From: a virus
IMG/VR virus record: IMGVR_UViG_3300017990_001008
Location: 1-35,261 of that record
Reading direction: 5' to 3' (one strand)
DNA: 35,261 nucleotides
Shown here: piece after piece, positions 1 to 35,261 of the stretch
How positions within the stretch are numbered: position 1 is the stretch's first letter
How the letters are laid out: the number at the start of each line of letters is the position of its first letter
Position numbers and translations under genes: made by a program
Notes under the pieces: model-generated
Told to the model about the DNA's origin: nothing
Database searches by the model: none
Seen by the model: only the letters and a program-made list of their open reading frames with translations

Positions 1-77
1 ATAGTTTCAATAGCTCGTTTCAAACGGTCAGGACGTTTGTATGTTATGACTACCGCAGATACCAACGGTGATTTCAT
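1..77 (-). CDS. Family 2 glycosyltransferase, N-terminal fragment
   Basis: Only the first 25 codons are in the window; the gene runs off the left edge. They read MKSPLVSAVVITYKRPDRLK followed by RAIET. The V-S-x-V-V-I-T-Y-x-R-P-x-R-L-x-R-A-I pattern is the typical first strand and loop of GT-A fold family 2 glycosyltransferases, which transfer a sugar from a nucleotide donor. The ATG overlaps the TGA of the preceding epimerase gene (ATGA), so the two are translationally coupled. It is the last visible gene of the sugar cluster and probably transfers the sugar made by its neighbours. Donor and acceptor cannot be told from this fragment. Confidence 0.75.
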   Translation of the reverse strand, partial: MKSPLVSAVVITYKRPDRLKRAIET

Positions 78-1006
78 TGCTCCAACCAATCAATTGTTCT
101 TTCTATTGATTGTTCGCAGTTGTATTTTGGTTTCCAACCTACGGATAATGCTTTATCAATAGATAATATTGTATAAGGTGTATCACCTGGCCAACCTCTA
201 TCACCGCCTGTAAAACGCATAATCGGTGATACTTTTAATCGATTACAAATGATATTTGCTAATTCCCTAACGGACATTGTATGAGTGTTGCCGAGATTAT
301 ATACTTCAACATTTGTGTTATGGTCGTTCCGTGGAATATCAATAAGACCATTTACACAATCGGAAACATCGAAATATGATTTCAATTGATTTCCATCCCC
401 AAGAATCTCAAGTTCGTCTTTGTTCTTTCGTAATTTGTGAAATAAATCATAAATGACACCACGGTGTTGATGATTTCCGACAACATTCGCGAAACGAAAC
501 ATCCACGCTTTGATGCCGTATAAATCGGTATATGCGTAGATAAACGCTTCATTTGCAAGTTTTGATGCACCATACATTGATATCGGTCGAATGTCCTTTA
601 CATCTTCCGGCGTTGGTGTAACGCTAGTGACACCGTAAATTGATGAACTCGATGAAAATATGAGTCGAGGTACGTTTTCTTTTCGTATGTATTCAAGAAC
701 CGCATTTGTACCTTGTACATTGTTTTTTAAATCCGTTGTTGGGTCTTGATAACTTTTTCGTATATCAGCACTAGCCGCTAAATGATATACTTCATCAATT
801 CCTTTCAATACTTGGCGATGTGCATCAATATTATTGATGTCGTCCCATATCATCATAAAATCTTGATGTTTCTTGACGTCTTCAATAAGATAAGATTTTT
901 TCTTATCGTTATCAATACCAATAACTTGATGTGAATTTTCAAGCAGTCGTTCTACGAGGTTGCTTCCTATAAATCCTGATGCTCCAGTTACTAAAATCTT
1001 CTTCAT
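74..1006 (-). CDS. NAD-dependent sugar-nucleotide epimerase/dehydratase (extended SDR)
   Basis: 310 aa, the usual length for the family. The N-terminus has the Rossmann NAD-binding motif GASGFIGSNL (residues 8-17). An SSSSSIYG segment near residue 118 and the YGASK pair near residues 146-150 supply the catalytic Ser/Tyr/Lys. It should act on a nucleotide-linked sugar in the cytoplasm, in the manner of a 4-epimerase (GalE-like) or 4,6-dehydratase; the exact reaction cannot be read. A clear AAGGAGGA ribosome site lies before ATG 1006, inside the end of the upstream epimerase gene. The start overlaps that gene's stop, and its own TGA overlaps the next ATG, so three sugar genes are coupled. Confidence 0.85.
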   Translation of the reverse strand: MKKILVTGASGFIGSNLVERLLENSHQVIGIDNDKKKSYLIEDVKKHQDFMMIWDDINNIDAHRQVLKGIDEVYHLAASADIRKSYQDPTTDLKNNVQGTNAVLEYIRKENVPRLIFSSSSSIYGVTSVTPTPEDVKDIRPISMYGASKLANEAFIYAYTDLYGIKAWMFRFANVVGNHQHRGVIYDLFHKLRKNKDELEILGDGNQLKSYFDVSDCVNGLIDIPRNDHNTNVEVYNLGNTHTMSVRELANIICNRLKVSPIMRFTGGDRGWPGDTPYTILSIDKALSVGWKPKYNCEQSIERTIDWLEQ

Positions 1007-1977
1007 TTAAATTCCTCCTTCATCCAATCCCAACTTTTTTGTAAACCAGTATCAAGGTCTGTTTTAGGTTCCCATTGTAAACAATTTTGTGCTACATTCA
1101 AATTTGGAACACGAGAAAGTGGTCCACTCGGTTTTGATTCGTCAAATTGTATCTTGATTCGTTGTTCTGATAATTTGACGATTTGTTCTGCCAATTTTCG
1201 TATTGATATAGGTTCATTTCCACCGATATTGACCGTTAATGATTTTCTTTCGATGTATTTTTCTACTTTCAATATTGCATCAATTAAATCATCAATATAC
1301 ACGAGATTGCGTGTTACATTTCCTTTACCCCAAACAATGAATTTTTCATGATTAAGGATTTTTCTCATCAATGATAACACTACTTGTCCCGATTCGGGTG
1401 AATAATCATCACACGGACCGTATGATTTGAAAATACGGACAATACCTACTTTGATACCAGCATCGGACATCATTTCGAGATTTTTTTCGGTAATGAATTT
1501 TGCCCAGCCATACCCTCCCTCTGGGTCAATACGCATCTCATCTTTATCTTTTTCTTTGAATGGTTTTGCCGTTTTATCATATTGTTTTGCTGTATTGTAT
1601 ACAGAAACGCTTGATGTAAAAATTATTTTTTTAACATCGTTTTCGACACATGCACGACAAATGTTGTTATCGATTGCAATATTTTCTTGTAATGCTCGCA
1701 ATTCGTTTTTAGGTGAACCATGTAGAAATTGCATCCCACCGATTCGACAGGCAGTATGAAATACAGTTCCAACGTTTTTTGTCATTACTTTTGCCTGGTC
1801 ATAATCACGTAAATCGCTTTGTTGACAATGTGATTTTACACCAAGATACTCAAGATATGATTGTTTTCCACGTGAAAAATCATCAGCAAGAATATAACGT
1901 TCCATATCACGTTCTTCAAGCGCTTTACATAAATGGGAGCCAATAAAACCGGCGGCTCCTGTGATTAAATAGCTCAT
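1003..1977 (-). CDS. Extended SDR, GDP-mannose 3,5-epimerase-like
   Basis: 324 aa. The Rossmann motif GAAGFIGSHL is at residues 7-16 and the catalytic YGWAK near residue 155. After the third strand it reads ACRIGGMQFLHG, which resembles the A-D-M-G-G-M-G-F-I segment of GDP-mannose 3,5-epimerases; the same group contains enzymes that remodel GDP-heptose. In this window the neighbours look like a heptose pathway, so a GDP-heptose or GDP-hexose epimerase is a reasonable inference, not a demonstrated one. The start overlaps the stop of a 44-aa zinc protein and the stop overlaps the next epimerase start (ATGA). Confidence 0.78.
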   Translation of the reverse strand: MSYLITGAAGFIGSHLCKALEERDMERYILADDFSRGKQSYLEYLGVKSHCQQSDLRDYDQAKVMTKNVGTVFHTACRIGGMQFLHGSPKNELRALQENIAIDNNICRACVENDVKKIIFTSSVSVYNTAKQYDKTAKPFKEKDKDEMRIDPEGGYGWAKFITEKNLEMMSDAGIKVGIVRIFKSYGPCDDYSPESGQVVLSLMRKILNHEKFIVWGKGNVTRNLVYIDDLIDAILKVEKYIERKSLTVNIGGNEPISIRKLAEQIVKLSEQRIKIQFDESKPSGPLSRVPNLNVAQNCLQWEPKTDLDTGLQKSWDWMKEEFK

Positions 1978-2108
1978 GTTCCCTCCTCCTTATATCGAGA
2001 CATACTTTTTTCTTCAAAACAGTCATGACAAATTTTGCCGTGATGACTATTACGCAATTCTTCAACTGGGAAAAGATGTCGGCACAGTACACACATCTTT
2101 TTCTTCAT
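1974..2108 (-). CDS. 44-aa zinc-ribbon microprotein
   Basis: A very short gene, MKKKMCVLCRHLFPVEELRN and onward, with two knuckles, CVLC near residue 6 and CHDC near residue 27, spaced for one zinc ion. Its ATG overlaps the TGA of the transaldolase gene and its TGA overlaps the ATG of the epimerase gene, so it exactly fills the gap between them. Overlap at both ends and the conserved cysteine pattern are the evidence that it is real. It carries AAGGAGGGA near its end, which serves the next gene. Function unknown. Confidence 0.7.
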   Translation of the reverse strand: MKKKMCVLCRHLFPVEELRNSHHGKICHDCFEEKSMSRYKEEGT

Positions 2109-2848
2109 GCTATCTTTTTCTCAGCTTTTTGAAATTCGTCCCACGCTTTTTCAAAATCACCAAGTGTAGATTCCGTTTTCTCATTGTACGGCATTTCATT
2201 CAAAATTTTTGGCGGAATAGTGATAATATCGGGTTGTGCCGTTAATATTTCCTCGATATCAGAAACCTTACGAATGCTTCCAACAATCAATTTTGTTTCA
2301 GGATAACTTTGCCTGAGCACATTCATTGTTTCATTGATTGTATTCCACGCATAAAATGTACCGCTATCAACTTCTTCTTCATTTTCAGGAGGATGTTTTT
2401 CGTTCCACCAATCCTTCATGCGATTGTAGAATAATGAAACATATGATGCTCCTGATGAAGCAGCTAAAAATGCTTGATTAAGTGTCATACAAGCTGTCAC
2501 GTTTGTTTTGACATGCATACTTTCTAATGTGTTAACAGCTCGTAATCCGTCACCGTTTCCCATCATCGGAACTTTTATGACGGCGTTGGACAATCGAAAA
2601 CCTCTCGGTCCTGTCCATCGTGTGTATTCTTCAGCTTTTTCTACAATTTCATTATAGTTGTTTGGTCCTTCTAAAGACACGGGCATCGGATATACCATTT
2701 CAAGAATTTCAATTGCTCGTTCCTTGAAATTACAACCTTTTTCTTTTAGAAAGATTGCTTGGTTGGTTGTTACTCCTGTTCCGATACCCCAACCCAAAAA
2801 TTGTTTAATATCCTCTAAATTTGCTGTATCCAGAAATATTTCTGTCAT
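2105..2848 (-). CDS. Transaldolase / fructose-6-phosphate aldolase family
   Basis: 247 aa, slightly longer than the short TalC/MipB class. It starts MTEIFLDTANLEDIK, the typical first strand (FLDTAN), followed by GVTTNQ. The Schiff-base lysine is in NAVIKVPMMGNGDG (near residue 93). Transaldolase exchanges a three-carbon unit between sugar phosphates and can form sedoheptulose 7-phosphate, the first substrate of heptose synthesis; the GmhA-, HddA- and HddC-like genes here would use it. That link is inference from context. GGTGGTGAGG precedes ATG 2848 and a TATA box lies about 50 bases upstream. The stop overlaps the next start. Confidence 0.85.
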   Translation of the reverse strand: MTEIFLDTANLEDIKQFLGWGIGTGVTTNQAIFLKEKGCNFKERAIEILEMVYPMPVSLEGPNNYNEIVEKAEEYTRWTGPRGFRLSNAVIKVPMMGNGDGLRAVNTLESMHVKTNVTACMTLNQAFLAASSGASYVSLFYNRMKDWWNEKHPPENEEEVDSGTFYAWNTINETMNVLRQSYPETKLIVGSIRKVSDIEEILTAQPDIITIPPKILNEMPYNEKTESTLGDFEKAWDEFQKAEKKIA

Positions 2849-2893
2849 CGGCGCCTCACCACCAATAAATTAAAATATCATATGAAAAAGTAA

Positions 2894-2901
2894 TTTATAA
2901 A
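2894..2901 (-). promoter_or_regulatory. TATA box for the transaldolase-epimerase operon
   Basis: On the minus strand the gap between 2926 and 2848 contains TTTATAAA flanked by A/T. Counting about 25 bases on puts the transcription start near 2872, leaving a leader of about 24 bases that contains the GGTGGTGAGG ribosome site. The spacing is what archaeal TBP/TFB promoters need. A loosely similar sequence (CATAAACGTTTAAAAAAG on the minus strand) sits near 27950. Confidence 0.5.
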
Positions 2902-2925
2902 CTTTTATGAAAAATGAAGAAATGA

Positions 2926-3375
2926 TTAACCTATTTTATTTAACCTAATATATACATCGAAACTTCCGTCACCACCGTGTTTATCTAGAATGACCCAACC
3001 TGGTATTTCTTTTCTAAAATAATCGTATCGTTTAAGGAAGCGGTCCCAATTATTATTAGTATAATCAGAAAACTCTTCAAAATAACAGGGGTCAGAAACA
3101 ATGATTTCACCTGTTTTTACAGTTAAATCACCTGTACCACGTACAACTCCATGCCATGTATTAGGCATAACCCATGTCACACGATATTTTCCATTTGGCA
3201 CCCGGAAAACTTTTTGATACCGGTCACATTTTCTTCCTTTACGGTCGGTGATTGCAATAGTTCCACTATCCACACCTATATTACGAGCTTCTATTTCTAT
3301 AATTTTACCTAATTTTTTAACACCCTTTTGGGTTGACCAATCTGGCTTGTGCCAATAGTCATCTATTTTTACCAT
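2926..3375 (-). CDS. KIDDYW-tagged protein with SDPCY segment, function unknown
   Basis: 149 aa. The first eight residues, MVKIDDYW, recur at the start of two other proteins in this window (28150-28548 and 28548-28922) whose remaining sequence is unrelated. The body has IIVSDPCYF near residue 90 and a HGGDGSFDVYIRL end; small viral and bacterial proteins with SDPCY and a late DGxY/F motif exist, but I cannot name the family with certainty. An AAAGGTAAAATAA sequence precedes ATG 3375. It is the last gene before the transaldolase promoter. No signal peptide or membrane segment is visible. Confidence 0.6.
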   Translation of the reverse strand: MVKIDDYWHKPDWSTQKGVKKLGKIIEIEARNIGVDSGTIAITDRKGRKCDRYQKVFRVPNGKYRVTWVMPNTWHGVVRGTGDLTVKTGEIIVSDPCYFEEFSDYTNNNWDRFLKRYDYFRKEIPGWVILDKHGGDGSFDVYIRLNKIG

Positions 3376-3466
3376 TTATTTTACCTTTTCTGATGCCTAT
3401 TAAACAAACATCCCAATCGACATTTGAAGCAAGTTGTCTAATTAATTTTTTTGTGAATTGTTTCAT
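3359..3466 (-). CDS. 35-aa basic microprotein (possible)
   Basis: MKQFTKKLIRQLASNVDWDV then a short basic tail ending IRKGKINGKNR. It starts three bases after the stop of the 101-aa gene and its end overlaps the start of the KIDDYW gene. The ribosome site is poor (AAAGG directly before ATG), so it may be read only by coupling, or may not be real. No family is recognised. Confidence 0.33.
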   Translation of the reverse strand: MKQFTKKLIRQLASNVDWDVCLIGIRKGKINGKNR

Positions 3467-3469
3467 CCT

Positions 3470-3775
3470 TTACAACTCAAAATCAATGTTGTTCTTTATA
3501 CATCCTTTTTGAAATTCAAATGTATGTCTTTTTTTGTATGTATCAGTGTCACCATATATAGGCCATCTTAATTTGCATACTTTAAGTGATATGTGATTAA
3601 GAAATTTTTCTCTTACGCTTGTATCAAAACCGTATTCTTCAATTTCTTTGATGAATTTTTGTGTTAAGAATTTATCGAGTTGTTTTTGAGTTAATTTTAT
3701 ACCATAAAAGTTGTCGAGTGTTTTTATTATGTCTCTTTTTACACTTATACTAATTTTTGGTTTAGATTTTACCAT
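3470..3775 (-). CDS. Hypothetical protein, 101 aa
   Basis: A basic protein without transmembrane segments. The N-terminal half is predicted helical (DIIKTLDNFYG, LTQKQLDKFLTQ), and the C-terminal half has the conserved-looking run CKLRWPIYGDTDTYKKRHTF. It is preceded by an AT-rich, gene-poor stretch with a 9-bp hairpin, so it may have its own transcript. I do not recognise the family. It is supported by length, by its strand and by the tight packing of the genes after it. Confidence 0.55.
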   Translation of the reverse strand: MVKSKPKISISVKRDIIKTLDNFYGIKLTQKQLDKFLTQKFIKEIEEYGFDTSVREKFLNHISLKVCKLRWPIYGDTDTYKKRHTFEFQKGCIKNNIDFEL

Positions 3776-3783
3776 ACATAAAT

Positions 3784-3820
3784 ATAGAATAGAACCAGTA
3801 TTTCAATTTTGCTATTCTAT
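3784..3820 (-). repeat. 9-bp inverted repeat in a gene-poor stretch
   Basis: ATAGAATAG (3784-3792) and CTATTCTAT (3812-3820) form a perfect hairpin with a 19-base loop, nine bases before the ATG at 3775. The surrounding 3776-3926 stretch is very AT-rich and I see no credible gene in it; the plus-strand frame there is low-complexity. It could be an operator, a terminator for the upstream genes or a leader structure. Confidence 0.45.
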
Positions 3821-3926
3821 TATTTTAAAGGATATTGATTTTTATTCAAACATAAAGATTATTAATCATTTTTTGATTTCATATATAAAAGAAAGACAAA
3901 AACATACCATTGTTTTCTTCTAATTT

Positions 3927-3992
3927 TTACTGGCATTTAAGTCTAGACATTGCTCCAAACCATGTCGGAATATACGATGCGTTTTCTATCAT
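3927..3992 (-). CDS. 21-aa microprotein (possible)
   Basis: MIENASYIPTWFGAMSRLKC then Q. The argument for it is a strong AAAGGTGAAGG ribosome site a few bases before ATG 3992; nothing else in the stretch explains that site. The peptide matches nothing I know, and could be the remnant of a longer gene. Confidence 0.3.
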   Translation of the reverse strand: MIENASYIPTWFGAMSRLKCQ

Positions 3993-4016
3993 TTACCTTC
4001 ACCTTTTATGCTATGA

Positions 4017-4220
4017 TTAAATCTTAATTACTCCTTTTTCACTAAATCTTCTCTTGCTCTTTTCTATTGGTGAATTATACCATGCTAAGTATTTGTTCAC
4101 CTCAGTTCTTTTATTTGAAAGCAATCTCAATACGACTTTTCCTTCAATCATCTTCACCACGTGTAACAAAATAGTTTGTATGTTGTCTAATTTATCCTTT
4201 ATATCTTCTAAATCACCCAT
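4017..4220 (-). CDS. Small helical protein, 67 aa
   Basis: MGDLEDIKDKLDNIQTILLH and onward is a short amphipathic helix of coiled-coil type, followed by a basic tail (KRTEVNKYLAWYNS, KSKRRFSEKG). It sits in a run of small unknown genes on the same strand with short gaps. The ribosome site AGGTAGTG is moderate. No family recognised. Confidence 0.5.
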   Translation of the reverse strand: MGDLEDIKDKLDNIQTILLHVVKMIEGKVVLRLLSNKRTEVNKYLAWYNSPIEKSKRRFSEKGVIKI

Positions 4221-4243
4221 TCAATCACTACCTATTTTTTTTA

Positions 4244-4507
4244 TTATAAACCTATTTCTTTTGCTTTAGTGTAATAATTATTATAATAAGGACTAAACAT
4301 ACAATCAGTTTTTTCGCAATCCTTACATTTTTTAAAAGTTTGTTTAATCCTCATTAATGTTGTAATCCCATTTTCAGTAATAGAACCATAATAATTCCAA
4401 ACACCATCACTGCCAAAATATGATAAATCTTTGAATGTTTCTTTAACTGATTTTTCACCTGCTTGACATGCACACCACTTTTCTTCGGAAAGAATTTGAT
4501 AATCCAT
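4244..4507 (-). CDS. Cysteine-rich small protein, 87 aa
   Basis: Contains CAC near residue 12 and CKDCEKTDC near residues 61-69, suggesting one metal-binding site, plus aromatic runs (VWNYYGS, PYYNNYY). A good AAGGAGAAC ribosome site precedes ATG 4507. It lies between a membrane protein gene and a helical protein gene. Function unknown; the cysteines suggest zinc binding. Confidence 0.6.
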   Translation of the reverse strand: MDYQILSEEKWCACQAGEKSVKETFKDLSYFGSDGVWNYYGSITENGITTLMRIKQTFKKCKDCEKTDCMFSPYYNNYYTKAKEIGL

Positions 4508-4537
4508 TATCAGTTCTCCTTTGTTGTTCTAAAAATG

Positions 4538-4747
4538 CTAATAATACTTTGTATAATTATATAATGCATAGTATATTCCAAAGACGCTACCGATACTAAT
4601 AATAGCCCAATATTTTGATAGGGTCAATGCTACTTTTCCATCTTCAGAGAATGCTAATGTTGTTATGAAACAAAAACTGATTATCAACATTCCAAAAGAA
4701 AAGAGAAAAAGTGTTGTATTTAGTTTTTTGTTCATTAATATTTTCAT
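4538..4747 (-). CDS. Small membrane protein, two transmembrane segments
   Basis: 69 aa with hydrophobic stretches at about residues 11-33 (TLFLFSFGMLIISFCFITTL) and 45-63 (YWAIISIGSVFGIYYALY), joined by a short acidic loop (SEDGK). Its ATG overlaps the TGA of the nucleotidyltransferase gene (ATGA). No family recognised; small two-helix membrane proteins recur through this window. Confidence 0.6.
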   Translation of the reverse strand: MKILMNKKLNTTLFLFSFGMLIISFCFITTLAFSEDGKVALTLSKYWAIISIGSVFGIYYALYNYTKYY

Positions 4748-5427
4748 TCAATTGCCTCAATAAATGTTTTTGTTTCCTCCAACGCTTCTGGGTTTCCAAT
4801 ATGATACAATCGCTTGGTTACAAAGTAAGGAACAATCTGTTCTCTTTTGAATAATCTATTTCGAAATTGTGATGTTGACATTGGTGTGTTTTCGGGCAAC
4901 ATTTTGATTGCTTTTCTTTCAACTAACGTTACACCATAATCTATATGATGTCCGTTTGTTTTATCATCAACACTAATGATTTTGTTGTTTTTGATGAATA
5001 TATTGCTTTGGTCAATGTAATTATTGTTTTTCCAAACGGCTAACATTGCTAATTTATCTTGGGCTATAAATAATTGATACATATCGGTGAAGTTCAGGTA
5101 AGGAAGATAACTGTCACCATACATAATGAAAAAGGTATGTTTCAATAGCGATTGTGCTTTTTTCACCGCTCCTATTGTACCGAGTTGGTCATCAACACTA
5201 TATTCTATATTTACATCAAATTTTGTACCATCATCAAAATATTCTTCGATTTGTTCTTTCAAATGATTAACACAAAAAACAAAATCCGTGATGTGATGTT
5301 TTTTTAATAGTTCGATTTGATGTTCAAGAAACGGTTTATCATCGATAAGCATCATTGCTTTCGGAGTTTCTTTTGCGAGGTCACCTAATCGTGTGGCAAG
5401 ACCGCCACATGGAATGACACATTGCAT
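4744..5427 (-). CDS. Sugar-1-phosphate nucleotidyltransferase, HddC-like
   Basis: 227 aa from ATG 5427; the frame extends to a TTG at 5439, but the ATG is the better start. The signature GGLATRLGDLAKETPKAM (pattern G-G-x-x-T-R-L ... P-K) binds the nucleoside triphosphate. YGDSYLPY carries the metal-binding aspartate. The closest family pattern is D-glycero-D-manno-heptose 1-phosphate guanylyltransferase and related NTases that activate sugar 1-phosphates. HddA-like and GmhA-like genes on the same strand support a heptose substrate; the nucleotide (GTP or other) is not readable. Confidence 0.82.
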   Translation of the reverse strand: MQCVIPCGGLATRLGDLAKETPKAMMLIDDKPFLEHQIELLKKHHITDFVFCVNHLKEQIEEYFDDGTKFDVNIEYSVDDQLGTIGAVKKAQSLLKHTFFIMYGDSYLPYLNFTDMYQLFIAQDKLAMLAVWKNNNYIDQSNIFIKNNKIISVDDKTNGHHIDYGVTLVERKAIKMLPENTPMSTSQFRNRLFKREQIVPYFVTKRLYHIGNPEALEETKTFIEAIE

Positions 5428-5428
5428 T

Positions 5429-5518
5429 TTACATTTCAACCTTTTTTACTTTTTGAAACTTTCCACAATCGCACGTGGAAAGTATTTTATTGCAGTTTTC
5501 ACATTTTACGATTTCCAT
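5429..5518 (-). CDS. 29-aa zinc-knuckle microprotein
   Basis: MEIVKCENCNKILSTCDCGK and a short basic tail. CENC and CDCG give four cysteines in a zinc-ribbon spacing. ATG 5518 follows GAGTGATAAA, and the stop sits just at the start of the nucleotidyltransferase gene. It is too short to be found by length alone; the cysteine pattern and fit between neighbours support it. Confidence 0.55.
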   Translation of the reverse strand: MEIVKCENCNKILSTCDCGKFQKVKKVEM

Positions 5519-5522
5519 TTTA

Positions 5523-5621
5523 TCACTCTTCAAATACATAATGAAACAACCAATCTCGGTAGTCGTCTTTATCATACACACTAAATGCAGTTTCAAGTTG
5601 ATATCGACCTTTTATAAGCAT
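5523..5621 (-). CDS. 32-aa acidic/aromatic microprotein
   Basis: MLIKGRYQLETAFSVYDKDD then YRDWLFHYVFEE. It starts 29 bases before the end of the 81-aa gene in another frame and ends four bases before the next microprotein start. The sequence looks like real coding sequence, not random frame, but there is no recognised family and the ribosome site is weak. Confidence 0.45.
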   Translation of the reverse strand: MLIKGRYQLETAFSVYDKDDYRDWLFHYVFEE

Positions 5622-5838
5622 ACGACATTTTCTCGTAAACATCAGGTTGTTCTTTTCTTAGTTTTTCCATATTATGGTGATATGTTTTATAGAATTCTTT
5701 GGCAGAATCAAACGCTTTGAAACAATCGTTTATACATCGTTTTGCTACATTATAAGCGAATTTTTCATCATCAGTTTCCAATTTATGTTCCGTTAATGAT
5801 TCTTCGATTTCTTTTTTCTTATCCATTAATCGTTCCAT
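5593..5838 (-). CDS. Helical hypothetical protein, 81 aa
   Basis: Charged, mostly helical sequence (KKKEIEESLTEHKLETDDEK, YNVAKRCINDCFKAFDSAKE). The start overlaps the stop of the VWA gene (TAATG), so it is probably co-translated with it. A second ATG four codons in has a slightly better ribosome site. No family is recognised. It could be a partner of the VWA protein, by position only. Confidence 0.55.
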   Translation of the reverse strand: MERLMDKKKEIEESLTEHKLETDDEKFAYNVAKRCINDCFKAFDSAKEFYKTYHHNMEKLRKEQPDVYEKMSYAYKRSIST

Positions 5839-6701
5839 TATTTCAAGTCCATTTTCTTTTTTGTTTTCTTTGGTGTCCTTGAACTGAAATCAGAGAAGAA
5901 ATTTGCTTGTGTTCCTCGTATAGTACCTATTTTTTCTGCATGAGAATATTGTTTAGTTGACATCGCAAGGTGTCCCATTGTCCTGTTGACGTTTGCGCTT
6001 GCATAACCAATAACATTTCCTTTTGGCATATCAAATGCTTTTGCTCTTGACCAAGCGTCTTGGTCAGCACCTAAATAGATAAATGTCCATCCGTGTTTTT
6101 CTTTGTCCCTCATTAAACCTTTAATACTATCGAGATTATATTCTTGAGACATGTTTTCGCAACCATCAGTAATGATAGCGAAAAGGACATTTTTCTTGTT
6201 TGTAAGTTGTCCGATTGTTCTGCCAATTGCATCATAAAGAGGCGTTCCGCCCATTGGGTGATAATCTTCATCGGTAAATGATACTAATTTAATTGGTTTG
6301 TTTCTTATTGGTGTTTCTACGTTGTTGCTACCAAATTTTGTAAGCGTTAAATGATAATTGATTTGTTTATCTGTTTTTAATTTTTTGAGATATGTATTGA
6401 TTGCGTTAATAGTATCAGGTTTGTTTGAATACATCGACCCGCTTTCATCAAGGAGCATGACAAGGTGTTTAGAAGAAGACGATGACAAATCATCGTCATC
6501 GTCATCATCTGTTATTTTATCAACAGAGATGTCGTCTGGTACTACATCTCCATCGAGGATTTTTTTCTCGAGCTTATCGAGTTTTTTTATTTTTGCTTTA
6601 TATTTTCTGCGTTTTATTTCAATGTCAGCTAATACTTTAGCGACACGTTTGTTGACTTCTTTTTTCGCCAACTGTTCTGGTGTTTTTTCTTCTTCTGGCA
6701 T
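5838..6701 (-). CDS. von Willebrand factor A domain protein with intact MIDAS
   Basis: 287 aa. The first ~70 residues are a charged coiled coil (KEVNKRVAKVLADIEIKRRK) followed by an acidic run DDDDDD and serine run. The VWA domain follows: VMLLDESGSM (near residue 86) is the DxSxS metal site, GGTPLYDAIG (near 152) supplies the threonine, and IITDGCEN (near 178) the second aspartate. Such a complete metal-dependent adhesion site binds a partner protein through Mg2+. No signal peptide, so it acts in the cytoplasm. A strong AGGAGGTGG ribosome site precedes ATG 6701. In other genomes VWA proteins often work with MoxR-type ATPases; none is in this window. Confidence 0.85.
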   Translation of the reverse strand: MPEEEKTPEQLAKKEVNKRVAKVLADIEIKRRKYKAKIKKLDKLEKKILDGDVVPDDISVDKITDDDDDDDLSSSSSKHLVMLLDESGSMYSNKPDTINAINTYLKKLKTDKQINYHLTLTKFGSNNVETPIRNKPIKLVSFTDEDYHPMGGTPLYDAIGRTIGQLTNKKNVLFAIITDGCENMSQEYNLDSIKGLMRDKEKHGWTFIYLGADQDAWSRAKAFDMPKGNVIGYASANVNRTMGHLAMSTKQYSHAEKIGTIRGTQANFFSDFSSRTPKKTKKKMDLK

Positions 6702-6973
6702 TATGCCACCTCCTTTATTTCCTTACTACAATTCATACACAATATTGTATTACCTATATAAGATAAACGTTTTTTATGACAATACGGGCAAGTTTTTTTT
6801 CGTATTTCATCCCATTTTTTAAAAAATGCATTACGATTTTTTTCAATTTTATTGATTGCATAATCACAATTTCTTGGACAATATTTTGTATAATAATAGA
6901 GTGAATGTCCATATTCTTTACATTTTTTGCAAAGTGAATATTTTTTATTTTCTTTCATACTCACCAATTTCAT
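6701..6973 (-). CDS. Double zinc-ribbon small protein
   Basis: 90 aa (85 if it starts at the internal ATG 6958, which follows GGTGAGT closely). Cysteine pairs CKKC, CPRNC, CPYC and CMNC give two four-cysteine zinc sites, one near residues 15-36 and one near 62-83. The end overlaps the VWA start by one base (TAATG arrangement) and the start lies inside the HAD gene. Probably a nucleic-acid or protein-binding zinc protein; no family assigned. Confidence 0.6.
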   Translation of the reverse strand: MKLVSMKENKKYSLCKKCKEYGHSLYYYTKYCPRNCDYAINKIEKNRNAFFKKWDEIRKKTCPYCHKKRLSYIGNTILCMNCSKEIKEVA

Positions 6974-7460
6974 TCAGGAACACTTCAGGTTGCATGGTTT
7001 CATCACCAATATAGAAATCCTTTGGTATTCCCATCATTAAACGATGATACTGTACACCCCATTCCTTTAATTGTTTTTTGGTTAACGTTTCCCAATCATA
7101 TCCGCTCGTTGAACCCCTTGCTGTAACAATGAGTATTTGACAATCAAGGTCGTATAACATATTAAGTAAAGTAATCATCGCGTAATCTGGTTCAGCGTTC
7201 TCGTAATTACCTGATTCAGTATCACATAACGTTCCATCCATGTCAAACCATATTGTAACTTTGTCGCCATCTTCTATTCTTTTCAATACTTTTTGTAAAA
7301 AAGGCGTCAATTGTTGTTGCATCCGTTCATGTTTTCTAACATCTTGTAAAAGATGAGTAACATCACCATATGTCTTACAATGCGATAATCCTATTGCAAT
7401 TTGTTGGTCGAATAATTGTGGTGACATTTTTGATTCTTTTTCTGTAACATAGTTCCACAT
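6945..7460 (-). CDS. HAD-superfamily phosphatase
   Basis: 171 aa from ATG 7460, which follows GAGGACATCAAT; the open frame runs further upstream, but that part overlaps the isomerase gene. Motif I is WFDMDGTLCD (nucleophile aspartate), motif II VTARGS, and a late IGD supplies motif IV. The set resembles small HAD phosphatases found in capsule and sugar-phosphate clusters. In a heptose pathway a HAD enzyme (GmhB) removes the 7-phosphate; this protein could do that, but it lacks clear GmhB zinc-loop cysteines, so I keep the general name. Confidence 0.75.
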   Translation of the reverse strand: MWNYVTEKESKMSPQLFDQQIAIGLSHCKTYGDVTHLLQDVRKHERMQQQLTPFLQKVLKRIEDGDKVTIWFDMDGTLCDTESGNYENAEPDYAMITLLNMLYDLDCQILIVTARGSTSGYDWETLTKKQLKEWGVQYHRLMMGIPKDFYIGDETMQPEVFLNEIGEYERK

Positions 7461-7470
7461 ATTGATGTCC

Positions 7471-8031
7471 TCATTTACGATGTCCTTTATATAACGCAAA
7501 TGTGATGTAATGATGTAAAACGACATGCATTGATTCAACAACAGGTGTGGATTCCGCAGGAACATTGATACAAAAATCACACTCACGAAGCATAGCGCCA
7601 CCATCGAAACCTGTTAACGCGATTGTTGTCCCGCCGTTGTCTTTTACATAATTGATTGCCTTCATAAGATTTTGTGACCATTTTCCTGCTTTATCAGTTC
7701 CTTTTCCGCCATGTACTGATAACGTAATAAGGATGTCGCCTCGATTATAAAAGCGTTCTAATTGTTCAATGTATAGTTCTTCCCAACCATCATCATTAAT
7801 AAGTGCTGTCATTAAAGACGCATTTTCTACTAAACTGATTGCTTTAATTTCTGCCATTTTACATAAATCAGCTGCCATGTGAGAAGCTGTTCCAGCACTA
7901 CCACCATTACCGGCAATAAAAACTTGTCTTCCTGCTTCACGTGCTTTTTCTAATACTTTTACAACGTCATGTATCGACCTATCATGGTCCAGTTTTTCTG
8001 CCATTTCGGCAATATCTTCAAAATACGACAT
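7471..8031 (-). CDS. Sedoheptulose-7-phosphate isomerase, GmhA-like (SIS domain)
   Basis: 186 aa from ATG 8031 (ribosome site AAGGAG), close to the usual ~190. The SIS signature FIAGNGGSAGTASHMAADL is at about residues 40-58 and LSVHGGKGTDK near 108 forms the second phosphate loop. GmhA converts sedoheptulose 7-phosphate to D-glycero-D-manno-heptose 7-phosphate, the first committed step of nucleotide-heptose synthesis. An HddA-like kinase (10819-11820) and HddC-like transferase (4744-5427) are encoded on the same strand. The gene lies 10 bases before the HAD phosphatase. Confidence 0.83.
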   Translation of the reverse strand: MSYFEDIAEMAEKLDHDRSIHDVVKVLEKAREAGRQVFIAGNGGSAGTASHMAADLCKMAEIKAISLVENASLMTALINDDGWEELYIEQLERFYNRGDILITLSVHGGKGTDKAGKWSQNLMKAINYVKDNGGTTIALTGFDGGAMLRECDFCINVPAESTPVVESMHVVLHHYITFALYKGHRK

Positions 8032-8155
8032 AGTTTGTTTTCTCCTTATAATATATTTTTCCTGCTGTTTTGTAACAAAATAGGCAATAATGGTGTATTT
8101 CACCATCAATTTCCCATGTTACTGTTGCTAGTGCTTTACAATTATCACATCTCAT
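8018..8155 (-). CDS. 45-aa zinc-ribbon microprotein
   Basis: Starts at ATG 8155, MRCDNCKALATVTWEIDGEI, with CDNC and CLFC forming one zinc site, then a basic tail. A longer in-frame extension to 8278 runs into the tRNA and into another small gene, so I reject it. Start and stop overlap both neighbours. The pattern (CxxC, about 20 residues, CxxC) is that of a rubredoxin-like ribbon; function unknown. Confidence 0.6.
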   Translation of the reverse strand: MRCDNCKALATVTWEIDGEIHHYCLFCYKTAGKIYYKEKTNYVVF

Positions 8156-8271
8156 TGTTTCAACCCGAATAAAACAGCAATCCATAACCATAGGATTGAT
8201 ATTTTTTTCTTTGTTAGACAAACAAGAAATACTAAGGCAATTACAAACGATAACAATCGCATGTGTTTCAT
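8152..8271 (-). CDS. 39-aa membrane microprotein starting right after a tRNA
   Basis: MKHMRLLSFVIALVFLVCLT, a basic KKK turn, then SILWLWIAVLFG: two short transmembrane segments. ATG 8271 is only two bases beyond the 3' end of tRNA-Gly (8274), so cutting out the tRNA would leave a virtually leaderless message. Its TGA overlaps the ATG of the zinc microprotein. The gene fills a gap that otherwise holds nothing. Confidence 0.55.
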   Translation of the reverse strand: MKHMRLLSFVIALVFLVCLTKKKISILWLWIAVLFGLKQ

Positions 8272-8273
8272 GA

Positions 8274-8344
8274 TGCAAGAGGAGGGAGTTGAACCCCCGA
8301 ATTATCCTTGGAAGGGATAAAGTTTGCCGTTAACTTACTCTTGC
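8274..8344 (-). tRNA. tRNA-Gly(UCC)
   Basis: Read on the minus strand the whole cloverleaf is present: acceptor GCAAGAG/CTCTTGC, D arm AGTT-AACGGCA-AACT with G18-G19, anticodon arm TATCC-CTTCCAA-GGATA with anticodon TCC, 4-base variable loop, and T arm GGGGG-TTCAACT-CCCTC with one G-U pair. Position 73 is A and no CCA is encoded. The anticodon reads GGA/GGG glycine codons. It is embedded between protein genes; a BHB element (8345-8421) abuts its 5' end and a small membrane gene starts two bases after its 3' end. Confidence 0.9.
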
Positions 8345-8421
8345 TGAGTTTGTGGGGCAGGGGCGATTAATCCGATGAGCGAAGGATACTTGCGAAAACG
8401 GAACCCTGCCTTTCCACCTCA
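8345..8421 (-). ncRNA. BHB-flanked excisable RNA, element 2
   Basis: Minus strand: outer helix TGAG/CTCA, 4-bp central helix GTGG/CCAC, one 3-nt AAA bulge on each strand just 3' of the central helix, then inner helix GGCAGGG/CCCTGCC. This is the canonical substrate of archaeal tRNA-splicing endonuclease. Cuts after the second bulge base would release 8350-8411 (62 nt). The insert folds further, with GCAAG-UAUC-CUUCGC inside a TCCG/CGGA stem. The TGA of the 33-aa gene is in the outer helix, and the 3' outer strand touches tRNA-Gly. Geometry is seen directly; splicing is inferred. Confidence 0.78.
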
Positions 8422-8520
8422 ACCAAAGTTATATCCATGACATAGGATATGATACTCAAGGGAATTCTCCCTTTCTGCATCCTCTATAGCTTCTTTTTCT
8501 AATTCCTCTTTATGATTCAT
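8419..8520 (-). CDS. 33-aa acidic microprotein between two BHB elements
   Basis: MNHKEELEKEAIEDAERENS then LEYHILCHGYNFG. ATG 8520 follows GAGGAAAAA, and the TGA lies in the outer helix of BHB element 2. It occupies exactly the space between the two excisable RNAs. Highly charged N-terminal helix; no family recognised. If both elements are removed the ORF itself is unchanged. Confidence 0.5.
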   Translation of the reverse strand: MNHKEELEKEAIEDAERENSLEYHILCHGYNFG

Positions 8521-8529
8521 TTTTTCCTC

Positions 8530-8614
8530 GAGTTTGTGGGATAGGAAACAAAATTATATGATGGAGTAGACTGGTGATGCCTGAGTACAACTTTTTTTCC
8601 TATCTTTCCACCTC
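8530..8614 (-). ncRNA. BHB-flanked excisable RNA, element 1, overlapping the ThyX stop
   Basis: Minus strand: outer helix GAG/CTC, central helix GTGG/CCAC, AAA bulge 3' of the central helix on both strands, then a perfect 9-bp inner helix GATAGGAAA/TTTCCTATC. Compared with element 2, central helix and bulges are identical but the inner helix is wholly different and still paired, which is compensatory change. The predicted insert is 8534-8605 (72 nt), continuing as an imperfect AAAAGUUGUA/UAUAAUUUU helix. The ThyX TAG codon falls inside the insert, three bases after the cut. Confidence 0.8.
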
Positions 8615-9244
8615 ACAATATTTTTTGTACAAATCATCGAATATGGTCGGAAAACATGCATGACATAATTTGAGCATTTGTATTGCCATTTCTCGTATTT
8701 CCCATTGTGCGTCTGGAGCACATCGTAATGTAAAGAAATGAAGTAATTCTCGAGCATTCATAGTGATTAAAATGTGTGTAAAATATCCTGGTGGTAAAAG
8801 GTAGCGAGCATCTTCCATAGGAACGCCTTCTTCAATCATAATATTGTAATTTTCGTAAGCCTTCTCAATCATTATTTCATACAAACCGACCAATTTATTG
8901 TTTCCATACGTTTGTTGACTTATTTTTTCAATGGATGGTGGTCGCACATAATCAGCAGGACGTGGTTTGGCATGTCGGTTACTCATTTGAAGATATGATG
9001 CTATCCGGTGTCGAACTAATTGATGTGTCAAACAGCGTGATATTTCCGATACATGAAATGTAAATTTGATGTGTTCAAATACTCCTGTGTGTCCCCAACT
9101 TATGAGGTCACGGCACATATCATCAACGGATTTGTTTTTGCTTGTCCATATAATTTGTTTTTCGTTGCTTCGTGTTCCATGAGCAAGTGATATGAGTGGC
9201 TCATAGAACGAAGGTGCTGTCTTGTCTAAAAGTGATACTTCCAT
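8600..9244 (-). CDS. thyX: Flavin-dependent thymidylate synthase
   Basis: 214 aa, normal ThyX length. The signature RHRIASYLQMSNR (R-H-R-x2-S-x5-S-x-R, near residues 78-90) is diagnostic. ThyX makes dTMP from dUMP with FAD, NADPH and methylenetetrahydrofolate. With the dCMP deaminase at 23518-24012 it gives a dCMP-to-dTMP route. The start overlaps the preceding stop (TAATG) after a GGAGGAAG site. The last codons GAG GTG GAA AGA TAG are also the 5' strand of BHB element 1; splicing would replace the last residue and stop (ER) by ETRGKNES before a new stop. Confidence 0.95.
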   Translation of the reverse strand: MEVSLLDKTAPSFYEPLISLAHGTRSNEKQIIWTSKNKSVDDMCRDLISWGHTGVFEHIKFTFHVSEISRCLTHQLVRHRIASYLQMSNRHAKPRPADYVRPPSIEKISQQTYGNNKLVGLYEIMIEKAYENYNIMIEEGVPMEDARYLLPPGYFTHILITMNARELLHFFTLRCAPDAQWEIREMAIQMLKLCHACFPTIFDDLYKKYCEVER

Positions 9245-9441
9245 TAATCTTCCTCCAAAATAGGTGTATATGGATTTCCATAGTTTTCAAATAAATAGGA
9301 TATTTTATCTTTTAATTCCCTTACACAATCATCGCACAAATCCCAATAATAATCATTATTATGATTTTTATAAAATCTAATGTATGTCTTGTTAGGAACA
9401 CGTATTCGTTTATGACAATGGTCACAACATATAAATTCCAT
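9244..9441 (-). CDS. Zinc-ribbon small protein, 65 aa
   Basis: MEFICCDHCHKRIRVPNKTY, then a CDDC knuckle near residue 38. CDHC and CDDC give a four-cysteine zinc site. I choose ATG 9441, which overlaps the methyltransferase stop (TAATG), in preference to an in-frame GTG nine bases upstream. The acidic C-terminus carries the ribosome site for ThyX. No specific family. Confidence 0.65.
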   Translation of the reverse strand: MEFICCDHCHKRIRVPNKTYIRFYKNHNNDYYWDLCDDCVRELKDKISYLFENYGNPYTPILEED

Positions 9442-10817
9442 TAAAACCACTTGTTTAATCCTTCTTTTTTTGTTTTTTCTTGTGTTTTAGGTAAATCTTT
9501 TTGATTAGGTTCCGATTGTGTTTCAGGTTCATGTTTCTTTTTTCTAAACCACCAATCTAAAGGTTTTGTTTTACCAATTTGCGTTTCATGTTTATTGATA
9601 CCTTTACGGAAAATCCAAATCGGTTCAATTGATAATTTTTCCTGTTTCATATGAGGTCGTGCCGACATAACGAATCCTGTATAGCCAAGATAATAACAAT
9701 CATCAAACGTCATGAAATCGCGAACCATATCATCACATAATGGTTGACGTTTTGATTTGATGATTGGGTCCATAATATTGATACATGAATATCCACCATG
9801 TTTGATTGTAGGCCAAGTCATTTTATTAACTTTGAAAAGAAAATCATATTTCCATGCATCAAATTCCTGATACCGATTCCATGACTGTTCCTCAACGTTT
9901 TTTGAATTCGTACCATATTTTTCGGTGCAGAAATAAGGTGGAGATGTAAAATAAACATCGAATGTATCCTTGTATAGAGACCAATCAACATCCTCCGCAG
10001 GTTTACGCCATATTTTTACGGTTTTTGCGCCGTGTACTTCAAAATAATCTTCTTCCTCGATTAGTTCAGGTGTTTTTCCTGACAAAAATTTATCATAATC
10101 AAGGCATTGTTTTTTGTATAATCCAAATGATACATCGTTTGGGTCGCAACCAACATATAATTTCGTGTGAGGCGTTCCATAAAAACCTGCAAGACGGTCA
10201 CCCCAACCACATGATGTGTCAAGGATATTATCTGCACCGTACATTTCATAAATCGTTTTAGCGGCGTTTGGTTTGAATTGAGCCGCCGTGTATGTACCTA
10301 ATTTAAAAGAAAGTCGAAATGATTCTTCATCTACAGGATTGTCGCCCATGATATCACGCCAAAATAACCAATTCATTGTTTCTAACTTCTTTTGGTCTTG
10401 CCATATTTCAAGTGGTGCCATCATTGATACGCTACCACATGCCATACGATTTTCTTGGTGATAATAATCACTCACACGATTGAATTGTGTTCCTGTGTTA
10501 ATAAGACCGAGTTCATATTCTTCTCCTGTAAATTCATGTTCAGGATATCCTCGAATATCACCCGATTCTTTCTTTTGGAATGATTCGATACATGAAAACG
10601 AATGTAAATTATGAAATCGTTTTTCGACATCCTTTTTTGTAATAACTTTTAAAGGAAATGGAATATGTTCATTGACAATGTAATCAGCTAACGCTTTACG
10701 AATATCATCTTTTTCATATTTTGAGGTAAATTCTTTCCATTCGGGCATTTCAAACGTAGGCAAACCTCGATAATCACCGTGTGCCCGTAATATATCTTTT
10801 ATTTCATCATGTAACAT
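9441..10817 (-). CDS. SAM-dependent DNA methyltransferase (amino-MTase type, TSPPYF)
   Basis: 458 aa. Motif I for SAM is ILDTSCGWGDRLAGFYG near residue 200, followed by an acidic turn (VGCDPND). The catalytic motif IV is DVYFTSPPYF near residue 292; (D/N/S)PPY is the site of N6-adenine or N4-cytosine methylation. About 150 N-terminal residues precede motif I and a basic lysine-rich tail ends the protein. No endonuclease partner is visible nearby, so self-modification or regulation is likelier than a complete restriction system. The target base and site are unknown. One base separates it from the kinase stop. Confidence 0.75.
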   Translation of the reverse strand: MLHDEIKDILRAHGDYRGLPTFEMPEWKEFTSKYEKDDIRKALADYIVNEHIPFPLKVITKKDVEKRFHNLHSFSCIESFQKKESGDIRGYPEHEFTGEEYELGLINTGTQFNRVSDYYHQENRMACGSVSMMAPLEIWQDQKKLETMNWLFWRDIMGDNPVDEESFRLSFKLGTYTAAQFKPNAAKTIYEMYGADNILDTSCGWGDRLAGFYGTPHTKLYVGCDPNDVSFGLYKKQCLDYDKFLSGKTPELIEEEDYFEVHGAKTVKIWRKPAEDVDWSLYKDTFDVYFTSPPYFCTEKYGTNSKNVEEQSWNRYQEFDAWKYDFLFKVNKMTWPTIKHGGYSCINIMDPIIKSKRQPLCDDMVRDFMTFDDCYYLGYTGFVMSARPHMKQEKLSIEPIWIFRKGINKHETQIGKTKPLDWWFRKKKHEPETQSEPNQKDLPKTQEKTKKEGLNKWF

Positions 10818-10818
10818 T

Positions 10819-11820
10819 CTAATCCTCCATCAATATCACTCCTTTCCTATCAAATTTGAAAGGCATACGTTTCAATCCTTTCTTTTCCATAGCACTAACA
10901 AAATCCCAGGATTTTTTATCTTCTTCAGGATGATAAAACATAAAGAATCCTGCACCTTGCGTAGCTGCTCCCATTATTTTTCCACCCAATGCACCATATT
11001 CCATTGCCGTTTCATAACATTCATCAATGAATGGTGTTGTAGCGTCTGGTGCATACGATATTTTTGTTTTCCAATGTTCGTTAAGCAACATCCCAAATTT
11101 ATCAATTTCGAAATTATCAAAAGCTTGTTTTGTCAATTCACCGATTCTTTTGATGCTGTGCATCTTTTCGGTCATATCCATATCTTTTTGTTTTAATTTG
11201 ATATCCTGGTTCGCTAATGCATCGGCGGCTCGAATTTTTCGTTTTTCACCTGTAAAAAATATGTATATCTTTTTTTCTAACTCACGCATCAATAAATCTT
11301 CATCCTGTAATGGTGTAATTGATACTTTACCATCAGGATGAAATGTATACGCTTTAAGAGAACCTTCAGCGCAAGCATATTTATCCTGTTTGCCTTCATG
11401 CTCCTTCATAATATCCAATTCAATATGACAGGCATCTTGAGCAAGTGTTCTTTTACTTGGGTTTAGGTAGTTAAAATGATATAACGTATTGAGTAAAGCA
11501 ATCAAAAAAGCGCCTGAAGAACCAAGGCCTGTTCCTGAAGGAACATCAGCCAATGACGTTATTTCTATTCCTTTTTGTATGTTGAGATATTTGAGCGCTT
11601 CTTTAATCAATGGGTGTTGTATATCATCAATTTCTTCAGCAATTTCTATTTTAGAGTATTTTAATGAATAATTATGCCAAAATTGATGGTTCGCACCGAC
11701 ATATATGTATTTGTCAATTGCTCCTGATATTAAAAAACCACCATATTTTTCATAATATGACGGCAAATCCGTTCCTCCACCTCCTAACGTTATACGCAGA
11801 GGTGCCCGTGATATTATCAT
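10819..11820 (-). CDS. GHMP kinase, D-glycero-D-manno-heptose 7-phosphate 1-kinase-like (HddA)
   Basis: 333 aa, typical. It starts MIISRAPLRITLGGGGTDLP, the HddA/fucokinase-type GHMP start. DVPSGTGLGSSGA near residue 95 is the ATP loop and GGKIMGAATQGAG near 280 the third GHMP motif. It would phosphorylate the anomeric carbon of heptose 7-phosphate with ATP. GGTGAGGAAAAAAG before ATG 11820 is a strong ribosome site. GmhA-like, HAD and HddC-like proteins encoded downstream make heptose the most economical substrate; fucose- or mannose-type sugars remain possible. Confidence 0.82.
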   Translation of the reverse strand: MIISRAPLRITLGGGGTDLPSYYEKYGGFLISGAIDKYIYVGANHQFWHNYSLKYSKIEIAEEIDDIQHPLIKEALKYLNIQKGIEITSLADVPSGTGLGSSGAFLIALLNTLYHFNYLNPSKRTLAQDACHIELDIMKEHEGKQDKYACAEGSLKAYTFHPDGKVSITPLQDEDLLMRELEKKIYIFFTGEKRKIRAADALANQDIKLKQKDMDMTEKMHSIKRIGELTKQAFDNFEIDKFGMLLNEHWKTKISYAPDATTPFIDECYETAMEYGALGGKIMGAATQGAGFFMFYHPEEDKKSWDFVSAMEKKGLKRMPFKFDRKGVILMED

Positions 11821-11834
11821 CTTTTTTCCTCACC

Positions 11835-12038
11835 TTATATTACAATATTGAATTCTTCCCTAATAATTTTTTTGTATGGAAATGATTTGTCCTTGTCAAA
11901 AGGAATGCCTGGATATTTATAATTCCAGGCAACCCATCGGATTTGTGTTTCTATGATTTCTTTCCTTTCCATTAATTCTTTCAATTTTTCTTTATATTCA
12001 TCTTTTTTATCCAGTATTCTCACCACCAACATTATCAT
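11835..12038 (-). CDS. Small charged helical protein, start uncertain
   Basis: The core LDKKDEYKEKLKELMERKEI is a charged helix, followed by WVAWNYKYPGIPFDKDKSFPYKK. Possible starts are ATG 12038 or 12032, or GTGs near 12026, all inside the end of AglB and without a ribosome site before them. A perfect GGTGGTGAG site lies instead six to eight bases before an in-frame CTG at 12014, which would give a 59-aa protein. The stop is 14 bases before the HddA start. No family recognised. Confidence 0.5.
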   Translation of the reverse strand: MIMLVVRILDKKDEYKEKLKELMERKEIIETQIRWVAWNYKYPGIPFDKDKSFPYKKIIREEFNIVI

Positions 12039-15000
12039 ACACAATATTGATTGTGTTATTGTTTGGTTTAAAGAATGCTTGTTGTTGATGCATTGTACAA
12101 TTGGTTGCTGATATCGTTATCTGATAATTGTCAGGAATAATATCTTCCCAATGGAATGTATTGTTGCCTGGTACGAGTTGTTCTGTAAATTCGTGATACA
12201 TGTATGTTGTACTTTTGATTGATAATGTAGCGTCATAGGTATAGTTTTGACAGGATAGGTTAGCGTATGTTTCATTGAAATACACGTTCATATCAATTGA
12301 TGATGTGTTGATGTGGAATTCGACAGGAGGTTCAGTTCGTGGTGTTTGACGCGTTGCTTCTTCATCAGTAACAGGTGTAACAGGTATCAATCCTGTTAGA
12401 TTATTATTACCAACGTATATCTGAAGACTTACATTACCGGCAGGAGCAAGAACAGAGAAATTACCGTTTTCGGTAACATCGTATGTTTTTGGAATATTAT
12501 ATTGGTCAAACACAACCACTTGTGTTCCATCATAACTTTGATTTTCATCACCAAGTTTCACCGTTCCGTTGATAGTCGCTCCTTCATAATATGTTAAAAT
12601 TGCAAGATATGGTGATGAATATGATAATGCCCAATGTTTCAAGAAATAACCAGGAATACGGTCACGTGGAATACTACCATCGCTGACTGGTTGTCCGATG
12701 TACGCTTTGTAAATCATTGTGTTGTAAAAACCATCTTTCCGTGACATTTTGGGTTCAAAATTTCTTCCTAACATTTCCGTTTCACTCATTTCTTCGATTT
12801 CCTCTAATGTAAATGAGTTTCCTGTGTTGGTGTCCGTATATGTAGTGATGTAATAATCATCTTCACCTGTTGAATATCCATGCGTTCCTCTATCAGCAAG
12901 GAATGGGAATACAGAGAAAATTTCGTACATATCACGATATTCAACACCATAATATTTGATATTGTATCCTGTTGTATCTTTGATATCCATATACATTTTT
13001 ACTATTTGTTCTTCAGTTAGGTTTTCAGTCATAATACGACAGCAATCATGATATTTTGCATTTTCATCTGATACATGCAATACTGTGTTACCCCATTCAG
13101 GCGCTGTTAATTGATTGTATGTGGGTGCTGATTTTGGGTTTTCGATGTAATTGATAACATCTTGTCCCGGATAAAATGATACGTTATATGTGTCAGTAAC
13201 ATTACCTTCAGCATCTTTGATTTCACGGGTTTCGTTATATGGAGGTAGGTATGTTCTGTAAACGTTTTTTACGTTTTCAGGCATGATATTATTTTCGATA
13301 GTTCCATCAGTACAACGAATAATCATAACACAAATTGCTTCACCTTCAGATTGTGCGATATGAAAATTAGCTGCCGGTTCGATACCCGACTGATAGTTAT
13401 CAGCAACAGCAGGATGTCCGCTCATAGCAGCTGTGTAAAACCCGTAATCCCACCATGCCATCAATGCAGGTCTGTCTTTTTCAAGTGGAATATCAGTGTC
13501 TTGATGTGATAACCAATTCAATCCTTCAGCCCAATAATATTGTTGTATAAGATTGTTTCCCCAAGCACCTGTAAATCCTTCACCGAATACTTCTTCATCC
13601 ATTTCAGGTGGGACGGCGGCGTCAAGCGCTAAAAAGGTATTTGGTACCACAAGTGCAAAAACAGTAACAGCGATAACGGTTATTTGTGCAACTTTCATTC
13701 CTTGCATTGTCCGTGCAAAACCTAATTGTTCGAAATTTGTTTTTAATTTCTTCAAATCAACTTTTTCAATCATCAGCATAATGAAATATGATGTAAACAA
13801 CACCATATATGGCACCAGTTCATTGAGAAAACGAGCCGCTATGGTGGTTAACCAGAAATTCGTTACAAATATACTGATGATTAAGACATGCTCAGGTTTG
13901 AATTTATCACGATACACTTGATAAAGAAATATAATAAATCCTGAAAGGCATAACCAATATAATGCAGGTCCAAACGACATCACGGTTGCACTTAATTGTG
14001 AGGTCGCCGCTTCACCAATCGTAAGTGATACTTGACTTCCATAAATACCTTCTCCAAATATAACATTTGCAAATCCTCGTAATACACCAGTCACTGGTAA
14101 AATACCAATCTGTATCATATATAAAAACGATAATCCAACTGCGCCAATACCTACTGTTATTGGTAATGTTATTAACCATGGGTAATTTATTCTCTTTAAA
14201 ATAAAGTAGTACAGTAAAATACCAAATGAAAATGCCATTGTTAAAAACGGATAATGAAATGTCCGATTAATCATTGCCATGTAAGGTAATGATATGATGA
14301 ATGCTGTCGCTAACATAATTGACACTTTTTTGCAAGGAACAAGGTCATATTTTGTGCGTAAGATATTGATGAATACGTAAATAGCAATAAATATACAAAA
14401 TATCAAAAATATCACTTGAGCCGCAACCCATGTCATTTGAATTGTAGCCATTACTGTACCCGCTGATATTGCATATAAATATCCGCGTTTATCTTTTGTT
14501 ATTAATGCTTTAATAAATAAATAAAACGTCAATGTAAACAACAAAAGCAAAAATGAATCATGGTCGAATAAAGAGAAACTTGAACCGTGTCCTGAACCAA
14601 TATGTATAGGAATCAATGCAACAAGAAAAGCGGCAAAAATACCAACCTTTCGACTGAATAGTTCCTTTCCTATACCATATACAGGAAAAACAAGCAATGC
14701 ACCATAAATTGCCGGCAAGAATAACATACACCAACCCAATGCATCAAGCACCGGCATTCCTGATATTGTATTAACAAACAATGCCGAACCGACCGCAATC
14801 ATATTAAAAACAGGCGGACGAGAACCTTTATCACCAACAGGATAATTTAGTAACGGGTCTTCATCAACCACATAGGGATAATATCCTTTTTGAATCGTTT
14901 CTTCACATGTTCTCATGTTATAATAAGGGTCAGGTCCCGATAAAAAGAAACGAGTACCTAACGTATCACCATCTTCATTATATGCACCGCCTGATGTGTA

Positions 15001-15165
15001 GTTGAAATAACTGTTCATGAAAAGAACCAAAAACATGATACCTATAAGAGTAATAGCGGTGATTGTTCTCTTTGAAGGTAATGTTTTTTTGATTGGTTCT
15101 TGAATTTTAGCTGGTTGTTTAACAACAGCCTTCTTTTGTTTTTGTTTCACTCTCTTTCGAGTCAT
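12007..15165 (-). CDS. aglB: Oligosaccharyltransferase, AglB/STT3 family
   Basis: 1052 aa from ATG 15165 (site GGAGGAAAG); the longer frame overlaps the upstream gene. After a basic cytoplasmic tail come about a dozen transmembrane segments (residues ~45-500), then a soluble outer domain. Visible family motifs: GPDPYYNMR near residue 78, DHDSF near 200, TIGE near 383 (the archaeal TIxE loop) and the catalytic-domain WWDYG near 570. A beta-sandwich-like C-terminus (NGTVKLG, NFSVLAPAGNVSLQIYV) follows. AglB transfers a lipid-linked glycan to Asn-x-Ser/Thr outside the membrane. The protein has many N-x-S/T sites of its own. A full-length copy in a mobile element is unusual. Confidence 0.93.
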   Translation of the reverse strand: MTRKRVKQKQKKAVVKQPAKIQEPIKKTLPSKRTITAITLIGIMFLVLFMNSYFNYTSGGAYNEDGDTLGTRFFLSGPDPYYNMRTCEETIQKGYYPYVVDEDPLLNYPVGDKGSRPPVFNMIAVGSALFVNTISGMPVLDALGWCMLFLPAIYGALLVFPVYGIGKELFSRKVGIFAAFLVALIPIHIGSGHGSSFSLFDHDSFLLLLFTLTFYLFIKALITKDKRGYLYAISAGTVMATIQMTWVAAQVIFLIFCIFIAIYVFINILRTKYDLVPCKKVSIMLATAFIISLPYMAMINRTFHYPFLTMAFSFGILLYYFILKRINYPWLITLPITVGIGAVGLSFLYMIQIGILPVTGVLRGFANVIFGEGIYGSQVSLTIGEAATSQLSATVMSFGPALYWLCLSGFIIFLYQVYRDKFKPEHVLIISIFVTNFWLTTIAARFLNELVPYMVLFTSYFIMLMIEKVDLKKLKTNFEQLGFARTMQGMKVAQITVIAVTVFALVVPNTFLALDAAVPPEMDEEVFGEGFTGAWGNNLIQQYYWAEGLNWLSHQDTDIPLEKDRPALMAWWDYGFYTAAMSGHPAVADNYQSGIEPAANFHIAQSEGEAICVMIIRCTDGTIENNIMPENVKNVYRTYLPPYNETREIKDAEGNVTDTYNVSFYPGQDVINYIENPKSAPTYNQLTAPEWGNTVLHVSDENAKYHDCCRIMTENLTEEQIVKMYMDIKDTTGYNIKYYGVEYRDMYEIFSVFPFLADRGTHGYSTGEDDYYITTYTDTNTGNSFTLEEIEEMSETEMLGRNFEPKMSRKDGFYNTMIYKAYIGQPVSDGSIPRDRIPGYFLKHWALSYSSPYLAILTYYEGATINGTVKLGDENQSYDGTQVVVFDQYNIPKTYDVTENGNFSVLAPAGNVSLQIYVGNNNLTGLIPVTPVTDEEATRQTPRTEPPVEFHINTSSIDMNVYFNETYANLSCQNYTYDATLSIKSTTYMYHEFTEQLVPGNNTFHWEDIIPDNYQITISATNCTMHQQQAFFKPNNNTINIVYDNVGGENTG

Positions 15166-15421
15166 TTTTACTTTCCTCCAACAATTTTTGATGTTCCCAA
15201 AACCGTTTGATATAATCTTCAAACCATATCGGATAAAACTGTATGATAACGAAACCAATTATGGTTAATCCTATCAATCCTCCAACAATAGGTCCGTATA
15301 TTGATTGTGTAAACAAACACGGTATCACAAGACATGCAATGAATAACATGCTGAATACAATACTATAGAATATCAACCTCACTTTTGTTCCATTATCCAT
15401 TAATTTTTCTTCTTCCATCAT
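15119..15421 (-). CDS. Small membrane protein next to AglB
   Basis: 100 aa with two transmembrane segments (LIFYSIVFSMLFIACLVIP and PIVGGLIGLTIIGFVIIQF) and a charged Ser/Glu/Lys-rich tail ending KTKEGCC. The ATG overlaps the XPF stop (ATGATGG), and the last 47 bases overlap the start of AglB in another frame, so the two are probably co-translated. It could be an accessory to the transferase by position. No family is recognised. Confidence 0.65.
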   Translation of the reverse strand: MMEEEKLMDNGTKVRLIFYSIVFSMLFIACLVIPCLFTQSIYGPIVGGLIGLTIIGFVIIQFYPIWFEDYIKRFWEHQKLLEESKNDSKESETKTKEGCC

Positions 15422-16086
15422 GATAATACTTCCTTTATTTTTTCTGATAATTTTTTTCCAAATCCTTCAACTTCCATAATTCGTCTTACAGGCGCTTTAG
15501 TGATTTCTGCTATTGAATAATCAAAATGTTCCAACAAATGAACACCTTTTTTAGCGCCAACACCAGGCAAACGACTGATGATATCAAGTTTTATTTCCTG
15601 TGAACTCGCTTCGCGTTTTGCTTTTTTATGACGGGTTCGTATCGGGCTATATTCCTTAACCGGATTTTTCAAGTCATAGAATTTTTCAATGACACGACAC
15701 GTAAAGGGCACATATAACGTACCAACAAACATGATGGTTACTTGATGTCGTGCCATAATTGATGCTAATTCACCTGCAATTATTTTCGGATTTGTTCCTT
15801 TATTTTTGGTGATGAGGTCTTTTATTCCATCATATTCAATAAAGAGGTATGGATGAATGAAATTATTTTTTAATTCAATCAATTGTTTTTCAAGTTGTTT
15901 ATCGTATACTGATTGTATGAAATCAGTATGCTTTCGTTCAATACCAACCAAATTATCAGGTGTATGAACATCAGCAGGAAAATTGCCGACTTGTATACCT
16001 TCTATCAAAGGTGATTTACCTTTTTCGATAAATTGTCTAAATCGTGGTATGACTTCCTTTTCACGATAATCAACACAAATTCTCAT
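15418..16086 (-). CDS. XPF/ERCC4-type structure-specific endonuclease
   Basis: 222 aa. The nuclease domain starts RICVDYREKEVIP (first acidic motif) and holds VGIERKHTDF, the ERKxxxD active site. A C-terminal helix-hairpin-helix pair follows (SRLPGVGAKKGVHLL, MEVEGFGKKLSEKI), giving the short archaeal XPF layout without helicase. It cuts branched or flapped DNA, and archaeal XPF depends on PCNA, which is encoded about 1.5 kb upstream. The ATG overlaps the stop of the 37-aa gene. It belongs to the replication/repair operon. Confidence 0.9.
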   Translation of the reverse strand: MRICVDYREKEVIPRFRQFIEKGKSPLIEGIQVGNFPADVHTPDNLVGIERKHTDFIQSVYDKQLEKQLIELKNNFIHPYLFIEYDGIKDLITKNKGTNPKIIAGELASIMARHQVTIMFVGTLYVPFTCRVIEKFYDLKNPVKEYSPIRTRHKKAKREASSQEIKLDIISRLPGVGAKKGVHLLEHFDYSIAEITKAPVRRIMEVEGFGKKLSEKIKEVLS

Positions 16087-16196
16087 TCGATGCCTCCAAA
16101 TGTGCCTTTGGGTCCTTGATTTTTCTTATGGATGGGATGGTTGGATGTGTTTTCAAAAATATTTATCAAGGATATCCCAGCAATATTAGAATACAT
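16083..16196 (-). CDS. 37-aa microprotein between primase and XPF
   Basis: MYSNIAGISLINIFENTSNH then PIHKKNQGPKGTFGGIE. It begins immediately after the primase TAA (TAAATG) and its TGA overlaps the XPF ATG, so it exactly fills the 110-base gap. The stretch GISLINIF has the hydrophobic spacing of a PCNA-interacting peptide but lacks the usual first glutamine. By position it could tether XPF or primase to the clamp; this is a guess. Confidence 0.55.
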   Translation of the reverse strand: MYSNIAGISLINIFENTSNHPIHKKNQGPKGTFGGIE

Positions 16197-17195
16197 TTAC
16201 CAATGCCTCCTTTTGAAACTACAATTTTTACAAAGGTGTCCATATGATTTTTCCAAAAAAGAACATTTTACAGGACGTGGTTTGACACTTCGTATTTGAT
16301 ATGATGTTATCCCAGGTCGATATCTTGTCCAATTACGATTTTTGATGAACGCATTAATAGCGATATCAGTATATTGTAGATGTTTCAACCACGCTACAAG
16401 TTCAACACGTTCAAAATGTGTGGGATGTGTATTTGTTGCAATTGCTTGTAAACATGGAAGACCTAAAGCTGGAACGTTAGGAACCGTATTTCCTAATCGT
16501 TTTATCTTCAATTTTATTTGGTTATCAGCTTTCCGAGGAATAATCTTGAAATTTTTAAAATGGTGTGAAATTTGAAGTAATGAAATATCACTTTTTGGTG
16601 GTTGTGGAACGATACCTGGTTCTTTGACAAGTTTCGATATATGTTTACATCCTTTATCGAATTCATCATTTGTAAGATATCGACAGTACATACCATTTTC
16701 CTCGAGTTTTCCTGTTTCTTCATTTGCACGTATATATTTTGATGTTGGATATCGTATTAAAAATCTGATTCGTCCATATGTAGGTGAATCAAACGCTTCC
16801 AGTCCTAATTCTTTTGACAATCGCATTTGTATCGAATACATCAAATTTGAAACATCAACTTTATCTCGTGGTGTGTAAAGAGTGACTGGTTTGAATAAAA
16901 TGAAAGCGTGAAATCCTTTACCTCCGCTAAAGTTTTGTATAACAGGAATATCACGTTTATAGCACCAATCACTCAATTTTTTCACGTTCCTCCACGGCAT
17001 ACGGATACTAAAATATGAATCGATGTCAAATAACAGATTGTCAACAATTGGTACGCCTTTTCTTTTATAACGAAACGGAGAAACAAAGTAAGGTACCTTA
17101 TTTTTGAACATCCGTTCAAAATTATCGAAGGCAAATTTTGTTTCAACCCATAATTGGTTTGGGAAACCAACAAATCTGGGAGTTTCGTTAAACAT
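16197..17195 (-). CDS. Archaeo-eukaryotic primase, PriS-type catalytic part fused to PriL-type Fe-S domain
   Basis: 332 aa from ATG 17195 (the frame also has a TTG one codon earlier). LLFDIDSYF near residue 56 is the metal-binding DxD, and FSGGKGFHAF near 92-98 the nucleotide motif with histidine. The C-terminal third, from LPCLQAIAT near 248 to KCSFLEKSYGHLCKNC, has four cysteines and the YQIRSV element of the PriL Fe-S domain. Cellular archaea keep these as two proteins; the fusion is typical of plasmids and viruses. It should synthesise primers for the MCM/PCNA module encoded beside it. Confidence 0.85.
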   Translation of the reverse strand: MFNETPRFVGFPNQLWVETKFAFDNFERMFKNKVPYFVSPFRYKRKGVPIVDNLLFDIDSYFSIRMPWRNVKKLSDWCYKRDIPVIQNFSGGKGFHAFILFKPVTLYTPRDKVDVSNLMYSIQMRLSKELGLEAFDSPTYGRIRFLIRYPTSKYIRANEETGKLEENGMYCRYLTNDEFDKGCKHISKLVKEPGIVPQPPKSDISLLQISHHFKNFKIIPRKADNQIKLKIKRLGNTVPNVPALGLPCLQAIATNTHPTHFERVELVAWLKHLQYTDIAINAFIKNRNWTRYRPGITSYQIRSVKPRPVKCSFLEKSYGHLCKNCSFKRRHW

Positions 17196-17204
17196 CAAAC
17201 CAAC

Positions 17205-17459
17205 TTATATTGCCATTATCTCCTCGATAGCAATGGAATTAGCGTTTGATAACATAGGATTAGTGTGCATAAACGCGGTCAATTTAGTGAGCGCTTCTTC
17301 CATTGTCGAAGCAACAATAACGAACCTACGGAGTAATTCATCGTCTTGCAATATACCCACAATAAATGTGGTATATTCAGGTTGAGCTGGCGGTTGCGGA
17401 GTTGTCGATTGTGATGTTTCGACATGCGGTTGTTTTTTTCTCAATCCTAATTTAGGCAT
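17205..17459 (-). CDS. Hypothetical protein, 84 aa, in the replication operon
   Basis: A basic N-terminus (MPKLGLRKKQPH), a flexible Pro/Gln/Thr-rich linker (TTPQPPAQPEY) and a compact domain of about 55 residues with FIVGILQDDELLRRFVIVAS and a helix. The start overlaps the stop of the zinc microprotein (TAATG) after GTAGAGGAGGATT. It lies between PCNA and primase genes, so a replication role is likely, but no family is recognised. Confidence 0.6.
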   Translation of the reverse strand: MPKLGLRKKQPHVETSQSTTPQPPAQPEYTTFIVGILQDDELLRRFVIVASTMEEALTKLTAFMHTNPMLSNANSIAIEEIMAI

Positions 17460-17639
17460 TTAATCCTCCTCTACGTTTGCTTTATTTATATCATTCATTT
17501 CTTTGGCAAAATCGAGAAAGCACCGGTCGTCACAAAGATGCACATCACCATCCAAACAAAGGATAGTATCACCGACATCGAATGCTTCGTTACAGGAATC
17601 ACATGATTCTATTTCGCTATTGCAATGTGAACATTTCAT
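17460..17639 (-). CDS. 59-aa zinc protein following PCNA
   Basis: MKCSHCNSEIESCDSCNEAF, then LCLDGDVHLCDDRCFLDFAK. Three or four cysteine pairs (CSHC, CDSC, a single C, CDDRC) resemble TRASH/LIM-like two-zinc folds. Start overlaps the PCNA stop (TAATG) and stop overlaps the next start, so it is fully embedded in the replication operon. Not recognised at family level. Confidence 0.65.
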   Translation of the reverse strand: MKCSHCNSEIESCDSCNEAFDVGDTILCLDGDVHLCDDRCFLDFAKEMNDINKANVEED

Positions 17640-18409
17640 TATTCTTCCTCCTCAACATAAGGCGGTAAAAGGACACCAAACATGTAATCATCGTTTTCTT
17701 CGTAAAACCAAGCGGGTGCTTCATTGCATAATTTTATATTGACATCTTCACGGAAGGTATCACCGATTTGTTGTACACCAAAAGTGTATATTGCGTTTAA
17801 TTTTTCACCTTTAAATATTTCACCGTCAGGTTTCCACGTGCTATCATCACTCGTATCATGCAAATCACCAACACGTACATTGATTTTTTTGTTTTTAATG
17901 CAAAACGTGTAATATTCCGTTTTAAGTGGACTTGCATCGCTGATGAATGCTTTGAAATCATCAAGTTTTATTTTCATATTGACATCAAGTTTTACTTCGT
18001 CAACACCTTCACCGATGACTGGCACTCCATCAACAGTTTCGAATGGTAATCCTTTAATGATTTCATCTTCAGGTTCACGCGTTGTTAGGTGTATTTTTTT
18101 CTTTTTACACACGATAACAAATTTGTTTCCTTCAGTATTTACCTTCAAAACTTCTTTTGGTGGTACTGCTTTGATGAGTTTTAGTGCTTTTTCGACATCA
18201 ATTTCAACCGTCTCATCTTTTCCATCGATTGATTTAAAGAACCCTTTGTTAAATTTAATAAAACGTAGGGCTCGGGCATGTGAATCTTTTTGTATGGAAA
18301 ATAATGTTCCATCAGTTGTCGTTGATATGACACTTGATGGAAAAACATTGACGAGCATCAGCCTTTCAAACATTTCAACTAATTTTGATTGTTCGAGTTC
18401 AAAATTCAT
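17639..18409 (-). CDS. PCNA-type sliding clamp
   Basis: 256 aa from ATG 18409, which follows GGGAGTTATAAAT; five upstream codons overlap the ATPase gene. The layout is that of archaeal PCNA: two similar halves, TDGTLFSIQKDSHARALRFI in the first, and a C-terminal strand ending FGVLLPPYVEEEE, like the usual LAPRVE end. It forms a ring around DNA and tethers polymerase, nuclease and ligase; XPF and perhaps the 37-aa microprotein are candidate partners here. The sequence is divergent, so I rely on length, both ends and neighbours. Confidence 0.8.
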   Translation of the reverse strand: MNFELEQSKLVEMFERLMLVNVFPSSVISTTTDGTLFSIQKDSHARALRFIKFNKGFFKSIDGKDETVEIDVEKALKLIKAVPPKEVLKVNTEGNKFVIVCKKKKIHLTTREPEDEIIKGLPFETVDGVPVIGEGVDEVKLDVNMKIKLDDFKAFISDASPLKTEYYTFCIKNKKINVRVGDLHDTSDDSTWKPDGEIFKGEKLNAIYTFGVQQIGDTFREDVNIKLCNEAPAWFYEENDDYMFGVLLPPYVEEEE

Positions 18410-18411
18410 AT

Positions 18412-19476
18412 TTATAACTCCCATTCATCTTCATTTTGTTCCTTTTCTTTCTGTTTTTCTTCTTTCGGTTCTTTTGGTTTTTCTTCTTCTTCATCAGCAG
18501 GTTCGACCTTCTTTTTTGGTGGGTTGATTCCTGCTTGCATTTCAATATCAGTTATTTTTGAAACGCAGTAACCTAATTCCTCAAGTCGGCTACAAGAATG
18601 ACGGTGCAATTCGTATCCGTTTTTACTGGTGATTTTTTGTTCACTATACAATCGTGTGTAACCAGTTAATTTGAAAGGCTTCATGAAGAAATCATTGCCT
18701 TTATGTGATAGATACAAAACAGTGTCAACACGGTGTATGTTGTCTTTTTCACCAGCTGGTCTCCATTTCAATTGTGAGAATACAGAATCCTCATTGTCTT
18801 CCTTTTTGACTTCAGAGGTGAATACAACATTGAATGGCATTTTTTTGATTTTATCAATCCAGTTAAAGTTATGATAAAATTTTATTGTCACCCAATCCTT
18901 GTATCCTTCAAGTGCTTGGTAAGCGGTTTCTTTACCTGCCTTATCTTTTGATTCCATCATCGCTTTGACTTCTTGACGTTTTGTTGCCATTAAATCAGCG
19001 AGTGATTCACCAAAAGCTTTTCTCGAATAATAATCCTGAGTGAAACGCCAGCTTTCCTCAAGTAATTCAATGACCAACCAACCAAATTTTCCGGTGTTTT
19101 TGTAATGTTCCTTCAATCGTTGTTCAGCAACGGCGGTTGATGATACCATTTCTTCGTATGTGTTAACAGGAAATACAAGTATGTTATCGAGAAATTCACG
19201 AGGAATCAATTTTTGTATTTTTGTGATACCAGTACTTCTGTCAGGATAAACAATACACATCAATAATTCATCTTTATTTACTCCAGATTTTTTGAGATAT
19301 TTTAAGATGCCAAGGTAAAACGAAGTTTTACCGGCACCGCTTTCGCTAAACAAAAGCATTTTTTCAGTATCAGCTGTTTCCTTTATGAAATTGGTCATTG
19401 TAATTGGTTTGACGAGTTGTTTTTTCCACAAATCTTGCTCGTCATCCACTGCGCCAGCGACCTTTTTTTGCATCAT
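18412..19476 (-). CDS. RecA-fold ATPase, Sak4-like, with acidic/basic tail
   Basis: 354 aa. Walker A is FSESGAGKTS near residues 43-52 and a hydrophobic strand KFGWLVIELL near residue 130 is in the place of Walker B. The last ~55 residues are a low-complexity Glu/Lys/Pro tail. Virus ATPases of this type (Sak4 family) assist single-strand annealing and recombination and are usually beside a single-strand binding protein, as here. It could also be a RadA-like loader. GAGGAAATAAC precedes the twin ATG 19476/19473. Confidence 0.7.
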   Translation of the reverse strand: MMQKKVAGAVDDEQDLWKKQLVKPITMTNFIKETADTEKMLLFSESGAGKTSFYLGILKYLKKSGVNKDELLMCIVYPDRSTGITKIQKLIPREFLDNILVFPVNTYEEMVSSTAVAEQRLKEHYKNTGKFGWLVIELLEESWRFTQDYYSRKAFGESLADLMATKRQEVKAMMESKDKAGKETAYQALEGYKDWVTIKFYHNFNWIDKIKKMPFNVVFTSEVKKEDNEDSVFSQLKWRPAGEKDNIHRVDTVLYLSHKGNDFFMKPFKLTGYTRLYSEQKITSKNGYELHRHSCSRLEELGYCVSKITDIEMQAGINPPKKKVEPADEEEEKPKEPKEEKQKEKEQNEDEWEL

Positions 19477-19490
19477 GTTATTTCCTCATT

Positions 19491-20549
19491 TTATATTTCG
19501 TAATCACCGTCTTCTTCATCGTTCTCTTCTTTCTCAGCTTTTTCCTTTTGTTTCTTGGGTGTTTCCTTTTTTGTTGTTGTTTCTGCCTCTTCATCAATAT
19601 CGTCATCCATATCGTCATCCAAATCATCAACATCAACTTCTTCCTTTCCTACAGATTTAACAGTTATTTTTTTAGGCATAGCAAATTTTGTAGGAACAGT
19701 AAAATGATTATTCCATCGTATATCACCTGTATCTTGGTTGACGCTAACGGTACCACCAAATCGAATGATTGAACCTTGAGCCCATTCAACTTCCTCGGGA
19801 GAAACAAAAATCGTGTAACTTCCTCCAACAACGGATGAATCCATTACAGCGTAACGACCGAATTCACGTCCTGTTGAAGAACTTTCTCCTACCTCTGATT
19901 CAATGACGGTTGCCTCAAGAATACGAATATCAGTATTATTTTCGCTTTCATGTAAATCCATTGAATTAATGGTGATAACAAGACTTTCAAGGTTAGGATG
20001 TATTTCCTTTTCATAGAATTTTTTGAACTCAGGAATCTTGTCATCCGTTTCAGTAAACATTGCACGGTCTGATGTTATATTGATTCCCCATGCATTGTCC
20101 TTTACGATAACCTTTGTCCGATATACCTTATTGCGTTCAAGGTTTCCGAGGTTTTTGGCTCCATCACGCCAAAACGTTCCAGCGGCGTATTGAACATCAC
20201 CAAGTTCTTCCTTGCCTGAGTCATTTTTCGTTATCGGTCGAGCAAGTGCAACTAAATCACCAACATAAGTATCATCACCTTTTACCTTTATTTTCCTTGG
20301 GTTTGGTGAGTTAATGACGCGTATGCAATAATCAACTGCATTCCCAGTCATGGAATGTTGACGATATAAAAGAGCCCAAGCGTAACGAATCTTGAATTCC
20401 TTCGCTTCCTCATTATCTCCCATCGCAATGATGTTTTCGTCTGTATTTATAAATTCTTTTAATTGAGCGAGTAAATCTTTTGTTGGTATCTTTGTTACTT
20501 CACTCAATTGCTTCATACCTGCTTTGATGTCGTCTGGTATTTTTGCCAT
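19491..20549 (-). CDS. RPA-like single-stranded DNA-binding protein (probable)
   Basis: 352 aa. The middle part is beta-rich with OB-fold-like stretches (KVYRTKVIVKDNAWGINITS, SGSYTIFV-like VVGGSYTIFVSP, SIIRFGGTVSV). It ends in a long acidic tail (DDLDDDMDDDIDEEAE ... NDEEDGDYEI), as single-strand binding proteins often do to recruit partners. It sits between the MCM-like helicase and the RecA-like ATPase. No zinc finger is visible, unlike some archaeal RPAs. Identification rests on fold impression, acidic tail and position. Confidence 0.6.
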   Translation of the reverse strand: MAKIPDDIKAGMKQLSEVTKIPTKDLLAQLKEFINTDENIIAMGDNEEAKEFKIRYAWALLYRQHSMTGNAVDYCIRVINSPNPRKIKVKGDDTYVGDLVALARPITKNDSGKEELGDVQYAAGTFWRDGAKNLGNLERNKVYRTKVIVKDNAWGINITSDRAMFTETDDKIPEFKKFYEKEIHPNLESLVITINSMDLHESENNTDIRILEATVIESEVGESSSTGREFGRYAVMDSSVVGGSYTIFVSPEEVEWAQGSIIRFGGTVSVNQDTGDIRWNNHFTVPTKFAMPKKITVKSVGKEEVDVDDLDDDMDDDIDEEAETTTKKETPKKQKEKAEKEENDEEDGDYEI

Positions 20550-20572
20550 TTCATATTTCCTCCTTTTTTGTT

Positions 20573-21973
20573 TTATTCAATATCTCGTATTTTTTTCAAA
20601 TACGCCACGTTTCCGAAAAATCTCCTTTCAAAGAATTTATCCTTTTCAAGGTCCGAAATACGTGTAAAAGTGCTGACGATGTTTGATTTTTCAAGACGTT
20701 GCAAACAATTATCAGCGGTTTCAACCGAACAATTATCCCATCTCGGCTGTAGGTTTTCAACCATTGTTGTACGCCGTACCCATAGCTTATGTTTCACAAA
20801 TTTTTTCAATTTAATCTGACGGTCATATTCCTGTAACGAATCACGAATGATTCGATGACGTTGAGCGCGTTCATACGGTGTAATTACCAATAATGATTCT
20901 AAAACAACAATAAGATTTTTCCATATCTTCCAATAATGAAGACGAGCATAACCGACATCACCTATGTTTAAAACAGTGCGTAAATCAATCAAAGCGTGAT
21001 GAATAGATAGTTTCATTAGATTTTCATACAAACGACTGATGAAATGTTCTAATTTATCACGAGCTTTTGGACTTGCAGTTAAAATTTCAATAGAAAAATC
21101 CTCAATAACAGCTAATACAGCTTCATGTACTTCTTTTGGTATTTTAACATTAATATTATCTTTTTGGTATTTCTTTATGATAAGTTTTAAACGTTCTATA
21201 ATATCATCAAATTCTTTTTTAGCTTGTTCATCATCAGATATATTGATGTTTTCAGAGATTTTTTTGATGACCTCTAATCGGTCCTCCAATGTAACATTTT
21301 CAAAAACAGGAATCACACGGTCAATAAATCCTGTTTTCACTAATTTATCAACTAATTTATCAGGAGGATATGTCATTAAAAGAAATGATGCGTGAGGGTC
21401 AAACGATATAGTATGATTACCTAATTGTTTTTGGATATGACATGAACCATCAGCTAACGGATTCATCGCAATTTGCATATAGGTCATATTTTTCTTTGAA
21501 AAATCAGTAGAGATATCAAAAAGAACTGATGCCTCTTCCATTCCAACAATATCGGAATCATATAACAAACCATTAACAACAACAGTTTCCTTTGATGTCG
21601 GGTCATATTGTGTTGTACCAACTAATCCTGCATCGGTTGATTCCGTTAATGATGAAAAATTTAATTGTAACGCTTCTGCTATATCTTTTATGATACCGTA
21701 ACCGGCACCTTTGCCTGTTCCTTGAGGTTTAATCAATAACAAATGAACGCGAATATCAATTTTTCTTTTACCGGACATATAATGAACGTTTTTTAATCGC
21801 TGTCCAAGAATAACATGTAATGCAATACGTCCATACATTTCATTTTTGTAAGAATATGAATTAAAAAATTTTAGATAATCATGTAAGAATTCCGAACCAA
21901 GACGATGTTTTTCTACAAGTTGGGCATTTTTATGTTCTTCCTTGAGGCGGTCTTTTTCACTTAATTTTTTCAT
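20573..21973 (-). CDS. MCM-like AAA+ replicative helicase, short form
   Basis: 466 aa from ATG 21973 (GGTGGTCA site; ATGA overlap with the LSm-like gene). YGRIALHVILGQRL precedes Walker A LIKPQGTGKGAG near residue 86, Walker B falls at IVGMEEASVL near 144, sensor 1 at SFLLMTYP and the arginine finger at TGFIDR near 216. ARDKLEHFISRLYENLMKLS matches the MCM lid. About 200 residues of the usual N-terminal DNA-binding and zinc domain are missing, while a ~130-residue winged-helix-like C-terminus is present. It should unwind DNA ahead of the primase and clamp. Confidence 0.75.
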   Translation of the reverse strand: MKKLSEKDRLKEEHKNAQLVEKHRLGSEFLHDYLKFFNSYSYKNEMYGRIALHVILGQRLKNVHYMSGKRKIDIRVHLLLIKPQGTGKGAGYGIIKDIAEALQLNFSSLTESTDAGLVGTTQYDPTSKETVVVNGLLYDSDIVGMEEASVLFDISTDFSKKNMTYMQIAMNPLADGSCHIQKQLGNHTISFDPHASFLLMTYPPDKLVDKLVKTGFIDRVIPVFENVTLEDRLEVIKKISENINISDDEQAKKEFDDIIERLKLIIKKYQKDNINVKIPKEVHEAVLAVIEDFSIEILTASPKARDKLEHFISRLYENLMKLSIHHALIDLRTVLNIGDVGYARLHYWKIWKNLIVVLESLLVITPYERAQRHRIIRDSLQEYDRQIKLKKFVKHKLWVRRTTMVENLQPRWDNCSVETADNCLQRLEKSNIVSTFTRISDLEKDKFFERRFFGNVAYLKKIRDIE

Positions 21974-22167
21974 TTGACCACCTGCAAAATCCAATCAAGT
22001 TTCACTAAAATAGTTTCGTTTTTTTCAGTTACAAGTGTAATCGTATCATCAGTGATTTCTTTTAATTTACCACGCCAATAAAACGGTCTATCCTTTCCGT
22101 ATGCTCGGTGTGGTACAGCAACTGATAATTCCTGTCCTATGAATCCTTCTAAACTTTCTTTCTGCAT
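21970..22167 (-). CDS. Small LSm/SH3-like beta-barrel protein
   Basis: 65 aa, mainly beta: FIGQELSVAVPHRA, RPFYWRGKLKEITDDTITLV, ETILVKLDWILQVV. The pattern (G-x-L-x-x-I-T-D-D-T-I-T-L-V) is that of small Sm/LSm-type or SH3-like barrels that bind RNA or proteins. GGTGAGGAAAG immediately precedes ATG 22167, and the stop overlaps the helicase start. It is the first soluble protein of the replication operon. Confidence 0.6.
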   Translation of the reverse strand: MQKESLEGFIGQELSVAVPHRAYGKDRPFYWRGKLKEITDDTITLVTEKNETILVKLDWILQVVK

Positions 22168-22240
22168 CTTTCCTCACCAATACTGTTATGAAAATCATGT
22201 AAAAGAGCGCGAAAATATATTCATTGATACATGTTTTCAT
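22088..22240 (-). CDS. 50-aa single-pass membrane microprotein (possible)
   Basis: MKTCINEYIFALFYMIFITV, LVRKDAERKF, then a basic tail. One transmembrane helix. A perfect GGTGGTGAGG site lies eight bases before ATG 22240 and a TATA box about 85 bases upstream, but 80 bases of its end overlap the LSm-like gene in another frame. A short leader peptide in front of the replication operon is the alternative. Confidence 0.42.
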   Translation of the reverse strand: MKTCINEYIFALFYMIFITVLVRKDAERKFRRIHRTGIISCCTTPSIRKG

Positions 22241-22323
22241 ATTCAATACCTCACCACCTGAAGTAAACAAAAATCCAATATCCATCCATTAGATTTTTGG
22301 GAAAAAATGATATGTCAACCGGG

Positions 22324-22333
22324 TTTATATATT
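22324..22333 (-). promoter_or_regulatory. TATA box, leftward arm of a divergent promoter
   Basis: Minus strand AATATATAAACCCGG. The expected start is near 22300, 60 bases before ATG 22240 of the replication operon. The sequence TATATAAACC is repeated in inverted orientation 45 bases away on the plus strand, so the two promoters share a motif beyond TATA itself. Confidence 0.55.
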
Positions 22334-22367
22334 TTTTTAAATTTCCTAATTTAGATAGATTCCAAAA

Positions 22368-22376
22368 TTATATAAA
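22368..22376 (+). promoter_or_regulatory. TATA box, rightward arm of a divergent promoter
   Basis: Plus strand TTATATAAACCG. Twenty-six to 28 bases downstream lies 22398-22403, exactly at the TTG/GTG that opens the plus-strand gene, so that message would be leaderless. Confidence 0.55.
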
Positions 22377-22402
22377 CCGAAAAAATGATATATTAATTAT
22401 TG

Positions 22403-22708
22403 GTGGTTATTCTGAAAGAACAGGATTTTGATTATAAAAGTGAAGAAGGCGATTGGGTTCTAACTTCATCTTATGATGGTGTAACAGGAAAAGTTGAAGG
22501 AAGATTTCAATCAAAACGTGATGCAAAAAAATTTTATAAATATTTAATAAAAAGCGGTTTAGGTTCGCGTAATAAAGGTTATAAAATAGTATACGACCCT
22601 CAAAAAGTATTAGGTTTTTATAATCCTGTTGGTTCAGTTCCTATTCAAGCTATTGAAGGCGATAATTTAGAACAAGCTAAAAATCGTTATTATTTTGAAA
22701 ATAAATGA
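22403..22708 (+). CDS. Only plus-strand gene; hypothetical 101-aa protein without ATG start
   Basis: From GTG 22403 it reads VVILKEQDFDYKSEEGDWVL and ends YYFENK. There is no in-frame ATG near the front; GTG 22403, TTG 22400 or a CTG five bases after GGTGG (22415 region) are the options. TATA spacing favours a leaderless GTG or TTG. The domain is mixed alpha/beta (RFQSKRDAKKFYKYLIKSGL) with no known family. It is divergent from the replication operon, a position often held by regulators, but no helix-turn-helix is evident. Confidence 0.6.
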   Translation: MVILKEQDFDYKSEEGDWVLTSSYDGVTGKVEGRFQSKRDAKKFYKYLIKSGLGSRNKGYKIVYDPQKVLGFYNPVGSVPIQAIEGDNLEQAKNRYYFENK

Positions 22709-22720
22709 GGGGTTTTCAAC

Positions 22721-22751
22721 CTTTCTTTTTTTTAATTAACCAAAAAGAAAG
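22721..22751. terminator. Bidirectional hairpin terminator between convergent genes
   Basis: CTTTCTTTTT (22721-22730) pairs with AAAAAGAAAG (22742-22751) around an 11-base loop. It lies between the plus-strand gene (ends 22708) and the leftward gene that stops at 22732, and gives a T-rich tract in the rightward direction. The leftward microprotein's stop codon lies in the loop. Confidence 0.6.
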
Positions 22752-22824
22752 CAAGTATGGCATAAATTGCGACCCCTATTAAAGCAAAAATGATACATAT
22801 TTCATCGAATCTTGGTTTTCTCAT
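22732..22824 (-). CDS. 30-aa single-pass membrane microprotein
   Basis: MRKPRFDEICIIFALIGVAI then YAILAFFLVN: a basic start and one transmembrane helix. The ATG overlaps the stop of the ASCH-like gene (TAATG). It ends in the loop of the terminator hairpin, being the last gene of the leftward operon. Confidence 0.5.
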   Translation of the reverse strand: MRKPRFDEICIIFALIGVAIYAILAFFLVN

Positions 22825-23210
22825 TATATCCCATATTTTGATAAATTTGTAGGTTCTTTTCTTTCAAATTCAATAACCCACACGAGGTCGTTTTTTTGTT
22901 TCCATTCTTCGAAGAATTCTTCTGGCGTTTTCCCCATAATCTTCAAATTATGTTGACTCATCCAAAGTAATCCTTCTTTTTCAAAATCCTCTTCAGAAAG
23001 CTCGCTAGTTCTTTGTTGATAGAGGTCTTTTGTGATTTTCAAATGCCCTATTACTTTTCCATTTCGAAACGGGAGTTTATCATAAGCAGAAATGAGCATG
23101 TTTTTGTGAAACTTCTCTGCATGTGATGATTTCCAGTATCTTCTGGTCATTGTTTTAGCTCCTTTTAGAAAAGGTTCAGTTGTCCACGAAAATGATATAA
23201 AAAGGCTCAT
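22824..23210 (-). CDS. ASCH/PUA-like domain protein
   Basis: 128 aa. The segment SFSWTTEPFLKGAKTMTRRYWKSSHA, then GKVIGHLKIT, follows the ASCH pattern (W-x-x-x-x-x-G-x-K-T-x-T-R-R, then a G-K-x-I-G strand). ASCH/PUA folds bind RNA or modified nucleic-acid bases. It is coupled by overlap with the genes on both sides. Which nucleic acid it recognises is unknown. Confidence 0.65.
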   Translation of the reverse strand: MSLFISFSWTTEPFLKGAKTMTRRYWKSSHAEKFHKNMLISAYDKLPFRNGKVIGHLKITKDLYQQRTSELSEEDFEKEGLLWMSQHNLKIMGKTPEEFFEEWKQKNDLVWVIEFERKEPTNLSKYGI

Positions 23211-23518
23211 AATCTTGTTTCATCAATAGCTTCATTTAAAGCTTCGGCTTGTTCTTTTTTCATCGTTGCAGTGACCATTGTTCCGTGTTTTGTAATGCCT
23301 ACGATTATCCAATCTTCTGATTCACAAAAAGGACAATACAAATCACGAACTAATTCTTCGGTTGTATTAATGCAACGCATATTTTCCTGTAACACTTCAC
23401 ATTCTTCTCGTTGCACACAAAATTTTAAATTATCGTGAGAATCCTTTAACGCAACAGCTTTCATGACATATATTGTTCCTTCTTTAATGCCTTCCAATAA
23501 TGGGTCTTTCTTTTTCAT
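23207..23518 (-). CDS. Hypothetical protein with CPFC motif, 103 aa
   Basis: MKKKDPLLEGIKEGTIYVMK and onward; cysteines at CVQREEC, a single C and CPFC near residue 62 may bind metal. Its start overlaps the dCMP deaminase stop and its stop overlaps the ASCH-like start. No known family. Confidence 0.55.
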   Translation of the reverse strand: MKKKDPLLEGIKEGTIYVMKAVALKDSHDNLKFCVQREECEVLQENMRCINTTEELVRDLYCPFCESEDWIIVGITKHGTMVTATMKKEQAEALNEAIDETRL

Positions 23519-24012
23519 TAAATGATTTCTCCTCGTCTGTATTTTACAATTTTCAATTCATTATAATCAATACCACGTAATATGACGTTTGCTTCTTTGA
23601 ACATTTCTTTTGTCCTATCGCAACTTTCACTCCAACCTGTATGTTTCGCGTTTTCCCAATTCAAATCGATAACTACTTCTTTGATTCCTGATTGAATAAC
23701 GGCACGACCGCAATCGGAGCATGGTGTACCGTTTGTATACATGATGCATCCTTTCAATGTTGTACCAATAAGATTTGCATTATAAATGGCATTCCTTTCA
23801 GCATGTTCATACCAAAAATATTTTTCTGGACGTTCTTCACGCGCTTCAACATTATCATTTACTTTACGCGGTAAACCGTTGTAACCAACACTACGAATTT
23901 CTCTATCAGGACCAACAATAACAGCACCGATATGTGTAAAACGGTCTTTACTTTTCATCGCTGATAAGTACACAAGGGACATGTAATAATCGTCCCACGA
24001 TAACGTTTTCAT
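23518..24012 (-). CDS. Deoxycytidylate (dCMP) deaminase
   Basis: 164 aa. The zinc site is HAERNAI near residue 71 (His plus catalytic Glu) and TPCSDCGRA near 96 (two cysteines). The early GVNG-like stretch IRSVGYNGLPRKV is typical for dCMP deaminases. It converts dCMP to dUMP, the substrate of the ThyX encoded at 8600-9244; phages often carry this pair. Allosteric control by dCTP/dTTP, as in larger members, cannot be judged. Confidence 0.9.
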   Translation of the reverse strand: MKTLSWDDYYMSLVYLSAMKSKDRFTHIGAVIVGPDREIRSVGYNGLPRKVNDNVEAREERPEKYFWYEHAERNAIYNANLIGTTLKGCIMYTNGTPCSDCGRAVIQSGIKEVVIDLNWENAKHTGWSESCDRTKEMFKEANVILRGIDYNELKIVKYRRGEII

Positions 24013-24014
24013 AT

Positions 24015-24653
24015 TTATTTCTCAACAATAATAGTATACAGGTTAGGTCTTGCGTTCAATGATTCGTAATGTATAATATATCCTTCCTGCACGTATTTGT
24101 TTAGTTCGTTTTCAAGATTCTTCGGACCGCCTGTTGATATTACTTTTATTTTCTTTCTAATGAATGGTTTTTCTGTTTTAATTGCCGTTTCTTCTTCAAT
24201 AATGATGTTTCCTGTAGGTTTTGTTTCCATAACTTGAAAAGGCAGTATTTGTCCCAATGATGTAATATTTGGAATGATAACTATATCACCTTTGGTTACC
24301 GGTCTTTTTCTAAGATTTCTGTTTAATAATATGTTAATATCTTCACCTAATTGTACACTATGTAGAGGAGCTACCGTTATTTCTTTTGCTTTTTTTGTCG
24401 TAGCTTTCTTTATTGTGACTTCATCACCCACACACGCACCAGCATTTTCTCTAGTGAATTCATCGATTCGTATGATTCCTTTTCCTTCATCATTTGGATG
24501 AGAACGCCACACAACAGCAACCGTTTTAGTATTACCAGTTATTTCAATGATGTCGCCAACGTTTAGATTGAGTTTCTCTCTCGTATCTACATCAATACGT
24601 GCTCGATTATAACAAATATCTATATTAAAAGCAATATCAACTTTTTGTTTCAT
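24015..24653 (-). CDS. Stand-alone Cdc48/VAT N-domain protein
   Basis: 212 aa. Residues ~15-95 follow the Cdc48/VAT N-terminal double-psi barrel closely: ARIDVDTREKLNLNVGDIIE, AVVWRSHPNDEGKGIIRID, FTRENAGACVGDEVTI, AKEITVAPLH. A second beta part to about residue 168 resembles the CDC48_2 subdomain. No AAA ATPase domain follows; the last ~45 residues (VISTGGPKNLENELNKYVQE ...) are a separate small alpha/beta element. The N-domain is where Cdc48/VAT binds substrates and adaptors, so a free copy could act as adaptor or decoy. Confidence 0.78.
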   Translation of the reverse strand: MKQKVDIAFNIDICYNRARIDVDTREKLNLNVGDIIEITGNTKTVAVVWRSHPNDEGKGIIRIDEFTRENAGACVGDEVTIKKATTKKAKEITVAPLHSVQLGEDINILLNRNLRKRPVTKGDIVIIPNITSLGQILPFQVMETKPTGNIIIEEETAIKTEKPFIRKKIKVISTGGPKNLENELNKYVQEGYIIHYESLNARPNLYTIIVEK

Positions 24654-24774
24654 GTTTTTTCCTCGTTATTTTTTGAGGTTTTTGTCGAATGAGACCGCAT
24701 TTCTCACATTGTTCTACTATGAATCCTTCACTGCTCCATGATTTTTGTTTCCATTTATGAAATATACAAACCAT
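24637..24774 (-). CDS. 45-aa zinc microprotein (H-W, CEKCG, R)
   Basis: MVCIFHKWKQKSWSSEGFIV, EQCEKCGLIRQKPQ and a basic tail. The order C-x2-H-x-W ... C-x2-C-G-x-x-R is a recurring pattern in small phage and archaeal zinc proteins. It starts two bases after the preceding stop and its end overlaps the Cdc48 N-domain gene by 17 bases. Confidence 0.6.
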   Translation of the reverse strand: MVCIFHKWKQKSWSSEGFIVEQCEKCGLIRQKPQKITRKKHETKS

Positions 24775-24776
24775 TA

Positions 24777-24950
24777 TTACACCGTTAATTCTATCCAATT
24801 TTTTGAACCACAATTACGACAGGCACCACCGCCATCTGTAGGACAGCAAAAAAGGTGCTGACAATCATTACACCAACAATTAAAACCCATTTTTGATAAT
24901 GCAACTTTCATATCTTGTGGTATTTTTTCTACTTGCGCTCTCGTTATCAT
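24777..24950 (-). CDS. 57-aa zinc microprotein
   Basis: MITRAQVEKIPQDMKVALSK, then CWCNDCQHLFCC and CRNCGSKNW. Six to seven cysteines, enough for a ribbon with extra ligands. Its ATG overlaps the TGA of the membrane protein gene (ATGA). One of a run of small zinc and membrane genes from 25.7 to 24.6 kb. Confidence 0.6.
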   Translation of the reverse strand: MITRAQVEKIPQDMKVALSKMGFNCWCNDCQHLFCCPTDGGGACRNCGSKNWIELTV

Positions 24951-25177
24951 ACAAAATCATCAAGTCTTCTTTGAAATCGTTGTTTCCTTATTTTTTCTTT
25001 GGTACATACATCATTCCAATAACAATGCCCCATTATCATGTATGTAATAGCGAAAAGTAAAGCTACAAATCCAACATATTGTCCTTTTCCATATATGAAT
25101 AAAATAAGAGCGCCGATGCTGTGTACGGATATTGTCATTAGCGTTAGAAACATAAAAGTTTTGAGATAATTAATCAA
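24947..25177 (-). CDS. Small two-helix membrane protein with TTG start
   Basis: 76 aa. The start is TTG 25177, four bases after GAGGGAG; no ATG fits. Two transmembrane segments (FMFLTLMTISVHSIGALILFIY and YVGFVALLFAITYMIMGHCYW) are followed by a basic cytoplasmic tail (KEKIRKQRFQRRLDD). No family recognised. Confidence 0.55.
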   Translation of the reverse strand: MINYLKTFMFLTLMTISVHSIGALILFIYGKGQYVGFVALLFAITYMIMGHCYWNDVCTKEKIRKQRFQRRLDDFV

Positions 25178-25178
25178 A

Positions 25179-25409
25179 TTACTCCCTCACGATATGGTCA
25201 AGGTCTTGCCATCTATCATGTTTGAGTGTTTTTATTTTTGAGATACATGCTTCACATACGCTAATTCCTTTCGTTCCAAGGTCCCCATCAAACCATTCTT
25301 CATCTTTACATTTGCAAATTTTTTCGCAAATATCACATTCGCGTTCTCCAACATCATCTAATTTTGATGTTGTTTTTGTTAATTCTAATGGTATAATTAC
25401 TTTTATCAT
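25179..25409 (-). CDS. Zinc-binding small protein, 76 aa
   Basis: CDIC, CKC and CEAC (residues ~25-54) give a zinc site within an acidic domain (KDEEWFDGDLG). The ATG overlaps the preceding stop. The carboxyl end contains the GAGGGAG site used by the next gene. Unknown function. Confidence 0.6.
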   Translation of the reverse strand: MIKVIIPLELTKTTSKLDDVGERECDICEKICKCKDEEWFDGDLGTKGISVCEACISKIKTLKHDRWQDLDHIVRE

Positions 25410-25519
25410 TCTTCCACCTCAATTTGATATCCTAAATCAGTAATAATGCAAGGAAGCATGTTAAAATTTGTTAGTTGCTCAATTTCATCTGAAACTAATA
25501 TGAAAGCTAAAAAACTCAT
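25406..25519 (-). CDS. 37-aa microprotein
   Basis: MSFLAFILVSDEIEQLTNFN then MLPCIITDLGYQIEVEE. Start and stop overlap both neighbours (ATGA at each end), which is the main support. Its final codons GAGGTGGAA supply the ribosome site for the following zinc protein. Unknown function. Confidence 0.5.
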   Translation of the reverse strand: MSFLAFILVSDEIEQLTNFNMLPCIITDLGYQIEVEE

Positions 25520-25677
25520 GTTATCATTCCCATAGCATCAAGTATTTTATACATTTTATCATAATCGGCTAGCATATCAAAAAATATAATGAGGATAGCA
25601 ATAATTATAGCGATTGAGCAAATGGATATGATACGCCATACCCAAATATTATTCCAAATCAGTTCCTTCAGATTCAT
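25516..25677 (-). CDS. 53-aa membrane microprotein
   Basis: MNLKELIWNNIWVWRIISIC followed by SIAIIIAILIIFF: one transmembrane helix with a short charged tail. It begins inside the 3' end of the preceding gene (AAGGAACTG region) and its TGA overlaps the next ATG. Unknown function. Confidence 0.5.
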   Translation of the reverse strand: MNLKELIWNNIWVWRIISICSIAIIIAILIIFFDMLADYDKMYKILDAMGMIT

Positions 25678-25969
25678 GTGTTACCACTATAATCTTTTTT
25701 CCATATTTTTCAAGTTGACCTATGATATCTTCAAGTGTTGGTGATGGTATTTTTCCTTCCATCTCATCAAGGAGTTGTTTTGAATTAACAAATTCATGTG
25801 TATACACTGGTCGATGTAGAACTTTTGATACTGCTTTTTTAAATGCTGAAAAATCCATACAACAACGTTTTTGGTTGAGTTGGAAATATGCTTGTTTTTC
25901 ATATGTCCAGTTTTTCCATTCTCCTGATGATGCAAGGGCAATTGCTTCCTCACGATTTAACTGTTTCAT
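25649..25969 (-). CDS. Conserved virus-type protein with CMDF...THEF motif, 106 aa
   Basis: From ATG 25969 (AGTGAT site): MKQLNREEAIALASSGEWKN. The pattern A-L-A-x-S-G-E-W ... QLNQKRCCMDFSAFKKAVSKVLHRPVYTHEF is shared by small uncharacterised phage proteins (x-RLCMPFxxFHxAVExxLGRPVWTHEF). I recall it as a domain of unknown function. The longer upstream frame overlaps the HARP-like gene and is rejected. A short linker and a C-terminal strand-helix (DIIGQLEKYGKKIIVVTHE) follow. Confidence 0.6.
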   Translation of the reverse strand: MKQLNREEAIALASSGEWKNWTYEKQAYFQLNQKRCCMDFSAFKKAVSKVLHRPVYTHEFVNSKQLLDEMEGKIPSPTLEDIIGQLEKYGKKIIVVTHESEGTDLE

Positions 25970-25973
25970 AATA

Positions 25974-26336
25974 TCACTTTTCACATGAACATTCTGTACA
26001 AAGGAATCCTCGATTGATAAATTTTTTATGTTTGCATTTTTTACAGGTTCCCCATAATGAAACCAAATCATCATCTTCATCAAATAATTTTTGTAAATAT
26101 TTGTATTCATTTGCAGGTTGTGGTCGGTCGGTTTCGTTGAAAGTAACAACGTTGTATCCTTTTTTTACAAGTGCCTCCCGTATATCTGAATAACAACCTA
26201 ACGGAAAGAACCACGCTTTTTGTTTACTATGCCAAATACCGCTTTCTTCACGCATGATATCCACAATGTCTTTGTTATAACGAAAGGTTACCTTTAAATT
26301 CCTTGGTGTTTTCGTTAATTTTATCGGTGATTGCAT
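25974..26336 (-). CDS. HARP-like domain plus zinc ribbon
   Basis: 120 aa. Residues ~12-65 (LKVTFRYNKDIVDIMREESG, IWHSKQKAWFFPLGCYSDIR) follow the HARP-type pattern found at the front of SMARCAL1-like SNF2 helicases, with the W...KAWxFP core. A C-terminal ribbon has CKKC and CTECSC. A SNF2 helicase with only a partial HARP-like front is encoded at 29446-31413, so this could be a separate DNA-structure-binding partner; that link is inference. Confidence 0.55.
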   Translation of the reverse strand: MQSPIKLTKTPRNLKVTFRYNKDIVDIMREESGIWHSKQKAWFFPLGCYSDIREALVKKGYNVVTFNETDRPQPANEYKYLQKLFDEDDDLVSLWGTCKKCKHKKFINRGFLCTECSCEK

Positions 26337-26337
26337 A

Positions 26338-26769
26338 TCATTCCGCCGTCACTTTTATATGAACTGTTATATCACCAGTAGGTGTTGTACCTATCGTCTT
26401 CGAATTGTCTACTACAATATAATAATTTCCTTTTTCCAAAGAAACGCGTGTTTGATGTGTTTTTGTGTTAAAACGACTCGCTTCCTCAATGATACTGTAA
26501 TCATCCCATTTGTTTTGATACTGTAAATGATTGGTGAAATCACCGTATTGTTCAGGAGTCATCAATAAAACGTCAATAGTACCGCCATCTTCAACATTAA
26601 CATCAATATTGATGTTTTCTACATCTTCAAGTTTGTCCCAATAGATTTCGTTCTCTGATATGATAAACGTTTCACCTGGCACTTCAATGAACCAAAAGAA
26701 AGATAAATAAACGAGCCATATAAGGAATATGACAATGAGGATGATAATGAGGATGTTAATTTTTTTCAT
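26338..26769 (-). CDS. Membrane-anchored beta-sandwich protein
   Basis: 143 aa. One N-terminal membrane anchor (residues 4-28, NILIIILIVIFLIWLVYLSF) with no clear cleavage site, then an outer domain rich in beta strands (INIDVNVEDGGTIDVLLMTP, QTRVSLEKGNYYIVVDNS, GDITVHIKV). The strand order is reminiscent of small archaeal pre-peptidase-type or GOLD-like sandwiches. It probably sits on the cell or virion surface. It overlaps the preceding membrane gene by 14 bases. Confidence 0.65.
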   Translation of the reverse strand: MKKINILIIILIVIFLIWLVYLSFFWFIEVPGETFIISENEIYWDKLEDVENINIDVNVEDGGTIDVLLMTPEQYGDFTNHLQYQNKWDDYSIIEEASRFNTKTHQTRVSLEKGNYYIVVDNSKTIGTTPTGDITVHIKVTAE

Positions 26770-27007
26770 TTTTCTCCTTTTCCTTTTCTGCTTTGATTTG
26801 TTTTAATGCAATATTATTATTAGTAACGAGTAAAGAAAATAGATACCACGTGATGAGTCCTATAAGAAAAAGACCTGGTATGCCAATAATAATATACACC
26901 ATAATTGCAACAAGAAGTGTACTAATTACACCTATCCATAATAAGAAATCTATTTCTTGTCGTTTTTTGGTATCCAGGTCTTGTTGGATATATTTTTTAG
27001 GGTTCAA
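26756..27007 (-). CDS. Two-helix membrane protein with TTG start
   Basis: 83 aa. TTG 27007 directly follows the TAA of the Arg/Gly-rich gene (TAATTG) and GGCGGGAT supplies a site. Two transmembrane segments (FLLWIGVISTLLVAIMVYII, GIPGLFLIGLITWYLFSLLV) and a Lys/Glu tail. No family. Confidence 0.55.
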   Translation of the reverse strand: MNPKKYIQQDLDTKKRQEIDFLLWIGVISTLLVAIMVYIIIGIPGLFLIGLITWYLFSLLVTNNNIALKQIKAEKEKEKNEKN

Positions 27008-27127
27008 TTAATCCCGCCTTCTACGTTCTGGATGTCGGCATTCATCAGTTCGATTACGACCTCTTCCGCCGTTTTTCCATCCGCTTTGAGAACCGTCTTT
27101 TCGTCCTCTTCCTCTTCGTGGAAACAT
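27008..27127 (-). CDS. 39-aa Arg/Gly-rich microprotein
   Basis: MFPRRGRGRKDGSQSGWKNG then GRGRNRTDECRHPERRRRD. Thirteen arginines and repeated R-G steps resemble RGG-type RNA-binding tails and some tiny archaeal Gly/Arg-rich proteins. A near-perfect AAAGGAGGTG ribosome site precedes ATG 27127. The stop abuts the next start. Likely to bind nucleic acid; no partner known. Confidence 0.65.
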   Translation of the reverse strand: MFPRRGRGRKDGSQSGWKNGGRGRNRTDECRHPERRRRD

Positions 27128-27128
27128 A

Positions 27129-27287
27129 TTACACCTCCTTTTCTTTTTTTATAAAATCACCGAGTTCAAATTTTCTATTAAACGATTCAACATCTTCTTT
27201 TGACATTGAACCGTTATGTATTTTGTGCATGTGTTTTTTCAGTTGTTTGTAACTTTGATATTCTTTTGGACAGAATGGACATCTCAT
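27129..27287 (-). CDS. C2H2 zinc-finger microprotein, 52 aa
   Basis: MRCPFCPKEYQSYKQLKKHM then HKIHNG. Residues 3-24 are a textbook C2H2 finger: C-x2-C-x12-H-x4-H, with the hydrophobic positions in place. A charged helical tail follows. ATG overlaps the PIN gene stop (ATGA). Single C2H2 fingers occur in archaeal viruses as DNA-binding regulators. Confidence 0.75.
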   Translation of the reverse strand: MRCPFCPKEYQSYKQLKKHMHKIHNGSMSKEDVESFNRKFELGDFIKKEKEV

Positions 27288-27805
27288 TTTTTCCATATCC
27301 TTTTATGATATAAATATTCATGTGCGTTGCCTATCCAGAATTGCGGTCCATTGATATTTCGTTTGTTTACTAAACCGGCAGTGGCAATATTTTTGAAATC
27401 ATAATCATATGTAATGATACCTATGATTTGAGGATTGAATACGGCAACTTGCACTAATGATAAATCAACTTCAGATGGCTGTTTCATCCTGTTTGTTGAA
27501 AGTGTTGCTATTTCCTCTTTCAATTCACCTGTTTTAAATATTTTGATATCAGGTACTGGTAATTTTTTTGATACTTCATCATATACTTTATCAGTAATGG
27601 CAATATCTTTTTGATTCAATGTTGTTTTACACGCTTTTGCTTTTTTCGTTTGTTCACGATGATAAATAATGATATTTGAATCGACTAAATAATATTTATC
27701 GTAAAATTCGAATACATCAAAAACATATCCACAACTACAAACATGTTCACCCCGGCGTTTTTTAAATTTAACGTATCGTTTGCATTGCGGACAAGTCAGG
27801 TGCAT
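27284..27805 (-). CDS. PIN-domain ribonuclease with N-terminal zinc ribbon
   Basis: 173 aa from ATG 27805. CPQCKRYV ... CSCGYVF (residues 5-24) is a ribbon, then the PIN acidic residues: YLVDSNIII near 40, the glutamate of TDKVYDEV, SEVDLSLVQVA near 110, and ITYDYDF near 130. Ribbon plus PIN recalls Nob1- and VapC-type RNases, with the ribbon at the front. No antitoxin gene is adjacent. An upstream extension without ATG runs into a GC-rich hairpin and is rejected. The TATA box 28 bases before the ATG implies a leaderless message. Confidence 0.72.
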   Translation of the reverse strand: MHLTCPQCKRYVKFKKRRGEHVCSCGYVFDVFEFYDKYYLVDSNIIIYHREQTKKAKACKTTLNQKDIAITDKVYDEVSKKLPVPDIKIFKTGELKEEIATLSTNRMKQPSEVDLSLVQVAVFNPQIIGIITYDYDFKNIATAGLVNKRNINGPQFWIGNAHEYLYHKRIWKK

Positions 27806-27827
27806 AATAAGATGATTATTGTTATTC

Positions 27828-27840
27828 GTTATATAATTTA
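27828..27840 (-). promoter_or_regulatory. TATA box for the PIN operon (leaderless)
   Basis: Minus strand TAAATTATATAAC, core TTATATAA centred 28 bases before ATG 27805. There is no ribosome site before that ATG, which agrees with a leaderless transcript. The core and flank are almost the same as the box in front of the plus-strand gene at 22368. Confidence 0.55.
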
Positions 27841-27851
27841 TGATTAGGGGA

Positions 27852-27899
27852 CCGGGAGGATGGTTTCCTGTCCTTTTCTGGGTTTGCAACCTCCCCCGG
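27852..27899 (-). ncRNA. GC-rich 48-nt hairpin RNA (possible)
   Basis: Minus strand CCGGG-GGA-GGTT pairs with AACC-A-TCC-T-CCCGG, 12 base pairs broken only by two single-base bulges, around a 22-base loop. It is by far the most GC-rich spot in the left 35 kb and sits in a 195-base gene gap (28000-27806). A TTTAAAAAAG sequence near 27950 could start it. A 26-codon ATG frame over the hairpin looks unnatural. It may be a small RNA or a terminator. Confidence 0.45.
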
Positions 27900-28000
27900 C
27901 ATTTTTATTCCATCCTTCAACGCGTTAAATGTTATAATGATAAATCTTTTTTAAACGTTTATGAAAAACTATTTAATGTAAAAAAACGTAACAATTGTTA

Positions 28001-28153
28001 TTAGTTTTTTATTGGATGAAACACACCGACAAAATCACAATTAGGACAACGATACACCTTTTTTGAATCACCAAAAATCAAACCTGTATGTTCAAATTTA
28101 TAATGCGAAAATTTCAAAGCGGCGCCACATAACGGACAGGTTTTTTGTTTCAA
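28001..28153 (-). CDS. 50-aa zinc-ribbon protein with TTG start
   Basis: TTG 28153 overlaps the TGA of the upstream gene (TTGA). It reads MKQKTCPLCGAALKFSHYKF and ends CPNCDFVGVFHPIKN. CPLC and CPNC form a classical ribbon. Last gene before a 195-base gap. Function unknown. Confidence 0.58.
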   Translation of the reverse strand: MKQKTCPLCGAALKFSHYKFEHTGLIFGDSKKVYRCPNCDFVGVFHPIKN

Positions 28154-28548
28154 GGAATATCAGCTTTTTCTAGTTTTTCAATATATTTTACTAATTCTCG
28201 TGCATCAACCCAACCTACAACTGGTTCGTTATTTTTGATTTTTCTTGTCCATTCAGATTTCCCGTCATCTTTTATGTTTTTATGAAAACCAACTTCAACT
28301 GAGTGATATTTATTGGTAATTTTTTTTGGGGAACAATAAAAATTTTTTCCTGCTATGATAGTTATACCATAACGATTAAGATATCTAGCGTAAATACAGA
28401 TACCATAATATTCATTGAGATTATCATCCTCAATGTCCATGATTTTCCATCCCTTTCTTTTCTTGAAAAAATCAATTAAGTCATCTTGTGTTAATTTAGG
28501 TTGAGAAGGTTGTTTTACTACACCCCAGTAGTCATCGATTTTAATCAT
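28150..28548 (-). CDS. KIDDYW-tagged protein B, 132 aa
   Basis: Begins MIKIDDYWGVVKQPSQPKLT. The first eight residues are the tag shared with 28548-28922 and 2926-3375. The rest (YYGICIYARYLNRYGITIIAGKNFYC, VGWVDARELVKYIEKLEK) is a mixed alpha/beta domain with no known family and no similarity to the other two. It overlaps its tagged neighbour by one base. Confidence 0.6.
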   Translation of the reverse strand: MIKIDDYWGVVKQPSQPKLTQDDLIDFFKKRKGWKIMDIEDDNLNEYYGICIYARYLNRYGITIIAGKNFYCSPKKITNKYHSVEVGFHKNIKDDGKSEWTRKIKNNEPVVGWVDARELVKYIEKLEKADIP

Positions 28549-28922
28549 TACAACTCTCCTAATAAATCTTTGGACATATTAAAGATTACACTATCAAGTT
28601 CATCAATAAGCACGTTCGGATTATTACTTGTTATATCAATAGTATCCGATTTTGATGCAGTAGAACCGTCTTTTTCCATTTTTATGGTAACTTTTAATGT
28701 ATCTTTTTCGATGATATCTATATCAATACGAGTCTTGTAACGAAAAGCGCCACGAAAGTCAAACCCGTCATGTAATGTATTAATACGAAAACCTTTTTTT
28801 GTTTTTTCATAATATATATCGCAAAGGCGTTCTTGTTCTGCAACTGTTTTTTCTAAATAAGAATCAATGGTTTGTAAAACTTGTCGTAATGACATTCCCC
28901 AATAGTCATCAATCTTAATCAT
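28548..28922 (-). CDS. KIDDYW-tagged protein C, 124 aa
   Basis: From ATG 28922 it reads MIKIDDYWGMSLRQVLQTID; another ATG lies two codons upstream (28928). The shared tag and the TATA spacing both favour 28922. The body is helix, then beta strands (FRYKTRIDIDIIEKDTLKVT), then a helix, compact and soluble. No family recognised. Confidence 0.6.
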   Translation of the reverse strand: MIKIDDYWGMSLRQVLQTIDSYLEKTVAEQERLCDIYYEKTKKGFRINTLHDGFDFRGAFRYKTRIDIDIIEKDTLKVTIKMEKDGSTASKSDTIDITSNNPNVLIDELDSVIFNMSKDLLGEL

Positions 28923-28937
28923 AATCATAACTAATAT

Positions 28938-28950
28938 GTAATTTATAATT
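28938..28950 (-). promoter_or_regulatory. TATA box for the KIDDYW operon
   Basis: Minus strand AATTATAAATTAC; the core is about 24 bases before ATG 28922, giving a leaderless or nearly leaderless message. The flank TATAAATTAC is also present in the transaldolase promoter (minus strand 2901-2890). Confidence 0.5.
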
Positions 28951-28984
28951 TATTAAATTTAATAATCTATGTTTTATTGTAAAT

Positions 28985-29452
28985 TTAACGTTTTAATGCT
29001 CTTATTTCTAAGTCGTGAATGAGTATATTGATGAATCCCTTTCGAGTTGCTCTGTAATGATAAAGGACAGCCATAATTTGGTGATGTGGTAATCCAGTTT
29101 CTTTTTGAATAGATTTAACGTTGTGACTTTCAAAACGTAGCCGTAGAATTTTGTCTTTTTGATGCTGTGTAAGAACCATAATTTGGTATCGGTTTTTGAT
29201 ATGATACCAAACTTTTTTGATTTTATAATGAAGATGAATGAATTTACATCGGTATTTCTTTTTTATTTGTGTTATTTGACGTTTTGTTTGATTTTTGAAA
29301 TGATGTGCTTCATATGTCCATAATAATTTATTATAATACCCTTTATGAGCGATATTAACGGAAAAGAAATCTTTGTCAATACGATTTATTATCCAATAAC
29401 CATCACCAGCGGGTGTGATATCTAATAATCCTCTTTTCGTGAATTTTAACAT
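28985..29452 (-). CDS. Basic protein with C-terminal helix-turn-helix
   Basis: 155 aa. The first ~90 residues are a basic beta-rich domain (MLKFTKRGLLDITPAGDGYW, then Lys/Tyr/His-rich strands). Residues ~95-140, LTQHQKDKILRLRFESHNVK then SIQKETGLPHHQIMAVLYHY, are a helix-turn-helix of the homeodomain/sigma-4 type. It overlaps the end of the SNF2 gene by a few bases. Likely a DNA-binding regulator. Confidence 0.6.
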   Translation of the reverse strand: MLKFTKRGLLDITPAGDGYWIINRIDKDFFSVNIAHKGYYNKLLWTYEAHHFKNQTKRQITQIKKKYRCKFIHLHYKIKKVWYHIKNRYQIMVLTQHQKDKILRLRFESHNVKSIQKETGLPHHQIMAVLYHYRATRKGFINILIHDLEIRALKR

Positions 29453-31413
29453 TTTTTAATCCCCTCCAAGAAACCATCAGGTAATTGACGGTTGTATTTT
29501 ATTAACATTTTATGAGCAATTTTCGCTTGTTTTTCAGAAAGAAAATCTTGTGATGCCATTGATTTACCAATTGGTGAATCGAATTTATTGAATCCTTGGA
29601 AATCCTTTGTATTTGCACCGTCACACATCCCAGCGATGATACGAAGTCCTTCAATCATTTTTTGTTTTGATTCTTCAGTATATCCTTTTGATTGTTTGGT
29701 TTTTGATTCATCAAGCGTTACCGTTTGTGGTATTTGGATTTTTTTGATTTCGTTTGGTTTTTTCATATCGATTTCGTTGTCGAGTACACCATCAATGATG
29801 TTTTGTTTTTCAACGATTGATTGTGCCATTCGAGCATCGAATGAATCTTCAAGGACAAGGTGTTGTACGAGAACGGAATCCTTTTGTCCGATACGGTGAC
29901 AACGGTCTTCAGCTTGTGACATGTTTGCAGGCACCCAATCGAGTTCAGCAAATACAACGTGATTAGCAGCTGTTAAAGTGATACCTACACCGGCAGCTTG
30001 AATGTTGCCAATGAATATATTGATGTTTTCATTGTTTTGAAATTCGGTGATTGATTTTTCGCTTTCTTCAGCGGACATACCACCGAATAGAATAACAGAA
30101 TTATCCTTGAAATGTTCATGTATTTTTTCGATAACGTCACGATGATGTGCAAATAATACGATTTTATTGACGCCTTCCTCAACCATATTTTCAACGTGTG
30201 AGCAAACATCATCAACCTTTGCGAGTGCAGTTTGATGTCGAACCTTAGACATTTCGGTGAACATTGCCTGTGTTGTTTCGCGTAATTGAGAAACGATTTT
30301 ACGATATTCATCCTTATCAAGGTCTTTTGCCTCTTCGGCGAGTAATTTCAATTCATCGCGTTTCGCTTCGAATTTTGATGCAACGGCGTTTTCTTCAGCA
30401 ATAATTTTTGCGTTGCCGTTTGCAGGTATTTCGATGATTTGACGGCGTTTTGGTGGTAGTTCAGAAAGAACATCCAATTTGAGTCGGCGTATCATAAAAA
30501 GACTTCGAAGTTTATCCTGTAATTGTTCGGTGTTTGATGCACCTGAAAAATTCCATCCCCAAGTATCCTTATACGCGTTGCAATATTTTTCAGCGTATCG
30601 GAAAAAGTTTTTGAATTGATACGGGTCAAGAAAATTGAATAAAGGAAAACCTTCAACAGGACGATTTAATATAGGCGTTCCTGTAAGGAGCATTTTTCGC
30701 GTGGCACGTATCGGGTGTTTGTCTTTATCATTACCAAAAACGACCTGTGTGCGTTTTGCTTTTGGATTTTTCAAATAATGTGCTTCATCAATAATGACAA
30801 CATCCCAATCAATCGCGTGTAAATTGTGTTTGTGTTTTGATAAAATATCATAATTAATAATGATGATGTTTGCGTCCTGCCACTCGTTACCATTTTTGAT
30901 AACGGCAATTGATACATCGTCATGTATAAGCCATTTGGTGATTTCTTTATGCCAATTGATTTTTAATCGTTTTGGAACGATAATAAGAACATGCTCGAAT
31001 GAATCCATCGTGTTTAAGGTACCGATTGCTTGAATTGTTTTTCCTAATCCCATTTCATCAGCAAATAAAACAGAATGATGTTTTTGTGCAAAATCAATAC
31101 CCGCTTTTTGAAATGGTAAATATTCAAGACCATCAGGTTTAGGAATATCAACATCAGCCGAAACGCGTTTTGATTCAAGCTTTGTTTGTTCAATACGTTG
31201 GTCGGGTTTCCACCATTGTATTTCCCATGCACCGTTTTCGTCTTTATGTGGTGTGATTCCTGCTTTTTTCATTTGAAATTTGTTTTGATTCCATACATCC
31301 CAAAAACGTTTATCAGGTTTAGCTTTGCGTAAAATACGATATCCTCGTTTGGTATGAAATCGTTTTGGTTCAGACCAAGGTAAAAGTTCCAATAGGTCGA
31401 TTTGTTGCGTCAT
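29446..31413 (-). CDS. SNF2-family DNA helicase/translocase
   Basis: 655 aa with both RecA lobes. Motif I ADEMGLGKTIQ near residue 121, motif II VIIDEAHYL near 209, motif III LTGTPILNRP near 240; lobe 2 has AAGVGITLTAAN (motif V) and QAEDRCHRIGQ (motif VI). The N-terminal ~95 residues include W-rich segments (FWDVWNQNKFQMKKAGITPH, WEIQWWKP) like the HARP-type front of SMARCAL1. It translocates on double-stranded DNA and may anneal or remodel forks. A 90-residue tail (TKQSKGYTEESKQKMIEGLR) may contact partners. TATA candidates lie 30-65 bases upstream. Confidence 0.9.
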   Translation of the reverse strand: MTQQIDLLELLPWSEPKRFHTKRGYRILRKAKPDKRFWDVWNQNKFQMKKAGITPHKDENGAWEIQWWKPDQRIEQTKLESKRVSADVDIPKPDGLEYLPFQKAGIDFAQKHHSVLFADEMGLGKTIQAIGTLNTMDSFEHVLIIVPKRLKINWHKEITKWLIHDDVSIAVIKNGNEWQDANIIIINYDILSKHKHNLHAIDWDVVIIDEAHYLKNPKAKRTQVVFGNDKDKHPIRATRKMLLTGTPILNRPVEGFPLFNFLDPYQFKNFFRYAEKYCNAYKDTWGWNFSGASNTEQLQDKLRSLFMIRRLKLDVLSELPPKRRQIIEIPANGNAKIIAEENAVASKFEAKRDELKLLAEEAKDLDKDEYRKIVSQLRETTQAMFTEMSKVRHQTALAKVDDVCSHVENMVEEGVNKIVLFAHHRDVIEKIHEHFKDNSVILFGGMSAEESEKSITEFQNNENINIFIGNIQAAGVGITLTAANHVVFAELDWVPANMSQAEDRCHRIGQKDSVLVQHLVLEDSFDARMAQSIVEKQNIIDGVLDNEIDMKKPNEIKKIQIPQTVTLDESKTKQSKGYTEESKQKMIEGLRIIAGMCDGANTKDFQGFNKFDSPIGKSMASQDFLSEKQAKIAHKMLIKYNRQLPDGFLEGIKKC

Positions 31414-31442
31414 TATTACACCATATTAATATAGATTTATTA

Positions 31443-31484
31443 GTATTTAAATGTTTTGTTAAAATTAATAATTCTTTATATAGG
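31443..31484 (-). promoter_or_regulatory. Two candidate TATA boxes upstream of the SNF2 gene
   Basis: On the minus strand TATATAAAG (31482-31474) would start transcription near 31453, and CATTTAAATAC (31453-31443) near 31422, nine bases before ATG 31413. I cannot decide between them. Confidence 0.42.
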
Positions 31485-31490
31485 AGGGAT

Positions 31491-31542
31491 GGGAGAAAGA
31501 AAAAATAAGGTCGAGAAGTTTTTGATGGCTTTTCTTCCTCCC
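31491..31542 (-). terminator. 13-bp hairpin immediately after tRNA-Met
   Basis: GGGAGGAAGAAAA (minus, 31542-31530) pairs over 13 positions, with one G-U, with TTTTCTTTCTCCC (31503-31491), loop 26 bases. It begins two bases after the tRNA 3' end, so it is probably the trailer or terminator of the tRNA transcript, before the SNF2 promoter. Confidence 0.5.
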
Positions 31543-31544
31543 AA

Positions 31545-31617
31545 TAACGGCGGTAGGACTTGAACCTACGATTTTTGCCTTATGGGGGCAATGGATTATC
31601 CGCTTTCCCACGCCGTT
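31545..31617 (-). tRNA. tRNA-Met(CAU), A1-U72 with C33
   Basis: Minus strand: acceptor AACGGCG/CGCCGTT, D arm GGA-AAGCGGATAA-TCC, anticodon arm TTGCC-CCCATAA-GGCAA with CAT, variable loop AAATC, T arm GTAGG-TTCAAGT-CCTAC, A73, no encoded CCA; 73 nt. The first pair A1-U72 is a mark of archaeal/eukaryotic initiator tRNA, and pairs 29-31 are all G/C, though not the usual GGG/CCC. Position 33 is C where nearly all tRNAs have U. Initiator Met, elongator Met or an Ile2-type tRNA cannot be separated by eye. Confidence 0.88.
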
Positions 31618-31652
31618 AGTTTTCATAATACGTTTTTTGTATTTTTAATTTT

Positions 31653-33326
31653 TCATTCATTTTGTTGTTCATTCATTTTTCTCCTTTTGTAATGCGTAAA
31701 TTTTTCTTCGATAAAACCACGACCACCCCACAATCCTTCATTTCGTATAATAAAGCAGTTATCGATAGTTCGCGTGATACCGACATATATCAATTTCGTT
31801 TCATCCGTAATACGCGAATCATTTCGCGGATAATAATCCATAATGATGATGTTGTTTGCTTGTAATCCTTTACTGGCATGAAGCGTACCGGCAAAAAATG
31901 GAATGTTTTCGATGATTCCGTCATGTTTACTGATGTGTCGTATATATTCTCTTTTTAGTAGGGAAAAATCATTTGTCGATTGTATGTGTTGTTTTAATTG
32001 TACAACATTTTTTATGTTTTCAAATAAATTGAAAAACACCTTGATTTTATCATCTGATTTATTCCAAATCAATTCAGGACGCGTTGCAAGTTGTGTTTTT
32101 ACACCACGTTTTAGTGTATTTCTTGCTTTTAATTCGGAAATGAAATCTTGACATTCACGTAATGTTGGATTTTCATCACATAATAATTTGACGAATAAAT
32201 TGTAAATGTTTTTGAATTTTTCATAATTCCATACAGTATTGGTGCGACCAATACCAATAACAGGAATATTCATTTTACTGCATTGTTCAATTGCTTCTCG
32301 AACTTGAGCGTTTGTACGAGCAAGAATATAGGTGGTGCCTTCAAGTTCACGATGTAACGCGTGAGATAAAGTATCATGTATCGTTAAGGTTCCTTGTTTG
32401 CCTGATGATTCAACATCTTGTATTGTTTTTTCACCAATAGATTCAGAAAGATAACGAGCAAAATCCCAAGGTTGTTCAGGAACGCGATAACTCTTTTTCA
32501 ATACATGATAATCATCGGTTCTAATGTTTTCTATGTGTTGAGGATTCGAACCGGTGAATCGATATATCGTTTGCATTGGGTCATAACAGGCAACGACTTC
32601 CTTAACATATGGTGCGTTCCACCAAATTTCTAAAACCTTCATTTGTAATTTACCGAAATCATGTGTTTCATCAATGAAGATATATTGAATAGGACGATGA
32701 TATTGTAATTTGTTTTTATACACGATTTGCAACAGGTCTTCATATTCCCATCGATTGTGTTTTCGTTTATATAATTCCCATCCTTTGTAAAATGATACAA
32801 GAAAATCAACATCAAAACGATGTAAATACACGCGTTCTTCCTGCTTTAATTCAGCCCGATTTCGTATTTTTTCGATAATGATATCATCATCAGCATACAT
32901 ACATTTCAACAAACTGAACCACACGTACATCGCGTTTGATTCTGCCTTACCATCAACTGATATTGCACCAATATCATCAATCGAATCAAGGTTTGCAACA
33001 GATACTTTTGTGTCAAAATCAAGTTGCATCATTCGAGCATAGGTTTCATAATCTTCAATAGTAATATAATTCGGTTTACTAAAACCAAGGACACGATTTG
33101 CCAAACTATACACCGTACCAAAATTATTCAAATGGGTTCGATTGATACCTCGTTCTTTTAGTTTTTCATAAATGGCTCGTGATGCGCTTCGTGAATATGT
33201 AGTGAACATGATATTTTCAATACTGGTACCATTATCAATCAATTTGATGATTTGATTTGCAATATAAGTCGTTTTTCCGGCACCTGGTAAACCTAATATT
33301 TTGTGAAATTTTATTTCATGTTGCAT
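31653..33326 (-). CDS. UvrD/Rep-like superfamily 1 helicase
   Basis: 557 aa. Motifs in order: LGLPGAGKTT (Walker A, residues 11-20), FTTYSRSASRAI (Ia), YIFIDETHDF (II, DE), CYDPMQTIYRF (III), LKKSYRVP (IV), GTLHASKGLQANNIIIMDYY (V) and LIYVGITRTID (VI). This is the complete UvrD-type set, with short accessory subdomains compared with ~700-aa bacterial members. It should unwind DNA 3'-5' in repair or recombination. Its ATG overlaps the preceding stop (TAAATG). The stop lies 36 bases before tRNA-Met. Confidence 0.9.
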   Translation of the reverse strand: MQHEIKFHKILGLPGAGKTTYIANQIIKLIDNGTSIENIMFTTYSRSASRAIYEKLKERGINRTHLNNFGTVYSLANRVLGFSKPNYITIEDYETYARMMQLDFDTKVSVANLDSIDDIGAISVDGKAESNAMYVWFSLLKCMYADDDIIIEKIRNRAELKQEERVYLHRFDVDFLVSFYKGWELYKRKHNRWEYEDLLQIVYKNKLQYHRPIQYIFIDETHDFGKLQMKVLEIWWNAPYVKEVVACYDPMQTIYRFTGSNPQHIENIRTDDYHVLKKSYRVPEQPWDFARYLSESIGEKTIQDVESSGKQGTLTIHDTLSHALHRELEGTTYILARTNAQVREAIEQCSKMNIPVIGIGRTNTVWNYEKFKNIYNLFVKLLCDENPTLRECQDFISELKARNTLKRGVKTQLATRPELIWNKSDDKIKVFFNLFENIKNVVQLKQHIQSTNDFSLLKREYIRHISKHDGIIENIPFFAGTLHASKGLQANNIIIMDYYPRNDSRITDETKLIYVGITRTIDNCFIIRNEGLWGGRGFIEEKFTHYKRRKMNEQQNE

Positions 33327-33707
33327 TTATTCCCACTTCTTTCCGACAAGTATTATTCTATCAGGATAATCCTGTTTTAATTCTTTAAAGACAGGTTTGA
33401 TGATTTTCCAAATATGATGTTTATTGGCAAGTCCGCTACCTAATGCTGATATATAATAGGTTTTATTATCATTATCAATCTGCATTCTTAATTTTCGCAT
33501 TTCCGAACAAAGGATACAGGTATATGTTTTTTTGTTATAAAATGCATCATCATTGTTTGTTGGTTTTCGTTTTGTAATAAAACCATATGATTGCGGATGG
33601 TCGCGTAATTTAGCAGCTCCACCATGTCCTGAACGATACAAATTATCACCGAATACAAATATTGCGTTAGGATGTTGGTCCAACCATTGTTTTGTTATTT
33701 CTTCCAT
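33327..33707 (-). CDS. Macro-domain-like small phage-type protein
   Basis: 126 aa. WLDQHPNAIFVFGDNLYRSG followed by HGGAAKLRDHPQSYGFITKR matches small phage proteins with P-x-x-x-F-V-F-G-D-N-x-x-x-x-G-x-G-G-A-A-x-x-R, a macro-domain-related group of unknown role (ADP-ribose or nucleotide binding suspected). The C-terminal part has YYISALGSGLANKHHIWKII. A strong GGAGGTAAGGGTA site lies before ATG 33707, just downstream of BHB element B. Confidence 0.65.
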   Translation of the reverse strand: MEEITKQWLDQHPNAIFVFGDNLYRSGHGGAAKLRDHPQSYGFITKRKPTNNDDAFYNKKTYTCILCSEMRKLRMQIDNDNKTYYISALGSGLANKHHIWKIIKPVFKELKQDYPDRIILVGKKWE

Positions 33708-33726
33708 TACCCTTACCTCCTTACCT

Positions 33727-33808
33727 CAAAGATTTATGGGGAACGAGAAAAAATTCTTTTCTTGGGTGAGAAAAGGTAACATTTCCAAGTGTTCCTATCC
33801 ATTCTTTG
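33727..33808 (-). ncRNA. BHB-flanked excisable RNA, element B
   Basis: Minus strand: outer helix CAAAGA/TCTTTG (6 bp), central helix ATGG/CCAT (4 bp), bulges ATA and AAA, each 3' of the central helix, inner helix GGAAC/GTTCC (5 bp). The predicted insert is 33734-33796, 63 nt, with an internal CTTTTCT-CACCCA-AGAAAAG hairpin. It is the tandem neighbour of element A: central helix and bulges are identical and the inner helix differs by paired changes. It lies between element A and the ribosome site of the macro-like gene. Confidence 0.8.
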
Positions 33809-33822
33809 AGATATAACAGAAT

Positions 33823-33902
33823 AAGATTTATGGGCAAAAACCCATTAGGGTTTGGTAATGATTTTTCGAGGAGGAAAAATCTTACATTTGCTATCCATTC
33901 CT
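33823..33902 (-). ncRNA. BHB-flanked excisable RNA, element A
   Basis: Minus strand: outer helix AGGA/TCTT (one G-U), central helix ATGG/CCAT, bulges ATA and AAA, inner helix GCAAA/TTTGC. The predicted insert is 33828-33892, 65 nt. Inside are two perfect hairpins, GATTTTTC-CTCCTC-GAAAAATC and AAACCC-TAAT-GGGTTT, making a three-way junction on the inner helix. The TAA of the upstream 78-aa gene ends in the outer helix. Confidence 0.8.
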
Positions 33903-34138
33903 TATCCATTATATTCTATTTCTCGATATCCGCCTATTTCATCATCAAACTCCCACACATCGATATGTGTCAATTCGCCACAATGTTGTTTTGCTTCTCG
34001 AGCATTGTAATATCCATAAAGATGAGCAATTGATTCGTCTTCTTCTTTTTGTATTATTTTTGCTTGTTTTTTTGTTTTGGCAATAGCGAGCAAGGCATCG
34101 TTGCGATGTCGGAATATCAGGTACAGTTTTTTCATCAT
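33902..34138 (-). CDS. Hypothetical protein, 78 aa, between BHB elements
   Basis: MMKKLYLIFRHRNDALLAIA, then a helical KTKKQAKIIQKEEDE and an acidic C-terminus HIDVWEFDDEIGGYREIEYN. Twin ATGs at 34138/34135 follow TATAGGTG, which is itself in the exon flank of BHB element 3. The TAA is in the outer helix of element A. The small alpha/beta layout is common in phage genomes; no family recognised. Confidence 0.58.
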   Translation of the reverse strand: MMKKLYLIFRHRNDALLAIAKTKKQAKIIQKEEDESIAHLYGYYNAREAKQHCGELTHIDVWEFDDEIGGYREIEYNG

Positions 34139-34148
34139 CTACACCTAT

Positions 34149-34234
34149 AAGTTTCTCAACAGCCAAGACAAAAGTTTAGGCACAAACTTATGAAAACCAA
34201 CTAGGAGAGTTGGAAATTGGCTGTTATTGAGCTT
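34149..34234 (-). ncRNA. BHB-flanked excisable RNA, element 3
   Basis: Minus strand: outer helix AAG/CTT, central helix CTCA/TGAG, bulges ATA and AAA, inner helix ACAGCCAA/TTGGCTGT (8 bp). The predicted insert is 34153-34225, 73 nt, containing hairpins CCAAC-TCTCCTA-GTTGG and AAGTTT-GTGCCT-AAACTT on a three-way junction, the same plan as element A. The stop TAA of the HD gene overlaps the outer helix (TAAG). Central helix sequence differs from the other elements but is fully paired, a second kind of compensatory support. Confidence 0.8.
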
Positions 34235-34679
34235 AGGGCATATTTCCATCATATAAGAATTTCAATTGATTTGTGTATTTCCGTATCCGTTTGATATTGT
34301 TTTCTTTAATACTGTTTCTAAGATTACAAAATGTATCCGCTATTTTTACGATATGAGCATATTCATCGCTTTTGACCTTATCGATATAATCAAAATATTT
34401 TTCTCCTTTTTCTTTTGTGATGTGTCTTACACCTTCTACAACTTTGTCGCTAAAACCGAATTCATCAAGGTCATCATATGTTACATTTGTATCTTCAACA
34501 ACATCATGCAACCAAGCGACTTGTAGGATTTCACTATCATTATTATATATCATCATTTCTTCAATAAAATTTGATGTTTCTTCAAGGTGTTTATAATAAG
34601 GAATATCACCATAACATTGTCCTAAATGATATTCTTTAGCAAAGTGTATTGCTTCGTTTAACGTTTTTTCTTTAACCAT
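34233..34679 (-). CDS. HD-domain phosphohydrolase, small alarmone hydrolase-like
   Basis: 148 aa. AIHFAKEYHLGQCY ... YYKHLEE gives the first histidine, WLHDVVEDTNVTYDDL the HD pair, and VKIADTFCNLRNS the last aspartate; spacing and words (A-x-x-F-A-x-x-x-H-x-G-Q, HDVVEDT, VKxAD) match RelA/SpoT-hydrolase and single-domain alarmone hydrolases. It may degrade (p)ppGpp-like or another nucleotide in the cytoplasm. The start overlaps the stop of the truncated zinc gene; the stop is in BHB element 3. Confidence 0.75.
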   Translation of the reverse strand: MVKEKTLNEAIHFAKEYHLGQCYGDIPYYKHLEETSNFIEEMMIYNNDSEILQVAWLHDVVEDTNVTYDDLDEFGFSDKVVEGVRHITKEKGEKYFDYIDKVKSDEYAHIVKIADTFCNLRNSIKENNIKRIRKYTNQLKFLYDGNMP

Positions 34680-35043
34680 TGTCTTCCACTATCTTGTCTA
34701 ATTGTTTTTTGATAAATTTGTTTACGCATTCTTTTGAACAGAAGTAAGGATAAAAACCTTCATTCGCTTTTGATTTGAAATGTAATGATTTGAAAATATG
34801 TTTTAATATATGTAACGGTTCAAGAAATAATGGGTGTTCTACTTTAAAATCTTCTCCGTATATATATTCTGTTAACAAAAGTGATATTTCATCTGGGTCA
34901 ATGTAAATAGCGTTTTCTTCAACATCAATATCAAGAGGTTCTATATCTCCTTCATTGTATTTTAAAAAATAAAATTGAGATGTTTCTTCTCCACATTGAG
35001 GACAATAGGAACGCTCAACGAATTTTTTGCTTTTACAATCAAG
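34672..35043 (-). pseudogene. Zinc-binding protein gene lacking its start
   Basis: A coding frame of 123 codons with SYCPQCGEETSQFYF near its front and FCSKECVNKFIKKQ near its end (two cysteine pairs). The whole frame reads like protein (EPLDIDVEENAIYIDPDEIS), yet the first possible start codons are TTG 34887 and ATG 34878, deep inside, and an in-frame TAG lies at 35044-35046, two codons before the recognisable sequence. So the 5' end appears to be replaced by other DNA. Either a truncated gene at a boundary or an assembly join. Confidence 0.6.
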
Positions 35044-35156
35044 CTAAACAAAAAAGGTTCAAAAATATTCTCGATGTAACTGCCTGGATGTCTAGACGAC
35101 TCCATCTACCGTGGGATTCCTTGCTGACATGATGAAGAAATAAAATACAGTATGTT
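35044..35156. other. Composition change and possible element boundary
   Basis: Rightwards from about 35070 the DNA becomes visibly richer in G+C and differs from all the preceding 35 kb. The element-side gene is cut in frame at 35044, and the next gene is a cell-type methyltransferase. A palindrome GTCTAGAC (35090 region) and the pair GGGATTC/GAATCCC (about 35113 and 35160) are the only structure I see. No tRNA end or direct repeat is recognisable within the window. Confidence 0.4.
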
Positions 35157-35261
35157 TTAGAATCCCAAATAACGTTTTGTTTTCCCGGCATATTCTTTAT
35201 AGTCCTCTCCATGCCGTTTTGCCAGGTGTTCTTCCTCAGTGATGACCATCGTATGCGCCAG
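35157..35261 (-). CDS. Isoprenylcysteine carboxyl methyltransferase-family protein, C-terminal fragment
   Basis: The last 34 codons of a gene entering from the right edge: LAHTMVITEEEHLAKRHGED then YKEYAGKTKRYLGF. The pattern E-E-x-x-L-x-x-x-x-G-x-x-Y-x-x-Y-x-x-x-x-x-R is the C-terminal signature of the ICMT/phospholipid methyltransferase family, integral membrane SAM enzymes. Codon use (CTG, GCG, CGG) is unlike the AT-rich genes to the left, so it probably belongs to the host or another replicon. Confidence 0.65.
   Translation of the reverse strand: MAHTMVITEEEHLAKRHGEDYKEYAGKTKRYLGF

Follow-up and report, generated by a model that had tools for sequence, protein, structure and literature searches.

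Six candidate bulge-helix-bulge introns between the genes of a probable archaeal virus

The DNA analysed, called here the window, is a stretch of 35,261 nt catalogued as a virus in IMG/VR (IMGVR_UViG_3300017990_001008). It carries archaeal-type genes for STT3/AglB, a CDC48-N protein and an ERCC4 nuclease, and is probably the record of a virus of archaea; a preliminary description made from the letters alone had spoken of a virus-like element, with which the database record agrees. Frames with family matches lie on the minus strand, and the Sak4-like ATPase has weak matches, to Haloarcula viruses only. Capsid, terminase and portal families found no match among the window proteins scanned. A single further contig turned up, belonging to the same virus and 100% identical where the two overlap, and the virus is a singleton; neither RtcB nor EndA was found in either contig. 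At gathering thresholds an Rfam scan of the window returned tRNA matches only, with no rRNA and no group I or group II intron, and ARAGORN and Rfam place the two tRNAs at 8274-8344 and 31544-31618. The features that concern us are these:

8274..8344, minus strand: tRNA-Gly (TCC), by ARAGORN and the Rfam tRNA family, directly after e1 as first drawn
8343..8423, minus strand: element e1, by fold and strict descriptor; predicted insert 8350-8411, 62 nt; GTTGAG-GTGG-AAA-GGCAGGG...CCCTGCC-CCAC-AAA-CTCAGC
8529..8615, minus strand: element e2, by fold and strict descriptor; predicted insert 8534-8605, 72 nt; TGAG-GTGG-AAA-GATAGGAAA...TTTCCTATC-CCAC-AAA-CTCG
8600..9244, minus strand: thyX, by Thy1 / TIGR02170 match
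16103..16182, minus strand: element e6 (new), by blind scan; predicted insert 16107-16173, 67 nt; TGC-TGGG-ATA-TCCTTGAT...ATCAAGGA-CCCA-AAG-GCA
33722..33813, minus strand: element e3, by fold and strict descriptor; predicted insert 33734-33796, 63 nt; TATCTCAAAGA-ATGG-ATA-GGAAC...GTTCC-CCAT-AAA-TCTTTGAGGTA
33817..33908, minus strand: element e4, by a looser descriptor; predicted insert 33828-33892, 65 nt; core 33823-33902, AGGA-ATGG-ATA-GCAAA...TTTGC-CCAT-AAA-TCTT
34148..34235, minus strand: element e5, by fold and strict descriptor; predicted insert 34153-34225, 73 nt; TAAG-CTCA-ATA-ACAGCCAA...TTGGCTGT-TGAG-AAA-CTTA

The preliminary description had proposed five bulge-helix-bulge (BHB) elements, e1 to e5. 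Folding finds all five where it had placed them, on the minus strand, and the blind scan added e6, making six in total. All are on the strand of the genes and lie in gaps between co-directional frames; the gaps of our own gene list make up 12.5% of the window. The gap of e1 has a 33-aa frame on one side and tRNA-Gly on the other; the tRNA comes directly after e1 as first drawn (8345-8421), and its first two bases are part of the longest e1 outer helix. Element e2 overlaps the final codons of thyX, whose stop codon falls within the predicted insert. Element e6 is located between a 333-aa frame (16197-17198) and the gene of the ERCC4-type nuclease. Elements e3 and e4 stand in tandem within one gap, and e3 is followed by AGGAGGT and then the ATG of a gene that matches DUF7831. 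Upstream of e5 is a gene with a family match to the HD domain, at whose stop codon the predicted e5 insert begins.

Two small frames that we excluded from the gene list run through some of these gaps. One of 37 aa with a GGAGG-type site crosses e6, and one of 62 aa crosses e4 and e3.

The hBHBh' arrangement of archaeal BHB introns is found in five of the six elements by the strict descriptor, which admits Watson-Crick pairs only, and in all six by the looser one; e4 contains one G-U pair and falls below the strict rule. Both bulges lie 3' of the central helix, as in archaeal BHB introns, and do so on the minus strand only, so that the argument originally made from polarity stands. Adenine occupies 31 of the 36 bulge positions and is the first base of all 12 bulges, although the descriptor does not demand it. 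The centres and bulges listed previously for e1 to e5 (GTGG, ATGG and CTCA; AAA or ATA on the 5' side and AAA on the 3' side) are all present, and e6 extends the list with TGGG as a fourth centre and AAG as a 3' bulge.

When folded with 10-base flanks in RNAfold, e1, e2, e3 and e5 form a 4-bp centre and, 3' of it, two 3-nt bulges. In e4 the two bulges and the centre form as well, but one additional A stays unpaired between the outer and central helices, 5' of the centre in the minimum-energy fold. Without flanks the outer helix is missing in e2, e4 and e5. A register test gave the canonical BHB as the minimum-energy fold for e1, e2, e3 and e5 (four of six), the central pairs of e5 having probabilities of 0.48-0.60. 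In e6 the canonical form and one that has a 3-bp centre and an AAA bulge are equal in energy (-13.7 kcal/mol); in e4 the canonical form lies 0.8 kcal/mol above the minimum, with an outer-pair probability of about 0.09. The case for e4 and e6 is thus weaker. The word canonical, applied earlier to the whole set, is exact for four members; in e4 and e6 a neighbouring register does as well or better, and these two might escape cutting by a strict alpha2-type EndA. The fold of e6 is also no better than those of shuffled sequences (z -0.81; 37 of 200 shuffles equally good).

How far does the set exceed chance? The strict descriptor finds five matches on the minus strand of the window (e1, e2, e3, e5 and e6), while 40 dinucleotide shuffles gave a mean of 0.325 and a maximum of 2, or 0.05 and 1 where A-rich bulges were counted. 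There were no matches of wrong polarity on the minus strand and none of right polarity on the plus strand. Neighbouring sizes gave 0-4 matches, the highest count being made up in part of those same elements at a one-base shift. The same descriptor found five A-rich matches in 2,788,131 bases of other archaeal and viral DNA, a background that under-detects real BHBs because the strict rule misses both of the annotated tRNA introns of the archaeal virus HGTV-1 (a loosened rule recovers one of the two), and that is partly non-independent, in that part of HCTV-1 is probably counted twice (as L129) and several viral contigs look near-identical. From this background 0.06 A-rich matches would be expected in the 35,261 bases of the window, against the five seen. 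In 1.23 Mb around thyX-bearing viral loci (79 among the best 80 of 130, this virus excluded) there were 27 strict matches, none of them A-rich. Closest in appearance to the elements are two background matches, one in HCTV-1 (42744-42815), antisense within a coding gene, the other an A/T run in Drs3 (14330-14388); both were left in the count.

Among the six copies both partners vary in all 13 counted pairs, and pairing holds in 77 of 78 cells, compared with 33-47% when slid, a count that is partly circular because the copies were picked for pairing. The same flank letters recur by chance elsewhere, in 9 and 25 matches, without pairing. The 18 kb added by the second contig contain no extra element with A-rich bulges on both sides. 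Seven scans of viral contigs, with the helicase, the DUF932 protein, the GHMP kinase, CDC48-N and ERCC4 alignments and two BHB flank patterns as queries, found no related element outside this virus. A CDC48-N scan of genome contigs gave 59 loci, in 22 of which the frame was inspected: 18 had a long CDC48-type frame of 722 aa or more, 3 were cut by the contig end and 1 was short. We took the inspected loci for host genes. Searching 147 genomes from a single order for the helicase gave 3 partial matches.

The predicted inserts had been put at 62-73 nt; recomputation for e1 to e5 returned the same values, and that of e6 falls in the same range. None of the six, read as circles on the gene strand, contains exact C or D boxes (RUGAUGA, CUGA). 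No Rfam family reaches threshold in any insert, and a loose search of e1 to e5 gave nothing convincing. The BLAST listing has no match of one insert to another. The best matches elsewhere in the virus are 15 identical nt for e5 (E 0.003) and, for e6, 13-nt complements (E 0.037), both values uncorrected for six queries. No element lies inside a tRNA found in the window, and none flanks 16S or 23S rRNA.

The closest precedents are two cases of archaeal mRNA introns, and the chemistry is already known. HVO_1309 of Haloferax volcanii is reported to have a 46-nt BHB intron in its 5' UTR that is cut by EndA in vitro and appears as a circle in circRNA-seq (PMC7714728). It resembles the viral elements as a short BHB-bounded insert in untranslated mRNA sequence; as described it is cellular, single copy and in a 5' UTR, whereas the virus record has six copies between genes, with predicted inserts of 62-73 nt. 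The BHB-like introns of cbf5 pre-mRNA in Crenarchaeota, also cut by EndA, are reported within the reading frame of a single conserved gene (PMC2738675), whereas the viral elements are outside frames or at the end of thyX. Archaeal tRNA introns have the same geometry of 4 bp, 3 nt and 3 nt, and of the two annotated in HGTV-1 that in tRNA-Ala fits the loosened descriptor and that in tRNA-Asp does not; such introns sit in tRNAs, unlike the six elements, none of which is within either tRNA of the window. The BHB stems of archaeal pre-rRNA part a polycistronic precursor, as our elements might, but they are described as enclosing 16S or 23S rRNA and giving circles of 1658 and about 2980 nt (PMC7714728), while the viral inserts are below 75 nt and hold no rRNA. 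The putative 12-bp introns that Peng et al. reported in an archaeal virus (recounted in PMC2738675, where splicing is given as not demonstrated) are likewise claimed inserts in an archaeal virus, but lie inside protein genes rather than in gaps. We found no set of BHB elements between viral genes in the literature searched. Given the HVO_1309 UTR intron and the HGTV-1 tRNA introns, the claim of novelty made at the outset was somewhat overstated.

The reading as BHBs is upheld by fold and polarity, and by the likeness of the bulges to those of RNA co-crystallized with EndA (PMC12397907). In that complex one bulge reads A-dU|A with G next to it, the other A-A|A; side chains sandwich the first A, and the cut falls between bases 2 and 3. 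Elements e3 and e4 likewise have ATA then G, and AAA.

We consider it probable, at about 60%, that the six elements are intercistronic BHB introns, cut by EndA of the host and probably rejoined. The observations behind this are the fold, the polarity, the bulge letters, the placement on the gene strand between genes and the excess over chance; we infer from them that transcripts run through the sites and are cut and joined there, as well as any benefit to the virus. In the proposed mechanism the introns would lie in the gaps between genes of polycistronic viral mRNAs. The EndA of the host archaeon would recognize each fold and cut both 3-nt bulges behind their second base, so freeing a piece of 62-73 nt, and host RtcB would most likely join the flanks, circularize the piece, or both. 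The joined site would form a stem with a 7-nt loop, and joining would reduce the intergenic gap to some tens of bases or make the two genes overlap. For thyX, by our reading of the joined sequence, splicing of e2 would replace the last residue and stop codon with a 7-residue tail overlapping the start of the next small frame. We put forward more tentatively, as possible though doubtful, that the virus has spread BHB introns through its operon gaps and has them removed by the tRNA-splicing machinery of the host, thereby altering gene spacing, translational coupling and the C-terminus of thyX, and releasing 62-73-nt circles.

EndA might cut at these sites yet leave the flanks unjoined, chopping a polycistronic transcript into separate mRNAs just as it is reported to cut the BHB stems that free rRNAs from their multicistronic precursor (PMC7714728). 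The virus would then exploit the splicing enzyme of its host in much the way that phage T7 exploits RNase III. The location of every element in a gap between frames fits such a role, as does the position of e1 directly before a tRNA. Parting two genes, however, needs less than paired cuts around a short insert, e3 and e4 stand in tandem in one gap, and circular products of EndA sites have been reported (PMC7714728); we judge this unlikely, though deserving of serious attention. The inserts could alternatively be the product, as small circular non-coding viral RNAs, with mRNA splicing a by-product. Their narrow range of length and the stable folds within e2 to e5 are in keeping with this, and circular small RNAs are known in archaea (PMC3695527, PMC12558985); the lack of C and D boxes in all six, of Rfam families at threshold, of mutual matches in the BLAST listing, and of matches elsewhere better than 15 nt (e5) and 13 nt (e6) makes it highly improbable in our estimation.

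Two further explanations dispense with EndA altogether. Ordinary intercistronic hairpins, serving to bind protein, as nuclease sites or in mRNA stability, could resemble BHBs and yet go uncut; all the facts are of sequence, neither e4 nor e6 has a uniquely canonical fold, and e6 is weak. Generic hairpins would not be expected to keep 4/3/3 spacing, to share one polarity and to begin all 12 bulges with A, nor are there A-rich matches in the 1.23 Mb of thyX-bearing viral loci, so that we find this distinctly improbable. Chance folds, or coding constraint from small frames such as those of 37 and 62 aa that cross e6 and e4-e3, are scarcely credible in view of five matches where 0.06 are expected; by our reading, moreover, the 3' arms of e3 and e4 are in different frames of the 62-aa ORF.

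Intercistronic introns in this virus would have wider significance. PMC7714728 names as spliced archaeal mRNAs cbf5, one crenarchaeal gene family, and HVO_1309, one haloarchaeal UTR, to which an mRNA intron family in an archaeal virus would be added. Six sites in one virus would make a compact natural set of EndA mRNA substrates that can be tested in the tube. RtcB genes are reported in other archaeal viruses, HCTV-1 and HGTV-1 (PMC8651126), and might then have a role beyond tRNA repair. How introns with no gene inside them would originate and spread is a question that this raises.

Some other readings and candidates were set aside. The stems are not followed by a U-run as terminators would be. 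A candidate at 24738-24774, with 3/2 bulges and a tiny loop, was dropped. Another, at 28073-28150, fits the loosened rules in spacing and loop, but its minimum-energy fold is not a BHB, and we read the sequence as encoding a CxxC zinc ribbon.

The window, a virus record of 35,261 bases, contains six bulge-helix-bulge (BHB) elements. The five of the preliminary description are all present where it placed them, and a sixth (e6) is added here. The observation is thus confirmed and enlarged.

8343-8423, minus strand: element e1
8529-8615, minus strand: element e2
16103-16182, minus strand: element e6
33722-33813, minus strand: element e3
33817-33908 (core 33823-33902), minus strand: element e4
34148-34235, minus strand: element e5

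Folded on the minus strand with their flanks, e1 to e5 take up the BHB form claimed for them, except that e4 has one extra unpaired A. Their minimum free energy z-scores run from -2.78 to -4.39, with none of 200 shuffles of each equally good; for e6 z is -0.81 (37 of 200 shuffles equally good). The canonical form is the minimum-energy fold of e1, e2, e3 and e5, at zero cost when forced. In e6 it ties with an alternative whose centre has 3 bp and whose bulge is AAA, and in e4 it lies 0.8 kcal/mol above the minimum when forced, with an outer-pair probability of ~0.09. These outcomes of the register test make four of the six canonical in the minimum-energy fold and two near-canonical. The central pairs of e5 have probabilities of 0.48-0.60.

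To compare with chance we used a strict descriptor: a Watson-Crick 4-bp centre, 3-nt bulges of any letters, and at least 5 inner and at least 3 outer Watson-Crick pairs. On the minus strand of the window it gives five matches of the right polarity, namely e1, e2, e3, e5 and e6, while e4 fails by one G-U pair and is picked up by a looser rule. The polarity claimed earlier is supported, there being no right-polarity match on the plus strand and no wrong-polarity match on the minus strand of the window; the five wrong-polarity plus-strand matches are the number expected from mirror images. Strict matches in 40 dinucleotide shuffles averaged 0.325, with a maximum of 2.

The background comparison required A-rich bulges as well, on both strands. 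Two such matches occur in five archaeal virus records (357,040 bases; Drs3 and psiM2 complete, and most of HCTV-1, HGTV-1 and vir249), one in 59 archaeal loci (935,026 bases), two in 34 other viral contigs (264,185 bases; the same sequence in two contigs) and none in 79 viral loci with thyX (1,231,880 bases). The 35,261-base window has five, against 0.06 expected, a background probability that is rough because the sets were gathered for other purposes, vary in base composition and contain some redundancy. Without the A-rich rule these sets give 9, 24, 6 and 27 strict matches, respectively, and the window six, the sixth being a short-loop match on the plus strand at 6039-6075. HGTV-1 has two annotated tRNAs with introns, both missed by the strict descriptor; a loosened version recovers one of the two. 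A strict A-rich BHB-shaped hairpin lies antisense inside a coding gene at 42744-42815 of HCTV-1, which encodes RtcB, an RNA ligase. An instructive false positive, with near-miss geometry, is found at 28073-28150 of the window within an apparent zinc-ribbon coding stretch.

When the six copies are compared, both sides change in all 13 counted pairs and 77 of 78 cells are paired, falling to 33-47% in slid versions, a count that is partly circular because the copies were selected for pairing, and to be read with the flank letters that e1 and e2, and likewise e3 and e4, have in common. Exact IMG/VR scans outside this virus gave nine matches to the e3/e4 arms, in whose folds no BHB was seen, and 25 to the e1/e2 arms, several near-identical to each other, with no more than 4 inner and 3 outer pairs. 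The searches gave no homologous virus; the contig IMGVR_UViG_3300028840_004838, from the same virus, is 100% identical to the window where the two overlap, and the 18 kb that it adds holds no further A-rich elements.

Adenine occupies 31 of the 36 bulge positions and comes first in all 12 bulges. The 5′ bulge is ATA in four elements and AAA in two, the 3′ bulge is AAA in five of six, and a G directly follows the 5′ bulge in e1 to e4. According to PMC12397907, the archaeal splicing endonuclease EndA cuts between bases 2 and 3 of each bulge; one co-crystal described there has bulges A-dU/A then G, and A-A/A (stroke at the cut), with the first bulge A sandwiched between side chains. PMC7714728 states that the hBHBh′ form (outer helix, BHB, inner helix) is strictly required by the alpha2 enzyme of Haloferax, and names cbf5 and HVO_1309 as cases of BHB in mRNA; PMC12558985 gives RtcB as a possible joining enzyme. 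The literature surveyed, which included few subscription papers, describes no BHB elements lying between viral genes. We regard e1 to e6 as a set as likely EndA substrates, with a probability of about 0.8, and full splicing at them is plausible.

Several genes of the window point to an archaeon as host: an archaeal-type oligosaccharyltransferase (TIGR04154, E 9.9e-53, under the model's cut-off), a CDC48 N-domain closest to that of an archaeal VCP-like ATPase, presumably Thermoplasma VAT, an ERCC4 nuclease that carries HHH, and a Sak4-like ATPase whose matches are all to Haloarcula viruses (3 records, E 2e-3). For several other genes the matches are to bacterial phages. Among the proteins scanned there was no match to structural virus genes, and EndA and RtcB are absent from both contigs by the models used; both contigs may be fragments. 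The CDC48-type N-terminal domain (24015-24653, 212 aa) stands alone, without AAA+ ATPase domains, and has ~40% identity to the archaeal VCP-like ATPase N-domain. This one virus record also carries a group of sugar and glycosylation genes, whose NCBIfam matches are under cut-offs and which suggests virus-directed glycosylation.

4744-5439, 6945-7604, 7471-8109, 10819-11820, 74-1977, 2105-2848 and 12007-15258: heptose-pathway-like genes (HddC-, HAD-, GmhA- and HddA-like), two sugar epimerases, a transaldolase-like gene and an STT3/AglB-like oligosaccharyltransferase

The two tRNAs and the frames that match known families are on the minus strand of the window, and all six elements lie in gaps of the gene list between co-directional frames. 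By this list, which omits a 37-aa frame crossing e6 and a 62-aa frame crossing e4 and e3, 12.5% of the window is noncoding versus 82-100% of the elements. Elements e5, e4 and e1 start at the stop codon that closes the frame before them (a 33-aa frame for e1), and the thyX gene (8600-9244, minus strand) ends within e2. The median spacing of neighbouring frames is 4 bases; removal of the inserts, the 62-73-nt pieces between predicted cut sites, would leave gaps of roughly 21 (e5), 43 (e6) and 66 bases (e4-e3), and at e2 would run thyX into the next small frame.

The 37-aa frame (16083-16196), preceded by a GGAGG-type site, extends across e6 and overlaps its neighbours; on our reading, splicing there would turn it into a short frame entering the ERCC4 nuclease gene. 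The 62-aa frame (33721-33909) encodes KEWI at both 5′ arms, and the 3′ arms of e4 and e3 are in different reading frames. Part of the e5 insert recurs as a 15-nt identity at 28280-28294, on the same strand (uncorrected E 0.003). Between 22286 and 22823 the gene list has a long gap, possibly an origin or regulatory region, which contains a 28-nt imperfect palindrome at 22322-22378.
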